Source: Cellulophaga sp. HaHa_2_95 (GTDB lineage: Bacteria; Bacteroidota; Bacteroidia; Flavobacteriales; Flavobacteriaceae). From it: a stretch of 64,000 nt of DNA. The translations under genes and the position numbers were made by a program. The notes under the pieces were generated by a model, which was not told where the DNA came from, did no database searches, and worked only from the letters and a program-made list of their open reading frames with translations. Position 1 is the stretch's first letter. Each line of letters starts with the position of its first letter. The DNA lies in assembly GCF_019278565.1 (NCBI RefSeq), contig NZ_CP058988.1, positions 3,100,001 to 3,164,000 on the forward strand, written 5' to 3'. This document shows, one piece after another, positions 1-64,000 of the stretch.

Positions 1-1
1 T

Positions 2-460
2 GTAAAAAATGGCGGTACCATGATTGTACAATACAATACGGCTGGCAGATGGAGTGATCAATTTGAAAATATTGCCCCTTTTGATCTTACCTTATCAAGA
101 GATCGTGTAACTGATGAAAACGCAAGGGTCCATATTTTAGATAAAAAAAATTCGCTATTAAATTTCCCGAATAAAATTTCAGATGATGATTTTAACGGTT
201 GGATCCAAGAGCGAGGATTATACTTTCCAAGTGCTTGGAGCAAAGAGTTTACCCCTGTTTTAGGAATGCAAGATGATGGGGAAACAGAAAAAAAAGGGAG
301 CTTACTTATCGCTCCTTATGGAAAAGGAACCTATATTTATACAGGACTCAGTTTCTTCAGAGAATTACCTGCTGGAGTTACAGGCGCCTATAAGTTGTTT
401 GCCAATATGTTGTCTGTTGGAAAAACAACCGTTAGTACTGATAAAAAATTAAAAGATTAA
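2..460 (+). CDS. PIG-L/LmbE-type deacetylase, C-terminal part (5' end outside window)
   Basis: The reading frame is open from base 2, so the gene enters from the left and only its last 152 residues are visible. The visible part (GGTMIVQYNTAGR near its start, then RVHILDKKNSLLNFP and a GSLLIAPYGKGTYIYTGLSFFRELP segment) resembles the glutamine-amidotransferase-like C-terminal domain of the long PIG-L family deacetylases of Bacteroidota. The catalytic deacetylase domain would lie upstream. It probably forms an operon with the small membrane protein and the symporter that follow, separated by only 5 bp and 1 bp. Family assignment rests on remembered similarity of this C-terminal module. Confidence 0.6.
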   Translation, partial: VKNGGTMIVQYNTAGRWSDQFENIAPFDLTLSRDRVTDENARVHILDKKNSLLNFPNKISDDDFNGWIQERGLYFPSAWSKEFTPVLGMQDDGETEKKGSLLIAPYGKGTYIYTGLSFFRELPAGVTGAYKLFANMLSVGKTTVSTDKKLKD

Positions 461-465
461 CTGCT

Positions 466-567
466 ATGGATGATAAGTTTAGTTGGAAAAATGAGTATTC
501 TCTAGTACTTATATTGAATATTATTTACATCATAGTATTTTACTTCATTATGACAGGAAACAGGTAA
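466..567 (+). CDS. 33-residue single-span membrane protein
   Basis: A short open frame starts with ATG 5 bp after the preceding stop and ends 1 bp before the symporter start, so it fits the operon spacing exactly. The product MDDKFSWKNEYSLVLILNII... has a charged N-terminus and one hydrophobic span of about 20 residues, ending in TGNR. It may be an accessory subunit of the SSS symporter. That is an inference from position and topology; no known family is recognised. Confidence 0.6.
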   Translation: MDDKFSWKNEYSLVLILNIIYIIVFYFIMTGNR

Positions 568-568
568 T

Positions 569-2308
569 ATGGAAGCGATTGATTGGAGTATATTAATAGG
601 TACCTTAGCTTTTATTGTAGGTTATGGAGTTTGGAAAACAAAAGGCAGTAAGAACGTTAAAGATTATGTTCTAGGCGGTAAAGAAGCCAATTGGACCACT
701 GTCGGATTATCTGTGATGGCGACACAAGCTAGTGCTATCACCTTTTTATCTACTCCAGGACAGGCATTTCATGACGGAATGGGATTTGTTCAATTTTATT
801 TTGGCCTACCTATTGCCATGGTCATTATTTGCATTGTCTTTGTTCCGCTATATCACCGCTTAAAAGTCTACACTGCTTACGAGTTTTTAGAATCTAGATT
901 TGATGTAAAAACCAGAACACTTGCTGCGCTACTATTTTTAATTCAAAGAGGTTTAGCTGCGGGAATTACGATCTACGCACCTTCTATTATATTATCTGCC
1001 GTTCTAGGGTGGGATTTACTCACTTTAAATATTATCATCGGTACCATTGTCACTATTTATACCGTTTCTGGAGGTACTAAGGCTGTAAACGTTACTCAAA
1101 AACAGCAAATGTTTATTATTATGCTGGGTATGTTTGTAGCCTTCTTTTATATCTTGGGGTATTTACCCGAAGACATTACTTTTAGCAAAGCCTTAAAAGT
1201 TGCAGGTGCTAGCGGAAAATTAGATATTTTAGATTTTAGTTTTGATACGTCCAAGCGCTACACTTTTTGGAATGGTATCACCGGAGGTCTATTCCTTTTC
1301 CTAGCCTATTTTGGTACAGATCAAAGCCAAGTACAACGTTATCTTTCTGGAAAATCTGTTAGAGAAAGTCAGCTTGGTCTTATTTTCAACGGTATTTTCA
1401 AAATCCCCATGCAGTTCTTTATTTTACTTCTAGGAGTTTTAGTTTTTGTTTTTTACCAATACAACCCTTCTCCCTTAAACTTTAATCCTGCTGCAACTTC
1501 GGCGGTATATGACTCTGAATATGCAGAAGATTACAAATTACTAGAGCAAGCACATGAAGAACTAGCTATAGAAAAAAAAATAGCGCAAGATGAGTTTTCT
1601 GCAGCATTAGATATCAAAGAGTATGACGCTACTGTAGAAGCAAAACAGCATATTATTTCTGTAAACAATAAAGATAAAAAAAATAGAGCTGCTGCCCGTG
1701 AGGTAATAAATGAAGCAGATCCAAATATTGAAACCAATGATAAGGATTATGTATTTATTCACTTTATACTTAATTACCTCCCAAAAGGACTTATAGGCTT
1801 ACTACTTGCTGTTATACTATCTGCAGCAATGTCTTCAACCGCATCAGAATTAAATGCGTTAGGAACTATTACGGCTCTTGACATTTTTAAAAGACACACC
1901 GAAAAAAGAGGCGAAAAACCACAAGAATACTATGTGAATATGTCTAAATGGTTTACCCTCATTTGGGGTATTATAGCCATAGGCATTGCGTGTGTTTCTA
2001 ATTTATTTGACAATTTAATACAATTGGTAAATATTATAGGATCTATATTCTACGGAAATGTTCTAGGGATATTTTTACTCGCCTTTTTTATCAAATTTGT
2101 AAAGGGAAATGCTGTTTTTATAGGGGCTATTATTACACAGGTTTTAGTAATTGCCATCTATTATTTCTTTATTTACAGCATGCCAGAAGGAGAGGAAAAA
2201 GTGAGTTATTTACTACTAAATTTAATAGGTTGTGGTCTGGTAATGGGGATTTCAATTTTCTTACAGTTGTTTGATAATATTCTTAAAACACCATCGATAG
2301 AGGCATAA
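569..2308 (+). CDS. Sodium:solute symporter (SSS family)
   Basis: Inner-membrane cation-coupled transporter of 579 residues. The start (WSILIGTLAFIVGYGVWKTKGSKNVKDYVLGGK) and the SVMATQASAITFLSTPGQAF segment are typical of SSS carriers, followed by about 13 hydrophobic spans. A long charged, helical loop (about residues 305-395) separates two membrane spans; such insertions occur in the Bacteroidota branch of the family. The substrate cannot be read from the sequence. The link to a PIG-L deacetylase upstream hints at an amino-sugar or glycoconjugate breakdown product. A strong terminator follows 3 bp after the stop. Confidence 0.88.
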   Translation: MEAIDWSILIGTLAFIVGYGVWKTKGSKNVKDYVLGGKEANWTTVGLSVMATQASAITFLSTPGQAFHDGMGFVQFYFGLPIAMVIICIVFVPLYHRLKVYTAYEFLESRFDVKTRTLAALLFLIQRGLAAGITIYAPSIILSAVLGWDLLTLNIIIGTIVTIYTVSGGTKAVNVTQKQQMFIIMLGMFVAFFYILGYLPEDITFSKALKVAGASGKLDILDFSFDTSKRYTFWNGITGGLFLFLAYFGTDQSQVQRYLSGKSVRESQLGLIFNGIFKIPMQFFILLLGVLVFVFYQYNPSPLNFNPAATSAVYDSEYAEDYKLLEQAHEELAIEKKIAQDEFSAALDIKEYDATVEAKQHIISVNNKDKKNRAAAREVINEADPNIETNDKDYVFIHFILNYLPKGLIGLLLAVILSAAMSSTASELNALGTITALDIFKRHTEKRGEKPQEYYVNMSKWFTLIWGIIAIGIACVSNLFDNLIQLVNIIGSIFYGNVLGIFLLAFFIKFVKGNAVFIGAIITQVLVIAIYYFFIYSMPEGEEKVSYLLLNLIGCGLVMGISIFLQLFDNILKTPSIEA

Positions 2309-2310
2309 AA

Positions 2311-2344
2311 AAAAGCGCTTCATTTTATAAATGAAGCGCTTTTA
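2311..2344. terminator. Bidirectional intrinsic terminator
   Basis: A near-perfect inverted repeat, AAAGCGCTTCATTT and AAATGAAGCGCTTT, is separated by three bases and flanked by A and T runs on either side. It lies between the convergent symporter and DUF2911 genes and can serve both. Confidence 0.85.
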
Positions 2345-2361
2345 ATTTTAGAGGACACCTT

Positions 2362-3207
2362 TTATTTTGCGCCCCATTCTTTTAATGAATCTTTATTCAT
2401 TTTAACGTAATCCATATTCTTCGCTATTTCTGCCGCTGCTAAAGATTTTTTAGCTGCTTCTATAGCTCCTTTTTTATCACCTGCTTTTGCATAGATAAGA
2501 GATTGTTGTCTTAGTTGCCAGAATGCTGGTTTCTCAGTCATTGACATAGCCTTGTCCATCCATTCTTTAGCTTGCTTAATATCTTTACCAGAATTTAAGT
2601 AGTATACTGCAGATGCATAATAATCACCCGCACCAGGACCAGCCATCACTTTACTTATTCCTTCCATCACTGTAGCATCGGTAGGAACTTCAAAAGGAAT
2701 AGCAACTTTAGTCGTATCCCAAGATATTTCTAAATGCGCACCATTATCCGAAATGTGATTGATTGCCAATGTAAAAGATTCTGCTTTATCTGCTATTGTC
2801 GTTGGGTTTATTTTTACTACCGCTGCAACCTTACTTGCATCCCAGCTTTCTGGAGTTCCCCAGTTTTCTGTATTCGTGTAAAAATTAACTTCCCAAACTG
2901 CTTCTCCAGGAACGGTAAAAATAGCATATGAACCTGCTTTAAGTTCTTTCCCTGCAACTTTTACATCATTGCTAAAAGTAACAATTGAGTTTTTATTAGC
3001 TCCTGTTCTCCACATTTTGTCAAAAGGTACTAAATCTCCAAATACTGTTCTGCCTCGCATTGCCGGCCTAGAGTATTCTAAGGTTACATCTGTTAAACCA
3101 ACAACTTGTGTCACTTTAGCAGCAGGGCTTGGTTGTGGGGTTGTTATTTGAGCATTCGCTGCAAAACCAGCGCAAAGTGCTAAAAATAAAAATAGGGTTC
3201 TTTTCAT
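2362..3207 (-). CDS. Secreted DUF2911 domain protein
   Basis: 281 residues with a signal peptide (MKRTLFLFLALCAGFAANAQ). The DUF2911 signature follows: SPAAKVTQVVGLTDVTLEYSRP, RGRTVFGDLVPF and GKELKAGSYAIFTVPG. The C-terminal 90 residues are helical and TPR-like (YLNSGKDIKQAKEWMDKAM). Its function is unknown; the family is abundant in Bacteroidota and predicted to be periplasmic or outer-membrane associated. It stands alone, convergent with the symporter. Confidence 0.85.
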   Translation of the reverse strand: MKRTLFLFLALCAGFAANAQITTPQPSPAAKVTQVVGLTDVTLEYSRPAMRGRTVFGDLVPFDKMWRTGANKNSIVTFSNDVKVAGKELKAGSYAIFTVPGEAVWEVNFYTNTENWGTPESWDASKVAAVVKINPTTIADKAESFTLAINHISDNGAHLEISWDTTKVAIPFEVPTDATVMEGISKVMAGPGAGDYYASAVYYLNSGKDIKQAKEWMDKAMSMTEKPAFWQLRQQSLIYAKAGDKKGAIEAAKKSLAAAEIAKNMDYVKMNKDSLKEWGAK

Positions 3208-3354
3208 GATAATTAGTTATTTAATTTTAACAAAGCTACTAATAAAGGAATCCATCAATTGTTAACAAATCCTTAAATAAGAATTCTGAAAAATTATTGA
3301 GAAATGTAATTTTTGTTTAAACTTTAATTTTTAACTTTAAACAAAATTTACAGA

Positions 3355-3852
3355 ATGCGACTTTATAGATTACATTCAAAACAACAATTACCTATTTCTA
3401 AAGAGAAAGCATGGAGCTTCCTCTCTGACCCTGCTAATTTAAAAGTGATTACTCCAGAAGCTATGGGGTTTGAGATTTTATCTGGTGCCGATAAACAAAT
3501 GTATGCAGGTCAAATTATACAATATAATGTTTCGCCAATTGCAGGTATTAAAACCCGTTGGGTAACAGAAATAACGCATGTAGAAAAGGGTACTTATTTC
3601 GTTGATGAACAGCGATATGGACCGTATGCACTTTGGCATCATAAACATTTTATAAGCACAACAGCGCAAGGTATAGAAATGGAAGACATCATAGATTATA
3701 AAATTCCATTCGGCTGGCTAGGACAACTAGTGCATGGCCTATTTATAAAAAAACAATTAACTACCATATTCAAATATAGAGAAGATAAACTTACATCTCT
3801 TTTTGGCTCCATAGAAGGAGCTAAAAATTATCTTGAACTAAAAAAAATATAA
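3355..3852 (+). CDS. SRPBCC family ligand-binding protein
   Basis: 165 residues with the SRPBCC/START-like pattern: the N-terminal strand LHSKQQLPISKEKAWSFLSDPANLKVITP, a central strand region (GIKTRWVTEITHV) and the long C-terminal helix (GWLGQLVHGLFIKKQLTTIFKYREDKL). The family binds hydrophobic ligands; the ligand here is unknown. The gene lies 2 bp before an SDR gene and 0.7 kb before a photolyase. This three-gene arrangement recurs in flavobacteria, so the proteins are probably co-expressed, perhaps in light response. Confidence 0.75.
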   Translation: MRLYRLHSKQQLPISKEKAWSFLSDPANLKVITPEAMGFEILSGADKQMYAGQIIQYNVSPIAGIKTRWVTEITHVEKGTYFVDEQRYGPYALWHHKHFISTTAQGIEMEDIIDYKIPFGWLGQLVHGLFIKKQLTTIFKYREDKLTSLFGSIEGAKNYLELKKI

Positions 3853-3854
3853 CG

Positions 3855-4547
3855 ATGAAAAAAAATATACTCCTTATAGGGGGCTCTCACGGTATTGGTT
3901 TATCAATAGCCAAAACATTACATGAAAATCATACTATATTTGTAGCGTCTAGGACCAAAGAAGCTTTAGAAGATCTGTCGGTTACACATATTCCGTTTGA
4001 TGCTTTAACTGATGAATTAGATACTTCACTCCTACCCGATACCTTAGACGGATTCGTATTTTGTCCTGGGAGTATCAATCTCAAACCTTTTAAAATGATG
4101 AGTTTAGATACCTTCCATGAAGATATGGAACTCAATTTTTTTAGCATGGTAAAAGTAGTTAAATCTATTATTTCAAGAATGGCAGAAAATTCTAGTATGG
4201 TCTTTTTCAGTACGGTTGCTGTAGGTACTGGTATGCCATTTCATACCAGCGTTGCTGCAGCCAAGGGAGCTATTGAAGGTTTTGCCAAATCCATGGCTGC
4301 CGAATATGCTCCAAAAATAAGAGTGAATGTCATTGCTCCATCTTTAGTAAACACACCGCTTGCGAAACGTTTATTGAATAACGATAAGAAAATTGAAATG
4401 ATGTCTGAAAGACATCCTTTAAAGCGCGTAGGTACCCCTGAAGATATTGCCGCAATTTCTGTGTTTTTATTGAGTGGTAATAGTACTTGGATGACCGGAC
4501 AAGTGGTGGGCGTTGACGGAGGAATGTCTAGTCTTAATATAAACTAA
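3855..4547 (+). CDS. SDR family oxidoreductase
   Basis: 230 residues with a classical short-chain dehydrogenase Rossmann fold. The nucleotide-binding motif is GGSHGIGLSIA. The usual catalytic Tyr-x3-Lys region reads HTSVAAAKGAIEGFAKSMAAEY, in which the Tyr is replaced by Ser/Val while the Lys is kept. The C-terminus is typical (PEDIAAISVFLLSGNSTWMTGQVVGVDGG). Missing the catalytic Tyr suggests altered chemistry or a non-enzymatic role. The gene is tightly coupled (2 bp) to the SRPBCC gene before it and 20 bp ahead of the photolyase. Confidence 0.85.
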   Translation: MKKNILLIGGSHGIGLSIAKTLHENHTIFVASRTKEALEDLSVTHIPFDALTDELDTSLLPDTLDGFVFCPGSINLKPFKMMSLDTFHEDMELNFFSMVKVVKSIISRMAENSSMVFFSTVAVGTGMPFHTSVAAAKGAIEGFAKSMAAEYAPKIRVNVIAPSLVNTPLAKRLLNNDKKIEMMSERHPLKRVGTPEDIAAISVFLLSGNSTWMTGQVVGVDGGMSSLNIN

Positions 4548-4567
4548 TCGTATTTCAAAACAGTTTA

Positions 4568-5878
4568 ATGAGTAAGAAAATTTCAATATTTTGGTTTAGA
4601 AGAGACCTACGATTAGAAGACAATATTGGTTTATACCATGCCCTTCAAAGCGATTACCCTGTACTTCCTATTTTTATTTTTGATAAAGACATTCTTGAAA
4701 ATTTGCCTAAAGATGACGCTCGTGTGAGTTTTATTTTTAATCAATTAGAAAGTATGAGAAATACACTCCAAGAAGCGGTGGAAAGTTCTTTGGCTCTCTA
4801 TCATGGAACGTCACAAGAAATTTTTAAAAGTTTGCTGGACGATTATGAAGTACAAGCTGTCTATACCAATCATGATTACGAGCCATATGCCACAGAAAGA
4901 GACACAAAAATTCAAGACTATTTAAAAGATAATGATATTGAATTTCATTCCTATAAAGATCAAGTAATTTTTGAAAAGGGCGATGTTTTAAAAGACGATG
5001 GAGATCCTTATGTGGTCTATACGCCCTACAAAAACAAATGGAAGTCTATTTTTGATTCGAAAAAAGATTTAAAAACCTATAACACGAAAAAATATTTTGA
5101 AAATTTCATTGCCCATAGCAGGCTCCCGAATTTGAGTTTAGCGGATATGGGATTTGAAACCTCAAAAATAAAAGTCCCCAACTATACCGCTAGTGCTAAG
5201 GTGATTCAAAACTATGAGGATACCCGCAACTACCCTGCTATTGAAAATGGCACGTCGCGCTTAGGACCACATTTGCGCTTTGGTACCGTTTCTATTCGGG
5301 AAATAACCAAACGCGCTATCTCTGAGAAAAATGAAGTGTTTTGGAGTGAGCTTATTTGGCGCGAGTTTTTTATGCAAATATTGTGGCATTTTCCACACAC
5401 TACAAAAAACGCCTTTAGGGCTAAGTATGATCGCATCGAATGGCGCAATAATGAGGCTGAATTCGAAAAATGGAAAAAAGGAGAAACGGGCTATGCGCTA
5501 GTAGATGCAGGTATGCGCGAGCTTAATACCACAGGGTATATGCACAACAGAGTGCGTATGTTGGTCGCTAGTTTTTTATGCAAACACTTATTAATAGATT
5601 GGCGTTGGGGAGAAGCTTATTTTGCAGAAAAACTTTTAGATTTTGATTTGAGTGCCAATGTGGGTAATTGGCAATGGGCGGCAGGTAGCGGTGTTGATGC
5701 TGCTCCGTACTTCCGAATTTTTAATCCCATGACGCAGATCGATAAATTTGATAAGCAAAAAGAATACATTAATAAATGGGTAACAGATTTACAGGAGCTT
5801 ACTTATCCAGATAAAATGGTAGATCATAAAATGGCCAGAGAACGTTGTTTAAGAACATATAAGGAAGCACTATCTTAA
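4568..5878 (+). CDS. phr: Cryptochrome/DNA photolyase family protein
   Basis: 436 residues. An N-terminal antenna-binding alpha/beta domain (ISIFWFRRDLRLEDNIGLYHAL) precedes the FAD-binding photolyase domain, with the signatures TSRLGPHLRFGTVSIRE, WREFFMQILWHFP, NTTGYMHNRVRMLVASFL and NVGNWQWAAGSGVDAAPYF. The length fits a class I CPD photolyase, an enzyme that reverses UV-made pyrimidine dimers with blue light. A (6-4) or cryptochrome role cannot be excluded from sequence alone. It is the last gene of the SRPBCC-SDR-photolyase set. Confidence 0.9.
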   Translation: MSKKISIFWFRRDLRLEDNIGLYHALQSDYPVLPIFIFDKDILENLPKDDARVSFIFNQLESMRNTLQEAVESSLALYHGTSQEIFKSLLDDYEVQAVYTNHDYEPYATERDTKIQDYLKDNDIEFHSYKDQVIFEKGDVLKDDGDPYVVYTPYKNKWKSIFDSKKDLKTYNTKKYFENFIAHSRLPNLSLADMGFETSKIKVPNYTASAKVIQNYEDTRNYPAIENGTSRLGPHLRFGTVSIREITKRAISEKNEVFWSELIWREFFMQILWHFPHTTKNAFRAKYDRIEWRNNEAEFEKWKKGETGYALVDAGMRELNTTGYMHNRVRMLVASFLCKHLLIDWRWGEAYFAEKLLDFDLSANVGNWQWAAGSGVDAAPYFRIFNPMTQIDKFDKQKEYINKWVTDLQELTYPDKMVDHKMARERCLRTYKEALS

Positions 5879-5970
5879 ATTTAATACACCGGTGTTAAAA
5901 TTAAATGAGCAATTATAAATTGGTATATCTTTAATCTAGAATTCTCTATTAAAAAAGGTTCTAGAATTTT

Positions 5971-6630
5971 ATGGATAAAATCCCATCATTTGGTAGTCGT
6001 TTACGAAGAAATATAGTAACCGTACCTGAAATTATTGAGCAGTGCTCAGGCATTAGTGTATTTGGTCAAGTATTGAAATCGTTTTTATTTAGTACAGACG
6101 TGGCAATTATCAGGAATACCAACGCAAATGCTATCATAGCGGTGTACCCATTTACCCCACAACCTGTAATCTCTAATGCATTGATTTTAGCCGCAGATAA
6201 ACCCATATTTTGTGGGGTTGGTGGCGGACTCACCACAGGGATTCGCTCCTTGGAATTGGCCATACACGCAGAATTTCAGGGTGCAATGGGAGTAGTACTT
6301 AACAAGCCTACTCCTAATAGTTTAATTGCAGAGTTAAAAGAGAAAATAGATATTCCTGTGACCATAACTATTGTATCGGACAAAGATGATATCCGTGGAA
6401 GAATAAAAGCTGGAGTAGATATTTTTAACGTTTCTGGAGCTAGCAAGACTACAGATATCATTAAGAGAATAAAAGATATTAATCCAGATGTTGCTATTTT
6501 AGCTACCGGAGGAAAGTCAGAAGAGACCATCCTCGAAGCTATAGAAGCAGGTGCGAATGCTATATCTTACACCCCGCCTTCTACAGGAGAATTATTTAAA
6601 GAAATTATGACCCGATATAGAGACGAATAA
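5971..6630 (+). CDS. TIM-barrel protein, ThiG/phosphate-binding-like
   Basis: 219 residues with alternating beta/alpha units and glycine-rich loops at strand ends (FCGVGGGLTTG, VSGASKTT, LATGGKSEETILEAIEAGANAISYTPP), a phosphate-binding TIM-barrel pattern. Proteins of this type are usually annotated only as hydrolase. The active site is not recognisable to me. The stop is 1 bp before the next gene, so the two form an operon. Confidence 0.5.
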   Translation: MDKIPSFGSRLRRNIVTVPEIIEQCSGISVFGQVLKSFLFSTDVAIIRNTNANAIIAVYPFTPQPVISNALILAADKPIFCGVGGGLTTGIRSLELAIHAEFQGAMGVVLNKPTPNSLIAELKEKIDIPVTITIVSDKDDIRGRIKAGVDIFNVSGASKTTDIIKRIKDINPDVAILATGGKSEETILEAIEAGANAISYTPPSTGELFKEIMTRYRDE

Positions 6631-6631
6631 G

Positions 6632-7042
6632 ATGATTGAAATAAAAGAAATTACCGCAGAAGAAACATATCCACTTCGGCATGAGGTCATGTACCCTAAT
6701 CATCCTTTTGAGTATATAAAATTACCAAAAGACCAAGAAGGAAAGCACTTTGCTGTAGTGCATGAAGGAAAAAACGTGACGGTAGTTTCGTTATTTTTTG
6801 AAGATAGTATAGCCCAATTTCGTAAACTGGCTACCCTAGAATCTGAGCAAGGTAAAGGGCATGCTTCTAAGCTTCTAGATTTTATTATCGCCTATGCTAA
6901 GACAAAAAATGCTAAAAAACTGTGGTGTAATGCAAGGGCTAATAAGACCCGTTATTACAAAAAATTTGGGTTGAAAGAAACCCAGAAAACCTATACCGAA
7001 GCAGGCATTGATTTTATTATTTTAGAAATGGACTTAATTTAA
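6632..7042 (+). CDS. GNAT family N-acetyltransferase
   Basis: 136 residues with the GNAT core. The acetyl-CoA loop is approximated by ESEQGKGHASKLLDFIIAYAK, followed by KKLWCNARANKTRYYKKFGLKETQKTY, the usual beta5-alpha4 segment. The substrate is unknown. It is cotranscribed with the TIM-barrel gene. Confidence 0.8.
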   Translation: MIEIKEITAEETYPLRHEVMYPNHPFEYIKLPKDQEGKHFAVVHEGKNVTVVSLFFEDSIAQFRKLATLESEQGKGHASKLLDFIIAYAKTKNAKKLWCNARANKTRYYKKFGLKETQKTYTEAGIDFIILEMDLI

Positions 7043-7088
7043 AAATTCCCGTTTAAACAAATAATTAGGGATCTAAAAAGCGACAACA

Positions 7089-8579
7089 TTACCTCCATAG
7101 TACGCTGCTCTCCCATACATTTAAGAGCAAATTAGAATTTGTTGCTCTTACTTGTATTAAATGAGCACCTTCCTTCATGTTTTCTGGTATAGCCATACGC
7201 CACAAATGTTTACTATTTTTAACTGTCTCTGGAAATGCACTTATAGGCTGCCCTTTATAACGGCCTAAAACTTGGAGTTTGTACAATCGTTTTAATTCTG
7301 GTGCAACTCCTTCATATTTATCCATTGGCAACCATTGGTTATCCCCAAAATTAATTTCTACTTCAGTATTTTCATCTGCCGCAAAAACATTGGCATAAAC
7401 AAAAGGCTCGTTCAATTCATTTAATGATTTATCCCACTCATTAACTTCAGGCACCCATATATTTATTTGCTTGGTTGCGGGTGCTCCTGAAACTTTATAT
7501 TGAAGTTCACGTTTATCTCCATCCACATTCATAAACCAATACCCTTTAGGCGTACCATCATGCATAATAGAAAATGGGATACCTCTCAAATCATGTGAAC
7601 CTTGCCACCACGAACCACAAACTGCTCCACAAACCAATTCATGTATTGCAGTTTTCTGTAATGCTCTCTTATAATAATTATGATATTGGGTATGTGTATG
7701 ACCTGCAGTAATAAAAACATCATCAAAAGGACGCAGTAGCTTTAGTAAAGCATCCTTATTATTAACTTCATTAAAAGGAATATGCATAGCAATATTGATT
7801 GCTTTGTACTTATCTTTCTTTAGGGCTATAAGGTTTTTTATAAATTCTAATTGATCACTATCGATTTGTGCTTTGTACTTCCCTTCAGGTAAAGGTCTGA
7901 TATTATTTAAAACCAAAAATAAATTATCTCCATATTCAAAAGCATAATATGAAGGACCAAATTTAGCTTCAAAACTAGCATCTCTCTCACTCAAAGTTGT
8001 GGCTTCAAAATTCAAATCGTGGTTGCCAATTACATAAAAAACAGGACAACCAACTAAACCCAAAACAGCCGCTAGTGGATCAAATATTTCAAAGTTATCA
8101 AAAGATAAATCTCCTAACGGCATTATAAAATCTGGTCTATTATAAACCAATTCTTCTGTTACCAATTTTCCAACATGATGCACATCATCTATAACATCGA
8201 CTTGTACATCTCCTAAAAGTGCAACTTTGGTTTTTTTACTCTCTGTATGCGCATATAATGCAAAGTCATAATCCTTAATGTTCTTTTTTAAAGGATGAAA
8301 ATACGACTGTACAATATTCAATTCATTTAGTTCTGAAATATAGCCTGACGGTTTTATTACAAACACTAAATTACCTGGAATAGCGTTAATAGTATACGCT
8401 CCATTAGAATCAGAAACGACAATATCTTTTCCGTTACTTATCAAAATATTGGGAAGTCCTTTTTCAGTTCTATTCAAAGTTCCATTCTTATTCTCATCTA
8501 AAAAAACAGTTCCACTTATTCTCTGACCGAAAGAATACACAACTAAAAGAAAAAATAATGGTATTAATCGTTTTTTCAT
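7089..8579 (-). CDS. Secreted calcineurin-like metallophosphatase
   Basis: 496 residues. A signal peptide (MKKRLIPLFFLLVVYSFGQ) precedes a collagen-binding-B/SdrD-like repeat (GTVFLDENKNGTLNRTEKGLPNILI). The catalytic metallophosphoesterase core follows, with metal ligands in ALLGDVQVD, PLGDLSFDN, YVIGNHDLNF, IAMHIPF and ITAGHTHTQYH. The C-terminal domain is of the metallophosphatase-C type (GSWWQGSHDLRGIPFSIMHD). It would hydrolyse phosphate esters in the periplasm or outside the cell. It is the last gene of the SusC-SusD-phosphatase operon, 10 bp after the alkaline phosphatase gene. Confidence 0.88.
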   Translation of the reverse strand: MKKRLIPLFFLLVVYSFGQRISGTVFLDENKNGTLNRTEKGLPNILISNGKDIVVSDSNGAYTINAIPGNLVFVIKPSGYISELNELNIVQSYFHPLKKNIKDYDFALYAHTESKKTKVALLGDVQVDVIDDVHHVGKLVTEELVYNRPDFIMPLGDLSFDNFEIFDPLAAVLGLVGCPVFYVIGNHDLNFEATTLSERDASFEAKFGPSYYAFEYGDNLFLVLNNIRPLPEGKYKAQIDSDQLEFIKNLIALKKDKYKAINIAMHIPFNEVNNKDALLKLLRPFDDVFITAGHTHTQYHNYYKRALQKTAIHELVCGAVCGSWWQGSHDLRGIPFSIMHDGTPKGYWFMNVDGDKRELQYKVSGAPATKQINIWVPEVNEWDKSLNELNEPFVYANVFAADENTEVEINFGDNQWLPMDKYEGVAPELKRLYKLQVLGRYKGQPISAFPETVKNSKHLWRMAIPENMKEGAHLIQVRATNSNLLLNVWESSVLWR

Positions 8580-8589
8580 GACAATTCTT

Positions 8590-10386
8590 TTATTTATTTA
8601 TAGCATTAAGAATTTTTGTAAACAATGCGCTATTCTCATAAACTCCTTGGAATTTTCCTGAACCTGGACCATAAGCAAAAATAGGAACCATAACTCCGGT
8701 ATGATCATGTGATGCAAAATCAGCTTCAATTTTGTTGGTATTCATATCTCCGTCAAGTAAACTCAAGCCAGATGTTTCATGGTCTGCTGTAATTACCACT
8801 AAGGTTTCACCATCACGATCTGCAAACTTTATAGCTTCCGTAATCGCGGTATCAAAATCAATTGCTTCAGAAATGAGTCCTCCAATATCATTATAGTGAC
8901 CAAAACTATCTATTTGAGCTCCTTCTACTAATAAGAAAAATGGGGCATCATCTTTTGATAAAAAAGAGATTCCTTGCTTGGTTGTTTCTGCGAGTAGATT
9001 CCCTCTTCCGTTGCTCATTGAAGGCACTCCGTTTTCCGAGAGAAAAAAGCCAACTTTTGCCACTTTCTGATTACTTAACTCATTCAATTGATTAATTATA
9101 GAAAAAATTGAAGCTATTGGTAACGTATGGAAAGTAGATTTTCCACCACCAGCGAAAAAGTTTAATGGACTAGAAATCAGGTCTTTTGCAATAGCCAAGG
9201 TCTCTGACCTATCTATTTGGTGGGCATAGAAAGAAGACGGAGTAGCACCTGTAATTTCATCAGTAGTAATTATTCCCGTTTTATATCCTTTTTTAGAAAG
9301 AATTTCTATGATATTAGGGATTGGTTCACCCTTACTATCTGTACCTATTGCTCTATTGTTTGTTTTTATTCCCGTGGCCATAGCAGTAGCACCTGCTGCA
9401 GAGTCCGTCGTAAAATCATCAGCAGCTTGCGTTTTCACGAAGCCCATACTTTTTAATTGTGTTAAGGTAAGTTCCCCTTTATTCGCTAAAACAGCCGCTG
9501 AAATTTGTGATAAACCCGTGCCATCACCAATCATCAAAATAATATTTTTTACAGGCTTATCTCTATTGTCAGATTTGAAATTTGGACTATAAACCTCTGA
9601 AAAAATAGTAGCTTTATGAATCCGAGAATCTAGACTGCGAACATATTTAGAACACTCATAAATAGCATCGGTATTGATCACGTCTACCCCTAAATCTACA
9701 AAGGTTCGCCAAGCTGTCTTTGAATCTGGCGTTGCCCAAAACCTAAAAGTCTTTCCTAAACTCTTTGCTTGCGCTACTACACGTGTAACATTTTCTAAAT
9801 CTTCATGGGTAAGCCTTCCTTTACCATTCCAGTGAGAATACTGCTTAAAACTTGTACTAACCATAGCAACCCTCTCCCAATTCTCATCGCTCAAATTGTG
9901 TGTGATTTTTTGATGATCAAAGAATATAAATTCCGGATAGTTTCTATAGTTTTCAGCGTCTGGTCTATTTCCAGAAACAACAATTTTAATTTCAGGATGC
10001 TCTATTATTTTGGGATATTTTTTTAAACTCTCAATGATTGCATTCAGCGTGGTAATAGCATCAGACTTCACATCTATCATCAAGATCAGTTGCTGTACTG
10101 TACCAATTTTATTTTCAATAGCCGTATTTAAGGGTTCTAAATATAATTTTTCCAGCGTACGTTCAGCATCTATTTCTGCTTCTGTGTGTGCTACGTTTAA
10201 CGATTTATCGTTTAAATAAACATCAACCTCTATACTATTTAATCCATTTGAAAAGGCTGTCCAAAAAGGTACGCTTTGCAAATAATCATTATGAGAATGA
10301 ATTAAGGCAGTATTTTTTTCTTGTCCGTAAGAAGCTATTATTATAAAGAAAACAACGACCCAAACGATTTTTTTTAATAAAAACAT
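8590..10386 (-). CDS. Fusion of PI-PLC/GDPD-like domain and alkaline phosphatase
   Basis: 598 residues with a signal peptide. Residues about 28-255 look like a phosphodiesterase TIM barrel (IHSHNDYLQ, then SIEVDVYLNDKSLNVAHTE), similar to glycerophosphodiester/PI-PLC-like proteins. Residues about 275-598 are an alkaline phosphatase: MIGDGTGLSQI, the nucleophile motif TDSAAGATAMATG, VEGAQIDSFGHYND and TADHETSGLSL. One polypeptide could thus cut a phosphodiester and then release phosphate from the product. It sits between SusD and the metallophosphatase, so the operon appears devoted to organic phosphate. The ligand for the first domain is inferred. Confidence 0.87.
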   Translation of the reverse strand: MFLLKKIVWVVVFFIIIASYGQEKNTALIHSHNDYLQSVPFWTAFSNGLNSIEVDVYLNDKSLNVAHTEAEIDAERTLEKLYLEPLNTAIENKIGTVQQLILMIDVKSDAITTLNAIIESLKKYPKIIEHPEIKIVVSGNRPDAENYRNYPEFIFFDHQKITHNLSDENWERVAMVSTSFKQYSHWNGKGRLTHEDLENVTRVVAQAKSLGKTFRFWATPDSKTAWRTFVDLGVDVINTDAIYECSKYVRSLDSRIHKATIFSEVYSPNFKSDNRDKPVKNIILMIGDGTGLSQISAAVLANKGELTLTQLKSMGFVKTQAADDFTTDSAAGATAMATGIKTNNRAIGTDSKGEPIPNIIEILSKKGYKTGIITTDEITGATPSSFYAHQIDRSETLAIAKDLISSPLNFFAGGGKSTFHTLPIASIFSIINQLNELSNQKVAKVGFFLSENGVPSMSNGRGNLLAETTKQGISFLSKDDAPFFLLVEGAQIDSFGHYNDIGGLISEAIDFDTAITEAIKFADRDGETLVVITADHETSGLSLLDGDMNTNKIEADFASHDHTGVMVPIFAYGPGSGKFQGVYENSALFTKILNAINK

Positions 10387-10461
10387 AAAATCTAAAAATT
10401 AAGAAAAGGTGCAGCCAGTGAGCATACACCTTTTCAAATTAAAATATATAAAGTGTTGCGT

Positions 10462-12054
10462 CTACCAACCTTGATTTGGAGCTATACCAGAAGATTGAAT
10501 TACCGTAGTAGGAATTGGCCATACCTGCATGTATGAAGGGTCAAAATTTCTTGCCGGCCATACCACTTCCGATGTATACGGAGAGTCTGGATTAGATCTA
10601 TCCGTATAAATTCTTCCATAAATAGGTTTACTATAAGCTTCTTCCGCGTCTCCCCAACGTACTAAGTCAAAATGTCTATTCGCAAACTCACCTGCTAACT
10701 CTACACGGCGCTCATGCTTCAGATCTTCCATTGTAGCATTACTTTTTGGAGCCAAACCTGCTCTTTCTCGCACCAAATTTAAAGGCACATCACCATTCTT
10801 GCCATCTGCAATAAGTGCTTCAGCCTTCATTAATAAAACCTCGGCATAACGCATCAGTGGCACGTTGTATACAGTAGATGGATTATCACCATTAGTATTT
10901 AAATAAGTTCCAACAGGATTTTCAAATTGAAACTCATACATGTATTTATTAAATTGAAAACCTGAATTTGAATTTTCTGATTGATATCTCCTTTCCTCAC
11001 CGAAAAAAGTAAAGTCGTCTCCAAAATTTAAAATAGTAACCCCTCTTCTGACATCATCATCTTCAAATTCATTATACAATCCTTCAGAAGGCGTATAATA
11101 CCCCCAACCATTGTACTTTCCCCAACCTTTGTTTTCTAGCATAACACCCGTTAAGATACTACCTCCATCTACGCTTGAATCTACAGACCAAATATATTCG
11201 CTCCCCCAATTATTCAAATGACTATGCAATTCGCGGAAATCCTTTTCTGGATGATCTGTATCTATTAAAGCTCTCCCTGAGCCTGAATTTGCCACAGCAT
11301 CTGCAAATTTAACGACCTCTGCATATCTACTGTTATCATATTGTGCCCAGTATAAATTGGTTTTAGCAATGTAAGCTAGCGCTGCATCTTTATGAGGTCG
11401 CCCATAGTTATCTGCACTATAGGAAGTAAAAACAGGTAAAAGATCTACTGCCATTTTTAAATCATCTTCTATCTGCTGGTAGTTTTCTATTACACTGGCT
11501 GGTCTTGTATAGCTTCCAGCATCATCATTCATATTAAGTTCTGTAACAATTGGAACACCCCCATTAGGTCCGTTATCTCCATACGTATGTGCTACCCAGA
11601 AATAACTAAACGCACGCATAAAATAAGCTTCCCCCAAATACTGATTTTTTAAAGTCTCGCTAATTTCCATAGTTGGAACATTTAAAATCACATCATTAGC
11701 TCTTCTAATTACCTTATAACTGTTTGGATAGCATGTAGAAGTATAACTCCCTTCTCCTCCCGTAATATTAAAATCTTTGATATTGTCTGCAGCTGCTTTT
11801 ATGCGGCCGGTAACCATATCATCTGACGCGTTGATGTACCAAAAGAAACCTCTTGAAAACATTTCTTGATCGCTCATGTAATCGTACATACTATTTACTG
11901 CTTCTTGCGCATCTTGCTCTGTCTTCCAGAAATTTGCATATGAGGTACTTCCTAAGGGAGAAACTTCTGTGAAATCTTCAGAACAAGAATTAGCTAAACC
12001 AAGACCTGCAATAGCTATCGTAAATATGAATAATTCTTTAAATCTATTTTTCAT
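10462..12054 (-). CDS. SusD/RagB family outer-membrane lipoprotein
   Basis: 530 residues from the ATG at 12054; an upstream in-frame extension overlaps the SusC gene and is rejected because the lipoprotein signal (AIAGLGLANSCSED) begins just after this Met. SusD-like TPR features include the N-terminal TSYANFWKTEQDAQEAVNSMYDYM and the C-terminal LNLVRERAGLAPKSN plus ERRVELAGEFANRHFDLVRWGDAE. It caps the SusC channel and captures the ligand on the cell surface. The stop of SusC is 17 bp upstream. Confidence 0.95.
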   Translation of the reverse strand: MKNRFKELFIFTIAIAGLGLANSCSEDFTEVSPLGSTSYANFWKTEQDAQEAVNSMYDYMSDQEMFSRGFFWYINASDDMVTGRIKAAADNIKDFNITGGEGSYTSTCYPNSYKVIRRANDVILNVPTMEISETLKNQYLGEAYFMRAFSYFWVAHTYGDNGPNGGVPIVTELNMNDDAGSYTRPASVIENYQQIEDDLKMAVDLLPVFTSYSADNYGRPHKDAALAYIAKTNLYWAQYDNSRYAEVVKFADAVANSGSGRALIDTDHPEKDFRELHSHLNNWGSEYIWSVDSSVDGGSILTGVMLENKGWGKYNGWGYYTPSEGLYNEFEDDDVRRGVTILNFGDDFTFFGEERRYQSENSNSGFQFNKYMYEFQFENPVGTYLNTNGDNPSTVYNVPLMRYAEVLLMKAEALIADGKNGDVPLNLVRERAGLAPKSNATMEDLKHERRVELAGEFANRHFDLVRWGDAEEAYSKPIYGRIYTDRSNPDSPYTSEVVWPARNFDPSYMQVWPIPTTVIQSSGIAPNQGW

Positions 12055-12070
12055 TTTTGTCGTTTTTTTA

Positions 12071-15000
12071 TTAAAGAGATAGTGATAAACCAGCAGTGAT
12101 TGTTCTAGAAAGTGGGTATTTGGCAACATCTAATCCCTTACCTCCTACTTCTGGATCTAATCCTGAATACTTCGTAATTGTAAAAATGTTTTCTGCGGAT
12201 AAGTAGATGCGTAAAGAAGAACCTTTTGCTATTGTATTCATTATACTAGCGTCTAAAGTGTACCCTAACGTGATGTTTTTCATTCTCAAATAAGAAGCAT
12301 CTTCTAAATAGTAGCTAGACGTTGTACCAAAATTCTTATTGTCATCTTTTGTAGAAATTCTTGGTATATCAGAATCTGTGTTTGATGGAGACCAAGCTCC
12401 TAAAACACGATTGTCTAAATTATACCCTGTTAACGAAGCATTGTAAGTGGTAAACTTATATCCATTGAATACATCTACACCAGCAACACCTTGGAAGAGC
12501 ATATTAACATCAAAATTTTTGTAGTTTAAGTTTAAACCAAAATTATACGTAACATCTGGTTGATAGCTATCATAAAAAACTTTATCCTCATCGTCTATCT
12601 TGCCATCATCATTACTGTCTGCAAATTTAAAATCTCCGGGTACCGCATTTGGCTGAATCAAAGTGCCCTCTTTTGTATGTGCATCAATCTCTGCTTGATT
12701 TTGAAATATTCCCAATTGTGGAACTAAATACATGGCATATAATGATCTTCCTACTTCGGAACGGAATGGTCTTAATACTTGACGAACATCATCATCATGT
12801 GCAATAAAATTGATTCCGCTTTTATTATATCCCTCTAAGTTTATTAACTCATTGTCTAAGATGCTAGCATTTGCATTTATCGTAAAGTTTACATCGCCAA
12901 GAGCATTAGAATAGCTTGCTGCAATTTCATACCCTGAATTTTGTACTTCTCCACCATTTACATCTGCCGCACTCGTTCCTTGATTTAAATCTTCTAAACC
13001 CGGTAAAATCATTCCTTTTGTGGTTTTTTGGAAGTAATCAAAAGTTAAGCTCAAGCTGTTGTTAAATAAAGATGCATCCATACCTAAATCTATAGACTCA
13101 GAAATTTCCCAGTTTAAATTAGGATTAGATTGCTTCCCTACATAAGCCCCTTTATAATCTTGGGCTGCGTTTTCTCCTAAAATAACCGTTGTACTATTTA
13201 AGGGTACATCAAAAGAATAATATCCTACAGAATTAATATTCCCTATTTGCCCCCAAGAAGCTCTAAACTTTAAATCATTTACCGCTGGAACATTGAAGAA
13301 AGACTCATCACTCAAACGCCAACCTAAAGTAGCTGAAGGAAAATTATCTACTTGGTTGTTTACCGCTAAACGCGAAGTTCTGTCTCTACGGATAGCTCCT
13401 GAGATAAAGTATCTATTTTTAAAATTATACATTACTCTACCAATAGCAGAAGTAAGTGCATCTTCATAAACTCCAGTTCCAGGATTACGAATAACAGACG
13501 CATTTGATAGGTATTGATTAAACGGTTCTTCATTACTAAACCCTTCCCCTTGTACAGCTAAAGACTCATAATCCGTATGCTGAGCAGAATAAATGGCTGT
13601 AATATCAAGGTTATGATTTCCAAAAGATTGTTTGTAGGCTATTTGATTGTCCCATACCCAACGGTTTGTAGTGGATGTATTCTGATTTAGGTAGTTATTT
13701 GGATTAGACCTGCCCAATTCAGGAACACTAGGCTGAAACCTTTTAGAGTCTGATTGTGTATAGCTATACGCATAACTGGTTTTAAAAGATAAACCGTTTA
13801 CTATTTTATATTTGGCATACACATTGGCATTAATAAAATTGGTTGGTGCTGTCACTGTTGGACGTATCAATAAAGCTAAAGGATTATAAACATCTCCATA
13901 AGCCCCTGCAAATTGCGAAAGATTCTCTGGAGCAACTCCTGCAAAACTACCATCTTCATAATAGGTAGGTGCCGATGAAGGCATATAAATAGCATTGATA
14001 ATGGTACCAGAATATGGGTTATCTGTATTTGTACCTAACGCTTCTGTTCTAGAGAAATATACATTTTCTCCAATACTTATTTTATCAGATAAATCCATGT
14101 CCGATTTCACTCTAAAATTAAAACGCTCTGAACTAGTCCCTTGTAGTAAGCCCTCTTTCTTAGTATATCCAAAAGAAGTTAAATAATTCATTTTCTCCGT
14201 AGCGCCACTCATGTTAATGTTGGTGTTTACTATTTTAGCTGGTCTAAAAATTGCATCTATCCAATTCGTACGATTTACCTGTCCGTAAGGATTTTGTTGT
14301 GCATCGTGAGCAGATTGTCTTGGAGAACCACCATTATCTGCTGCTAGATTGTAAGTTGCCGCTTGTTCTTGAGCCGTTAAAGGTGTCGGTAAATTTGTAG
14401 CTTCCTGAATTCCACTATAAAAATCAACAGCGATTCTTGGCTTCCCGATTTTTCCTTTTTTAGTCTGAATTACGATGACTCCTGATGCTGCTTGTGCACC
14501 ATAAATTGCAGCGGCAGCTGCATCTTTTAGAATAGATACCGATGCAATGTCATTAGGATTGATCGCTGGACCGTAATATGGAACACCATCTACAACCGTT
14601 AAGGGTTGCTCACTGGCGAAAGAGCCCAATCCTCTAATTACTGCGCTTCCACTTTGTGAGGGATCACCACCTTGTTGAAGTACGGTAACCCCTGCAACAT
14701 TACCTTGTAAGAAATCTGTTAAATTCGCTACGGGTCTAGAAGCAATACTTTCTACATTACTTACCGTTGAAATTGCCGAGGTTAAATCGCCCTTTTTAGT
14801 GGAACCATACCCAATAAGTACCACTTCATCTAAAGCACTTGCTTGCTCATTTAAAACAATGCTAAGTATTTGGTTACCATTATATAAAATTTCTTTCTGA
14901 GCATAACCAATTGATGATACTATTAAAGTTCCATTCTCATTTGTTAACTGCAAAGTGAAATTTCCGTCAAAATCGGCTGCTGTCCCACCCCCTCCTTGCT

Positions 15001-15133
15001 GTTTCGCTAAAATTGAAGCTCCAGGAATTGGCACCCCTTCATGATCCGTTACATTACCTGTTACAGTTACTTGTGCATAGGAATAAAACATGCTTCCTAA
15101 AACAAGAAATAAAATTAAGTACATTTTTTTCAT
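12071..15133 (-). CDS. SusC/RagA family TonB-linked outer-membrane transporter
   Basis: 1020 residues from the ATG at 15133, chosen because a good signal peptide (MKKMYLILFLVLGSMFYSYAQ) follows. An N-terminal carboxypeptidase-like domain (GNVTDHEGVPIPGASIL) is followed by the plug (SALDEVVLIGYGSTKKGDLTSAIS, then PLTVVDGVPYYGPAINPNDIASVSILKDAAAAAIYG), a 22-strand barrel and the C-terminal aromatic strand. Together with SusD it forms an outer-membrane importer. The downstream phosphatases point to a phosphorylated or phospholipid-derived substrate instead of a polysaccharide; that is an inference. Confidence 0.95.
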   Translation of the reverse strand: MKKMYLILFLVLGSMFYSYAQVTVTGNVTDHEGVPIPGASILAKQQGGGGTAADFDGNFTLQLTNENGTLIVSSIGYAQKEILYNGNQILSIVLNEQASALDEVVLIGYGSTKKGDLTSAISTVSNVESIASRPVANLTDFLQGNVAGVTVLQQGGDPSQSGSAVIRGLGSFASEQPLTVVDGVPYYGPAINPNDIASVSILKDAAAAAIYGAQAASGVIVIQTKKGKIGKPRIAVDFYSGIQEATNLPTPLTAQEQAATYNLAADNGGSPRQSAHDAQQNPYGQVNRTNWIDAIFRPAKIVNTNINMSGATEKMNYLTSFGYTKKEGLLQGTSSERFNFRVKSDMDLSDKISIGENVYFSRTEALGTNTDNPYSGTIINAIYMPSSAPTYYEDGSFAGVAPENLSQFAGAYGDVYNPLALLIRPTVTAPTNFINANVYAKYKIVNGLSFKTSYAYSYTQSDSKRFQPSVPELGRSNPNNYLNQNTSTTNRWVWDNQIAYKQSFGNHNLDITAIYSAQHTDYESLAVQGEGFSNEEPFNQYLSNASVIRNPGTGVYEDALTSAIGRVMYNFKNRYFISGAIRRDRTSRLAVNNQVDNFPSATLGWRLSDESFFNVPAVNDLKFRASWGQIGNINSVGYYSFDVPLNSTTVILGENAAQDYKGAYVGKQSNPNLNWEISESIDLGMDASLFNNSLSLTFDYFQKTTKGMILPGLEDLNQGTSAADVNGGEVQNSGYEIAASYSNALGDVNFTINANASILDNELINLEGYNKSGINFIAHDDDVRQVLRPFRSEVGRSLYAMYLVPQLGIFQNQAEIDAHTKEGTLIQPNAVPGDFKFADSNDDGKIDDEDKVFYDSYQPDVTYNFGLNLNYKNFDVNMLFQGVAGVDVFNGYKFTTYNASLTGYNLDNRVLGAWSPSNTDSDIPRISTKDDNKNFGTTSSYYLEDASYLRMKNITLGYTLDASIMNTIAKGSSLRIYLSAENIFTITKYSGLDPEVGGKGLDVAKYPLSRTITAGLSLSL

Positions 15134-15298
15134 TGAAATATCTATTTTGGTTTGGAGTAAATGTATTTTACGAAAAAAGTATAAAGGAGGAATTTTGTTT
15201 CTCAAAGGAGGACAAATCATTCAAATTGGAGGGTGAAAAAGTATAAATATGCGCACTTTTGTTTCACTAACAATTAGCTAACATTGCCGTAATCTTGA

Positions 15299-18200
15299 CT
15301 ATACAATTGACCTTGATAATTGTGCTTTAAATTCTTTAGGACTAAGACCATAATATTTTTTAAAAGAGCGCCCAAAATACTTAGGGTCATTATACCCACA
15401 TTCAAAGCTAATTTCTGAGATATTAAACTTGTTGGTTTTAAGTAAAGCTTCTGCTTTTTGTAAGCGTAACGAGGTAATAACATCTGATGGTGATTGCTCC
15501 AGTAATTCCTTATAAATTCGATAACATTTTACACGAGATATCCCGAGCTTCTCCACCAACATTTCTACATTAAAAGAAGGATTAGATAGTTCTTGTTTAA
15601 CAATCGTAAGACTATTTTTTAGTAATTTATCATTTGGAGAATTGATATCATCATCTGTAAGTATTTGAAATACCTCTTGCTGTAACTTATGTTCTATACG
15701 ATCATCTCGCCTTTCTAATAGGCTTGAAATTTTCTTCAATATAAACCGTGTACTCGCAGGTAATTGTATAACTACATCAATGCCAAATTCTACAGACTGT
15801 TCTTGCAATTCGTAATTAATATCCTCTGAGATATAAACCATGGGAATTTGTCTCTTACTCGAAGTATTACCCAAAGAACTTTTTAAATATTGGACGAGTT
15901 CTTTAGAAAAAGTAGCTTGGTAGAATACTATCAGGTCAATATTCATATGATTAATAGCTGAAGTGAAATTGTTAACTTCATTTTCAAACACTAGTTGATA
16001 ATTTTCATTTTCAAGGATTTGATTTGCGACACTAAAATTCACTTCGTCACTAAATACTAGAAGTTGTTTCTTACCCAACTGTACATCTTTCTGTTGATCT
16101 AGATACTTCCAAGTAATATTTTCAACCTGATGGTGATTGGCATTTATAAATTCAACAGGTATTTTCAGGGCTATATGGAATCCCTCTACTAGCGTTTCCT
16201 TAAAAGTACCATCTAAATCTTTCAGTATATTTTGAACGGCTATAAAGTATGGACTATAATGTAAAATATTAAACCAATTAGAAATTAAGACACTACTATT
16301 GGATTCAATTCGAAACTCTAAAAATGTATGATGCCTAACAATTTTAAGACCAAGGGTGCTTGAGGTATCTGAATATTTTGCCAAATCGTTAAATAAATAC
16401 TGCAGTAATAACCTAAGACGTAAGACGTCTACAGCCACCCAACCTAAAGAATTCTCATATTCACCCTTAAAATTGACCTTATTACTTTTTAATTTTACTT
16501 TGAGCTTATCAATACTTGCTTTTAAAAGAATAGGCAAGTTTATCGCAGCTACTTTTATATCACCAATTTCTTTGACATGATCTAAATAATTCCATTCAGA
16601 CACCAAGTTCACTAATTTACCAGCCTCCCAAAGTATTTCTTTTTGAATTTTTGTATCCTCTTTCAACTCACTGGCTAATTTCATTACTCTTGATATAGGT
16701 TCTTGAAATTCTGAAAGAACAAATGTTTTAAACTTTTCAATTTCAAAAGCTTCATTCTTCAAATTATTATGAATGGCAAGTAGCTTTTCTTTCTGAAGTA
16801 CAATCTCCTTATTCTTATCATCCAATAAGGTGTTTACGGCCACTAAGTCTCTCTTTTGATTTTCTATGACCCGTGTTCTAGCACTTATTTGGTTTTCTAG
16901 TTTTTTCTGCTGCGCCAAGGCATTTTTACTCTTAAAGTAAATAATTAAAAAGGCACCAATCAATAATATAAAAAGAAGAAGCACATAAAAATATATGGTT
17001 TCATAAAAGGCTTTCTTAATTTTTAAATTAAAGGAAACCACTTCTAGATTTTGGGTATTACCTTCTTTTACGTAAAAAGTATATTCTCCTGAAGAAAGGT
17101 TAGCATACTTTATGAGATGGTCTATTGGTAATAGATTCCAATCCTCATCTTTTCCTGAAAGTTTATAGTAAATATCGGCATCGCTAGTATTGGGAAATTT
17201 AATGGGAGTCACAGTAATTTCTAAACTATTATCTCTAAAATTATTTTCTATGTTTTTTTTAAAATTTTCATCACCATTTACAACAACCTTAATCTTAGCA
17301 GCTACTGTTTTATTCACTATTGTATTAGGGTTAAAATAATTTAATCCATTTACCCCTCCAAAGAACATTAGCCCTTTGCTATCTTGATAATAAGCCCCTT
17401 CTGAAAACTCCGGAGCTTGCCAGCCTTCCTTTGGGTTAAAAGCCTTTACTTCAAAACTATTAGTGTCTATTACTGCAATTCCTTTAGTGGTACTTGCCCA
17501 AATCTGATCTTTATTTTTTAGGAGTCCGTAGACCATATGACTTGGTAAACCTTCTTCTTCGGTAATATTTTTAATCTCTTTAGTGGCCTTGTTGTAAACA
17601 CTAATTCCGCCAAGCGATGCAATCCAATAGGTTGTCGTTAATTCCTCTTTATAAATAGAATAGATACTATTTCCCAGAATACCTTCATTCTTTGTTAACT
17701 GCTCTACCATACCCGTTTTAATATCAAAAAATAATACACCATTCTCTTCAGTGCCCATACAAATTACATCGCCACTTTTGGTAATACTCCTAATATTAAA
17801 TTGATCAAATTGTTTTTGGCCCTTAAAAAAATCGAAATGGTTTTCATTCAAATTGAACTTCGCGAGACCACCCCAACAAGCTATCCATAATCGCTTTTCT
17901 GTATCTTCAAACATGGAATAATTTCGGTTGTTTGGTAGTTCAGAGATCGAGTCGGCTTCATAAGTTTTATATCCCTTATCCGTAATACGCAGTATTCCTG
18001 CATAGGTACCTACCCATACGGTACCATCACTAGCGGTAAATAAATTGCGTACACGCTCCCAATCACTATTTTGCTTGGCTTCCTTTACTTTGTATTTAAG
18101 ATAGCATTTTGTTCCCGTGTCATAATAATAGATTCCGTTAGTGTAGTATCCTAGCCATAAATTAGAATTACTATCCTTGGTTATCGCTCGCAATGTTTCA

Positions 18201-19024
18201 TTTGGTAAATGTGGATAATTCACGGGATGCGGAACTATTGTCGTAATTTTATCTGAGCCATTATAAGCCATACTCAACCCCCCGTCTTTTTGCGCAAGCC
18301 ATACATTCCCAAAAAGATCTTGGTGCAATTTTTCTATTTCATTGCTGTTAAAACTATAGGGTGTATACACATCATATGTATAATGATCTATTCTTTTATT
18401 ATTAATATTATTTATGTCATTAGGAAGAATAAAAAGACCATTTCTACGTGTTGCGAACCATATGTTACCGATATTGTCTTTTAAAACATCATTTATAATT
18501 AAGCCCGGGTACTCCGTTAGGAGTATTTGTTTTAAGTTCTCATAATTCTCCTTCTCAGGAGGTGTGTAGGTTGCAACAATAAATTTTCCGTTTTCAAATT
18601 TGTAGGCCGTATTTGCTGCAAAAACGTATAAAGTACCATCTGCTGCTAATTTTAGTTGTCTTGGGGCTTTATCAAATTTAAAATTTTTAAAAGTGGAATT
18701 CCCAAGGTATCTACTTACATGGCCTTCTTTTGTAATTAACCAAAGAGTACCATTCTTATCTCTTTCAAGATTTATGATATAATTTCCTGGTATGGTTCCT
18801 TGTTCATTAATTTCGTGCTTGTAATAGGTGATAGTGTGTCCATCAAAATAATTCAATCCATCAAGGGTCCCAATCCAAAGACCGCCATCTTCATCATTTT
18901 CTATATCAATTACAGAATTATTAGATAATCCATCATCTGTAGTATAGTTTTCAAATTTGATTTGTTGCCCAATAAGAGCGGAAAAAGTAAACGTAAAAAG
19001 AATGGAAAAGGTAAAACGATTCAT
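15299..19024 (-). CDS. Hybrid two-component-like sensor/AraC regulator with degenerate kinase and receiver
   Basis: 1241 residues laid out like a hybrid two-component system. A signal peptide and periplasmic propeller repeats (DGGLWIGTLDGLNYFDG) reach about residue 560, then a Y_Y_Y domain, a membrane span near residue 678, a coiled coil, kinase-like and receiver-like regions, and an AraC helix-turn-helix (SRVKCYRIYKELLEQSPSDVI; GYNDPKYFGRSFKKYYGLSPKEF). The usual SHEFRTP box reads SEFQEP (Ser771-Glu772), with no His. The receiver phospho-Asp position is Tyr1035 (DLIVFYQATF), and I see no N or G boxes of the ATPase. It probably signals without phosphotransfer. It lies upstream of SusC on the same strand and likely controls that operon. 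Confidence 0.9.
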   Translation of the reverse strand: MNRFTFSILFTFTFSALIGQQIKFENYTTDDGLSNNSVIDIENDEDGGLWIGTLDGLNYFDGHTITYYKHEINEQGTIPGNYIINLERDKNGTLWLITKEGHVSRYLGNSTFKNFKFDKAPRQLKLAADGTLYVFAANTAYKFENGKFIVATYTPPEKENYENLKQILLTEYPGLIINDVLKDNIGNIWFATRRNGLFILPNDINNINNKRIDHYTYDVYTPYSFNSNEIEKLHQDLFGNVWLAQKDGGLSMAYNGSDKITTIVPHPVNYPHLPNETLRAITKDSNSNLWLGYYTNGIYYYDTGTKCYLKYKVKEAKQNSDWERVRNLFTASDGTVWVGTYAGILRITDKGYKTYEADSISELPNNRNYSMFEDTEKRLWIACWGGLAKFNLNENHFDFFKGQKQFDQFNIRSITKSGDVICMGTEENGVLFFDIKTGMVEQLTKNEGILGNSIYSIYKEELTTTYWIASLGGISVYNKATKEIKNITEEEGLPSHMVYGLLKNKDQIWASTTKGIAVIDTNSFEVKAFNPKEGWQAPEFSEGAYYQDSKGLMFFGGVNGLNYFNPNTIVNKTVAAKIKVVVNGDENFKKNIENNFRDNSLEITVTPIKFPNTSDADIYYKLSGKDEDWNLLPIDHLIKYANLSSGEYTFYVKEGNTQNLEVVSFNLKIKKAFYETIYFYVLLLFILLIGAFLIIYFKSKNALAQQKKLENQISARTRVIENQKRDLVAVNTLLDDKNKEIVLQKEKLLAIHNNLKNEAFEIEKFKTFVLSEFQEPISRVMKLASELKEDTKIQKEILWEAGKLVNLVSEWNYLDHVKEIGDIKVAAINLPILLKASIDKLKVKLKSNKVNFKGEYENSLGWVAVDVLRLRLLLQYLFNDLAKYSDTSSTLGLKIVRHHTFLEFRIESNSSVLISNWFNILHYSPYFIAVQNILKDLDGTFKETLVEGFHIALKIPVEFINANHHQVENITWKYLDQQKDVQLGKKQLLVFSDEVNFSVANQILENENYQLVFENEVNNFTSAINHMNIDLIVFYQATFSKELVQYLKSSLGNTSSKRQIPMVYISEDINYELQEQSVEFGIDVVIQLPASTRFILKKISSLLERRDDRIEHKLQQEVFQILTDDDINSPNDKLLKNSLTIVKQELSNPSFNVEMLVEKLGISRVKCYRIYKELLEQSPSDVITSLRLQKAEALLKTNKFNISEISFECGYNDPKYFGRSFKKYYGLSPKEFKAQLSRSIV

Positions 19025-19183
19025 TTTGATTGTTTAAATCTACAATGATATGGATCTACCATTACTCCAATATAAACTATAGGTTAATTTAATAAAAAGT
19101 CCTCTAATGCCTTAAAGAATTATAAGAGAAGTAATCCTAATCTTATCTATTTTTTGGGTAACTTAGAAGCTTAAATTTTTAGA

Positions 19184-19627
19184 ATGAAAAAACTAATTTT
19201 CTTTTTGGTATTCTTTATGGTTGCCATAAGCCATGCTCAGAAATTTGATTTCACTATTGACCATACTACACTTATTGTCAGTGATTTAAAAACTACGGGC
19301 GATTTCTACCAAAAAGTTATCGGTTTAAAAGAAATAGACCATCCTACCAAAGATCTTGGATTCAGGTGGTTTTCTATCCAAGGAAATACGCAGCTCCATT
19401 TAATATACAAAGCAGATGTAGTAATGAAAAAGCATAAATCTAGTCATGTATGCTTATCAACGTCGCAATTAGATGAATTCATACAAAATTTAGAGCAGAA
19501 TAATATCTCATATGAAGATTGGCCCGGTACAAAAAGTGGTATTACTTTGCGTGCCGATGGTGTAAAACAAATCTATATAACAGATCCTGAAGGTTATTGG
19601 ATTGAGATAAACGACGCAAAACATTAA
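19184..19627 (+). CDS. VOC superfamily (glyoxalase-like) protein with signal peptide
   Basis: 147 residues. After a clear signal peptide (MKKLIFFLVFFMVAISHAQ), a single vicinal-oxygen-chelate module follows (FDFTIDHTTLIVSDLKTTGDFYQKVIGL, then GVKQIYITDPEGYWIEIND). The metal-ligand pattern (His in DHTTL, His in QLHLIY, Glu in WIEI) resembles glyoxalase/dioxygenase VOC enzymes, but export is unusual for the family. It begins a run of tightly spaced genes, with pirin 5 bp downstream. Confidence 0.85.
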   Translation: MKKLIFFLVFFMVAISHAQKFDFTIDHTTLIVSDLKTTGDFYQKVIGLKEIDHPTKDLGFRWFSIQGNTQLHLIYKADVVMKKHKSSHVCLSTSQLDEFIQNLEQNNISYEDWPGTKSGITLRADGVKQIYITDPEGYWIEINDAKH

Positions 19628-19632
19628 GCCCT

Positions 19633-20628
19633 ATGAGCACTATAAAATCTGTTTTTCCATTAGGCTTTCCATGGCAAACGCAAGATCCTTTTTTATTCTG
19701 CGTATACCACTTAGATCATTATCCGGAAGGAAATGAAGAGCTGGGACCTAAAGCATCCTTGGAAGGCAGAACTTTAGGAAACAATTTTTCTTTAAAAGAC
19801 GGTTGGCGTATGTATCACGGGAAAACCGTTCCTGGTTTCCCTGCACATCCGCACCGTGGTTTTGAAACTATAACTATAGTGAATAAAGGCTATTGTGATC
19901 ATTCGGATTCTCTTGGTGCTGCCGGACGTTTCGGTATGGGAGACGTACAATGGATGACTGCAGGCCGCGGCGTACAACACTCAGAAATGTTTCCATTATT
20001 GAGTACTGACACCCCAAACCCGCTAGAAATGTTTCAAATCTGGCTTAATTTACCTCAGAAAAACAAATTTGTTGCCCCCTATTTTTCCATGCTCTGGCAT
20101 GAAGATATTCCGATAATAAAAACCGAATCTAGCTCCGTAAAAGTAGTTACAGGAACCTATAATGAACATGCAGCATTAGACCCTGCCCCGAATTCTTGGG
20201 CTGCAGATAGCGCCAATGAAGTGGCTATCTGGAATATACATGTAGATGCAAGTAGAACCTTTACCTTACCAAAAGCAAAAAGTGATGTCACTAGAACTTT
20301 GTATTTTTATGAAGGAGATCGTATTGTAATGGATGGACAAACGATTACTCCAAATCATGGTATTATTGTAGATGCTTCGGAAGCTATTGAAATAAAAGTA
20401 TTGGGTAAAAATGCCCACTTTCTAATGCTACAAGGAAAACCTATTAAAGAACCTATTGCCAAATACGGCCCTTTTGTTATGAATAGTGATGAAGAGATTC
20501 AACAAGCCATGCAAGAGTATCAATTAACCCAATTTGGTGGATGGCCTTGGCCTCAGGCTGCGAATGTACATGATAAAAGTAAAGGTAGGTTTGCAAAATA
20601 CCCAGATGGAACTATTGTAGAAAAATAG
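19633..20628 (+). CDS. Pirin family protein
   Basis: 331 residues, bicupin. The N-terminal cupin carries the pirin metal-binding signature FPAHPHRGFETITIV and, further on, GRGVQHSEMF. The C-terminal pirin domain ends in GPFVMNSDEEIQQAMQEYQ. Pirins act as quercetinase-like dioxygenases or redox-sensitive regulators; which applies here is unknown. The gene is coupled to the VOC gene before it and the DUF695 gene 11 bp after. Confidence 0.92.
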   Translation: MSTIKSVFPLGFPWQTQDPFLFCVYHLDHYPEGNEELGPKASLEGRTLGNNFSLKDGWRMYHGKTVPGFPAHPHRGFETITIVNKGYCDHSDSLGAAGRFGMGDVQWMTAGRGVQHSEMFPLLSTDTPNPLEMFQIWLNLPQKNKFVAPYFSMLWHEDIPIIKTESSSVKVVTGTYNEHAALDPAPNSWAADSANEVAIWNIHVDASRTFTLPKAKSDVTRTLYFYEGDRIVMDGQTITPNHGIIVDASEAIEIKVLGKNAHFLMLQGKPIKEPIAKYGPFVMNSDEEIQQAMQEYQLTQFGGWPWPQAANVHDKSKGRFAKYPDGTIVEK

Positions 20629-20639
20629 ATTAGTAATTT

Positions 20640-21740
20640 ATGAGTTTTTTAAAATCGTTATTTAATAAAAAAGATGCCGAAGCTCCGGCTCCCCTAACAT
20701 ACCAAGATTTTTGGACCTGGTTTCAAGAACATGAAAAAGCTTTCTATGAGATCATTAAAAGTGGTAATGATATCGAACAAAAATTCTTTGATGTTTTAGG
20801 TCCAAAATTAAATGAACTAAAGGAGCATACTTTTTGGTACTTATCTGGCATGTCTGATGATACCACGGCAGAACTTATTTTAACGGCAGATGGCAATTTA
20901 AAGCATATTCCTTTTGTGGAAGAACTTGCTGCTTCCGCGCCTGTTCTTAAGAATTGGAAAATTACTTCTTTAAAACAACCCAGTTCCTCTAGTACCTTCG
21001 GTATTAAAATGAATGATTATACATTTAGTGAAGAAACTATGAGTTTCTACGCCCACGAAATTCCGGAAATGCCAGATCAAATAGAACTGACTATTCTACA
21101 TACCGCGTATACTCCCGAAAATGAATCTCATATTTCTCATGGTGCATACATCCTATTAGATAATTTCTTAGGAGAATTAAATTGTGTCACTACTATAGAT
21201 CATATTAACTTTAAGAATACCGAAGATGCCGAAAAAGAGCTTGTTCCCTTAGCCAAGCTAAAAGACTTCTTACTTTGGCGTGAAAAAGAATTTATTGAAA
21301 AGTATGAAGGTTTACGTCATAATACCGAAAAAGATAGTTATTCTAGTTTTAACGGTACCTTAAAAAACGGACTCCCTATTATTGCCATTGTCAATACAGA
21401 TATATTGCAATGGAATGCTAAAGCGTCTCACCCTTGGATTGCCATTGCTATTTTTAAGTTTGAAGGAGATGACAACAACGGTATGCCAGACGATGAAACA
21501 TACCATTTATTAAATACGTTAGAAGACCGTATTATGTTAGAATTAAAAGATTCTGATGGCTACATTAATATTGGTAGAGAAACTGCAAATTCTACAAGAG
21601 AAATTTACTTTTCTTGCCATGATTTTAGAAAACCCGCTATAGTTTTCGACCAGATACAAAAAGAAAATAAAGAACTAATCAGTTTTGATTTTGAGATTTA
21701 TAAAGATAAATATTGGCAGACGTTCAATAAATATCTTTAA
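20640..21740 (+). CDS. DUF695 domain protein
   Basis: 366 residues, cytosolic, with no signal or membrane span. An N-terminal part (YQDFWTWFQEHEKAFYEIIKSG) is followed by a C-terminal DUF695-like region (GLPIIAIVNTDILQWNAKASHPWIAIAIFKFEGDDNNGMPDDETYHLLNTLED...SREIYFSCHDF). The function is unknown. It lies in the same transcriptional run as pirin. Confidence 0.65.
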   Translation: MSFLKSLFNKKDAEAPAPLTYQDFWTWFQEHEKAFYEIIKSGNDIEQKFFDVLGPKLNELKEHTFWYLSGMSDDTTAELILTADGNLKHIPFVEELAASAPVLKNWKITSLKQPSSSSTFGIKMNDYTFSEETMSFYAHEIPEMPDQIELTILHTAYTPENESHISHGAYILLDNFLGELNCVTTIDHINFKNTEDAEKELVPLAKLKDFLLWREKEFIEKYEGLRHNTEKDSYSSFNGTLKNGLPIIAIVNTDILQWNAKASHPWIAIAIFKFEGDDNNGMPDDETYHLLNTLEDRIMLELKDSDGYINIGRETANSTREIYFSCHDFRKPAIVFDQIQKENKELISFDFEIYKDKYWQTFNKYL

Positions 21741-21771
21741 AAAACAGCTTAGGAAAACAAAAAAAAAGAAA

Positions 21772-22341
21772 ATGAAAAAAGAAATGGATCAAATGATGTG
21801 TTTAGATATTTATCTATCCTCATTAACAGAACAAGAAAATAAAGATATTACTGTTCGCATTAAACCGGCAAAAAAAGGCGCTATGGCTCCACTATTAAGT
21901 TGGGATCTTCATATTGACAACTTTCACAATCTAGCCCTACAATCTAAGCAAGAAACTGCTGTTCGGGCGTTTGAAAAAATTGCTAAAAAATTACAATGGG
22001 AAAATGACATTTCTTCTCTTTTTGAAAACCAAGAATTTGAAGCATTAGTAATTACTGATTTACACAAAAAAATCGTTTGGGTAAGTGACGGATTTTCTGA
22101 AATGACCGGATATACCAAAAAATTTGCATTAGATAAAACTCCAGCTTTTCTTCAAGGCGCAGAAACTACGGCGGAAGTAAAATCTCGTATCAGCGCAAAG
22201 ATTAAAAAAGACGAACCTTTTACAGATATCATTGTCAACTACAGAAAAGACAACACCTCTTATAAGTGCGAGATTAAAATTATACCTTTATATACCGAGA
22301 AAACAACACATTATCTAGCCTTAGAACGTCAAGTAGTATAA
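21772..22341 (+). CDS. Single PAS domain protein, LOV-like but lacking the reactive Cys
   Basis: 189 residues from the ATG at 21772; the frame is open further upstream but that part overlaps the previous gene. Residues about 90-185 form a PAS fold (LVITDLHKKIVWVSDGFSEMTGYTKKFALDKTPAFLQGAETT). In LOV photosensors this loop is GRNCRFLQG; here it is DKTPAFLQG, so the adduct-forming Cys is absent. There is no output domain after the PAS domain. A redox or protein-interaction role is an inference. Confidence 0.75.
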   Translation: MKKEMDQMMCLDIYLSSLTEQENKDITVRIKPAKKGAMAPLLSWDLHIDNFHNLALQSKQETAVRAFEKIAKKLQWENDISSLFENQEFEALVITDLHKKIVWVSDGFSEMTGYTKKFALDKTPAFLQGAETTAEVKSRISAKIKKDEPFTDIIVNYRKDNTSYKCEIKIIPLYTEKTTHYLALERQVV

Positions 22342-22412
22342 GTAATTCCTTACTCCAATAAAAGATAATTTTTGAATACTATTCTGCACTTCTAATTCCT
22401 AAAATAATCCTG

Positions 22413-23249
22413 ATGAAATTATTTTCAAAGTTATCGTCCCTCCTTATTACGTGTATCCTTATGTATAGTTGCCAAGAAAACCAAAAGGAAGCCCCTACTG
22501 CCTTGGAAAATAGGCAACGTATAGAACTGGTCACAAATAAAGGAACTATGGTGCTAGCCCTTTATAATGATACGCCACTTCATCGTGACAACTTCATTAA
22601 CCTAGTACAACATAAGGCCTATGACAGCCTTCTATTTCATAGAGTTATCTCCAATTTTATGATTCAGGCAGGAGACCCTGAAAGCAGAAACGCAAAAGCT
22701 AAAGACACTTTAGGAGAAGGTGATGTTCCTTACCGTGTCAAGGCAGAATTTTTGCCTCATCTTTTTCATAAAAAAGGGGTGTTGGCTGCTGCCCGTGATG
22801 GTAACCCAGAACGCGCCTCTAGTGGAATGCAATTTTATATCGTTCAAGGAAAAATATATAATGATAGCCTGTTAACGATTGCAGAAAAGAGAATAAACGG
22901 ATGGTTAGCAGAAGATTATATTAGAAAAGACCGTGCGCACAGCTATCTTTTAGATTCACTACAGCATTATAGCGCTAGCGGAAATACTACAAAATACATG
23001 CTATACAAAGATAGCATTACTAACTGGGCAGCACATGCTGAGGAATTTAAAGCCTATACTATTCCTGAAGCTCAGCGCGCAGTTTATAAAACACTTGGGG
23101 GTGTACCTCATTTAGATCAGAATTATACTGTTTTTGGGGAAGTTATTGAAGGCCTAGCTACCATAGATTCTATTGCAACTACAATAACTGGAGAATTCGA
23201 CCGGCCTATTGATGATGTACGCATTATAGCTATGCGTTTAATTGAGTAA
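22413..23249 (+). CDS. Cyclophilin-type peptidyl-prolyl isomerase lipoprotein
   Basis: 278 residues with a lipoprotein signal (LLITCILMYSCQENQ). The cyclophilin core begins IELVTNKGTMVLALYNDTPLHRDNF and continues with FHRVISNFMIQAGDP and SSGMQFYIVQGK. About 70 helical residues are inserted before the last strands (NYTVFGEVIEGLATIDSI), a layout common in Bacteroidota secreted cyclophilins. It would assist folding of exported proteins in the periplasm. Confidence 0.9.
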   Translation: MKLFSKLSSLLITCILMYSCQENQKEAPTALENRQRIELVTNKGTMVLALYNDTPLHRDNFINLVQHKAYDSLLFHRVISNFMIQAGDPESRNAKAKDTLGEGDVPYRVKAEFLPHLFHKKGVLAAARDGNPERASSGMQFYIVQGKIYNDSLLTIAEKRINGWLAEDYIRKDRAHSYLLDSLQHYSASGNTTKYMLYKDSITNWAAHAEEFKAYTIPEAQRAVYKTLGGVPHLDQNYTVFGEVIEGLATIDSIATTITGEFDRPIDDVRIIAMRLIE

Positions 23250-23419
23250 ATCTAAAATTAGTTTTAATATACTTAAACCATATACTATAAAACAACCTAT
23301 AATTTTACCTGCGGTTCATCGAAAAAAATAAAAATAAGTATTTTTAGAAGTAAGCAAACCCATTTTCTATACGTTACTAATGATAGAATTCCCAAACCAA
23401 CCCTATCATAACCATCGTC

Positions 23420-24190
23420 ATGGATAAATTTCTACGAATTTTAAAACCTGTTAAAGTATATGCGAAGCATGAAGCTAAATCTAAAATAATTAAAGAACTA
23501 CAGCCCGATGAACTTATTTCTTTTAACCGTGAAAAAAGAAGAAATAAAGAGAATTGGATGGAAATTTATCTTGAAAAAGATACAGTTGGGTACCTAAAAA
23601 AAGATAGTGATGCCTTTTTTCGTTGCAGTTTTGCCAGCTTAAATGACGAAATATCTTCTGGGTTTAACTACGAATATAAAACCGAAGACGCATCTAAGAT
23701 AGATACTCTTTTTCATCAAATAGGCACCCTCAACAAAGAACAACATACTGTAGAAACTATTGAGGTAAAAACAATAGATGATTCTGACGAGAAAAAAATG
23801 GCGCAACTACAACTAGAATATAATGCAGACATTATCAATGTTATTCCTGTAGTGTTCACCAAAAAAAGCGAATTCTATGTAACCAATGACGCCGTAGCAA
23901 ACAAGAGTTTATTTATTGAAGTAGATAACCGCCAAGGCAAAAAAGGGTATTTATTAAAAACGACCAATTATACCAATACAGAAGATAAATGGGTGGCTCC
24001 TTTTGCCATAACGGTAGCGATACTTACCGTTATAGGAATTTTCATGGCTTTTCTAGCTTCTGGATGGCTTGTAGTAAGCGGACTCATGTTTATTGTAGGG
24101 ATTGGAGTTGCTTTTGTATTGATTTTTGTGATGCAAATATTGATCCTAATTCTCAGGGGAATCTTCCATCATATTAGAAAACGCTTGTAA
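23420..24190 (+). CDS. SH3-like domain protein with two C-terminal membrane spans
   Basis: 256 residues. The N-terminus (FLRILKPVKVYAKHEAKSKIIKELQPDELISFNREKRR...WMEIYLEKDTVGYLKK) looks like a bacterial SH3-type beta barrel. A middle mixed region follows, and residues about 193-250 contain two strongly hydrophobic spans. The function is unknown. A terminator follows 13 bp after the stop. Confidence 0.6.
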   Translation: MDKFLRILKPVKVYAKHEAKSKIIKELQPDELISFNREKRRNKENWMEIYLEKDTVGYLKKDSDAFFRCSFASLNDEISSGFNYEYKTEDASKIDTLFHQIGTLNKEQHTVETIEVKTIDDSDEKKMAQLQLEYNADIINVIPVVFTKKSEFYVTNDAVANKSLFIEVDNRQGKKGYLLKTTNYTNTEDKWVAPFAITVAILTVIGIFMAFLASGWLVVSGLMFIVGIGVAFVLIFVMQILILILRGIFHHIRKRL

Positions 24191-24203
24191 AGACAAGACC
24201 TAA

Positions 24204-24236
24204 AAAAACCGCAAAACTATTGCTTTGCGGTTTTTA
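24204..24236. terminator. Intrinsic terminator, convergent genes
   Basis: AAACCGCAAA and TTTGCGGTTT form a hairpin with an eight-base loop, flanked by A and T runs. It lies between the convergent SH3-like gene and murA. Confidence 0.8.
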
Positions 24237-24256
24237 TATAGTACTAATTAAGATCA

Positions 24257-25567
24257 CTAAGACACACGTGTAATTTTTGCGCCAATAGCACGTAAACGTT
24301 CATCTATATTTTCATAACCTCTATCTATCTGTTCTATATTATGAATCGTAGAGGTTCCTTTTGCAGACAATGCTGCAATTAATAAAGAAACTCCTGCTCT
24401 AATATCTGGAGAAACCATGGTTGTTGCTTTTAAGGTAGACTCAAAGTTATGTCCTATAACGGTTGCTCTATGCGGATCACAAAGAATCACTTTAGCCCCC
24501 ATATCTAACAATTTATCTACAAAGAACAAACGGCTTTCAAACATTTTTTGATGCACCAATACTTCTCCTTTGGCTTGCGTAGCTACTACTAGAATGATAC
24601 TCAATAAATCTGGTGTTAAACCAGGCCATGGAGCATCTGCAATGGTCAAAATAGAACCGTCTATATAGTTCTGTATCTCATATCCGCTCATATGAGCCGG
24701 AATATAAATATCATCACCTTTACGTTCAATTGTAATTCCAAGTTTACGAAAAACGGTAGGTATTTGTCCTAAGTCATCCCAACTTACATTTTTAATCGTA
24801 AGCTCACTTCTTGTCATAGCAGCAAGACCAATCCAGCTACCAATTTCAATCATATCTGGCAACATTGTATGTGATGTTCCTCCTAATGTATCTACCCCTT
24901 CAATAGTAAGTAGATTAGAACCTACTCCACCAATTTTAGCACCCATACGGTTCAGCATCTTACAAAGTTGCTGTAGGTAAGGTTCACAAGCGGCGTTATA
25001 AATTGTTGTTGTTCCTTCGGCAAGAACAGCAGCCATTACAATATTTGCGGTACCGGTAACAGAGGCTTCATCTAAAAGCATGTACGTACCTTTTAGTTTT
25101 TTAGCCTCTACACCGTAAAAATGTTCTTCTTTGTTGTAACGAAACTTAGCTCCTAAGTTTATAAAACCTTCAAAGTGGGTATCAAGTCTTCTTCTACCAA
25201 TCTTGTCTCCTCCTGGTTTAGGAATGTATCCTTTTCCAAAACGAGCCAATAATGGCCCTACTAACATAATAGATCCACGCAATCCGCGTCCGTCTTCTTT
25301 AAACTGATCTGATTGTAAGTACTCTAGATTTACGTCATCTGCCACAAAACTATAAGAGCCTTTTCCTTTTTTTTGGATTTTCACACCCAAATCTTCGAGT
25401 AAAGCAATTAGTTTATTAACATCAATAATATCTGGGATATTATGTATCGTTACAGGTTCTGCCGTTAGCAGTACAGCACATAATATTTGTAGTGCTTCGT
25501 TTTTTGCACCTTGCGGTGTAATGTCACCATGAAGTTGATGACCGCCTTCAATTTTAAATGTTCCCAT
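24257..25567 (-). CDS. murA: UDP-N-acetylglucosamine 1-carboxyvinyltransferase
   Basis: 436 residues. It adds enolpyruvate to UDP-GlcNAc, the first committed step of peptidoglycan synthesis, in the cytosol. EPSP-synthase-like signatures include GDITPQGAKNEALQILCAVLL, RGSIMLVGPLLARFG and the C-terminal GVSLLIAALSAKG...RGYENIDERL. The loop that holds the fosfomycin-reactive Cys in most bacteria (PGGCAIG in E. coli) reads PGGDKIG here, with Asp at residue 121. Known MurA enzymes with Asp here are active but not alkylated by fosfomycin. The DUF4290 gene lies 16 bp upstream and is probably cotranscribed. Confidence 0.95.
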   Translation of the reverse strand: MGTFKIEGGHQLHGDITPQGAKNEALQILCAVLLTAEPVTIHNIPDIIDVNKLIALLEDLGVKIQKKGKGSYSFVADDVNLEYLQSDQFKEDGRGLRGSIMLVGPLLARFGKGYIPKPGGDKIGRRRLDTHFEGFINLGAKFRYNKEEHFYGVEAKKLKGTYMLLDEASVTGTANIVMAAVLAEGTTTIYNAACEPYLQQLCKMLNRMGAKIGGVGSNLLTIEGVDTLGGTSHTMLPDMIEIGSWIGLAAMTRSELTIKNVSWDDLGQIPTVFRKLGITIERKGDDIYIPAHMSGYEIQNYIDGSILTIADAPWPGLTPDLLSIILVVATQAKGEVLVHQKMFESRLFFVDKLLDMGAKVILCDPHRATVIGHNFESTLKATTMVSPDIRAGVSLLIAALSAKGTSTIHNIEQIDRGYENIDERLRAIGAKITRVS

Positions 25568-25583
25568 TTAATGTATCGGATTA

Positions 25584-26258
25584 TTAATAACGCTTCTTAC
25601 CGCGATTATTATTTCTATTATTTGTATTTTTTTTGTTGTTAGAGCGATTAGAATTTTGTTTCGCCGGTCTGTTTTTTAGGAACTGACCGCTATCTGTCAG
25701 GTGCTCTTCTGTGGCTGCCAAATCTATCTCGCCATCACTTAGTTCATGCAAGTGCTTAAAAATAATCTTATCTTCAACGGTATCTTTGTTCCAGTTTAGA
25801 TAACATTTTTTCATGTGATTGGCAATAGCATATTCTAAGCCATCACGCTTATCACCTTTTTCCCAAGACATAGCCACATCAATCATTTGCTTAATATTAT
25901 TTCCGTAGAAACGATATTTAGGAAAATTTTGCGGATATCCTAAAGGCTCAGGACGTTCTTGAAGCATTTCCTTCGTCGTCACTGGGTAAGGAGAATCTAC
26001 CTTCAACTTAAAATCAGACATAATAAACAGCTGATCCCATAATTTGTGTTGAAAATCTGGAACATCTCTAAAATGAGGTTGCAAATTACCCATCACACTA
26101 ATAATAGCTTGTGCTATTTTATTACGTTCTTCATCATCTTCTATGCTCATAGCATAGTCTACCATTTTCTGGAAATGACGCCCGTATTCCGGAATAATAA
26201 GCTGCGGACGCTCCGTGTTGTACTCTAGATTGAATACTTCGTTGTTAGCTAAATTCAA
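25584..26258 (-). CDS. DUF4290 domain protein
   Basis: 224 residues, cytosolic. The start (FNLEYNTERPQLIIPEYGRHFQKMVDYAM) and MSWEKGDKRDGLEYAIANHMKKCYLNWNKD match the DUF4290 family, which in Bacteroidota is often next to murA. The C-terminal 35 residues are a low-complexity Asn/Lys/Arg tail, perhaps nucleic-acid binding. The function is unknown. Confidence 0.85.
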   Translation of the reverse strand: MNLANNEVFNLEYNTERPQLIIPEYGRHFQKMVDYAMSIEDDEERNKIAQAIISVMGNLQPHFRDVPDFQHKLWDQLFIMSDFKLKVDSPYPVTTKEMLQERPEPLGYPQNFPKYRFYGNNIKQMIDVAMSWEKGDKRDGLEYAIANHMKKCYLNWNKDTVEDKIIFKHLHELSDGEIDLAATEEHLTDSGQFLKNRPAKQNSNRSNNKKNTNNRNNNRGKKRY

Positions 26259-26345
26259 ATTGAAAAGTTTTTCTTAATAATTATAAAGAGGAAAGTATGC
26301 TCTTAAAGCATGCAAAATAACAAAATTCTGTTAGATATGCTAAGA

Positions 26346-26633
26346 TTACAAAGATATTAAACCTTCTACACCTGCAACCTTCTTATAATAAGCAATAATT
26401 GCATCGGCAGAATCTAAACGTAAGCTTATAGAAACACTCGTAAATTTTCCGTTTTTAGATAATTTATTAATCACCACTGCATCTGTATCATCAAATGCAC
26501 TTTCTATTTCTTTTACACCCGTGCCTGCTGTAGGCACTATAAATTTATATAAATAAGTAGTAGGAAAGGTGCTTGTTTCTACAAGACGCTCTTTGAGCTT
26601 GTCGTAGAACTCTTTTTCTTTATCGGTATCCAT
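26346..26633 (-). CDS. DUF493 family protein
   Basis: 95 residues with the ferredoxin-like DUF493/YbeD pattern: FYDKLKERLVETSTFPTTYLYKFIVP, then KFTSVSISLRLDSADAIIAYYKKVAGVEGLISL. It is probably a small regulatory ACT-like protein; no specific partner is visible. Confidence 0.85.
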   Translation of the reverse strand: MDTDKEKEFYDKLKERLVETSTFPTTYLYKFIVPTAGTGVKEIESAFDDTDAVVINKLSKNGKFTSVSISLRLDSADAIIAYYKKVAGVEGLISL

Positions 26634-26789
26634 AAAAGTCTTTTTACAAAGATAATCTGATTTTTTTTGATACCATAAATTGAGCCCTATTTTATAAGAC
26701 TATCTTATAGGGCACCCGTTTTTTTAATGCACAAATACTTCCTAAAACGAAACATTTGTAGCGCATGTGGCAATACTATATCATTTGAT

Positions 26790-26797
26790 TACTTTTG
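26790..26797 (+). promoter_or_regulatory. Candidate -7 element for the ATPase-recQ-fmt operon
   Basis: TACTTTTG matches the Bacteroidota -7 consensus TAnnTTTG. It lies 20 bp before the TTG start chosen for the ATPase gene and argues against translation of the longer upstream frame from 26727. No well-spaced TTG -33 box is evident. Confidence 0.4.
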
Positions 26798-26816
26798 TGC
26801 TTCTAAAAAAAATGTA

Positions 26817-27359
26817 TTGAGCACAAGAAAAGTTGTAATTGCAGGCGGGCCAAGCACAGGAAAGACTTCTGTGGTACATGGTATAGAAAAAGCAGGTTTT
26901 AAATGTTTCCATGAAATTTCAAGAGAAATAACACTTCAAGCAAGAGAAGAAGGTATTGAACAGTTATTTTTAACAGATCCCTTACTGTTTAGTCAGCGTA
27001 TTTTAGAGGGCAGAAAATCGCAATTTATAGCTTCTGAATCACTTACCGATCCCCTTGTTTTTTTTGATCGTGGCCTACCAGATGTAGTTGCTTATTTAGA
27101 TTGTTTTGGCACTGAATATCCAAAAACATTTTCAGAAATTTGTGATGCCCATCCATACGATACGATATTTTTATTACCTCCTTGGAAAGAAATACATACG
27201 TCTGATAATGAACGTTATGAGAATTACGAAGAAGCCTTACAGATTCATAATTGTTTAGAAAAAGCATACCAAAGTTTTGGGTATTCCATTATTGAAGTAC
27301 CCAAAGTTTCTGTTGAAGAACGAGTAGCTTTTATTATAGAAGAATTAAAATTAAATTAG
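26817..27359 (+). CDS. P-loop AAA-type ATPase/kinase-like protein
   Basis: 180 residues from a TTG start at 26817. The Walker A motif (VVIAGGPSTGKTSVV) then sits near the N-terminus as usual, and a promoter-like box lies just upstream. A longer frame from 26727 would add 30 residues with two Cys pairs. The family (ATPase/NTPase resembling thymidylate kinases) continues with EISREITLQAREEGIEQLF, VFFDRGLPDVVAYLDCFG and YDTIFLLPPWKEIHTSDNERYE. The substrate is unknown. The stop overlaps the recQ start by one base. Confidence 0.75.
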   Translation: MSTRKVVIAGGPSTGKTSVVHGIEKAGFKCFHEISREITLQAREEGIEQLFLTDPLLFSQRILEGRKSQFIASESLTDPLVFFDRGLPDVVAYLDCFGTEYPKTFSEICDAHPYDTIFLLPPWKEIHTSDNERYENYEEALQIHNCLEKAYQSFGYSIIEVPKVSVEERVAFIIEELKLN

Positions 27360-29260
27360 TGCAGCTAGACCCTAAAGACATTCTAAAAAAATATTGGGGA
27401 TTTTCTGATTTTAAAGAATCTCAAGAAGAAATTATAGCTGCTATTTTACAGCAGAGAGATGTCCTCGCTTTGTTACCTACAGGCGGAGGAAAATCGCTCT
27501 GCTTTCAAGTTCCTGCGCTGGCTGCGGATGGAATTTGCATTGTCGTTTCCCCTTTAATCGCCTTAATTAAAGACCAAGTAGACAATTTAAAAAAGAAAGG
27601 CATAAAAGCATTAGCGCTAACGGGTGGTATCTCTCAAAATGAAGTGGTAGATTTATTAGACAATTGCCTTTATGGGAATTATAAATTTTTATACCTATCT
27701 CCCGAACGGTTGCAACAGGATCTTATAAAAGACCGCATTCAGGAAATGAATGTAAATCTAATTGCCATAGATGAAGCCCACTGTATTTCTCAATGGGGAA
27801 ATGATTTTAGACCTTCTTACCTTAATTGTAGTGTATTAAGAGATCTTGCACCAGATGCTCCTATCATTGCTTTAACAGCCACAGCAACCCCCGTAGTCGC
27901 TAAAGATATTGTCACTAATCTAAGGCTTGATGAACCCTTAATTAAGAAAACTTCCTTTGCTAGAGATAATATAGCTTTTAATGTACGTTGGGATGATGAC
28001 AAACACTACCAATTAAAGCAACTTTTACAAGACAGTAAACACAGTGGTATTGTTTATGTCCGTACCAGAAAACTAACCCAAGAATTAACGCATTACTTAA
28101 GTTCTCAAAACATAAGCGCTACCTTTTATCATGGCGGACTCTCTAAAGAGGTAAAAGGAGACCGTTTAAAGTTATGGCTAGACGATAAAGTGCGGGTCAT
28201 GGTAGCTACCAATGCCTTTGGCATGGGAATAGACAAAGCAGATGTGGGCACAATTGTACATTATCAAATACCCGATAGTGTAGAAAACTATTTTCAAGAA
28301 GCTGGTAGAGCTGGTAGAAATGGTGCTCCTGCTACAGCTACTGTACTCACCAACAAATCTGACGAATTACAGGTAAAACGACAGTTTTTGAGTGGTTTAC
28401 CCACGGTACCGTATTTAAAAACACTCTATAATAAGCTCAATAATTACTTTCAAATTTCTTTTGGAGAAAGTAGCACAGAAACATATCAATTAAATTTCAA
28501 TGCCTTCTGCGCCACCTATTCTTTAAACCCATTTCTAACCTATAATGCACTGCGTATTTTAGACCAGAATTCTGTGATTGCTTTATCAGAATCATTCTCA
28601 AAAAAAACCAGTATCAGGTTTATCGCTACAAAAAATCATATTTTTGATTACATTGACACCTATGGCAAAATAGCGCCAATTCTGCAGGTAATTCTGAGGA
28701 CTTATGGCGGAATTTTTGAGTACGATACTAAAATAAACACTTTTGCCATTGCCAAAAAATCAAGCGTTAGCGAAAAAGAGGTTGTTAAGGTATTAGAACA
28801 GTTAAAGAAAGATGAAATTATTACCTATACCGCTCAGCATAATGATATAGAAGTGTTATTTCTTGTTCCTAGAGAAGATGAAAGAACCATTAATCTCTTT
28901 GCTAAAAAAGTAGAACTCCTTACCGCCCAGAAAACAAAAAATATAGAAGCTGTTCTTCAATATTTAAAGAATGATACGGTGTGTAGAAGTCAGCAATTAC
29001 TGGCCTACTTTGGAGAGAAAAAAGAGGCTTGTGGACGTTGTGATGTGTGCTTAAAAACTCCGCCTATTGCTGTAGAAATTATAGCATTAGCCAAAGAGGC
29101 CATTTTAATGCAATTACAGCAGAAGCCACAAACTTCTAGAGAAATTATAAAGACCGTCCTCTATAAAGAAGAGGCTATTTTTAGTGCTATACAGGCACTT
29201 TTAGAAGATGAAATAATAGATATTACCGAAAAAAACGAATACAAAATAACAAAAGCATGA
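27359..29260 (+). CDS. recQ: RecQ-family ATP-dependent DNA helicase
   Basis: 633 residues from a GTG that overlaps the upstream stop. A superfamily 2 helicase core carries motif I (LLPTGGGKSLCFQVPAL), DEAH (AIDEAHCISQWGNDFR), SAT-like (ALTATATP) and motif VI (QEAGRAGRNG). The RecQ C-terminal zinc-binding Cys cluster is C-x-n-CGRCDVC (KKEACGRCDVCLK). The HRDC domain is not evident; a winged-helix region is likely. It unwinds recombination and fork intermediates. The next gene, fmt, overlaps by 4 bp. Confidence 0.93.
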   Translation: MQLDPKDILKKYWGFSDFKESQEEIIAAILQQRDVLALLPTGGGKSLCFQVPALAADGICIVVSPLIALIKDQVDNLKKKGIKALALTGGISQNEVVDLLDNCLYGNYKFLYLSPERLQQDLIKDRIQEMNVNLIAIDEAHCISQWGNDFRPSYLNCSVLRDLAPDAPIIALTATATPVVAKDIVTNLRLDEPLIKKTSFARDNIAFNVRWDDDKHYQLKQLLQDSKHSGIVYVRTRKLTQELTHYLSSQNISATFYHGGLSKEVKGDRLKLWLDDKVRVMVATNAFGMGIDKADVGTIVHYQIPDSVENYFQEAGRAGRNGAPATATVLTNKSDELQVKRQFLSGLPTVPYLKTLYNKLNNYFQISFGESSTETYQLNFNAFCATYSLNPFLTYNALRILDQNSVIALSESFSKKTSIRFIATKNHIFDYIDTYGKIAPILQVILRTYGGIFEYDTKINTFAIAKKSSVSEKEVVKVLEQLKKDEIITYTAQHNDIEVLFLVPREDERTINLFAKKVELLTAQKTKNIEAVLQYLKNDTVCRSQQLLAYFGEKKEACGRCDVCLKTPPIAVEIIALAKEAILMQLQQKPQTSREIIKTVLYKEEAIFSAIQALLEDEIIDITEKNEYKITKA

Positions 29261-30204
29261 GCAAACTACGAATAGTCTTTATGGGAACTCCAGATTTTGC
29301 AGTCGGCATACTGGATACTTTAGTACAGCATTCTTTTGATATTGTTGGTGTCATTACGGCACCAGACAAACCTGCGGGTCGCGGTAGAAAACTAAATGAA
29401 TCTGCCGTAAAAAAATATGCTGTAGCACATCACCTGAAGGTATTACAACCTACCAATTTAAAGAACGAAGAATTTCTAGAAGAATTAAAAGCGTTGAAAC
29501 CTAATCTACAGATTATTGTTGCTTTTAGAATGCTCCCAAAAGTAGTCTGGGAAATTCCAGAGCACGGTACATTTAATTTACATGCTTCCCTCCTGCCTGA
29601 TTATAGAGGTGCTGCCCCAATAAACTGGGCAATTATTAATGGAGAGACAAAAACAGGCGTTACTACCTTCTTTATAGATGATAAGATTGATACCGGAGAA
29701 ATACTGCTACAATCAGACATAGCTATTGATCCAGAAGAGAACGCAGGAAGCCTACATGACAAGTTGATGATCTTGGGTGCTGATCTAGTGATAACTACGG
29801 TAAAAGCCATTGAATCTGGCAATGTAACTACAAAGAAGCAACCAGATACGCCTATTGAAAAAGTAGCTTATAAAATTCATAAAGATACTTGTGAGATTAA
29901 TTGGGATACTTCAATGGATAAAATTTACAACCATATTCGTGGGTTGAGTCCGTATCCTGCATCATGGACTACCTTATATAATGGGGAAACAGAATTATTT
30001 CTGAAAATTTACGATGCCGCGTTACTAAAAGAAGAACATTCTATAAAAGTTAAATCGGTAGTTTTTGACAAAAAGACCATCAAAATTGCTGTGACTGGCG
30101 GTTTCATTGATCTTTTAGAGATTCAGCTTCCTGGAAAAAGAAAGATGAAAACCCATGAGGTACTAAATGGCTTAAAATTGGATGAAAATGCATATGTTGG
30201 CTAA
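29257..30204 (+). CDS. fmt: Methionyl-tRNA formyltransferase
   Basis: 315 residues. It formylates initiator Met-tRNA using 10-formyl-tetrahydrofolate. The signatures are RIVFMGTPDFAVGILDTL, the catalytic-loop region FNLHASLLPDYRGAAPINWAI and GVTTFFIDDKIDTGEIL, and a C-terminal OB-like domain. The ATGA overlap with recQ shows translational coupling. Confidence 0.95.
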   Translation: MSKLRIVFMGTPDFAVGILDTLVQHSFDIVGVITAPDKPAGRGRKLNESAVKKYAVAHHLKVLQPTNLKNEEFLEELKALKPNLQIIVAFRMLPKVVWEIPEHGTFNLHASLLPDYRGAAPINWAIINGETKTGVTTFFIDDKIDTGEILLQSDIAIDPEENAGSLHDKLMILGADLVITTVKAIESGNVTTKKQPDTPIEKVAYKIHKDTCEINWDTSMDKIYNHIRGLSPYPASWTTLYNGETELFLKIYDAALLKEEHSIKVKSVVFDKKTIKIAVTGGFIDLLEIQLPGKRKMKTHEVLNGLKLDENAYVG

Positions 30205-30305
30205 GGCCTTGCTATCACTAGTCTCGACGAAGTGTAAAAAATAGCCTACTTTATCAACAAACTGTTAGAGTTATTAACAAAAACAGCGATTTCCCCTTGT
30301 TTTAC

Positions 30306-30335
30306 TTGCGTTAATCAGTTTTACTTATAAATTTG
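30306..30335 (+). promoter_or_regulatory. Bacteroidota-type promoter of the HU gene
   Basis: A TTG at 30306-30308 and TAAATTTG at 30328-30335 are separated by 19 bp, matching the -33 TTTG and -7 TAnnTTTG arrangement. The HU start codon lies 41 bp downstream. Confidence 0.55.
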
Positions 30336-30376
30336 TTAGGGTATAGAAATTTTAACAACAATTAATTATTAAAATT

Positions 30377-30649
30377 ATGAACAAAACAGAATTAATCGAT
30401 GCAATGGCAGCAGATGCTGGTATCACGAAAGCAGCTGCAAAGAAAGCTTTAGAGTCTTTTTTAGGAAATGTTGAAGGTTCTCTTAAAAAAGGTGGTAGAG
30501 TTTCTTTAGTAGGTTTCGGATCTTGGTCTGTATCTAAAAGAGAAGCAAGAGATGGTAGAAATCCTCAAACAGGAGAAACTATCAAAATTGCTGCTAAAAA
30601 CGTTGTTAAGTTTAAAGCTGGTGCTGAATTAGCGAAAGCAGTAAACTAA
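30377..30649 (+). CDS. hup: HU family DNA-binding protein
   Basis: 90 residues, the usual length for HU. MNKTELIDAMAADAGITKAAAKKALESFL is followed by the DNA-binding arm SKREARDGRNPQTGETIKI and a C-terminal helix. It is a nucleoid protein that bends DNA and, in other systems, aids site-specific recombination. It has its own promoter and terminator. Confidence 0.95.
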   Translation: MNKTELIDAMAADAGITKAAAKKALESFLGNVEGSLKKGGRVSLVGFGSWSVSKREARDGRNPQTGETIKIAAKNVVKFKAGAELAKAVN

Positions 30650-30670
30650 AAATACTTTAGTAATATAATT

Positions 30671-30704
30671 AAAGCACTTCTTTTTAAGAAGTGCTTTTTT
30701 TTTT
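30671..30704 (+). terminator. Intrinsic terminator after HU
   Basis: AAAGCACTTCTT and AAGAAGTGCTTT form a tight hairpin followed by a run of T, just after the HU stop. Confidence 0.85.
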
Positions 30705-30763
30705 GGGTACATTTTGTAAGAAACTAAAAAAAATCTTACATTAGAACAACGAACCACGACTAT

Positions 30764-31324
30764 ATGATACATCTACAACCTGAAAAAGGGAAACTCTTAA
30801 TTGCAGAACCAGCATTGGCTGGTGATGTTTCTTTTAGTAGATCTGTTGTATTACTCGCAGAACATGGCGAAGACGGATCTGTAGGATTTATTTTAAATAA
30901 GCCCTTAGACTATTCTATTAGTGACCTAGTGACAGAAATAGAAGTGCCTTTTAAAGTATTTAACGGCGGACCCGTAGAACAAGACAACCTCTACTTTATA
31001 CACAAGGTACCAGAACTAATTGCCAATAGTATAGAAATATCTGACGGTATTTATTGGGGTGGAGATTTTGAGTGTATCGTAGGCTTAATCAATACAAATG
31101 CCATCTCTGAGGAAGACATTAGATTCTTTTTAGGTTATACAGGCTGGTCTTCCTTACAATTAGACAAAGAATTAACCTCTAAATCATGGGCCATACTACC
31201 TAACAAGTACGAGAGCAACATCATTCAGAAAGCCCCTGGAGCCTTCTGGAAAGAGAATATGCTTACTTTGGGTGGTGATTACCTTTTGTGGTCTAACACG
31301 CCAGAGAACCCTAGCCTGAACTAA
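30764..31324 (+). CDS. YqgE/AlgH family protein
   Basis: 186 residues. The family signature is present: GKLLIAEPALAGDVSFSRSVVLLAEHGEDGSVGFILNKPL, FNGGPVEQDNLYFIH and FLGYTGWSSLQLDKEL. It is a conserved protein of unclear biochemical role, cytosolic and monocistronic here. Confidence 0.93.
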   Translation: MIHLQPEKGKLLIAEPALAGDVSFSRSVVLLAEHGEDGSVGFILNKPLDYSISDLVTEIEVPFKVFNGGPVEQDNLYFIHKVPELIANSIEISDGIYWGGDFECIVGLINTNAISEEDIRFFLGYTGWSSLQLDKELTSKSWAILPNKYESNIIQKAPGAFWKENMLTLGGDYLLWSNTPENPSLN

Positions 31325-31400
31325 GTATTTATTCTTACAGCGACTTCTAGTTTTATTCAGGCTTCATCCCAAAGCTATCTAAGCACCTATCTTTTAGGGT

Positions 31401-32246
31401 TTATCCTAAGCGAGCAGCTGCATTTAATTTACCTATAAGATCTTTGGCTACGGTATTTGCAAAATTCTTTTTACGGTATTTTGTAATAGGCTGTATGCCT
31501 ACGATTGCATTGGTGATAAACAATTCATCTGCTTTTTGTAATTCAAATGGTGAAATGGAAGCTTCCTCAAATGTATAACCTTCTAATTTACCAAGAATAT
31601 CTATCAATTTTTTTCGTAAGATACCGTTAAGGCACCCTTCACTTTTTGGAGGTGTCTTTATCGTTTTTCCTGATACTAAAAACAAATTACCATTTAATGC
31701 TTCTACCACCATCTTCTGGTTATTTAGAAGTAAGCAATTCTGATAGCCGTTTTCTTTTGCAAAAATACTTCCTACTACATTTAAAACTTTATTATTTGTT
31801 TTTAACGTAGAAAGCATATCAGGGTTTACATAAAAATCTTTGAAAAGCTCTACTTCATAAGCGTCTTCGCTGATCACAAAAAAAGTATTCTCTAGTTGCT
31901 TGGCTTCAATAATGTAAGAGATATCATTGGTTTCTGGAGCATACAAACCTCCATCATTTCTAAAAACCGTTAAGCGTATTCTTGAGGCACTATTTTCTAA
32001 GCTGTTACTCGCAATAGTTTCTAGGATTTGATTTTCAAGATATTCCATGGTAAAACTCATAGGAATTTCCATGCGCAGAATTCTCATGGAAGCCATTAAT
32101 CTTAAATAATGATCTTCCCAGAAGTAGATTTTACTATTTACAACTCTAATCGTTTCAAAAAGAGAATCACCATAACGTAGTCCCCTATTATCTTGATTGA
32201 TGAAGTGTGATGTTGTCGGAATTAATTTTCCGTTATAATTAAGCAT
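31401..32246 (-). CDS. PLP-dependent class IV aminotransferase (PabC/branched-chain-like)
   Basis: 281 residues with the fold-type IV PLP pattern: DNRGLRYGDSLFETIRVVNSKIYFWEDHYLRLMASMRIL, TLKTNNKVLNVVGSIFAKENGYQNCLLLNNQK and GCLNGILRKKLIDIL. The Lys in TNNK-type loops would carry the cofactor. It could be aminodeoxychorismate lyase or an aminotransferase; sequence alone does not settle this. Confidence 0.85.
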   Translation of the reverse strand: MLNYNGKLIPTTSHFINQDNRGLRYGDSLFETIRVVNSKIYFWEDHYLRLMASMRILRMEIPMSFTMEYLENQILETIASNSLENSASRIRLTVFRNDGGLYAPETNDISYIIEAKQLENTFFVISEDAYEVELFKDFYVNPDMLSTLKTNNKVLNVVGSIFAKENGYQNCLLLNNQKMVVEALNGNLFLVSGKTIKTPPKSEGCLNGILRKKLIDILGKLEGYTFEEASISPFELQKADELFITNAIVGIQPITKYRKKNFANTVAKDLIGKLNAAARLG

Positions 32247-32301
32247 AAAAAAACCTTGAAAATTTTCAAGGTCAAAGATATCGTTTTATAGTAAAATAGC
32301 C

Positions 32302-32685
32302 TTAAGCAGAGCCTAAAACTTGTTTTAAACTAGATACTTGGTTGGTCCAAAGCATTTTAGACTCATCAATTTCATCTTCTTCTGCAAAATCTGTAATGAA
32401 TAAAGAGACATCAGAAGTAATTTCATCTACAATAATTTTCATTTCAAAAAAACTATCGTCTTCTTCTGCCGTCCATCTAAATTTGACAAACTCTTCACTT
32501 TTTCTTTTTAACAACTTAGCCTCTTCTTCTGACTCATCCCAGATAAAATAAAACTTTTCTCCTCTTGAGTTAACGTTGTCTGCGAACCACTCAGATAATC
32601 CTGATGGTGTTGAAATATAGGTATATAACAATTGAGGTGACGACTGTATCACGAACTCAATTTCAAATTTTACTTTATCACTCAT
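32302..32685 (-). CDS. START-like domain (SRPBCC) protein
   Basis: 127 residues, acidic. VKFEIEFVIQSSPQLLYTYISTPSGLSEWFADNVNSRG is the N-terminal strand and hydrophobic pocket of an AHSA1/START-like fold found widely in Bacteroidota beside class IV aminotransferase genes. The ligand is unknown. It probably shares a promoter with the aminotransferase gene, 55 bp downstream. Confidence 0.85.
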   Translation of the reverse strand: MSDKVKFEIEFVIQSSPQLLYTYISTPSGLSEWFADNVNSRGEKFYFIWDESEEEAKLLKRKSEEFVKFRWTAEEDDSFFEMKIIVDEITSDVSLFITDFAEEDEIDESKMLWTNQVSSLKQVLGSA

Positions 32686-32771
32686 TCTAAATAGTATTTT
32701 CGTTGGGCAATATATATATTTATATATGATAAAAAAATTAAATGTGTCAGAATATTTTTTTCAAAATTTAT

Positions 32772-32803
32772 TTTGATAGCCAAGAAATTAAAGTATATAT
32801 TTG
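32772..32803 (+). promoter_or_regulatory. Promoter of tRNA-Met
   Basis: TTTG at 32772-32775 and TATATTTG at 32796-32803 are 20 bp apart, an excellent match to the Bacteroidota -33/-7 consensus. The mature tRNA starts 19 bp after the -7 box. Confidence 0.75.
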
Positions 32804-32822
32804 CAGCCGTTAAAAAAAACAT

Positions 32823-32896
32823 GGCGAGGTAGCTCAGTTGGTTAGAGCGTCGGATTCATAACCCGGAGGTCACGAGTTCAACTCTCGTTCTCGCTA
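32823..32896 (+). tRNA. tRNA-Met(CAT)
   Basis: The cloverleaf can be drawn by eye: acceptor GGCGAGG with TCTCGCT (G-T pairs at the ends), D-stem GCTC/GAGC, anticodon loop TTCATAA with CAT, and T-arm ACGAG TTCAACT CTCGT; CCA is not encoded. It could be the elongator tRNA-Met or the lysidine-modified tRNA-Ile2, which also has CAT. It borders the accessory region that begins with the recombinase. Confidence 0.9.
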
Positions 32897-32906
32897 CTAG
32901 TAAACA

Positions 32907-32938
32907 AACGGTTTAGTTCATTCTAAACCGTTTTTTTT
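32907..32938 (+). terminator. Terminator of the tRNA gene
   Basis: AACGGTTTAG and CTAAACCGTT form a hairpin with a six-base loop, followed by eight T residues. Confidence 0.85.
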
Positions 32939-33124
32939 ATGCTATAGTTTTAGCATTTCTAAACTAGCAACAGGCACCTGGAGGGCTAAATTTTAGGAAC
33001 CGAAATTGTACATCCACGATGATTTTAAACAACTTGTGTGCTTTGCATAAAATAAATTAGGCTTAAAAAAGGTGTAATTTTATGTTTTGTTTTAATTTTC
33101 GCTTCTTATACTGCACAATTTATT

Positions 33125-33508
33125 TCATCGTTTTGACATGTATTCTTGCCAAAGAACTAAAACATATTTGTTATTTCTGTTCTCTTTTATTTTTCGAAAA
33201 CCATATTCATATACAAAAAGATATACCTCTCCCTTCTGGTTTTTCCAAAAATGTGTAAAGAAATTAGGGTCAAACCCCTCGGATAGTAACATGGCCTCCC
33301 TAACTGTTACCTTACCGCCTTTATTGTAATCTTTTAGTATTTTTCTATTACGTCGTAACTGATTATCAACCTTATTGAAAAAGCGTTCTGGTTGCTGTTT
33401 TGTTTGCTGGTATTGATACGCACTCTTACATTGTGCGTCGCAGAACTTTTTATCTGATCTTCCTTTCAACTCTTCCTTGCAATAGACACATATTCTATCC
33501 AATATCAT
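33125..33508 (-). CDS. Small Cys4 zinc-finger protein of unknown function
   Basis: 127 residues. The N-terminus has a Cys4 cluster (CVYCKEELKGRSDKKFCDAQCKSAYQY) that looks like a treble-clef zinc finger, followed by basic helical residues. The family is not named. It is divergent from the recombinase gene; the 89-bp gap between them holds a short inverted repeat (TATACG at 33530 and CGTATA at 33545). A role in regulating the neighbouring recombinase is possible but only positional. Confidence 0.7.
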   Translation of the reverse strand: MILDRICVYCKEELKGRSDKKFCDAQCKSAYQYQQTKQQPERFFNKVDNQLRRNRKILKDYNKGGKVTVREAMLLSEGFDPNFFTHFWKNQKGEVYLFVYEYGFRKIKENRNNKYVLVLWQEYMSKR

Positions 33509-33597
33509 GGTTCTAAATTAAAGGTATAATATACGCATATTATTCGTATAACATTCTCTTAGCTAACCTGTTTCCATTAAATTGCTTAAAAATAAGA

Positions 33598-34728
33598 ATG
33601 GAAAAAGGCAGAAATGTTACATTAAAACACCTCTTAATTAAAGAAAAACGTTTTATCGGCTTGCAGTTTAACACCGATAAAGTTATTCATTCACTTGTAA
33701 AACAATTGCCAGATGTAAAATGGAGCAACACTTACAACATGGCTTACATTGTGAATAATAAAGAAAACTTAAACCTGATTTTTGATTTATTTACCGGTGT
33801 CGTTTGGGTTAATTGCAACCATTTTTTTGACAAAAAAGTATCCAAAGAAAATAACGAGCCTATTAATATTGCTTGGTTCAGGACAAGACAACTTCCCAAG
33901 GCGTATAGAGTTTGCCCTAATAGTTATTTAGACAAACTAGAGCTAAAAAAATATGCAAATAATACCGTAAGAACATACGTATCAAGTTTTGAGGCATTTA
34001 TTAATTATTATCATAGCGCGGAATTAATTTCTCTTAATGAAAGTGATGTTAGAGCATATCTGTTGGTATTAATTCAAGATAAAAAATCTAATTCGTACAT
34101 AAACTCTGCTATAAACAGTATAAAGTTTTATTACGAATCTGTTCTTGGTATGCCTAACAGGTTTTACGAAATAGAAAGACCTAGAAAAGAAAAGAAGTTG
34201 CCAAAAGTACTTGCTAAAGAAGATGTATTTGATATTATAGCACATACAAACAACTTGAAACACAAATGTATAGTTAGTCTTTTATACTCCTCCGGAATAC
34301 GTAGAAATGAATTAATTAATTTAAAAATTTCGGATATAGACAGTAGACGAATGTTAATAAGGATTGAATCTGCAAAAGGGAATAAAGACCGTTACACCTT
34401 ACTCTCACATTCGCTCCTGAAAGACTTACGAACGTATTATAAGCAATATAAACCTGAAAAGTATCTAATAGAAGGTATGTATGGAAAACAATATTCTGGT
34501 CAAAGCATTGGAAAGATAGTACGTAACGCAGCCCAAAAAGCAGGTATTAAAATTATAGTAACACCGCATATGCTTAGACACAGTTTTGCTACTCATTTAT
34601 TAGAAGCAGGTACGGATATAAGACAAATTCAGGTTTTACTTGGCCATAGTTCTACTACAACAACTGAAATATATACTCATGTTGCTACTACCACTTTTAA
34701 AAAAATAAAAAACCCTCTTGATTCTTAG
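33598..34728 (+). CDS. Tyrosine recombinase of the cassette array (integron-integrase-like, without the IntI-specific domain)
   Basis: 376 residues with all catalytic residues: Arg235 (YSSGIRRNEL), Lys260 (SAKGNKDR), His324 and Arg327 (TPHMLRHSFATHL), His350 (LLGHSS) and Tyr359 (TEIYTHV). The C-terminus FKKIKNPLDS resembles the VRSPLD ending of IntI. The roughly 16-20-residue insertion that marks classical IntI before the HxxR motif is absent (YLIEGMYGKQYSGQSIGKIVRNAAQ runs straight through). An extra N-terminal domain (residues 1-90, LKHLLIKEKRFIGLQFNTDKVI) precedes the core-binding domain (107-185). It lies immediately upstream of the first cassette junction and is the natural candidate to move the cassettes. 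Confidence 0.9.
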   Translation: MEKGRNVTLKHLLIKEKRFIGLQFNTDKVIHSLVKQLPDVKWSNTYNMAYIVNNKENLNLIFDLFTGVVWVNCNHFFDKKVSKENNEPINIAWFRTRQLPKAYRVCPNSYLDKLELKKYANNTVRTYVSSFEAFINYYHSAELISLNESDVRAYLLVLIQDKKSNSYINSAINSIKFYYESVLGMPNRFYEIERPRKEKKLPKVLAKEDVFDIIAHTNNLKHKCIVSLLYSSGIRRNELINLKISDIDSRRMLIRIESAKGNKDRYTLLSHSLLKDLRTYYKQYKPEKYLIEGMYGKQYSGQSIGKIVRNAAQKAGIKIIVTPHMLRHSFATHLLEAGTDIRQIQVLLGHSSTTTTEIYTHVATTTFKKIKNPLDS

Positions 34729-34742
34729 AAAAATATAAAAGA

Positions 34743-34766
34743 TATAATGAACATATGTTCATTATA
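34743..34766. promoter_or_regulatory. 24-bp perfect palindrome beside the first cassette junction (candidate attI element)
   Basis: The 24 bases are their own reverse complement; the half-site is TATAATGAACAT. It starts 14 bp after the recombinase stop and ends 5 bp before the G|TTGTAGTGA junction at 34772/34773. In an integron this is the place of attI. It could bind the recombinase or a dimeric regulator. It is too A/T-rich and tail-less to be a convincing terminator. Confidence 0.6.
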
Positions 34767-34794
34767 CAATTGTTGTAGTGAATTTAAAAAAATA

Positions 34795-35331
34795 ATGCAG
34801 AAGGACTTAAAAATTAAACACAACGCGAAATCCTTCTCTTCTAGAATTGGACATTTTATACTTTTACTAATCTCTATACTTCTAATATTTCTTATTCTTT
34901 TCTTATTCAAACAACAACTTCAAAACCTAACAAGTTTCATGGGAATTTTAACCTTGGTATTTGGAGGTTTAATTGGTTATAAAATTTGGCAAAATAAATT
35001 ATACGTGGTGGACGTTGAATCTGACTCAAATATTATCAAAATCAGATACTACGACAAAAATGTTGAGCATAAAATTAGTTCAGATATTAAGATGGCTGAG
35101 GTTAGATTAAAAAACACTAGTTCAAGAGCTGGATTTGATTGCGAATTAAAATTGAGAATTGACAACAAAAACTATGTCATTACGGACACTTTTGACTGGT
35201 CACTTTCTGAAATGAAATTACTTTTTGAGTATATCAAGTATTTCAAGAATGAATTACTAACGGAAAAAGAAAAATTTAACCTCTCTAGAATGACGGAGAA
35301 AATAAAAAAAACTCACTACAACAATGCCTAA
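34795..35331 (+). CDS. Cassette 1: two-span membrane protein, unknown
   Basis: 178 residues from the ATG at 34795, 23 bp after the junction; an earlier in-frame ATG at 34747 lies inside the palindrome and before the junction, so it cannot belong to the mobile cassette. Two hydrophobic segments (FILLLISILLIFLILFLF and SFMGILTLVFGGLIGY) precede a soluble beta-rich domain. The last residues (HYNNA) are encoded by the start of the attC-like site. The family is unknown. Confidence 0.75.
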   Translation: MQKDLKIKHNAKSFSSRIGHFILLLISILLIFLILFLFKQQLQNLTSFMGILTLVFGGLIGYKIWQNKLYVVDVESDSNIIKIRYYDKNVEHKISSDIKMAEVRLKNTSSRAGFDCELKLRIDNKNYVITDTFDWSLSEMKLLFEYIKYFKNELLTEKEKFNLSRMTEKIKKTHYNNA

Positions 35332-35505
35332 ACGTAATGCGGACTTTAAGGCTAAATCGAATGGTCTGTGTATATTTACTAAGTCGCTAAATCTTATGGA
35401 TTTAGCTTTGAAACAAAAAAAATAAAACTAAACAATAAGCTTTAGCTTCGTGCTCAGACGGAAACGAAAAGTTTCCTTGCCTCCGCACTACGCTTAGCCT
35501 TACCG
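35313..35505 (+). repeat. attC-like site 1 (193 bp)
   Basis: It starts with TCACTACAAC, complementary to the start of cassette 1, and ends at G|TTGGC. The arms CGTAATGCGGA and TCCGCACTACG pair imperfectly. Inside are the hairpin GCTAAATC/GATTTAGC after AAGTC and a second hairpin GGAAAC/GTTTCC. The right half (35417-35499) is identical to that of site 9. Confidence 0.8.
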
Positions 35506-35524
35506 TTGGCAATAATTTAAAAGA

Positions 35525-36073
35525 ATGAAAACTGCATTATCTGTTTTTGTATTTATGATACTTTTTTTGAGTTGTAAAGACGAAAGTAATGTTCAAAAAC
35601 CTAAAAGCGGGAATGAACACCTTATCGTTATGCCAGGGATTGGAACGGAGAAATTTGTAGTCGGAAAAACTAAAATTAAAAACATAATAACCGAACTTGG
35701 AAAGCCCGAAAAATTTACTCAAGGAATAATCGATTACAGAAACAAAGAGGCCGCATTTACAAATAGTTATTACTATACAAAATACGGAATGACTTTTGGC
35801 ACTGAAACTCTGGAATCAAAAGGACAGGACATTGAAAATGCAATTATAAGAGTTATCATTTTTGATGAAAATTCAAACGCAAAAACATTAGAGGGACTTG
35901 CGATGGACGGCATAGCAGGTAAAATCAATTATGTTTATGGAAAACAAGATGAAGATAGAACGCCTAGGTCAGACTTACCATATTTTCATTATAGAAAAAA
36001 AGGTTTGACGGTTAAAATAAATCCTGAAACGAAAAAGGTTAGTGAATTTGAAATTTATGAACCGCACGAATAA
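35525..36073 (+). CDS. Cassette 2: lipoprotein of unknown function
   Basis: 182 residues, starting 20 bp after the junction. A lipoprotein signal (MKTALSVFVFMILFLSCKDE) is followed by a compact domain (GTEKFVVGKTKIKNIITELGKPEKFTQGIIDY...YYTKYGMTFGTE) resembling small SmpA/OmlA-like outer-envelope lipoproteins in layout. No family is named with confidence. Confidence 0.75.
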   Translation: MKTALSVFVFMILFLSCKDESNVQKPKSGNEHLIVMPGIGTEKFVVGKTKIKNIITELGKPEKFTQGIIDYRNKEAAFTNSYYYTKYGMTFGTETLESKGQDIENAIIRVIIFDENSNAKTLEGLAMDGIAGKINYVYGKQDEDRTPRSDLPYFHYRKKGLTVKINPETKKVSEFEIYEPHE

Positions 36074-36078
36074 AAAAC

Positions 36079-36271
36079 TATTGCCAACAAAACCTATAAA
36101 CAATACGGGCTTAGGGCTTAATCGCAAGGTTTGTGTATTTTTATGAAGTCCGCAAAATCTTTGGGATTTTGCTTTAAACAATAAAAAGAAAAAACAAAAC
36201 AAAAAGATTTTGCTATGTGCGTGGCGGAAAGCAAACGCTAGTTTGCTTCCGTACTGTTCATAGCTCAAACG
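36079..36271 (+). repeat. attC-like site 2 (193 bp)
   Basis: It starts with TATTGCCAAC, the complement of the cassette 2 start, and ends at G|TTGTGTGCA. It contains AAGTCCGCAAAATCTTT with the local partner GATTTTGC and a distant partner AAAGATTTTGC, plus the hairpin GGAAAGCAAAC/GTTTGCTTCC. Confidence 0.8.
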
Positions 36272-36275
36272 TTGT

Positions 36276-36836
36276 GTGCAACCTAAAAAACTAGAATTGA
36301 CAGATAAAAATATTTTCGAAAAAGCAGTTAAAAAGTATGGGCAGACTTTCGAAACATATGGTTTTCCGATTTCAGAATTAAAAACTAGGTTTGAAGAAAG
36401 TACAAACCAAAAAAACTACGCAAACACAGCTGACCTTGTTTGGTCTCTATTCCAAGAATTGTTATTGAAAGCTGGACAACAGTCTAAAACTGAATATGAA
36501 TTCTACGAAGGACAATGGAAAATTTATGCCGCAATGTTGGACTTCCGAAGGAAGACGGAAAAATCAAAAGCAAATGAAATTCTACAATTACATTTAAAGG
36601 CTTATGTCCAAATGTCCAGTGCACAGAGTACGTTAAATTTGAAGTGCGAAATAATTTCTGGTGCCTGTTGTGAATATTGCAACTCTCTTAATGGACAAAA
36701 ATTTGAAATAAATGAAGTCCTTGATAAACAATTTTTGGGATCTGAAAATTGCACGAATGAAAGAGGTTGTAATTGCTGCTACTCTTTGATTCCCGAAAGA
36801 GATTCTAACGGAAAACTAATATTGAATTCAAAATAA
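36276..36836 (+). CDS. Cassette 3: Cys-rich protein, unknown
   Basis: 186 residues from a GTG that lies inside the recombination core (GTTGTGTGCA); a TTG at 36297 is the alternative start. The C-terminal part has clustered cysteines (GACCEYCNSLNGQKFE, then CTNERGCNCCYSLIP), a likely zinc site reminiscent of the C-terminal domain of phage head-morphogenesis proteins (C-x2-C-SLNG...). The function is unknown. If the GTG is used, cassette movement would leave the first codons unchanged, because the core travels with the cassette. Confidence 0.65.
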   Translation: MQPKKLELTDKNIFEKAVKKYGQTFETYGFPISELKTRFEESTNQKNYANTADLVWSLFQELLLKAGQQSKTEYEFYEGQWKIYAAMLDFRRKTEKSKANEILQLHLKAYVQMSSAQSTLNLKCEIISGACCEYCNSLNGQKFEINEVLDKQFLGSENCTNERGCNCCYSLIPERDSNGKLILNSK

Positions 36837-36840
36837 AGGC

Positions 36841-37032
36841 TGCACACAACAAACCCTATAATTAATGCGGACTTATTTCTTATTGATAAGGTCTGTGTAT
36901 ATTTATAATGTCGCTAAATCTGTTGGATTTAGCTTTGGATAAACAATAAACAAATCAAAACCAAAAGCTTTAGCTTAGCGCATAGCTAGAAATCCGTCGG
37001 ATTTCTTCGCCGCACTAATCATAGCCCAAGCG
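36841..37032 (+). repeat. attC-like site 3 (192 bp)
   Basis: It starts with TGCACACAAC (12 of 13 bases match the complement of the cassette 3 start) and ends at G|TTGTATGTC. It has the local hairpin GCTAAATC/GATTTAGC and the hairpin AGAAATCCG/CGGATTTCT near the right end. Confidence 0.8.
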
Positions 37033-37058
37033 TTGTATGTCATTAGGAAAAACAAATT

Positions 37059-37655
37059 ATGGGATTAGATTTAGCTTTATTAGCAGTACCAAAAGAAGCT
37101 GAAAATATTCTAAAAAAAGCTGAACGTAAAATAGATACGGAGTATTCCGATATAATTTTTCATCTTCCAAGAGCTTTTCAAGATGATTTTCAGGATTTTG
37201 GACATTCTGACTGGATTGAATTTAAAAATGACGCTCAAGATTTAGTGAAAAATTACCCTGAAGGAAATTTTGACTCTAAGTTCTATATTGATACAAATAG
37301 AACGTATGGAGTTCTTGATTATTTAATTGCTCAAAGAGAAAATGTAGGTATCAATGATTCGAATTCCTTTTTTTATGATGGAATTAAATTTGAAAATTGC
37401 AAATCTGGTCAAGGGTTTAGTTTAATATATTGGGATTTAAATGTTCTACAAAAGAAAAAGAAAATTTTAGATTCTTTATCATTTGAAAAACTTTATACAT
37501 TCTATGATTTTAGAAAAATGATTGATGAAGGAGTCTATAAAATTGAACAAGTGAATGAAAATATTGAAGAATTACAAAATGTATTTATTGAAGTTAAAAA
37601 GTTTTTAAAATATGCAATTGAATTAAAAGGTTATGTGTTGGTATTGAAAAGTTAA
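37059..37655 (+). CDS. Cassette 4: hypothetical protein, first of two near-identical copies
   Basis: 198 residues, soluble, starting 26 bp after the junction. MGLDLALLAVPKEAENILKKAERK begins it; the middle is acidic (YPEGNFDSKFYIDTNRTYGVLDYLIA) and the C-terminus is helical. No known family is recognised. A second copy at 45838-46434 differs at two residues only (Ile/Ser in HSDWIEF and Asp/Asn in FYIDTNR). Confidence 0.75.
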   Translation: MGLDLALLAVPKEAENILKKAERKIDTEYSDIIFHLPRAFQDDFQDFGHSDWIEFKNDAQDLVKNYPEGNFDSKFYIDTNRTYGVLDYLIAQRENVGINDSNSFFYDGIKFENCKSGQGFSLIYWDLNVLQKKKKILDSLSFEKLYTFYDFRKMIDEGVYKIEQVNENIEELQNVFIEVKKFLKYAIELKGYVLVLKS

Positions 37656-37660
37656 AACGC

Positions 37661-37850
37661 CATACAACACTATATATAGCAAATTGGGCGATTATTGCTT
37701 AATCCAAAGGTTGTTGTCTATTTGCAAAGTCGCCAAATCTTTTGATTTGGTATTAAAAGTAAAAAGTTAAAACAAAATACAAAAGATTTGGCTTGTGGCT
37801 AATCCGAAAGTAATCGCTTATTTTCTGCCCAACTTGCCATATATTTAACG
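37661..37850 (+). repeat. attC-like site 4 (190 bp)
   Basis: It starts with CATACAAC and ends at G|TTGTGCATA. The outer arms at 37673-37689 and 37827-37843 are complementary at 15 of 17 positions. An inner perfect 13-base pair, GCCAAATCTTTTG with CAAAAGATTTGGC, competes with the local hairpin CCAAATC/GATTTGG. Confidence 0.85.
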
Positions 37851-37883
37851 TTGTGCATAATGCGGAAATCGTGCTAAACATCA

Positions 37884-37987
37884 ACATTTGAACTAAAAAA
37901 GCCAACGCGCAAACAGCACATTTATTTTTTTGCCAACGCGAAAAGCCAACGCTTAAAAAAACAAAAGAGCTGTTTCTTTGCCAACGC
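37884..37987 (+). repeat. GCCAACGC octamer cluster before the metal operon
   Basis: Four copies of GCCAACGC lie at 37901, 37932, 37945 and 37980. One more lies at 43453 and a variant GCCGACGC at 43526, beyond the other end of the operon. A 14-base direct repeat (ACATTTGAACTAAA at 37884, ACATCTGAACTAAA at 43536) also brackets the operon. Together these mark a nested insertion boundary inside the cassette or leftover recombination sites. Confidence 0.55.
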
Positions 37988-38048
37988 TAAATCCGTTCTT
38001 GACAATCGGAATAAAAAACTTTGCAACACCATTGCATTGAAATTTATT

Positions 38049-38056
38049 TATCTTTG
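38049..38056 (+). promoter_or_regulatory. -7 promoter element of the metal-resistance operon
   Basis: TATCTTTG matches TAnnTTTG exactly. A TTTG at 38020-38023 could be the -33 box, with a spacer slightly longer than ideal. The first start codon is only 6 bp away, so the transcript would have almost no leader. Confidence 0.55.
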
Positions 38057-38061
38057 TGCCA

Positions 38062-38379
38062 ATGAAATTTATAACTATCATACTATCATTATTAATTCTT
38101 GGTTTGTCAATCAAACCTTGTTCTGACGGAAATAATGCCGAAGACCAGCATCAAGAAGAAATAACTGCTGAACATGATCATCAAAATGATAGTGATGATA
38201 CTTGTCCAATAACTTGTATTTGTAATTGTTGCGGAATCGCAATTACATATGAACCAATTCAAACTTTTGAATTAGGTATTAATAGTCAAATCTCTACAGA
38301 AATATTATCTGTTTATCAATCAATCTACAGATTTAATTTTCATTCCAATATCTGGCAACCGCCACAATTGATTAGCTAA
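38062..38379 (+). CDS. Small exported Cys/His-rich protein of a metal-resistance operon (DUF6660-like)
   Basis: 105 residues from the ATG at 38062. A signal peptide (MKFITIILSLLILGLSIKPCSDG) is followed by a His/Asp/Glu-rich stretch (HQEEITAEHDHQNDSDD) and a Cys cluster (CPITCICNCCG). It resembles the short DUF6660-type proteins that precede metal-related TonB receptors in Bacteroidota. It probably binds metal in the periplasm; this is an inference from composition and position. Confidence 0.65.
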   Translation: MKFITIILSLLILGLSIKPCSDGNNAEDQHQEEITAEHDHQNDSDDTCPITCICNCCGIAITYEPIQTFELGINSQISTEILSVYQSIYRFNFHSNIWQPPQLIS

Positions 38380-38430
38380 ATTATCGACCAATTGTCAAAA
38401 AAATTTAGGTAATTAATTTTTACATCTTCA

Positions 38431-40617
38431 ATGAATAAATACATATTGAGCGCAATGCTCACAATTATAACGTGCTTTTCTATAAAAGCGCAAACATCTG
38501 ATATACAAATAAAGGTAACTTCAGAATCCGAAAACGAACCGTTATTTGGAGCAACAGTATATTTTGAGGAATTAGAAAAAGGAGCAGTAACCGATTTTGA
38601 CGGAATTGCAACTTTCAACGAAATTCCGAATGGCGAACATATTATCATAGTTTCTTTTTTAGGCTTTGAAACTCTAAAAACAACTATTCAAATCCCAAGT
38701 AATTCAGACTTGATTTTCAAATTAAAAAGTGGAGGAAACGAATTGGACGAAGTTGTATTACAATCTTCAAGAAGTACAAGAACCGTAAAAAAAATTCCAA
38801 CGAGAATTGAATTTATTGGAGTTGAGGAATTGGGAGAAAAAGCAATTATGAATCCAACCAATATTTCAATGGTGCTTCGTGAAAGCACAGGAATACAAAT
38901 GCAACAAACATCTTTAAGTAGTGGAAGTACAAACATTAGAATTCAAGGTCTTGATGGTCGTTACACACAACTTTTGAGAGATGGATTTCCACTTTACGGA
39001 GGCTTTTCAAGTGGTTTGAGTATTTTACAAATTCCACCTTTAGATTTGCAACAATTTGAAATTATTAAAGGAAGTTCATCTACACTTTATGGTGGTGGAG
39101 CAATTGCAGGTTTAATAAATATGGTGTCAAAAACACCTGACGAAGAACCTGCTTTAGATATTATGCTTACACAAACACAAGCTTTAGGAAGTACTACAAA
39201 TGTATTTTACAGCAAACGGAATGAAAAGTTTGGTATTTCGCTTTACGGTTCAGGTCATTATCAAAAAGCTTATGACCCAGAAGATGATGGTTTTAGTAAT
39301 TTACCAAAAACTAAATCTATTTCATTTAATCCAAAATTCTTTTATTATCCTTCTGATAAAACTACGTTTTGGTTTGGTCTAAACGGAACTTATGACGATA
39401 GAATTGGTGGAGACATTACTAAAATAGAAAGTGGCGAAAATGGAATTCATCAATACACAGAGGAAAACATTTCAAAAAGATTGAGTAGTCAAGCAGTTTA
39501 CAAAACTCAAATAGATTCTATTAGTTCTTTAAACATTAAAAATAGTTTATCCTTTTTCGATAGAAATTTAACGATTCCCGATTTCAATTTTGATGGTAAA
39601 CAAACCAACACTTTTACGGAAATCACTTATCAAAGAGAAACATCAAGAGCAGATTGGATTTTTGGAGCAAATTTATATACTTCAAACTTTGACGAAAATG
39701 ATAATGCAACTTTACAACGTGACCAAAAAGACATCACTTACGGAATGTTTGCTAACAATATTTATGACCTTTCCGAGAATTGGATTTTAGAAACTGGATT
39801 GCGAGCAGATTACAATACTGATTTTGGTTTTTTTCCACTTCCAAAAATTTCATTGCTTTATAAAAATGATAGCGGATTTTCAAGCAGAATTGGTGGTGGT
39901 TTAGGTTACAAAATTCCAGATATTTTTACAGAAGAGGCTGAATTTATAAACTTTGAAAATGTACTTGGCATTGATAAATCTTCATTAAAGGCAGAGCGTT
40001 CTTATGGTGTAAATCTTGATTTCAACTATCAAACACGTTTATTTGAAAATATTGGCTTTTCAATTAATCAACTTTTCTATGTCACAGCAATTAACAACGG
40101 ATTGTTATTGAATAGTACAAATAATGGTTTGTTTGCATTTGAAAATGCAACTGATGAAATTTTAAGCAAAGGCGCAGAAACAAATATAAAGTTTACTTAT
40201 AAAGATTTTAGATGGTTTTTAAATTATGCACTTATAGACACTAAATTGAACTATTTGGCAGGAAATCCACAAAAACCATTAACTGCAAAACATAACGCAG
40301 GAAGTGTTTTGATGTACGAATCTGATAAATGGAGAGTTGGTTACGAAACTTTTTATACAGGAAAGCAGTTTTTATCAAATGGAACAGAAACAACAGATTT
40401 TATAACAATGGGATTATTGTTAATGCGAAACTTTAAATTTGGTAGTGCTTTTGTGAATTTTGAAAATTTTACAGACAGACGACAAAGCAGATTTTCGCCA
40501 TTAGTTCTGCCACCACACGAAAATCCAGAATTTCCAGAAATTTACGCACCAACAGACGGATTTATTTTTAGTGTAGGAATTATTATTAAACCATTTGGAA
40601 ACGAAGACCACGATTAA
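38431..40617 (+). CDS. TonB-dependent outer-membrane receptor, metal-linked
   Basis: 728 residues. Signal peptide (MNKYILSAMLTIITCFSIKAQ), carboxypeptidase-like domain (ENEPLFGATVYFEELEKGAVTDFDG), plug (IQGLDGRYTQLLRDGFPLYGG; GSSSTLYGGGAIAGLINMVSK) and a 22-strand barrel. It is smaller than SusC-type receptors and has no SusD partner. Its place between the Cys/His-rich protein and a Fur-type regulator suggests metal or metallophore uptake, or metal handling linked to the ATPase. Confidence 0.9.
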   Translation: MNKYILSAMLTIITCFSIKAQTSDIQIKVTSESENEPLFGATVYFEELEKGAVTDFDGIATFNEIPNGEHIIIVSFLGFETLKTTIQIPSNSDLIFKLKSGGNELDEVVLQSSRSTRTVKKIPTRIEFIGVEELGEKAIMNPTNISMVLRESTGIQMQQTSLSSGSTNIRIQGLDGRYTQLLRDGFPLYGGFSSGLSILQIPPLDLQQFEIIKGSSSTLYGGGAIAGLINMVSKTPDEEPALDIMLTQTQALGSTTNVFYSKRNEKFGISLYGSGHYQKAYDPEDDGFSNLPKTKSISFNPKFFYYPSDKTTFWFGLNGTYDDRIGGDITKIESGENGIHQYTEENISKRLSSQAVYKTQIDSISSLNIKNSLSFFDRNLTIPDFNFDGKQTNTFTEITYQRETSRADWIFGANLYTSNFDENDNATLQRDQKDITYGMFANNIYDLSENWILETGLRADYNTDFGFFPLPKISLLYKNDSGFSSRIGGGLGYKIPDIFTEEAEFINFENVLGIDKSSLKAERSYGVNLDFNYQTRLFENIGFSINQLFYVTAINNGLLLNSTNNGLFAFENATDEILSKGAETNIKFTYKDFRWFLNYALIDTKLNYLAGNPQKPLTAKHNAGSVLMYESDKWRVGYETFYTGKQFLSNGTETTDFITMGLLLMRNFKFGSAFVNFENFTDRRQSRFSPLVLPPHENPEFPEIYAPTDGFIFSVGIIIKPFGNEDHD

Positions 40618-40619
40618 TT

Positions 40620-41036
40620 ATGAAAACAATTGAAGAATTTTTAGAATCAAAAAATATTCGAGTAACTGCAATGCGTTTACTAATATATAAGTTCCTTGCC
40701 GAAAAACAAGTTGCAGTTACATTAAGTGATATAGAAAATGCTTTTGAGAAAGCAGATAGGACAACATTATACAGAACTATAAAAACATTTGAAGAAAAAG
40801 AAATTGTGCATCAAATAGACGATGGCACAGGAATTACGAAATATGCTTTGTGTGAAAAGGGTTGTAATTGTGAGATTGAAACCGATTTGCATTTACATTT
40901 TCATTGTAATAACTGCAACGAAACCATTTGTTTAACAGAACATAAAATCCCTCAAATAAAAGTGCCTGATGGATTTGTTTCAGAAAACGTAAACTTAGTT
41001 GTAAAAGGCATTTGCGATAAATGTAGCGGACAATAA
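40620..41036 (+). CDS. Fur family metal-dependent transcriptional regulator
   Basis: 138 residues. A winged helix (IRVTAMRLLIYKFLAEKQVAVTLSDIENAF, ADRTTLYRTIKTFEEKEIVHQI) precedes a metal-binding dimerisation domain with the His/Cys ligands HLHFHCNNCNETICL and CDKCSGQ. It starts 2 bp after the receptor stop. It likely represses or senses for this operon; whether the metal is zinc, iron or cobalt cannot be read directly. Confidence 0.9.
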   Translation: MKTIEEFLESKNIRVTAMRLLIYKFLAEKQVAVTLSDIENAFEKADRTTLYRTIKTFEEKEIVHQIDDGTGITKYALCEKGCNCEIETDLHLHFHCNNCNETICLTEHKIPQIKVPDGFVSENVNLVVKGICDKCSGQ

Positions 41037-41089
41037 ATGCACTTCCATTGCACTTACTATTTAAGTACTTTTATTCAAAATTAGATGAT

Positions 41090-41449
41090 ATGAAGTTTAA
41101 TACTAAAATACCTAAACATCTTAAACAGGCGTATAACGAAGAACTAAAACAATACAGTTTCTGTTTAGAAAATGAGCAGTTTGGAAATGCTTGGTATCAT
41201 TTAGAACGCAGTCATATCATAGGTCAATCTTACCCAATAGAACATACCTACTCACATTGGTTGATGCTAAAATTTGGGTTTCGTCAAAGAAATGTAAAAG
41301 AAGTCTTCGGTCAAATAATCAGATTACTTGTTGGTGGTTGGAAATCATTTATAAACCACGTTCCAAGAGGAAATACTGGTGGTACAAATGTGCCACCTTT
41401 ACAACGTATGCCTATTCCAAATGACATTCAAAAAATATTCAATTGTTAA
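41090..41449 (+). CDS. DUF3703 family protein
   Basis: 119 residues from the ATG at 41090. FNTKIPKHLKQAYNEELKQYSFCLENEQFGNAWYHLERSHIIGQSYPIEHTYSHWLMLKFG matches DUF3703, a His-rich helical family found in metal-resistance clusters of many bacteria. Conserved His and Glu residues could bind metal. Its stop overlaps the ATPase start by one base (TAATG). Confidence 0.8.
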   Translation: MKFNTKIPKHLKQAYNEELKQYSFCLENEQFGNAWYHLERSHIIGQSYPIEHTYSHWLMLKFGFRQRNVKEVFGQIIRLLVGGWKSFINHVPRGNTGGTNVPPLQRMPIPNDIQKIFNC

Positions 41450-43401
41450 TGAAAAAAAAGAAACTTAATTTAAAAGACCTAAATCCCAATTCTGAAAAAG
41501 AACACAGTCACGATGATGGTCATAATCACGGAAGTGAACCGAATAATTTTAAGGCATATATTCCAGCAATAATAAGTTTCATAATGCTTATTGTTGGTAT
41601 TGCTTTAGATTACTTTGATGTTGCATTTTTTAAAGATTGGATTCGCATTATTTGGTATAGCATCGCTTATTTACCAGTTGGATTTCCAGTTTTAAAAGAA
41701 GGTTGGAATAGCATAAAAAAAGGCGATGTTTTTACAGAATTCTTTTTAATGTCAATTGCCACAATTGGCGCATTCATTATTGGCGAATATCCCGAAGGTG
41801 TTGCAGTTATGTTATTTTATGCAGTTGGCGAATTGTTTCAAAATGCAGCAGTCAACAGAGCAAAATCTAACATAAAAGCGTTACTCGATGTAAGACCAAA
41901 CGAGGCTTTGGTGTATAGAAATAATGATTTTATTTCGGTTAATCCTGAAACTGTAGAAATTGGCGAAAAAGTACAAGTTCGTGTTGGCGAAAAAGTGCCA
42001 TTAGATGGTATTTTACTTTCTGATAAAGGTTCGTTTAACACAGCAGCTTTAACAGGCGAAAGCAAACCTAATACGATTGCCAAAAGTGAAAGAGTTTTTG
42101 CAGGAAGTATTAATCTCGATGGTGTGATTGAAATTGAAACCACTAAAGAATTTAAAGACAGTTCTATTGCCCGAATTCTGGATATGGTCCAAAATGCGAC
42201 AGCTCGAAAGTCGAAAACGGAATTGTTCATTAGAAAATTCGCAAGAATTTACACGCCAATCGTTGTCTTCTTGGCAATTGGAGTTACGTTTTTACCATAC
42301 TTTTTTGTAAATGATTATGTATTTAGAGATTGGTTGTATCGTGCCTTGATTTTTCTTGTGATTTCGTGTCCTTGTGCGTTGGTAATCTCAATTCCGTTAG
42401 GATATTTTGGTGGATTGGGTGCAGCTTCAAAAAATGGAATTTTATTTAAAGGTGCTTCATTTCTCGATGCAATGACCAAAATAAACACGTTGGTTATGGA
42501 CAAAACGGGAACAGTTACAAAAGGCGTTTTCAAAATAAAAGAAGTAAAAGCAATCGGTTGGAAAGAAACTGAATTTATGAAGTATTTAATGGCAATGGAA
42601 GAACAATCCACACATCCTATCGCCAAAGCTATTTTAGAATATAAAGCAGATGGCGAAGATTTTAATGCAACCGAAGTTTCAGAAATCGCTGGAAAAGGTT
42701 TGAAAGGAATCGTTAACGGAAAATCTGTTTTAGTTGGGAACAAGACTTTGATGACTGCCAATAATATTGAAGTCGCAAAAGAAACCAACTCTATTGTAGA
42801 ATCGATTGTTTTAGTTGCTATCGATAAAAAATTTGCTGGTTATGTAGTTATTGCGGATGAATTAAAGGAAGATGCAAAAGAAACAATTATTAATTTACGT
42901 AAGATAGGAATAACAACTATTATGATGCTTTCGGGCGATAAAGATTCAATTACCCAAAAGGTTGCATCCGAATTAAATATCAAACAAGCCAAAGGTGGAT
43001 TATTGCCCGAAGACAAATTGAATGAAGTTGAAATTTTAAAACAAAATCCCGAAAACAAAATTGCTTTTATTGGCGATGGAATAAATGATGCGCCAGTTTT
43101 GGCAGCAAGTGATGTTGGAATTGCAATGGGTGGATTAGGAAGTGATGTTGCGATTGAAACCGCAGATGTGATTATTCAAACTGACCAACCTTCAAAAGTG
43201 GTTCGAGCAATAAAAATAGGTCGTTCCACTCGAAAAATTGTTTGGCAGAATATTGGTTTGGCATTTGGAGTGAAAGTGATAGTATTGATTTTAGGCGCAG
43301 GCGGATTGGCGACAATGTGGGAAGCCGTATTTGCTGATGTTGGTGTGGCACTTTTAGCAATTTTAAATGCAGTTAGATTACAAAAAATGAATTGGGATTG
43401 A
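41449..43401 (+). CDS. Heavy-metal-translocating P1B-type ATPase
   Basis: 650 residues from the ATG at 41449. A His-rich N-terminus (HSHDDGHNHGSE) replaces the usual HMA domain. Transport signatures are TGESKPN, the metal-site CPC (VISCPCALVISIPLGY), the phosphorylation site MDKTGTVTKG, HP in STHPIAKAI and GDGINDAPVLAASDVGIAMG. It would export Zn/Cd/Co-like divalent ions using ATP. It ends the operon; its upstream genes supply a sensor and probable metal binders. Confidence 0.93.
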   Translation: MKKKKLNLKDLNPNSEKEHSHDDGHNHGSEPNNFKAYIPAIISFIMLIVGIALDYFDVAFFKDWIRIIWYSIAYLPVGFPVLKEGWNSIKKGDVFTEFFLMSIATIGAFIIGEYPEGVAVMLFYAVGELFQNAAVNRAKSNIKALLDVRPNEALVYRNNDFISVNPETVEIGEKVQVRVGEKVPLDGILLSDKGSFNTAALTGESKPNTIAKSERVFAGSINLDGVIEIETTKEFKDSSIARILDMVQNATARKSKTELFIRKFARIYTPIVVFLAIGVTFLPYFFVNDYVFRDWLYRALIFLVISCPCALVISIPLGYFGGLGAASKNGILFKGASFLDAMTKINTLVMDKTGTVTKGVFKIKEVKAIGWKETEFMKYLMAMEEQSTHPIAKAILEYKADGEDFNATEVSEIAGKGLKGIVNGKSVLVGNKTLMTANNIEVAKETNSIVESIVLVAIDKKFAGYVVIADELKEDAKETIINLRKIGITTIMMLSGDKDSITQKVASELNIKQAKGGLLPEDKLNEVEILKQNPENKIAFIGDGINDAPVLAASDVGIAMGGLGSDVAIETADVIIQTDQPSKVVRAIKIGRSTRKIVWQNIGLAFGVKVIVLILGAGGLATMWEAVFADVGVALLAILNAVRLQKMNWD

Positions 43402-43588
43402 GTAACATTGCGTATAAATTTGGTGCTAAATTGAAAAATCGATAACCGAAATGCCAACGCTTAAGCCATACACATTTACAGTCGCATCATCCAAGCTTCG
43501 CCAAAACTGTAAAAGAGTATGTCTTGCCGACGCTCACATCTGAACTAAACAACAAACATCGGAAAACCAAGCTGAACGTGTAAAGCAC

Positions 43589-43782
43589 TATGCACAACAA
43601 TGTATATAAAACATAGCTATTACAGGCTTTCCGAGAGGTTTTTGCTTATTTATTAAGTCCGCCAATTTTTTATTTTTGTATATTTAGAAAATTAAAGATA
43701 AATAGAAAAAATAAAAAATCGGCTCGTGTATAATCCGAAACGAAAGTGTTTTTTTACACGCTACGTTTCATATACGGAGACG
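43589..43782 (+). repeat. attC-like site 5 (194 bp)
   Basis: It starts with TATGCACAAC, matching the complement of the cassette 5 start 5.7 kb upstream, so both ends of the metal cassette are intact. The arms at 43601-43617 and 43760-43776 pair at 14 of 17 bases. The internal block reads TTATTTATTAAGTCCGCCAA. Confidence 0.85.
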
Positions 43783-43799
43783 TTGTGGTTAATTTGAAA

Positions 43800-44393
43800 A
43801 TGAAGAAACTTTTAAGATTTTTAGTAAAAACAGTAATTCTGATTTTAATACTCGGATTTTTGTTTGTGCAATATCTGAAAAGTGATTTAAACAAAACTTT
43901 TGACGAAAAACAGCTAGACGATTTGAAAACTGAAATTGGAAAAGCTGAAAGCATTCCATCTGAATTTATTGAAGTGTTTAATAAAATTAATCCGATTACG
44001 AATACAAACGGAGTTTTGTATGATGCAATAACTGAAAATCGTAATAGAGAATGTCCTTGTGTTGACCTCGCTTTAATTGCGCCTGTAAACGGAAAAAATA
44101 GATATACTGGAAATCGTTACATATTAGGCTGGAAATTGGAAAAGGAATTTACTCAAGAGCAATGTTTCAATTACTATGTTCGAAATTATGACTTTCTGTA
44201 TGACAATGACGGAATTTTTGAGGCTTCAGAATATTATTTCAACAAGCAATTATCTGAATTGGATTTTGACCAAATGGCAACTCTGACTTTAATGTTAAAA
44301 AACGCTTCCTTGTATAATCCGAAACGAAATGCAGAATTAATTAAAAAGAGAATAGCGGAAATAAAAACTAACCACAACACCGTGTATAATTAA
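43800..44393 (+). CDS. Cassette 6: single-span membrane-anchored protein, unknown
   Basis: 197 residues from the ATG at 43800, 17 bp after the junction; an upstream in-frame extension would begin before the junction. An N-terminal membrane span (LLRFLVKTVILILILGFLFVQYL) precedes a soluble domain with a Cys pair (NRECPCVDLALIAPVNGKNRYTGNRYILGWKLEK) and a helical end similar to muramidase-like EQCFNYY segments. The family is unknown. The last residues (NHNTVYN) are encoded by the attC-like site. Confidence 0.75.
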   Translation: MKKLLRFLVKTVILILILGFLFVQYLKSDLNKTFDEKQLDDLKTEIGKAESIPSEFIEVFNKINPITNTNGVLYDAITENRNRECPCVDLALIAPVNGKNRYTGNRYILGWKLEKEFTQEQCFNYYVRNYDFLYDNDGIFEASEYYFNKQLSELDFDQMATLTLMLKNASLYNPKRNAELIKKRIAEIKTNHNTVYN

Positions 44394-44500
44394 TTGCTTT
44401 GGTCGTTGCCTATTTGGAAAATTCCTTCGGAATTTTCTCGCGTTCGTTTTTGTTTACTAAATTAGTTGCTCAAACACGCAACTAACCATACACAAAACCG
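44369..44500 (+). repeat. attC-like site 6 (132 bp, short class)
   Basis: It starts with TAACCACAAC, the complement of the cassette 6 start, and ends at G|TTATATGCA. GTGTAT and ATACAC form the outer pair, and GAAAATTCC/GGAATTTTC an inner hairpin. The next cassette, starting at 44501, is cut off after 13 bp by the IS3-family element. Confidence 0.75.
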
Positions 44501-44529
44501 TTATATGCAACTTTGACCCGTCCTGAAAT

Positions 44530-44925
44530 ATGTATACAAAACACTTCAAGTATATGTATAAAAATGATGGATATGTAAAACGCTATAGTGAGAGCTTTAA
44601 GCTTAAAGTCTTGGCAGAACTTACCAAAGGAAACCATTCCAAAAGACAAATTGCATTAACTTACGGTATACAATCCAGTACTATAAATGTATGGATCAAA
44701 AAGTATGATCGTAAAGATTTAATGAACACCCGTGTAACCGTGCAAACAGACGACGAACTTTCCCGTATCAAAGCCCTTCAAAAAGAGCTGAAACAACTTA
44801 AGGACCTTCTTATTAAAAAGGACCTAGACAAACTGGTGACCGACAGCTATCTTGAGGTAGCCGCCGAAAACCTGGGCTATAGAGATGTTGAAGAATTAAA
44901 AAAAAACTTAAACATAAAGCCTTGA
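44530..44925 (+). CDS. IS3-family transposase OrfA (helix-turn-helix)
   Basis: 131 residues; an in-frame Met at 44554 is an alternative start. An HTH_Tnp_1-like N-terminus (RYSESFKLKVLAELTKGNHSKRQIALTYGIQSSTINVWIKKYDR) is followed by a leucine-rich coiled coil (ALQKELKQLKDLLIKKDLDKL). It binds the terminal repeats. Its stop overlaps the orfB start (TGATG), allowing coupled translation. Confidence 0.88.
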   Translation: MYTKHFKYMYKNDGYVKRYSESFKLKVLAELTKGNHSKRQIALTYGIQSSTINVWIKKYDRKDLMNTRVTVQTDDELSRIKALQKELKQLKDLLIKKDLDKLVTDSYLEVAAENLGYRDVEELKKNLNIKP

Positions 44926-45782
44926 TGAAAGTAGCACCGATAAACCGTAATGAAAGACTGTATTCGATTGGTACTATCTGTAATGCCTTTGATCTAAAAA
45001 GAGATGCCTATTACAAATTCCAAAAACGTTTTGTTATCAAAAAACAGATAGAACAAGATGTACTCGAACTTGTTCGAAAAAGCAGAAGAACACTACCTCG
45101 AGAAGGTACCAGAAAACTCATGAGATCATTAAAAGATGAGTTTCATAAGTACCACCTTAAAGTAGGTAGAGACCAGCTGTTCCGTATCTTAAGAGAAAGT
45201 CGATTGCTCATTAGAAGAAAGAAGTACTCCTCTAGAACCACCAATTCATATCACCGGTTTTACAAGTATGGTAATATTATAAAAGACTTGAAAATCAATA
45301 GACCTAATCAGGTTTGGGCATCCGATATTACCTATATCAGAACCATAAAAGGATTCTGTTACCTAGCATTGATTACAGACATGTATTCCCGTAAAATCGT
45401 TGGATACGACCTAAGTGATAGCCTAGAGCTAAAAGGGTGTGTCAGAGCTTTAAATAAGGCTATTTACAATGCTAAGAACATTGATCACCTTATTCATCAC
45501 TCGGACAGAGGTATTCAATATTGCAGTAACGTCTATACCCAAATACTAAAAAGAAAGAAAATTAAAATCAGTATGACAGAAGAAAATCATTGCTATGAAA
45601 ACGCCCTAGCCGAAAGGGTCAATGGTATTCTAAAAGATGAATTCTATCTTGATCAAACATTTACCAGTGTGGTCCATGCTAAAAAAGCAGCCAAAAATGC
45701 AATCAAATTATACAACTCAAAAAGATTACATTTATCTTTAGATTATAAAACACCTAATTACGTGCATCAATATGCCGCTTAA
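44925..45782 (+). CDS. IS3-family transposase OrfB (DDE)
   Basis: 285 residues. An HTH_21 region precedes the rve DDE core: WASDITYIRTIKGFCYLALITDMYSRKIVGYDLSD (first Asp), IHHSDRGIQYCSNVY (second Asp) and ENALAERVNGILKDEF (Glu). All catalytic acids are present, so the element looks functional. Confidence 0.92.
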   Translation: MKVAPINRNERLYSIGTICNAFDLKRDAYYKFQKRFVIKKQIEQDVLELVRKSRRTLPREGTRKLMRSLKDEFHKYHLKVGRDQLFRILRESRLLIRRKKYSSRTTNSYHRFYKYGNIIKDLKINRPNQVWASDITYIRTIKGFCYLALITDMYSRKIVGYDLSDSLELKGCVRALNKAIYNAKNIDHLIHHSDRGIQYCSNVYTQILKRKKIKISMTEENHCYENALAERVNGILKDEFYLDQTFTSVVHAKKAAKNAIKLYNSKRLHLSLDYKTPNYVHQYAA

Positions 45783-45837
45783 AACTAATATTAATCTGTA
45801 GCCGTATTTTAGGACGTGACATTAGGAAAAACAAATT

Positions 45838-46434
45838 ATGGGATTAGATTTAGCTTTATTAGCAGTACCAAAAGAAGCTGAAAATATTCTAAAAAAAGCT
45901 GAACGTAAAATAGATACGGAGTATTCCGATATAATTTTTCATCTTCCAAGAGCTTTTCAAGATGATTTTCAGGATTTTGGACATTCTGACTGGAGTGAAT
46001 TTAAAAATGACGCTCAAGATTTAGTGAAAAATTACCCTGAAGGAAATTTTGACTCTAAGTTCTATATTAATACAAATAGAACGTATGGAGTTCTTGATTA
46101 TTTAATTGCTCAAAGAGAAAATGTAGGTATCAATGATTCGAATTCCTTTTTTTATGATGGAATTAAATTTGAAAATTGCAAATCTGGTCAAGGGTTTAGT
46201 TTAATATATTGGGATTTAAATGTTCTACAAAAGAAAAAGAAAATTTTAGATTCTTTATCATTTGAAAAACTTTATACATTCTATGATTTTAGAAAAATGA
46301 TTGATGAAGGAGTCTATAAAATTGAACAAGTGAATGAAAATATTGAAGAATTACAAAATGTATTTATTGAAGTTAAAAAGTTTTTAAAATATGCAATTGA
46401 ATTAAAAGGTTATGTGTTGGTATTGAAAAGTTAA
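45838..46434 (+). CDS. Cassette 4 copy B: hypothetical protein
   Basis: 198 residues, the second copy of the MGLDLALLAVPKEAEN protein; it differs by Ser for Ile (HSDWSEF) and Asn for Asp (FYINTNR). The frame is intact. Only 16 bp separate the IS3-family end from its start codon, so expression may depend on the IS. Confidence 0.75.
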   Translation: MGLDLALLAVPKEAENILKKAERKIDTEYSDIIFHLPRAFQDDFQDFGHSDWSEFKNDAQDLVKNYPEGNFDSKFYINTNRTYGVLDYLIAQRENVGINDSNSFFYDGIKFENCKSGQGFSLIYWDLNVLQKKKKILDSLSFEKLYTFYDFRKMIDEGVYKIEQVNENIEELQNVFIEVKKFLKYAIELKGYVLVLKS

Positions 46435-46439
46435 AACGC

Positions 46440-46629
46440 CATACAACACTATATATAGCAAATTGGGCGATTATTGCTTAATCCAAAGGTTGTTGTCTAT
46501 TTGCAAAGTCGCCAAATCTTTTGATTTGGTATTAAAAGTAAAAAGTTAAAACAAAATACAAAAGATTTGGCTTGTGGCTAATCCGAAAGTAATCGCTTAT
46601 TTTCTGCCCAACTTGCCATATATTTAACG
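46440..46629 (+). repeat. attC-like site 4, copy B (190 bp)
   Basis: Identical by eye to site 4 (37661-37850), including both outer arms. It ends at G|TTGTAAAAC, 18 bp before the IS481-family element. Confidence 0.85.
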
Positions 46630-46647
46630 TTGTAAAACATTTGGTAT

Positions 46648-47950
46648 GGTAAAGGCACATCGTTTACAAAGTTAAAGGCACATGGTTTACACTTTTTTAA
46701 GGGTTAATTTGAGATAAAAATCAAATTATCATGCCTTGGAAAGTAAACACAACAATGGAGCAAAAAATCGAATTTATTTGTGAATGGCGTACAGGAAAGT
46801 ATACTATAACAGAATTATGTAAAAGTTTTGAAATCTCTCGACCAACGGCTTATAAGTTGATAAGTCGGTTTGAAACTCAAGGTTATGAAGGTCTAAAAGA
46901 GCATTCAAGAGCACCTGGCAAACATCCCAATGCAACCAAAGAGAATATCGTTGATTGTATTCTAAAATTAAAGAAGAAATATAAACTCTGGGGAGCTAAA
47001 AAAATTAGAGAGTTATTGTTTAAAGAACTTTCAAGTCAAGAAGTCCCATCTGTGGTTACTGTTCATAATATACTTAAAAGAAACGGATTAGTATGTCCGC
47101 AAAAACGGATGAGAAGAGTCAAACCAGTCTTCCCTATATTTGACCCTGAATCATGTAATGAAGTTTGGAGTGCTGACTATAAAGGAAAGTTCTTAATGGG
47201 TAATAAAATATATTGCCATCCATTAACAATTGCAGACTCTAGAAGTCGATTTTTATTCTCTGCTAAAGGTCACTATAAAGAAAATTTAAAGTCTGCTAAG
47301 GCAGAGTTTAAAAGGGTTTTTAGAATATATGGTATTCCTAAACAAATACACACAGATAATGGTAGCCCTTTTGGTTCTGTAAGGGCAATACAACGTTTTA
47401 CACAACTCTCCTACTGGTTTATTGAACTAGGTATTAGTCCTGTGTTTTCTGATCCTGCTAGTCCACAACAAAACGGAAGACATGAACGCATGCATCGTGA
47501 TTTAAAGGCTGCTTGTGCTAAGCCTTCAGCATATGATTTAAAAGCCCAACAAAGACGTTTAAATCACTTTGTAAAACAATATAATAACGTAAGACCACAT
47601 GAAGCCTTAGATATGAAAACACCTGCTGATATACATAATTTCTCTACTAGACCCTTCCCCGAAAGAATACCCAACTTTGAGTATGACACGAAGTATAAAA
47701 TACTCAAAGTAACAGAAAGTGGAGCTGTGAGATGGAAATCTTATTATTGGGTATATGTATCCGCTGCTTTAAAAGGTAAACACGTTGCAATTGAAGAACT
47801 TGGCAATGGAATTTGGAAAGTGTTTTATAGAAATGTATTTTTAGGTTACTTTGATGAAAAACATCTTAGAAATAAACAACAATCAACAAGGTTAGAAACT
47901 AATTTAGTGTAAAGTCTAATCTTTAACTTGTGTAAACCATGTCCCTTAAC
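46648..47950 (+). mobile_element. IS481-family insertion sequence (about 1.3 kb)
   Basis: The left end (from GGTAAAGGCACAT at 46648) and the complement of the right end (CTTTAACTTGTGTAAACCAT from 47921, then GTCCCTTAAC) align over about 30 bp with a few mismatches. The left side carries a second, adjacent copy of the repeat (GGCACATGGTTTACAC), so exact ends are uncertain. One transposase gene fills it. It separates the junction at 46629 from the body of cassette 8. Confidence 0.75.
46731..47912 (+). CDS. IS481-family transposase
   Basis: 393 residues. Helix-turn-helix (YTITELCKSFEISRPTAYKLISRFETQGYEGLKEHSRAP), then the rve core: EVWSADYKGKFLMGNKIYCHPLTIADS, IHTDNGSPFGSVRAI and QQNGRHERMHRDLKA with the catalytic Asp, Asp and Glu. 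The frame is intact. Confidence 0.92.
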   Translation: MPWKVNTTMEQKIEFICEWRTGKYTITELCKSFEISRPTAYKLISRFETQGYEGLKEHSRAPGKHPNATKENIVDCILKLKKKYKLWGAKKIRELLFKELSSQEVPSVVTVHNILKRNGLVCPQKRMRRVKPVFPIFDPESCNEVWSADYKGKFLMGNKIYCHPLTIADSRSRFLFSAKGHYKENLKSAKAEFKRVFRIYGIPKQIHTDNGSPFGSVRAIQRFTQLSYWFIELGISPVFSDPASPQQNGRHERMHRDLKAACAKPSAYDLKAQQRRLNHFVKQYNNVRPHEALDMKTPADIHNFSTRPFPERIPNFEYDTKYKILKVTESGAVRWKSYYWVYVSAALKGKHVAIEELGNGIWKVFYRNVFLGYFDEKHLRNKQQSTRLETNLV

Positions 47951-48511
47951 GAACAGCTAAAAAAAGTGAGTGACCATTATACATCCATAGTTTACGAAAA
48001 AGCTAATCTGGCAGATTCCCAAGAATTGGCGGATAGAATTATTAGCTTTTTAACTGAAAAGAAAATTATTCATAAAGAACTCTCAGATTGCGTTTTAGGT
48101 TCAACTGGACATAAACCAGCAGAAAATTTCGGTTCTATTCTTGAAAAACAATACGAAGGATTTTTGGACTCAAAACCAAATGGACTTGAAATCATAACTG
48201 AAAGAAGTGTATTTGAAAACGGTGGAAATGGTCTAGAGCAAGTTAATTGTCCAAATTGTGGACAAAATCAAATTGAAGAAGACTGGGGCAGCGCATTGGA
48301 GAATTGGTATGACAACACAGAGTCGGACTTAGTGAAATGCTCAAACTGCTTATCCGAAAACCCAATAACTAAGTTCAATTTTGAGCCAAATTGGGGATTC
48401 GGGGACTTTGGGCTAATCTTTTGGAATTGGGGTAAATTCAAGAGTGAATTTTTAATCGAATTAGAAAAGGTAATCGGAACGGAATTGACAATAGTTTACG
48501 GCAAACTCTGA
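47939..48511 (+). CDS. Cassette 8: zinc-ribbon protein, unknown
   Basis: 190 residues. The start codon and first residues (MSLNEQLKK) lie in the IS481-family right end, so the native N-terminus may be different. Two CxxC pairs (VNCPNCGQNQIEEDWGSALENWYDN...VKCSNCLSENP) make a zinc ribbon, followed by a Trp/Phe-rich part (FEPNWGFGDFGLIFWNWGKF). No family is named. Confidence 0.65.
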   Translation: MSLNEQLKKVSDHYTSIVYEKANLADSQELADRIISFLTEKKIIHKELSDCVLGSTGHKPAENFGSILEKQYEGFLDSKPNGLEIITERSVFENGGNGLEQVNCPNCGQNQIEEDWGSALENWYDNTESDLVKCSNCLSENPITKFNFEPNWGFGDFGLIFWNWGKFKSEFLIELEKVIGTELTIVYGKL

Positions 48512-48523
48512 CGGAAAAGCCAG

Positions 48524-48543
48524 TTGCTAACAAAACCTAAACG
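48524..48543 (+). repeat. Collapsed attC-like remnant (20 bp)
   Basis: After the cassette 8 stop the sequence reads TTGCTAACAAAACCTAAACG and the next cassette begins at once with TTACCCAC. The AACAAAACCTA part matches the left end of site 2; about 170 bp of the site is missing. This looks like an internal deletion of an attC-like site. Confidence 0.6.
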
Positions 48544-48570
48544 TTACCCACAATTATAAAAACAACATAG

Positions 48571-49695
48571 ATGAAATTTAAAATATTGATATTATTTACA
48601 ATTGTATGCTTTTGCAAAACCTATGCACAAGAATATGAAGTGAATTTCAATAAAGAATATATCAAGGAAAATGATGAGAATGTTTCAATTGAAATTAATG
48701 AAATTCAAGAACTGATATATATAATTTTTGCGAATACAGAATTTGCCAAGGAAAATCCAAGAATGGTAAAAACTGACACAGAATATTATAATAAAATGAT
48801 TGAGCATTTTTCAGAATATTCAGACTTACCAATAGTCAAAAAATTCGATAGCTTATTAGAAGAAAATTTACTCTACTATTTTGTGTTAGCTGGAAACGCA
48901 TACGGTTATAAATTTAAACACAAAAATATCGTGCCAACTGGAATATATGACTTTCCCGCAAAAGGCGTTGGAAACCTTGAAGTGGAATCAAATCCAATAC
49001 CTGAATTAATAAAAGATTTAGAACAATATGCCGAAAAATCAAAGTATCGTAAATTCTTTAAGCAAAAAAAAGAATACTATAGTTCTTTAAAAACAGATTA
49101 TCAAAACTATGCCCAAATTGACCTTCAGACAAAATGGCTACAAAATAGATTTGATTATAGAATAAATAGCTTTAGAGTTTTGACTTCGCCATTAATTTCC
49201 TCAATGAACGCTACCCAAACTTTCGAAGATAACGATTTTAAAGAAACATTACTTTTTTTGCCGACTATTAAAAACAACGAGGCTTTATCTAAAAAATATA
49301 ATAAAGCCATTAATACACGTGTGATTTTCACAGAAATTGACCATAATTACGTTGGTAAAGTCAGCGAAAAATTTACAGAAAGTATAGATAGTATTTTTGG
49401 AGAAAGAGAGAAATGGGTAGATGTAAATAATAAAGGAACACAATATTATCCAACACCAATAAAAGTATTTGACGAATATCTAACTTGGGGTTTGTTTATA
49501 TTATATGCTTATGACAATTATGAACAAGAAACATTAAGTGAGGTAACTGATAATATAAATGGAGTATTAATTGAGCGAGGTTTTCCAAAAGCAAAAGAAT
49601 TTAATTCAAGGCTTTTAGAAATTTACAAAGTCAGCGAAAATGCTCAAATGTCCGATTTGTATCCAGATATATTAGAATGGTGTGCGCAACAATAA
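48571..49695 (+). CDS. Cassette 9: secreted protein, possibly DUF4932-like
   Basis: 374 residues with a signal peptide (MKFKILILFTIVCFCKTYAQ). Helical throughout, with FSEYSDLPIVKKFDSLL near the start and TRVIFTEIDHNYVGKVSEKFTE in the middle; the Glu/His pair there may be a metal site. The layout recalls DUF4932 proteins, but I am not certain. It begins 28 bp after the junction at 48543. Confidence 0.6.
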   Translation: MKFKILILFTIVCFCKTYAQEYEVNFNKEYIKENDENVSIEINEIQELIYIIFANTEFAKENPRMVKTDTEYYNKMIEHFSEYSDLPIVKKFDSLLEENLLYYFVLAGNAYGYKFKHKNIVPTGIYDFPAKGVGNLEVESNPIPELIKDLEQYAEKSKYRKFFKQKKEYYSSLKTDYQNYAQIDLQTKWLQNRFDYRINSFRVLTSPLISSMNATQTFEDNDFKETLLFLPTIKNNEALSKKYNKAINTRVIFTEIDHNYVGKVSEKFTESIDSIFGEREKWVDVNNKGTQYYPTPIKVFDEYLTWGLFILYAYDNYEQETLSEVTDNINGVLIERGFPKAKEFNSRLLEIYKVSENAQMSDLYPDILEWCAQQ

Positions 49696-49697
49696 CT

Positions 49698-49888
49698 GTG
49701 GGTAACAATGTATATAAAAAATAGCGCGAGCAGTTGCCAACACAAAGGTTCGGGCACTTCTTTAAGGTCGCCAAATCTTTTGATTTGGCTTTAGAACAGA
49801 AAAAATAAAACTAAACAATAAGCTTTAGCTTCGTGCTCAGACGGAAACGAAAAGTTTCCTTGCCTCCGCACTACGCTTAGCCGAACCG
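49698..49888 (+). repeat. attC-like site 9 (191 bp), chimeric
   Basis: It starts with GTGGGTAAC, complementary to its cassette start, and ends at G|TTGTGTGTA. The left half resembles site 4 (GGTCGCCAAATC and GATTTGGC); the right half, 49800-49882, is identical over 83 bp to site 1 (35417-35499). Confidence 0.82.
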
Positions 49889-49916
49889 TTGTGTGTAATT
49901 CAAAATAAATGTAAAA

Positions 49917-50423
49917 ATGATTAATTATACAAATATAATCCCTAACGAAAAATTTAATTTTGCTATACCAAACCCCGATTATAATAATGTAAATGATTTT
50001 TTAAAAGAATCTAAATCACAGGATAATGATTTGATTGAAGGAATTATAAAATCAAATTTATTAACTGGAAAAAACATTATCGTTTTTAAAATCACAGATT
50101 CTAGAATTGGTGTGTTAGGCAGAGGTCTTTCTGGTTTATCAATGGCTGATAGTAACTTAATATCTCTAAGCCTATTTGATTATGACTTAAATAATAAAGT
50201 TGATACGATTAAGGTTTTTAACATGCATCCTGCTAAAGGACATGGTTATGGTACAATTTCTTTTTCAAATAATAGTAAAAGTAAGTCAATGATTATATTT
50301 TTTATAGATTCCGATTATGACAAATGGAATGAGGATTTTAATAAATCTGAGTCCTATATTAGCGAGATTCAAAAGTTTCTTAATGTCGATAATGTAAAAA
50401 CAGATACAGGATATAATTGCTAA
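49917..50423 (+). CDS. Cassette 10: hypothetical soluble protein
   Basis: 168 residues, starting 29 bp after the junction, no signal or membrane span. MINYTNIIPNEKFNFAIPNPDY opens it; alternating strands (GKNIIVFKITDSRIGVLGRGLSGLSM, TIKVFNMHPAKGHGYGTISFS) follow. The family is not recognised. Confidence 0.7.
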   Translation: MINYTNIIPNEKFNFAIPNPDYNNVNDFLKESKSQDNDLIEGIIKSNLLTGKNIIVFKITDSRIGVLGRGLSGLSMADSNLISLSLFDYDLNNKVDTIKVFNMHPAKGHGYGTISFSNNSKSKSMIIFFIDSDYDKWNEDFNKSESYISEIQKFLNVDNVKTDTGYNC

Positions 50424-50428
50424 AAAAC

Positions 50429-50545
50429 TACACACAACAATTTACTGAGAATCAAACTTAAGATGTATAACCGCAATAACGGCTTTTGCGCTAAATCCGA
50501 AAAGTAAGCGTTTTTTTTATACGCTACGTTCCATACACAAGACCG
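50429..50545 (+). repeat. attC-like site 10 (117 bp, short class)
   Basis: It starts with TACACACAAC and ends at G|TTCTGCACA. The right part (ATCCGAAAAGTAAGCG, CGCTACGTTCCATACACA) matches the right ends of sites 5 and 11; the central AAGTCGCC block is missing. Confidence 0.75.
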
Positions 50546-50569
50546 TTCTGCACAATTTAAAACAACATT

Positions 50570-51184
50570 ATGGAAGAATTTTGGAATAATAGATATAAGG
50601 AAAAAGAGTACGCATATGGAGAAAAACCAAACGCATTTTTTAAAGAAACTATCGAAAAACTTAAACTAAACGGGAAATTACTATTACCAGCTGAAGGGGA
50701 AGGAAGAAATGCTGTTTATGCCTCGAAAAAAGGAATTGATGTAGTCGCATTTGATATAAGTTCAGAAGGTAAAATTAAAGCTCAAGAGTTAGCTGAAAAA
50801 CAAAATGTAACTATTGATTATCGAGTTGGAGAATTTGAAAAACATAATTTTGAATTAAATAGCTTTGATGCCCTTGGACTAATTTTTGCTCATTTTCCGA
50901 AAAATAAGACAATATTGCACGAGCAAATGGCTGAGCTAATAAAACCAAATGGTTATATTTTTTTAGAAGGGTTTAGTGCGAATAATATTTCTTATAGAGA
51001 GCGAAACCCTAAAATTGGCGGTCCGACAAATTTAGAAATGTTATACACAGTTGAAGAGATGAAAACTACCTTCAAAAACTTTGAAGTCATTCTTCTAGAA
51101 GAAAAAGAAATAAAATTAAATGAAGGAAGTTTTCACAACGGAATAGCGAGTGTAATCAGATATATCGGAAAAAAAACTACGTAG
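50570..51184 (+). CDS. Cassette 11: class I SAM-dependent methyltransferase
   Basis: 204 residues of the TehB/thiopurine-methyltransferase-like type: FWNNRYKEKEYAYGEKPNAFFKE, the SAM motif LLLPAEGEGRNAVYASKKGIDVVAFDIS, then ALGLIFAHFPKNKTILHEQM and LIKPNGYIFLEGFS. Likely substrates are small compounds such as tellurite or selenium species; unproven. Its cassette start (GTTCTGCACA) has no matching complement after the gene, so the 3' end may have been exchanged. Confidence 0.85.
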   Translation: MEEFWNNRYKEKEYAYGEKPNAFFKETIEKLKLNGKLLLPAEGEGRNAVYASKKGIDVVAFDISSEGKIKAQELAEKQNVTIDYRVGEFEKHNFELNSFDALGLIFAHFPKNKTILHEQMAELIKPNGYIFLEGFSANNISYRERNPKIGGPTNLEMLYTVEEMKTTFKNFEVILLEEKEIKLNEGSFHNGIASVIRYIGKKTT

Positions 51185-51187
51185 ATC

Positions 51188-51357
51188 ATACACAATTAAT
51201 TACTTAAACAAAGTAAAAGCATATTTGGAAAGTCGCCAATTTTTTAAATTTCACGATTTCCAATAAAAAAATATATAGTAAAATTTAAAAATAGGGCTTG
51301 TGTTTTATCCGAAAAGAAACTGCTTATTTTCAGCGCTACTTTTCATATATAGAGCCG
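51188..51357 (+). repeat. attC-like site 11 (about 170 bp, left end uncertain)
   Basis: It contains ATATTTGGAAAGTCGCCAAT, the conserved internal block, and the conserved right end (ATCCGAAAAGAAACTGC, CGCTACTTTTCATATA), ending at G|TTAGCTTTT. The left end (CATACACAATTAATT) does not match the start of cassette 11. Confidence 0.65.
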
Positions 51358-51414
51358 TTAGCTTTTATTATGAAAACATTGACACAACTTTAAAATGTTA
51401 TTCCTAGTTATTGC

Positions 51415-51422
51415 TATCTTTG
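51415..51422 (+). promoter_or_regulatory. -7 promoter element of the DoxX/DsrE/DoxD cassette
   Basis: TATCTTTG, the same octamer as at 38049, stands 6 bp before the first start codon of this multi-gene cassette. No clear -33 box at the right distance is visible. Confidence 0.5.
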
Positions 51423-51428
51423 CAAGAG

Positions 51429-51806
51429 ATGAAAGAAAAGCTAGAAATTAAAAAACTTTATTCAGTCCTGTCTTTACTTGGACTGGTATTGTTGCTTTTA
51501 CTTTCACCTTGTAAGGTCAGGAATTTTATTCAAGCTGAAGTAGGTTTACCTCAAACTAATGTTTTAAATAAAGGTCAAGCCACAATTTCAACAGAAAGTT
51601 GTGTTGCCTTTGATGTTGCCGATATTAATCATTCATCTTCAACATCCGTTAAAATAGCACTTGACTTCTTTGTTAATGAGACGTTATTCACTATTCATTT
51701 TCCAGTTCATTCAAACACTACTAATACACTTCGAATCAGTAAATCAAAACTGATTTCTTCCATACCTCTCTACATTTTATATCAAAACATTCAGGTCTAT
51801 TCGTAA
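51429..51806 (+). CDS. Cassette 12: small exported or membrane-anchored protein
   Basis: 125 residues from the ATG at 51429. One hydrophobic N-terminal segment (LYSVLSLLGLVLLLLLSP) with a Cys just after (PCKVRNFIQAEVGLPQ), then a short beta-rich part. Similar short proteins precede DoxX-type genes in flavobacteria. The function is unknown. Confidence 0.6.
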   Translation: MKEKLEIKKLYSVLSLLGLVLLLLLSPCKVRNFIQAEVGLPQTNVLNKGQATISTESCVAFDVADINHSSSTSVKIALDFFVNETLFTIHFPVHSNTTNTLRISKSKLISSIPLYILYQNIQVYS

Positions 51807-51866
51807 TTGATTTTCTAAAAGCAGTTGTTATTTCTGCTATATATCAATCAATTACAAATATCTAAA

Positions 51867-52353
51867 ATGAAATTTCTAGTAAAAAATACTTGAAGTTAGC
51901 TACAGATCTGTAGCTATACTTCGCATTCTGCTTAGCTTAATTTTCATAATAGCAAGCACTAGCTATTTTTTTAATCCCGCAAAAACCGTGAGCAAATTAG
52001 AAAATTCCCCAATGGGTTTTATTGGAAATATACTAGGAACACCAGAAATAGCTGTAATTCTATCCAGAATTGTAATGCTAATTGTAGGTGTTTCATTACT
52101 TCTAGGTATCATAACCCAAATAGCTTCAATGGTACTAATAGCCATTGTAATTCCTATTACACTTACTGCACAAATTGGACAATTACCAACTCTAGGTCTA
52201 CTTTTTAAGAATATAGCCCTACTTGGAGAACTTCTTTTTTTTAGTATTAATCAAAAATTAAACAACAATGAAAAACTCAATATTATTTATAACAACAATG
52301 CTCCTTTTACTATTTGGAACATATCAATTACAAGCACAAAATATCAACGCTGA
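51867..52353 (+). pseudogene. DoxX-like membrane protein with apparent frameshift
   Basis: Starting at the ATG at 51867 the frame stops after eight codons (MKFLVKNT). One frame over, from about 51883, an open frame reads LEVSYRSVAILRILLSLIFIIASTSYFFNPAKTVSKLE (first 20 residues contain the expected first membrane span) and continues as DoxX (PEIAVILSRIVMLIVGVSLLLGII). The shift lies at a run of six A (51881-51886). It is either a real frameshift or a sequencing error. The 3' end overlaps the DsrE-like gene by 86 bp. Confidence 0.6.
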
Positions 52354-52690
52354 AATGAATAATTACTTAGTACTTTCAAAAAACATAAAACAAATAAAAC
52401 CTATTTCAATGACAGCCAATGCATTAGCAAAGGAAGATGGAAAAAAATACGGAGCGTTTTATGTAATCATCTGTGGTAAAACAGTAACTCAAATTAATGA
52501 TAATTCAGATTTTAATACTTTATTGGAAGAGGCTAAAGCCCAAAATGTGAAAGTGTTTGTTTGTGGAATTTCTCTTTCAAAGTTCAACATTATTCCAGAG
52601 ACATTGCCAAATACTCTTGAAGTAATTCCTAATGGCATATTATACGGGTTACAACTTACAAAAAGAGGTTTTATCACACTTACAATATAA
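52268..52690 (+). CDS. Exported DsrE-family protein
   Basis: 140 residues with a signal peptide (MKNSILFITTMLLLLFGTYQLQAQ). The DsrE-like core has GAFYVIICGKTVTQI, LLEEAKAQNVKVFVCGISLSKFNI and a C-terminal GILYGLQLTKRGF. Two Cys (residues about 70 and 99) could carry sulfur. The DsrE family transfers sulfur in thiol metabolism, which suits DoxD/DoxX neighbours. Confidence 0.75.
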   Translation: MKNSILFITTMLLLLFGTYQLQAQNINAEMNNYLVLSKNIKQIKPISMTANALAKEDGKKYGAFYVIICGKTVTQINDNSDFNTLLEEAKAQNVKVFVCGISLSKFNIIPETLPNTLEVIPNGILYGLQLTKRGFITLTI

Positions 52691-52696
52691 TAAACT

Positions 52697-53713
52697 ATGA
52701 AAAATATTAGCATAAAGAACGATGCTGGGCTATTAGCTTTAGCACTAAGATTAGTTGTTGGTTGGACTTATTTTTCTGCCTTTTGGAGAAGAGTAGCGTT
52801 AGAAAATAAACTCGATCCAGACGCAGCCGGGTATATTGGAGAAAAATTCAATGCATTTTTACCCAATGCTTTAGGTATAAAACCAATTATTCAGTATTTA
52901 GTAGAGAACCCTGATATGCTTTGGGTCAATATGGTAATTTTCACGATTGTAGAAGGTATAGTAGGTTTATTTATAATGTTCGGTTTGTTTACGCGAATTA
53001 TGAGTATCGGTGTTTTTGGATTAGCAATGGGAATTCTTTTAGGTTCAGGATGGATTGGGACAACTTGTCTTGACGAATGGCAAATAGGAGTGTTAGGAAT
53101 CGCTGCAGGTTTTACCTTATTTCTAACGGGAAGCGGCAAATACTCTGTGGACAATTATTTAATAAAAAATAATTATGCAATCACCAAAAAAAAATGGTTT
53201 ACTTGGTTAGGTTCGGGTATTTTACCAATTAAAGAAAGTGTTTTTCCTAAAGTTGTATTTACGGGTTCTATCATTATTTTTGGAATGACCTTAATGACCA
53301 ATCAAGTATTCCACGGTGGCGTTTGGGGAACACTTCATAATAAATCGGTAAAACCAAAACTGAGAATTACCGAAGGTAAAATAGCCAATAATAAATTAAG
53401 TTTTGATGTTTTCAGAACGGAAGGTGTAGATGTTTATGGTTCTTGGGTAATTGGTATTGAATTAAATGATGAACTTAACAATTCTGTATTCAAATATGGC
53501 CAGGAAGAATTAGCAACAATGAACAAAAAGAGTATTTCAAACTATTATGTTGCTAGAATAAAACCAGGAAACCATAGTTTGATTGTGCCTTTAGGAGCAA
53601 AAGCAAAACTAAATTTAGAAAATGAAAATTTATCAAGTTTGCCTAACGGAACCTATACTCTTAAAATCACAGACATTAGTGGAGCTTATTGGGAACATCA
53701 GATTGAAAAATAA
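52697..53713 (+). CDS. DoxD/DoxA-like (thiosulfate:quinone oxidoreductase-type) membrane protein
   Basis: 338 residues. The N-terminal part (LALALRLVVGWTYFSAFWRRVAL, VNMVIFTIVEGIVGLFIMFGLFTRIMSIGVFGLAMGILLG, GFTLFLTGSGKYSVDNYL) is DoxD-like with about five spans. The C-terminal part after residue 215 (GVWGTLHNKSVKPKLRITEGK...YTLKITDISGAYW) is DoxA-like. In Acidianus these are separate subunits of thiosulfate:quinone oxidoreductase; the fusion is common in Bacteroidota. It ends the cassette. Confidence 0.8.
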   Translation: MKNISIKNDAGLLALALRLVVGWTYFSAFWRRVALENKLDPDAAGYIGEKFNAFLPNALGIKPIIQYLVENPDMLWVNMVIFTIVEGIVGLFIMFGLFTRIMSIGVFGLAMGILLGSGWIGTTCLDEWQIGVLGIAAGFTLFLTGSGKYSVDNYLIKNNYAITKKKWFTWLGSGILPIKESVFPKVVFTGSIIIFGMTLMTNQVFHGGVWGTLHNKSVKPKLRITEGKIANNKLSFDVFRTEGVDVYGSWVIGIELNDELNNSVFKYGQEELATMNKKSISNYYVARIKPGNHSLIVPLGAKAKLNLENENLSSLPNGTYTLKITDISGAYWEHQIEK

Positions 53714-53714
53714 C

Positions 53715-53841
53715 AAAAGCTAACAATATATAAAAGCAATAGCGGTTCGGGTGCAAACTCAAACCGTTTTCGCATTTAATTAAGTATATTGTTTACCGAA
53801 AAGAAGGAGCAATTTATCCACTATTACTCTAATACCAAACG
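53715..53841 (+). repeat. attC-like site 12 (127 bp, short class)
   Basis: It starts with AAAAGCTAAC, the complement of the start of cassette 12 2.36 kb upstream, and ends at G|TTACCGCAC. GGTTCGGGTGC/AAACCG-type inner pairing and the left motif AACAATATATAAAA are shared with other sites. Confidence 0.75.
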
Positions 53842-53853
53842 TTACCGCACAAT

Positions 53854-54435
53854 TTGAAAACAAAATATAAACTCAACAATAAATTACTAAATAAGCTCCT
53901 AAAGCAAAACTTACGGATGCTTATACTTTTGGTGGTTTTTTGTTTTATAAATTGGATATGGTTTAGTAGCAGAGATATTGAATCTTTTTGGCTGCTTTTT
54001 CTAATTATAATTGGAGTTTTATTAGTATTTAACTTACCCTCATTGGTCCTATTTTTAAACTATTATAAAGAGAATAAGTATACTAATTTTGAAATAGTTG
54101 AAAAACCCAATTCAATTAAAATAAACCAAAATGGAATTATTAAAACTTACATGCTGAATGATTGTAAAAAATCAACATATCATTTAGCTTACAATTATAG
54201 AAATACTATCGACAATAGAGGGAGAGACTTTATGTTTTTTTCGGATTTTGGATATTGGGATTTGCAATTTGAAAATGGAGACCGATATTACTTGACAAAT
54301 CTCCTGAACGACTTTGTTCATCAAGCTCCAATTATTCGAAAAACAAAATATCGATTCAGATTGTTTCCGTATATAAAAAAATTGGATTCAAAAGAAGGTG
54401 CGCAATTAAAACTTATACCGAAAAAATATTTATAA
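53854..54435 (+). CDS. Cassette 13: two-span membrane protein, unknown
   Basis: 193 residues from a TTG start 12 bp after the junction; the Met at codon 22 is an alternative. Two hydrophobic stretches (MLILLVVFCFINWIWF and FWLLFLIIIGVLLVFNLPSLVLFLNYY) precede a soluble domain (KPNSIKINQNGIIKTYMLNDCKKSTYHLAYNYR). The layout echoes the cassette 1 protein. No family is recognised. Confidence 0.65.
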   Translation: MKTKYKLNNKLLNKLLKQNLRMLILLVVFCFINWIWFSSRDIESFWLLFLIIIGVLLVFNLPSLVLFLNYYKENKYTNFEIVEKPNSIKINQNGIIKTYMLNDCKKSTYHLAYNYRNTIDNRGRDFMFFSDFGYWDLQFENGDRYYLTNLLNDFVHQAPIIRKTKYRFRLFPYIKKLDSKEGAQLKLIPKKYL

Positions 54436-54582
54436 TTTATGAACTCGACTCAAACGCAACTGTTATGCCGACGGACCTTTTAGCTACTTAATACAGAAGA
54501 AACAATCTTAACAGAATTTATGCCCATTTAATACGATATTGTAAAAAATACGTGTGGTCATAATACCTATGAAGTAATTCGG
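54436..54582. other. Non-coding stretch after cassette 13
   Basis: No gene is visible here. The complement of the cassette 13 start (expected TTGTGCGGTAAC) is absent, so the left end of the following site has been lost or exchanged. Confidence 0.5.
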
Positions 54583-54766
54583 GGTATGGTATATAATTTA
54601 ATGTTTTACGTATATTTATAAAGTCTGCAAAATTTTTCCGATTTTGCTCTGGAAACTAAAAATAAATCAAGACCAGCCTCGCCAGCAGGCAGGCAATAAG
54701 CTTTGACTTCGTGCACAGAAGGAAACTCAACCTTTCCCTGCCTCCAAACTACTTATAGTTTGAACG
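54583..54766 (+). repeat. attC-like site 13 (about 184 bp, left end uncertain)
   Basis: It has the conserved TATTTATAAAGTCTGCAAAA block with its hairpin (GCAAAAT, ATTTTGC), an extra GC-rich stretch (CGCCAGCAGGCAGGC), AAGCTTTGACTTCGTGC as in sites 1 and 9, and GGAAACTCAACCTTTCC. It ends at G|TTATGGGCA. Confidence 0.65.
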
Positions 54767-54796
54767 TTATGGGCAATTAAAATTAATTCTACAAAA

Positions 54797-56254
54797 ATGA
54801 AGATAATAAAATTTATATTGTTGTTTTTTTTGACTTTCAATGCAGTTTCACAAGAAATTACGGGTTTTGTACATAATAATGATATTCCAATTCCTAATGT
54901 AAATATTCTTATCAAAGATTCATTTGTAGGTACTCAAAGTGATGAAAATGGAAAGTTTACTTTGGAAGTCAAAAAAGGTGATTTTATTATTTTATCTCAC
55001 ATAAAAATGCACACTAAAGAGTTAGAAATAAAAAAAATAAAAAATTTTATCGTTGGTCTGGATGTTAAAGTTAATCTTTTAAAAGAAATTAAATTAATTA
55101 GTTCCAAAAAAAACAGCTCACAATCAAAGTCAGTCTATACAAGATATGGAAAAATAAACAAGAGAAATTCTAGTTTTGCAATGTATTCTTTTGATGCAAA
55201 AGAAATTCAAAGATTTACCTCTTTAAACCTTCACGAAGCATTAGTAGGCAGAGTCCCTAATTATAGATTAACCCCCAATGGTGTTTTTCTTAGAGGACGA
55301 ACGGGAGGTTTTAAAAAACCAAATTTTGCAATATGGGATATTGACGGTATGCTCTATGAAGGTCTTCCTGATTTTTTAGACCTATCAATTGTAAAAAGTG
55401 TTCATATTATAAACAGTACTACGGGAACTACTTTATATGGATTAAGAGGTACTGGTGGAGTAATTATTGTTAATACAATAGCTAGTAAAAAAGCTAGAAA
55501 AAAAAACTACCCACAATTAGACTTTATTAAAGCAGAAGAGATCGACTTACCTAATAAAGGAAATGACATTACTGAAATGATAAGTAAAACTAGTGGCAAT
55601 ATAGATGACTTAAAGTTAATTGCATTTGCATATAAAATGAACGGATATCCAAAATTAGCATTAAGAATTAATCGCTTAATATTAGCATATAAACCGGATA
55701 ATATTACTTCCTATAGAGATGTCGCTGAGTCCTTCATTGAAAACAATAAAAAAAATAAAGCATGGGATACTTATGAAGTTTTTATACGAAGGAATAGAGA
55801 AAGTATTAATGAGACTTCATTTAACATTATGTTTAATGATATAGAGCGTTTATATCATTCATATAATTTGAAAAACATTATTGGAAATGCGTTTGTATCT
55901 AAAAAGAAATATTCAAACAATTATAAAAATGAAACTCGAATACTTTTTGAATGGTCCGTACCAAATGAAACTCTTTTAGTAGAACTTGTTAATCCAGAAA
56001 AACAAATCATAGGGCTTCAACTGGGAAGTAAGTTTGAAAACTCTAATATTGAAGAATTTTTTATCGATGAAAATTTGAAAGGGAATTGGAAATTAAATCT
56101 TTCAATTTTAGAAGATATTAAATTAGATGGATATTTAAAAGTTACAATTTATCGGAACTGGATTTCGTCGGAAAAAGTCCTTCCTGAAACATTCTTTTTT
56201 TCACTTTCAGGAACAACAAAAACTGAATATAAATTACTAAGTTTAAAGATATAA
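54797..56254 (+). CDS. Cassette 14: carboxypeptidase-like/TonB-plug protein without a barrel
   Basis: 485 residues. Signal peptide (MKIIKFILLFFLTFNAVSQ), a carboxypeptidase-like beta domain (GFVHNNDIPIPNVNILIKDSF), then a TonB-plug-like region (LHEALVGRVPNYRLTPNGVFLRG; LYGLRGTGGVIIVNTIAS). No 22-strand barrel follows; instead there are helical TPR-like repeats (MNGYPKLALRINRLILAYKPDN) and a beta C-terminus. It is probably a periplasmic or surface protein, not a transporter. No matching 3' site was found. Confidence 0.7.
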   Translation: MKIIKFILLFFLTFNAVSQEITGFVHNNDIPIPNVNILIKDSFVGTQSDENGKFTLEVKKGDFIILSHIKMHTKELEIKKIKNFIVGLDVKVNLLKEIKLISSKKNSSQSKSVYTRYGKINKRNSSFAMYSFDAKEIQRFTSLNLHEALVGRVPNYRLTPNGVFLRGRTGGFKKPNFAIWDIDGMLYEGLPDFLDLSIVKSVHIINSTTGTTLYGLRGTGGVIIVNTIASKKARKKNYPQLDFIKAEEIDLPNKGNDITEMISKTSGNIDDLKLIAFAYKMNGYPKLALRINRLILAYKPDNITSYRDVAESFIENNKKNKAWDTYEVFIRRNRESINETSFNIMFNDIERLYHSYNLKNIIGNAFVSKKKYSNNYKNETRILFEWSVPNETLLVELVNPEKQIIGLQLGSKFENSNIEEFFIDENLKGNWKLNLSILEDIKLDGYLKVTIYRNWISSEKVLPETFFFSLSGTTKTEYKLLSLKI

Positions 56255-56379
56255 GTATGACTTTTAATTATGTTTGTCATTTAAAATACTAATATTTATA
56301 GACATCTCCCGAAAAATAAACCAAACTAATTGTCTGAAAGAAATTCTCTTTCTATTAAAATAAAAGCCTATAGCTCTTT

Positions 56380-56494
56380 ATTAAAGTAATGACTTGTGCC
56401 AGCCTATTTACAAAAGCTATTGCGGTCTTTATATTCAGTTATTATTTACTTATAATAGAGATAAAATTAACGTAAGTACTTTTATACAAACACG
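56380..56494 (+). repeat. Possible decayed attC-like site
   Basis: ACACG|TTGTCATTAATTT at 56494 looks like one more junction, preceded by an AT-rich stretch with weak self-complementarity. It lacks the AAGTCGCC block, and no complementary 3' end was found. It may mark the eroded end of the array. Confidence 0.3.
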
Positions 56495-56533
56495 TTGTCA
56501 TTAATTTTAATCTTCTAAAATAAATCCAAAAAA

Positions 56534-56791
56534 ATGGCCCTAAAACTTACACCGATACTTATTATACTCCTACAAATCATAAGTTGCATTTGGTATCTAA
56601 TACCTTCAGTGAGCCATGCCCATATACCAGGAGGGTTTATTAAGATGATTATTTTTGGAGGAATTGCTTTAGTTCTACTTACCATAACAAGCTTTTTTTA
56701 TTTTATCAAAAAACCTTCTGGAATCTTATGGAAAATCTCTTTTGCAATTTCTTTAGTAATGTTTCTATTAGCTTGGTTTTATGACACTTAA
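56534..56791 (+). CDS. Small three-span membrane protein
   Basis: 85 residues, starting 39 bp after the possible junction at 56494. Three hydrophobic spans (LTPILIILLQIISCIWYLIP, MIIFGGIALVLLTITSFFYF, ISFAISLVMFLLAWFY). The family is not recognised. Confidence 0.6.
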   Translation: MALKLTPILIILLQIISCIWYLIPSVSHAHIPGGFIKMIIFGGIALVLLTITSFFYFIKKPSGILWKISFAISLVMFLLAWFYDT

Positions 56792-57117
56792 AAAAGATAT
56801 GAAAATGCTTTCGGAGATTAAAAAACAACCTCTGAAACAGCAGTATTAGTAACTTAGTGATTTTAGATCTTTTAGCAGTGGGGTAAAATTAAAAAAGTTA
56901 AGGATCGAAGATATACTTATGAACCTAGCAAACTTCAATTAAGATTATAAGTGGTTAAATAATAATAAACACTATATGCTGTTTTCTATGGTAGAAGTGC
57001 AATTAATAGGATTATATTTTCACCAAAGAAAGTAAGTGGAACAATAGATGAAAAATACCTGCCAAACCATAATAGATGCCTACTAGATAAAAACATACAC
57101 AAATGAAAGAACGTACA
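56792..57117. other. Gene-free stretch
   Basis: Only short frames interrupted by stops; no promoter, RNA or repeat recognised. It may be decayed coding sequence. Confidence 0.4.
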
Positions 57118-57696
57118 ATGAATGACCGATTTACCATCTGGAGATTTAAAGATGTTGAAAATGCCTATGTTCCTAAAAAGCTATTGAATATGGAACACAT
57201 GCTTCGGCTACTGATGGGTGTTTCTCTTGCGGATGATATGCCAAGTAATCTTCAGTTTACTGCTGACCCTGATTACCCAAATGATACACTTATGTTAGAT
57301 AGTTTTGGTAATACTCAAAGTGTTATTCCCATATCAGCAAAACTGAAAGTCTTCCTTGAAACTAAAAATATAGCCAATTTGGAATTTATACCTGTAGCTA
57401 TGTTAGACCATAAAGGAAAAGTGATGGCACAGTATTTCTTATTACATTCCACGGAGCTTATTGATGCCATAAATAAAGAAAAGACAGAATTGGAAGTTGA
57501 TGATTTGAATACCGAAATGTATGATACCGTTGAAAACCTAAGCTTGCTAGATGAATGTGTCCCGTCTGCTATTCAAATCTTTAAAGTAAAAGGATTATAC
57601 GATGTTACATGTATAAGTAAAGCATTAGCTGAAGAGATTGACGATCAAGGATTTACAGGCATTGCTTGGAAAGAGATCGCTACCTATAGTTGTTAG
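57118..57696 (+). CDS. Orphan Imm11-type (DUF1629) immunity protein
   Basis: 192 residues from the ATG at 57118 (a Met five codons upstream is the alternative start). The pattern LKVFLETKNIANLEFIPVAMLDHKGKVMAQYFLLHS, IQIFKVKGLYDVTCISKALAEEIDDQGFTGIAWKEI follows the Imm11/DUF1629 family, which neutralises polymorphic toxins. No toxin gene is next to it, so it may protect against toxins of other strains or be a leftover. Confidence 0.7.
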   Translation: MNDRFTIWRFKDVENAYVPKKLLNMEHMLRLLMGVSLADDMPSNLQFTADPDYPNDTLMLDSFGNTQSVIPISAKLKVFLETKNIANLEFIPVAMLDHKGKVMAQYFLLHSTELIDAINKEKTELEVDDLNTEMYDTVENLSLLDECVPSAIQIFKVKGLYDVTCISKALAEEIDDQGFTGIAWKEIATYSC

Positions 57697-58063
57697 TTAC
57701 TAATTATTAAAAAACGCATCGGACCTAATTACACACTATGGTTTAAGTGCACCAGAAGAAGATGGTATAAAATGTTTATTTTTAGCACTAAGATTTATTT
57801 TAATACTACAAATCAAAAAGATGAAAAAACCAGGTTGCACCTTAATTTTAGGAGTATTCGTTCTAATTGTAGTTGGAGTTCTATGTATCGCCACAATTAT
57901 ATAACGATTGAAATCTGACCTTGAAAACAGTAGGACTTGAAAAGCAACAAAAGAAATAATAAATCACCTAAAAAATGAGTATGAATCGATTCCTATTAAA
58001 ATAGAAATTGATATAATCTTTAGGCTATGGCATATTTTTTAAAAAAATAGTACTGTTCCAATT
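57697..58063. other. Stretch with one 27-residue remnant
   Basis: A tiny frame at 57821-57904 codes for MKKPGCTLILGVFVLIVVGV and seven more residues, one hydrophobic span, perhaps the N-terminus of a lost protein. The rest is closed in all frames and shows no recognised signal. Confidence 0.4.
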
Positions 58064-58462
58064 ATGAAACAACTATTCAAGAAAACCATCTGGCTCCTAC
58101 TCTATTTAGCATTCAATAGTATGCTATTCTTTATTGAACTCTTTTTTTTATTTAAAAAGAATAATTCCAATTATAGTAATCCGAGTGGGTCTAACTCTGT
58201 GGATGATTTCTTAGCACTTTCTAGCGCCTCTTTTAATTTCCTAGGAGAATTGGCAATAGTTGGATTTTCTTTTCTGGCTATAGGTATCACACTCATCGCC
58301 TTTCTACTCTTTATTCCGCTATAAATCTATTTTATCAAACCAAAATATAGCGACAACAACCATAAATTCTTGTATAGTTTATTAGCCTCTTTCGCTATGG
58401 TATTGCTACTGAAATTACTTATGTATGTTTGGATGATTATTGATCTAAACTATTCACAATAG
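58064..58462 (+). pseudogene. Membrane protein gene interrupted by an in-frame stop
   Basis: 86 residues with two spans end at TAA (58322-58324). The same frame continues for 45 more codons (IYFIKPKYSDNNHKFLYSLL, then a further hydrophobic span and IIDLNYSQ) to a TAG at 58460-58462. The continuation is hydrophobic and protein-like, so a nonsense mutation of a 132-residue protein is likely. Confidence 0.6.
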
Positions 58463-58668
58463 CATTAATGAAATAACGTTACCACAGACTCAAATGCAAG
58501 TAAAACTACTATATTTGGGTACGTATCTATATAACGCATAAAATAAGTACCACAACCTTTAATAGAGCAGCTTTTTGTGTTCTACATAAAAGACAGCTTA
58601 AGAGTACCTTTTAAAAGTAATAGAGCTCTTGTTCATAACTTTGAAACGTACTTAAATACACAGTTCAC

Positions 58669-59946
58669 ATGAATAAAAAAATAGGCTTGAAAGCAGCTAT
58701 TTCTATTGGAATTGGAGGAATGGTAGGAGGTGGAATTTTTGCCGTACTCGGCCTTGCAGTCTCCCTCGCTAAAGGAGGCACACCAATAGCATTTTTATTT
58801 GCAGGTATATTAGCTTTGCTGACATCGTACAGTTATGTTAAACTATCAAAAAAGTATCCTGATAGAGGTGGCACGGTTAAATTTATCAACCAAGGTTTCG
58901 GAAAAACAATCTTTAGCGGCGGTATTAATAACCTGTTATGGATCAGCTATATTATTATGCTTTCACTCTACGCTTCTGCATTTGGATCTTATGCGCCAAA
59001 TTTATTGGAATTAACGCATAGCAAAACAATGGATTCCCATATTTATGCAAGTGCAATAATCATTGTAGCGACAGCCATTAATTACTATAGTATCGCGGTC
59101 GTAGGCAAAATAGAGTCTTATGCGGTGATCATCAAATTAGTAATCCTAATTTCCTTTATTTTTATTGGTGCGTACGGTTTAATTGGCAACCCAAATATTG
59201 CGCAATTAGCAATTACCCAATGGGAGGCCCCCATTAAATTATTTGCTGGCGGAATGGTCATTTTTGTAGCTTATGAAGGCTTTGAACTTATTGCAAATGC
59301 CGCTCCTGATATAATTAATCCTGAAAAAAATATACCCAAAGCCTATTACTATTCCGTAATCTTCGTGATTGTCTTGTATATCATTATAGCTTTTGTAACT
59401 ATAGGCTCGCTGCCATTTTCAAAAATTGCAACAGCGCAAGATTATGTTTTGGCAGAAGCCGCTAAACCCATGATGGGGAACATTGGCTTTTCTATCATTA
59501 CAGTGGCTGCATTAATTTCAACATTTTCTGCGATCAATGCATCACTTTACGGAGGAAGCAAGGTCAATTATGAAATAGCAGAGGATGATGAATTACCACA
59601 TCACTTTTTAGCAAAGCTTTGGAACCAACCCATTGGTTTAATGATTACCGCGGTTGCCACTTTAATTCTAGTAAATGTTCTTCAACTAGAAAGTATCTCT
59701 ACTGCTGGTAGCGTTGGCTTTTTACTCATTTTCGGGGTAGTTAATCTTGTCGGATATCGATTATCTAAAGAAACAGCCGGTACTAAGTTTATTCCATTGG
59801 TAGGGTTTGTTTTATGTATGGTGGCAACCATCATTTTAATACACCAACAATATACCTCAAATACTATGGGAGTGATTATTTCCATAGCCCTAATTTTGTT
59901 TTGTTTTGTTATGGAATGGATTTATAAAAAATCAGAAATGAAATAG
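58669..59946 (+). CDS. APC superfamily amino acid permease
   Basis: 425 residues, about 12 spans. The start KAAISIGIGGMVGGGIFAVLGLAVSLAKGGTPIAFLFAG holds the GxG substrate-binding loop of the family. GGMVIFVAYEGFELIANAAPDIINPEKNIPKAYYYS and SLYGGSKVNYEIAEDDELP are further signatures. It imports amino acids or amines with protons or by exchange. It is monocistronic. Confidence 0.9.
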   Translation: MNKKIGLKAAISIGIGGMVGGGIFAVLGLAVSLAKGGTPIAFLFAGILALLTSYSYVKLSKKYPDRGGTVKFINQGFGKTIFSGGINNLLWISYIIMLSLYASAFGSYAPNLLELTHSKTMDSHIYASAIIIVATAINYYSIAVVGKIESYAVIIKLVILISFIFIGAYGLIGNPNIAQLAITQWEAPIKLFAGGMVIFVAYEGFELIANAAPDIINPEKNIPKAYYYSVIFVIVLYIIIAFVTIGSLPFSKIATAQDYVLAEAAKPMMGNIGFSIITVAALISTFSAINASLYGGSKVNYEIAEDDELPHHFLAKLWNQPIGLMITAVATLILVNVLQLESISTAGSVGFLLIFGVVNLVGYRLSKETAGTKFIPLVGFVLCMVATIILIHQQYTSNTMGVIISIALILFCFVMEWIYKKSEMK

Positions 59947-60058
59947 GTCAGCTACTATTTAACTTATGTAATAAGATTCTACATAACCAGAAAAAATAAG
60001 AAACCAATGCTGTAACAATTTATAGAAACACACGACTAACATTTAAAATTACCATCAG

Positions 60059-60241
60059 ATGAAAAAAACAGCTAAGAGAAAAGCATTAATTCTTATACCT
60101 ATTGCCATGTTTATTATTGCTGCTTCTCAAATATTCTCACAATTTGTGGCCTTAACCGATATCACTAAAGGTTTAAGTATAGGTATTGGTATAGGACTAT
60201 TATTAACGGCACTAATCTTTAGAAATTTTAAGGCTGCCTAA
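60059..60241 (+). CDS. Small two-span membrane protein
   Basis: 60 residues: a basic start (MKKTAKRKALILIPIAMFIIAASQ), a short loop, and a second glycine-rich span (GLSIGIGIGLLLTALIF). The function is unknown. Confidence 0.6.
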   Translation: MKKTAKRKALILIPIAMFIIAASQIFSQFVALTDITKGLSIGIGIGLLLTALIFRNFKAA

Positions 60242-60542
60242 CCATACTGTTACAAAAAATTAGCTTTCAAAAAACGTTTGTCATAATCTATAAAACTACC
60301 TAGGTTTTTATAGGGTGACTTCCATTATACATTTTTAAATTGTTAGCCTTACGGAAGCGCTGAAAATTATAGCGAACACAGAAAACCAAAGCTATCTATA
60401 TTTTATGACTCCTCATAGTTACTTAAAATGAGGAATGAATAGTCCATTCCTTTTTTATTCACTAAATTAGGTGATTAAGCACACTGAAAACCACAAACGA
60501 GTCCTGCTGTGTACCAATGATATTCATCAAAATAACAACTCA

Positions 60543-61655
60543 ATGAACACTAAAAATAAAACAACAATATTTACTTTTTTAGCTCTAAGTATATTCCTAA
60601 TACTAACTAGTTGTTTAGATACGAATAAAAAAACAACTACTGTAACGGTAGACAGTATAAGCGAAAAAGAAGTTCAAAAAACCGTTTATGCAAGTGACGT
60701 TATTCCGTTTTTTGACCATTGGAAATTAATTTTAGGTGATGGTTCTAATGCAGGGTTTGCTACTAATTTTGAAAACAAAAATTTCTTTTATACTACCAAT
60801 GATGGTGAGAGCAATTGGGTAGTTTACAAAGCACCAAATGCAGGCGATACACATGGAACTTCAAACAATACAAGAACCGAATTGGCTCAAGCAAAAAAAT
60901 GGTATCCAAAAACTGCAAATGATAAACTGACAGCAACGCTTAAAGTCATGAACGTTTCTGCCACTGGTGACGCGAGAGTTGCAGCTTCTCATGCGGTAGT
61001 GGTGGGTCAAATTCATAGCGCTGATGGCCATGAGAATGAACCTCTAAAAATATTTTACAAGAAATTCCCTGGACATACCAAAGGTTCTGTTTTTTGGCAT
61101 TATGAAATCAATACTGCCGGAGATGACAATTCTGGAAGATGGGATTACTCTACCGCCGTTTGGGGTAATGATTTTTCTGTACTGGGTCCCGAAGAAAACA
61201 CCTATCCTGAAGAACCAAAAGGAGGAATTGCTTTAGGAGAAGAATTTAGCTATGAGATAGAAGTTAAGGATGGTATTATGAACTTAAAATTTACAAGTGA
61301 AGGACATGAGACTAAAACATATTCCAAAAACTTAATCGAATCAGAATACACAACAACAGCAGCCATTCCTGAGCAAACTCAAAAATTGTTTGTGCCAATT
61401 GGTCAAGACGGAGTGGAGCGTAAAAATGGATATACCGGGGAAGGGTTATTTTTTAAACTAGGAACTTACAATCAAACGAATGGAAAATCTCCTGACGTTA
61501 ATAAAAATTGGTGTTCTGGTGCTGAAACTCATGGTGGTGATATTCAAAAACAATATGAAGATGGAAATTATGCGGAAGTTTGGTTTAAAACGGCAGAGAT
61601 CTCTGTAAGTGATCAAGCTGTATCTAATGAAGGTTATTTTGCTAAAAATGATTAA
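60543..61655 (+). CDS. Polysaccharide lyase family 7 alginate lyase, lipoprotein
   Basis: 370 residues from the ATG at 60543, chosen because a lipoprotein signal follows (LALSIFLILTSCLDTN). PL7 signatures are NNTRTELAQ (catalytic Arg), VVGQIHSADG (catalytic Gln-Ile-His) and YTGEGLFFKLGTYNQTNG (catalytic Tyr with K-x-G-x-Y-x-Q). It cleaves alginate by beta-elimination at the cell surface or in the periplasm. It points to brown-algal material in the organism's diet. No other alginate genes are adjacent. Confidence 0.92.
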   Translation: MNTKNKTTIFTFLALSIFLILTSCLDTNKKTTTVTVDSISEKEVQKTVYASDVIPFFDHWKLILGDGSNAGFATNFENKNFFYTTNDGESNWVVYKAPNAGDTHGTSNNTRTELAQAKKWYPKTANDKLTATLKVMNVSATGDARVAASHAVVVGQIHSADGHENEPLKIFYKKFPGHTKGSVFWHYEINTAGDDNSGRWDYSTAVWGNDFSVLGPEENTYPEEPKGGIALGEEFSYEIEVKDGIMNLKFTSEGHETKTYSKNLIESEYTTTAAIPEQTQKLFVPIGQDGVERKNGYTGEGLFFKLGTYNQTNGKSPDVNKNWCSGAETHGGDIQKQYEDGNYAEVWFKTAEISVSDQAVSNEGYFAKND

Positions 61656-62134
61656 TTTACATGGGTAAGTAGTATATAAGTTTCTATATAATCTTAGAAA
61701 TTAATGCTTTATTAAAGCTAGATTTAGAAACAACCTCTCCTCTACTTCTAGCAATGGCCTCTTTTTATTTCTATAGAAATAGCCTACCTTATTTTAGATA
61801 AAGCGCACCTCTGTAAATAGCAAAAGTTCTGATCACTCCAATATGGAAGCGCTACCCCATGGTCTAAGCGCAAAAAAAAATATCTCCGTAAGATATTACA
61901 AACTAAACTATAAAAATCTTATGATCTGATTTGAAATAGGAACTATTTGCTTTTAAAATAAAGAAAGTGCAACCCATAGCACTCCACACGTAACTAACAA
62001 TATTTATTCCCGCTTTGTTCTTATTTTTAAAGCCTTGCGCTTCACTTCCAAGCTATTTGGATATTATTTTTTAAATTAGTACCACAATCACTAAAGTATT
62101 GTGCTTAACACCTTTCTTTTACTCAGAATACTCT
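61656..62134. other. Gene-free stretch
   Basis: 479 bp without a credible gene; only scattered stop-rich frames and no recognised repeat or RNA. Confidence 0.4.
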
Positions 62135-62680
62135 ATGAAAATCATCTTTTATACATTTCTATTTAGTTTGTTTCAATTGAATTGTATTGCTCAGAAAAAT
62201 AAAAACAACACACATAAAAGTAAGGCATCACAAAAGATTGAGTGTACTGATAATGATTGTAGCGGAACATACGCAGGGCCTGAATTTATAGACCAACAAG
62301 ACATTGCACATCAATTTTCTAATGCAATGAGTGCCGCCGTAGGTGATCAATTAAAGGAACTTTATTCCAAAAAAAAATATAAAAAAGTATCCTTTTCTGC
62401 TATTCAAATGTCTACCAAAGGAATGGGCAGTGGTCAAGTAGTTTACGCACTTTTCATTCCTTTTATCAGTGTAAATTCTAAATGTGAAGCCTATACTTCT
62501 TTTGATCACGTTGGAGGTTGGAACCATAAGCCCTCCTTAAACACGAGAAAAAAAGAGCTTGAACATGTTACAATGAAAGGGCATCATCTGGAAATTAGCT
62601 CTATTCAAAAAACACCCGAAGGGCTACAAGAATATTGGATTCAGTGGAAAAATAAAAAAACCCAATCAGATTGCAACTAA
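62135..62680 (+). CDS. Secreted protein of unknown function
   Basis: 181 residues from the ATG at 62135. Signal peptide (MKIIFYTFLFSLFQLNCIAQ), a basic linker, then ECTDNDCSGTYAGPEFIDQQDIAHQFSNAMSAAVGDQLKELY and a beta-rich second half (GMGSGQVVYALFIPFIS). Four Cys could form two disulfides. No family is named. Confidence 0.65.
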   Translation: MKIIFYTFLFSLFQLNCIAQKNKNNTHKSKASQKIECTDNDCSGTYAGPEFIDQQDIAHQFSNAMSAAVGDQLKELYSKKKYKKVSFSAIQMSTKGMGSGQVVYALFIPFISVNSKCEAYTSFDHVGGWNHKPSLNTRKKELEHVTMKGHHLEISSIQKTPEGLQEYWIQWKNKKTQSDCN

Positions 62681-62810
62681 ATATAAACTTTAATTAGAAT
62701 TCCAATAAAAATTGAATACCAAGTCACAATAGGTCTTAAAATTTAGAAGCTATCCACAACAAAGCTCGCAAACACGCTAAGGTATTTTGAAAATACGAAA
62801 ACTATAAGAA

Positions 62811-63435
62811 ATGAATATAAAAAAGGCCTACAACCATTGGGCAGAAGATGATGATATAAACTCAAATAAAACAATAGACCTGAATAAAAAAGCAAACATG
62901 GAAACCCCTCGTAAATTTAATATTTCAAAGGTGATAGAACTAGGTTACGGTACTGGAAAAAACACAGCATTCTAATTAGAAAAAGCCGATGAAATAATTG
63001 CCCTAGATTTTTCAGAAAACAGGTTGGAGAAAGCCAAAGAAAAAATTAAAGATAAACGTGTTACTTTTAAAAGAGAGATATAACCACCTCTAGGAATATT
63101 AAAAATGATTTTTTTCAGATATGGGTACCTGTAGTTTAATTCATGAACATATTAAAGATTTAAATCTTGTTTTCAAACAGGTAAGTGAAACCTTAAAAAA
63201 TGATGGGATTTTCTTTGTGAGCAAATTACATCCTTTCAAACAATATTCTGGTAGTAAAGCTAGCTATGAAACTGAAGAAGGTACACAAGATTTAGCAACA
63301 CATGTGCACCATATTTCAAAATATATAACGGTGGCAGAAGGAAACGGATTAAAACTCATGGAATTAAAAAAATGGTTTGATGAAGATAATAAGAGTGAAA
63401 TTCCAAGATTAACTGGGTTTGTATTTCAAAATTAA
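62811..63435 (+). pseudogene. Class I methyltransferase pseudogene
   Basis: The frame begins MNIKKAYNHWAEDDDINSN and reaches the SAM motif (KVIELGYGTGKNTAF), then hits TAA at 62973. It goes on as LEKADEIIALDFSENRLEKA to a second in-frame TAA at 63081. The rest, in a shifted frame from 63121 (SLIHEHIKDLNLVFKQVSETL, HPFKQYSGSKASYETEE), is the normal C-terminal half of such methyltransferases. Two nonsense changes and one frameshift mark it as dead. Confidence 0.85.
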
Positions 63436-63464
63436 ACTTTAAAACACGTAAAATAAAAAAATAA

Positions 63465-64000
63465 ATGTTCAGACATCAAGGCAAAAGCAGAACTCTAAAA
63501 CACAATCTGCGAATTGCTACAGTGCTCTCTTTTGTAGCGGGAATTGTAAATATTACAGGCTTTTTATCCTTTCAACAATTGACAACAAATGTCACGGGGC
63601 ATTTTGCGCTATTTGTTAATGACGTTGCTAATTTTGAATTTTGGAAAGGCACTATTTATTTTATTTATATTTTTTCATTTCTGATAGGTTCATTTTTATC
63701 TAGCTTTCTGATTGAAAAATATAGAAATAACAAAAAACTCAACGTGTTCTTAGTCCCTACGCTAATGGAAGCACTAGTGCTATTTGGCATGGGGTTTTTC
63801 AGTACTTCCATTCAAGTGGAATATCCGAATGTAATTGTGTGTTTGCTCCTATTTGCTATGGGAGTTCAAAACTCTTTTGTTACCAAAATATCAAATGCGG
63901 TAGTAAGAACAACACATCTAACGGGGCTATTTACCGATTTAGGTATTGATCTATCCCAGTTATTTTTTCCAAAAGTATACCTCAAACGCGAAAAACTAAA
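63465..64000 (+). CDS. DUF1275 (YoaK) family membrane protein, 3' end outside window
   Basis: The frame is open from the ATG at 63465 to the window end (178 codons). TVLSFVAGIVNITGFLSFQQ, TNVTGHFALFVNDVANFEF and the later FAMGVQNSFVTKISNAVVRTTHLTGLFTDLGIDL are characteristic of DUF1275 proteins, with several membrane spans. The function is unknown; transport has been suggested for the family. Confidence 0.85.
   Translation, partial: MFRHQGKSRTLKHNLRIATVLSFVAGIVNITGFLSFQQLTTNVTGHFALFVNDVANFEFWKGTIYFIYIFSFLIGSFLSSFLIEKYRNNKKLNVFLVPTLMEALVLFGMGFFSTSIQVEYPNVIVCLLLFAMGVQNSFVTKISNAVVRTTHLTGLFTDLGIDLSQLFFPKVYLKREKL

What the first reader, a model, noticed from the sequence alone, without database searches (positions are those of the whole stretch)
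33598..54766. Integron-like cassette system run by a recombinase that is not a classical IntI
Seen: a tyrosine recombinase followed by about 14 single-orientation cassettes, each starting at G|TT. Nine have a cassette-specific 8-10 base start that returns as its reverse complement at their own 3' end. That within-cassette agreement and between-cassette difference is what circularising integron cassettes produce. Known: IntI carries an extra domain near the HxxR motif and ends in a PLD-type tail. Here the extra domain is absent, although the C-terminus (IKNPLDS) is similar. Inference: Bacteroidota have a cassette system with its own recombinase lineage and its own attC architecture.
Basis: partly seen in the sequence, partly recalled or inferred. 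Interest (0 to 1): 0.92.

Follow-up and report, generated by a model that had tools for sequence, protein, structure and literature searches.

The report
Domain-less integron of flavobacteria
A marine flavobacterium carries a gene-collecting array that looks and behaves like an integron but is run by a recombinase lacking the part thought essential to integron enzymes, and the same kind of array turns up in most genera of its family examined here.

Summary
A tyrosine recombinase (33598-34728) is followed by an attI-like site (34729-34772) and 13 one-way cassettes, with weak signs of more to about 58480. Eight of 13 cassettes carry the exact 10-nt complement of their own start at their own end, against 0 of 156 cross pairs. 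In relatives, homology through recombinase and attI stops near G|TT. One cassette is 97% identical, junction to junction, between two classes: first in one array, internal in the other. The sites fold on the bottom strand like attC: compensatory changes in 12 of 16 L-box pairs, 251 bottom-only against 10 top-only wobbles. A model of them finds sites in 177 of 199 genera. The recombinase lacks IntI's extra domain and falls outside the IntI clade. It works like an integron but is not an IntI integron. New parts: an N-terminal domain with weak XPB/HARP-like fold matches and a divergent CxxC protein beside the recombinase in 42 of 45 loci. Catalysis is inferred.

The parts
33125..33508 (-). 127-aa CxxC (zinc-finger-like by eye) protein, divergent and next to the recombinase; possible accessory or regulator
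   Evidence: Relatives just upstream and divergent in 42 of the 45 loci; no Pfam match
33598..34728 (+). tyrosine recombinase (integrase) of the cassette system, 376 aa
   Evidence: NF040815 227.6 bits, above cut-off 220; TIGR02249 206.5, below 265; active-site residues invariant in 33 aligned rows; IntI insert absent
33613..33840 (+). N-terminal domain of the recombinase (about residues 6-80), XPB-DRD/HARP-like by weak fold match only
34729..34772 (+). attI-like site; palindrome 34743-34766, crossover at G|TT 34772
   Evidence: relatives' homology ends near here
34772..35504 (+). cassette 1
   Evidence: 10/10 start/end complement
35505..36270 (+). cassette 2
   Evidence: 10/10
36271..37031 (+). 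cassette 3
   Evidence: 10/10
37032..37849 (+). cassette 4 (DUF1877 protein)
   Evidence: 9/10 from correct start (sequence); attC by model E 2e-10; DUF1877
37850..43781 (+). cassette 5, 5.9 kb: TonB-type receptor, Fur-like regulator, P-type metal ATPase (names by eye from the translations)
   Evidence: 10/10; the Aquimarina first cassette in L028 matches at 95.6% over 3237 nt from the same G|TT
43782..44499 (+). cassette 6 (transglycosylase-like protein)
   Evidence: 10/10; attC E 9e-28, a training row of the model; PF00912
44500..46628 (+). cassette 7: copy of cassette 4 whose 5' end is replaced by an IS3-family insertion
   Evidence: 99.6% over 817 nt; NF033516
46629..48542 (+). cassette 8, with an IS481-like transposase gene (below that family's cut-off); attC reduced to about 17 nt
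48543..49887 (+). cassette 9 (DUF4932)
   Evidence: 10/10; DUF4932; its attC is chimeric (3' half 91% like attC 1)
49888..50544 (+). cassette 10
   Evidence: 10/10
50545..51356 (+). cassette 11 (methyltransferase); end not matched
51357..53840 (+). cassette 12
   Evidence: 10/10; attC E 4e-11
53841..54765 (+). cassette 13; end not matched
   Evidence: attC hit 56370-56497, E 0.0027; own-end complement not found
35313..35514 (-). attC 1 (long class, bottom strand folds)
36079..36280 (-). attC 2
36841..37041 (-). attC 3
37659..37859 (-). attC 4
43589..43791 (-). attC 5
44369..44509 (-). attC 6 (short class)
46438..46638 (-). attC 7 (copy of attC 4)
49697..49897 (-). attC 9 (chimeric)
50429..50554 (-). 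attC 10
   Evidence: model hit E 0.059 on part of it
53715..53850 (-). attC 12

Best explanation
The locus is a gene-cassette platform that works like an integron. The recombinase joins an incoming circular cassette to the attI site just after its own gene, and cuts cassettes out between attC sites. Each attC is used as a folded single strand, the bottom strand, while attI is probably double-stranded; the crossover is at G|TT. New cassettes enter at attI and push older ones away, so the array is a shuffled store of small mobile genes. Shown by sequence: the boundaries, conserved bottom-strand folding, different contents behind the same attI, and movement of whole cassettes between genomes. Inferred: that this enzyme does it, that circles exist, that attC acts single-stranded, and that the N-terminal domain and the CxxC protein help handle folded DNA in place of IntI's extra domain.
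Against: No activity data. 52 genomes have sites without a detected close recombinase, so arrays outlive or travel without it, or drafts miss it. The domain said to be needed for integron recombination is absent. 4 of 13 window cassettes lack matched ends, and the window's sites include degenerate ones. Only 10 of 18 cassette-region matches of >=400 nt begin near G|TT in both loci. The folding test says which strand is conserved as a structure, not that it is the substrate, and related sites are not independent.
Confidence: 0.92

Rival explanations
1. It is an ordinary integron whose IntI lost the extra domain secondarily, so it belongs inside the IntI family.
For: Same fold and a similar tail; TIGR02249 206 bits in two pieces; some domain-less recombinases group next to IntI (SH-aLRT 84 and 93); PMC8138268 says the insertion is not fully conserved in its 'integron-like' subgroup (passages).
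Against: All 25 IntI rows form one clade (100) on a long branch with no domain-less row inside it; 57 of 198 phylum genomes hold an IntI above the cut-off, only one of them in this class and none among the 19 of this family listed; different L-box features.
Confidence: 0.15
2. The cassettes are moved by another enzyme (XerC/D of the host, or an IntI elsewhere) and the adjacent recombinase is incidental.
For: 52 of 73 genomes without a close relative still have sites; Xer-like matches are present in nearly all of them.
Against: Sites follow the recombinase in 25 of 27 loci with more than 1.5 kb held downstream (the two without are L042, whose longer sites were found by their ends, and the clostridial L047); 125 of 126 genomes with it have sites; no model site in the short loci around 25 IntI genes or 4 of the genome's other recombinases.
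Confidence: 0.05
3. The intergenic sequences are transposed repeats (REP or MITE-like) or RNA elements, not recombination sites.
For: They are repeated, structured and about 70-250 nt long; many genomes hold dozens.
Against: Cassette-specific ends that agree only within a cassette, contents swapped at attI, whole-cassette transfer; no Rfam family above its threshold.
Confidence: 0.02
4. A former cassette system, now inactive, preserved as a relic.
For: Two IS insertions, one tiny and one chimeric site in the window.
Against: Open recombinase gene with an invariant active site; C. baltica DSM 24729 shares a 96% identical flank, recombinase and attI with a different array; cassettes 95-97% identical across genera.
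Confidence: 0.06

Closest known systems
Chromosomal (sedentary) integrons with IntI
   Same: Recombinase beside attI; one-way cassettes; G|TT crossover; R and L boxes; bottom strand folds better; C before G|TT at the window's 13 internal junctions, i.e. G after AAC on the bottom strand, as in most classical attC (PMC2727003); tail of the I-K-N/S-P-L-D type as in the IntI rows; large arrays (up to 138 model sites in one genome).
   Different: No IntI-specific insert; outside the IntI clade; L box is a continuous helix with conserved G.T wobbles instead of extra-helical bases; palindromic attI 3' of the gene with cassettes in the same direction; extra N-terminal domain; partner CxxC protein.
XerA / archaeal Xer (NF040815; 5hxy, 4a8e)
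   Same: Best curated family match (227.6 against cut-off 220); best sequence and fold matches among solved structures.
   Different: Linked to cassette arrays; has the integron-type tail. A dimer-resolution role was not tested.
'Integron-like' tyrosine recombinase subgroup of PMC8138268 (passages read)
   Different: The passages I saw describe no cassette arrays for domain-less members; whether this recombinase is in that subgroup was not tested.

Membership tests
Integron (IntI type) | IntI-specific additional domain near patch III | tested here: not met
   Arg-box to HxxR 91-92 residues here and in nearly all measured relatives, 133 in the 10 of 25 IntI rows where the motifs were found, 96 and 98 in two Xer-like proteins of this genome, 91 in a third; TIGR02249 below cut-off
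Integron (IntI type) | Recombinase within the IntI clade | tested here: not met
   25 IntI rows form one clade at 100 without it (quick tree, 3 Xer outgroup rows)
Integron (IntI type) | attI beside the recombinase with insertion at G|TT | tested here: met
Integron (IntI type) | Cassettes whose two ends rebuild one attC (R' and R'') | tested here: met
Integron (IntI type) | attC folds through R and L boxes, bottom strand favoured | tested here: met
   L box. R box beyond AAC/GTT: own-end matches
Integron (IntI type) | Unpaired central spacer between R and L | tested here: met
   About 5 nt against 2 nt unpaired between the helices in A2
Integron (IntI type) | Extra-helical bases on the L'' arm (G and T) | tested here: not met
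   L helix continuous in most of 43 short sites; G.T wobbles at positions 7 and 12 in most short and long sites, at other positions in the 11 sites of 150-185 nt (definition from PMC2727003, passages)
Integron (IntI type) | Excision as circles and integrase-dependent recombination | not testable with these tools
   needs reads or bench work
Integron (IntI type) | Common promoter Pc driving cassettes | not tested
   no call made
XerA-type recombinase (NF040815) | Score above curated cut-off | tested here: met
   227.6 against 220
HARP / XPB-DRD domain (N-terminal domain) | Significant sequence or fold match | tested here: inconclusive

The most novel reading that the evidence does not exclude
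Domain-less cassette recombinases are the older and larger stock of integrons, present across Bacteroidota, and IntI with its extra domain arose inside that stock. In Flavobacteriia the job of the IntI domain (handling folded attC) is done by an XPB-DRD/HARP-like N-terminal domain, by a conserved CxxC partner protein, and by attC sites that choose their strand through G.T wobbles instead of extra-helical bases.
Probability: 0.35. Interest if true: 0.94.

Novelty: new variant of a known kind. Interest (0 to 1): 0.88.

Why it matters
In the passages I saw, IntegronFinder 2.0 names one complete integron in Bacteroidetes proper, in Salinibacter (PMC9024848). Here 177 of 199 genera of one family carry cassette sites and several complete genomes hold more than 100. 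If so, integron searches that require the IntI domain miss a large gene-exchange system in an abundant marine group, and the view that the extra domain is essential for using folded attC becomes directly testable. It also offers a natural comparison for how integrons began, and a possible source for genes, perhaps including resistance genes, that leave Bacteroidota.

Tried and rejected
Rfam search of the array: only a sub-threshold miRNA match. Sequence profile of the N-terminal domain against PDB: only weak, implausible hits. XPB/HARP is therefore only a lead; eIF1-type folds score almost as well. Phage records: one weak partial match. The short-site model is blind to much of the long class; window sites 1, 2 and 9 did not reach E<=1 and site 3 gave only a truncated weak hit, so site counts are lower bounds; genome searches over 40 genomes scored only 17 candidates each. 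attI palindromes: 23 of 42 loci passed a strict test; the rest are imperfect or not called. A first filter for attC sites let in false ones and was replaced by one that demands A after AAC and C before GTT (119 sites, 5 dropped for low L-box match, 114 kept). Because of that filter the R-helix pairs, including one G.T pair, are fixed by construction and count for nothing; only the L box does. The 126/73 split is my hand tally at E<1e-40; two of the 22 site-less genomes are not listed there and were taken to be the two handles missing from it. The regions were cut mostly 3' of the recombinase, so the one-sidedness claim rests. The tree is a quick one with three Xer rows, two on long branches.

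tet(X3): I looked for the cassette end behind the gene and did not find it, so a link to this system is only suggested.

Literature: ten searches, listings and abstract starts seen; nine papers looked at in passages only. None of what I saw describes cassette arrays with a domain-less recombinase in Bacteroidota. bioRxiv and most subscription journals are not held, so this is not proof of absence.
Full report
What was checked. The window lies in a 4.54-Mb single-contig genome whose closest named relative here is Cellulophaga baltica DSM 24729 (recombinase 96%). The recombinase at 33598-34728 scores above the curated cut-off for NF040815 (site-specific tyrosine recombinase/integron integrase) and below it for the integron integrase family TIGR02249, which it matches in two pieces. 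Behind it lie 13 cassettes with starts at G|TT. Eight have the exact 10-nt reverse complement of their own start at their own end; of 156 cross pairs none does and 3 reach 9 of 10; 0 of 100,000 permutations reach the observed sum. Five boundaries in that script were 1-4 nt off; with the right start cassette 4 matches 9 of 10. Cassettes 7, 8, 11 and 13 show no such match.

attI. Just after the stop codon stands a palindrome followed by AATTG|TT. In most related loci a similar site follows the recombinase and a different first cassette begins at G|TT. A perfect palindrome 3-6 nt before G|TT passed a strict test in 23 of 42 loci. Of 211 pairwise alignments that run through the recombinase to attI, none goes 60 nt or more beyond G|TT; 144 end within -15 to +25 nt of it in both loci. 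Of the other 67, about 25 involve the window, which has one palindrome where most close relatives have two in tandem. Against C. baltica the left flank is 96.5% identical over 6.5 kb, and collinear homology (96.1% over 2169 nt) stops at attI, with a different array behind it.

Sites. From the window and the loci, 119 sites were taken by cassette ends, with A demanded after AAC and C before GTT; 114 had a clear L-box match. Mismatches between the two L-box arms were compatible with wobble pairing on the bottom strand 251 times and on the top strand 10 times (141 transversions); all 114 sites lean to the bottom strand. With DNA parameters the bottom strand is the more stable in 103 of 114; with RNA parameters in 12 of 12 window sites. 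For 43 short sites the L-box cells pair in 98.0%, with compensatory changes in 12 of 16 pairs; sliding the partner drops the whole structure to 30-53%. The four R-helix pairs are fixed by the site filter and prove nothing. Two L-box pairs are nearly always G.T on the bottom strand (39 and 43 of 43), where the top strand would have C.A mismatches. They stand at positions 7 and 12 in 61 and 62 of 69 sites of 100-150 nt and in 21 and 25 of 31 sites of 185-260 nt; in the 11 sites of 150-185 nt the wobbles stand elsewhere. Classical attC instead carry unpaired extra-helical bases on that arm (PMC2727003, passages).

Distribution. The model of the short sites finds 145 sites in the 45 loci: 143 lie 3' of the recombinase, all in one polarity, and 2 lie 5' of it, although most loci hold 10 kb on the 5' side. 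Forty-two of the model's 43 training sites come from these loci. Of 27 loci with more than 1.5 kb downstream, 25 have a hit; the others are L042, with longer sites found by their ends, and the clostridial L047. In 199 genomes of the family, one per genus, 177 have a site. By my tally, 126 have a recombinase match at E<1e-40, and 125 of these have sites; of the other 73, 52 have sites and 21 do not. All 18 genomes of the genus have sites and a recombinase match at E<=1e-38. Complete genomes carry up to 138 model sites, a lower bound; this genome has 13. Given the stronger of these hits, 105 of 129 neighbouring site pairs show the cassette-end match against 581 of 16,512 cross pairs.

Movement. 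Cassette 5 of the window, an apparent metal-handling operon, stands first after attI in an Aquimarina genome, 95.6% identical over 3237 nt from the same G|TT, with an internal difference. A 1275-nt stretch holding one whole cassette is 97.1% identical between a Flavobacteriaceae genome, where it is first after attI, and a genome of another class, where it is internal; identity begins and ends within about 10 nt of the G|TT junctions and the sequences beyond differ. Of 18 cassette-region matches of at least 400 nt and 80%, 10 begin near G|TT in both loci and 8 do not.

A conserved partner. A 127-aa protein with a CxxC and two further cysteines is encoded divergently just upstream in 42 of the 45 loci; the three without are a clostridial bin and two contig-end fragments. 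It is also beside several other recombinases, including two on plasmids. It has no Pfam match.

Other classes. Site-model hits occur in 73 of 198 genomes drawn across the phylum. In three of them (L118, L119, L120) a recombinase of about 280-330 aa without the N-terminal domain stands divergent from the array, as in classical integrons. No model site lies in the short loci around 25 IntI genes of the same phylum.

Judgement. It works like an integron, with sequence evidence for the sites, their ends, attI and cassette movement, but none for catalysis. It is not an IntI integron: two defining features of the enzyme and one of the site are not met. The likeliest reading is a separate integron lineage that searches built on IntI miss. 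Whether it is ancestral or derived is open.

Noticed in passing
L113, L117 (Acinetobacter baylyi plasmid pJAT2044): The recombinase fragment (called xerD/tnpF elsewhere) beside tet(X3) is 52% identical to residues 146-375 of this recombinase, and the stretch between it and tet(X3) has the attI layout (palindrome, then CTTG|TT). The matching cassette end behind tet(X3) was not found, so this is suggestive only.
   Followed up: partly
L116 (Rufibacter tibetensis plasmid), L115 (Chryseobacterium plasmid), L114 (Persicobacter plasmid): Relatives of the recombinase with one to three model sites occur on plasmids, one typed as mobilizable.
   Followed up: partly
G000:C1 about 1.31, 1.95, 2.01-2.02 and 3.28-3.29 Mb: Further site hits, mostly in clusters, outside the window in the same genome, like attC clusters without an integrase.
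   Followed up: partly
window 48526-48543: Site 8 is only about 17 nt long yet marks a clean start for cassette 9; a deleted or minimal site.
   Followed up: no
window 49697-49897: Site 9 is chimeric: its 3' half is 91% like that of site 1 while its 5' arm is of another type, so its L box does not pair well.
   Followed up: no
window 57103-57696: Immunity protein Imm11 family gene near the far end of the array.
   Followed up: no
window 37659-37859, L028, L032, L053: Window site 4 is 90-93% identical to sites in three other places, while the gene bodies beside them gave no match in the same search: sites may spread or be kept alike separately from the genes.
   Followed up: no
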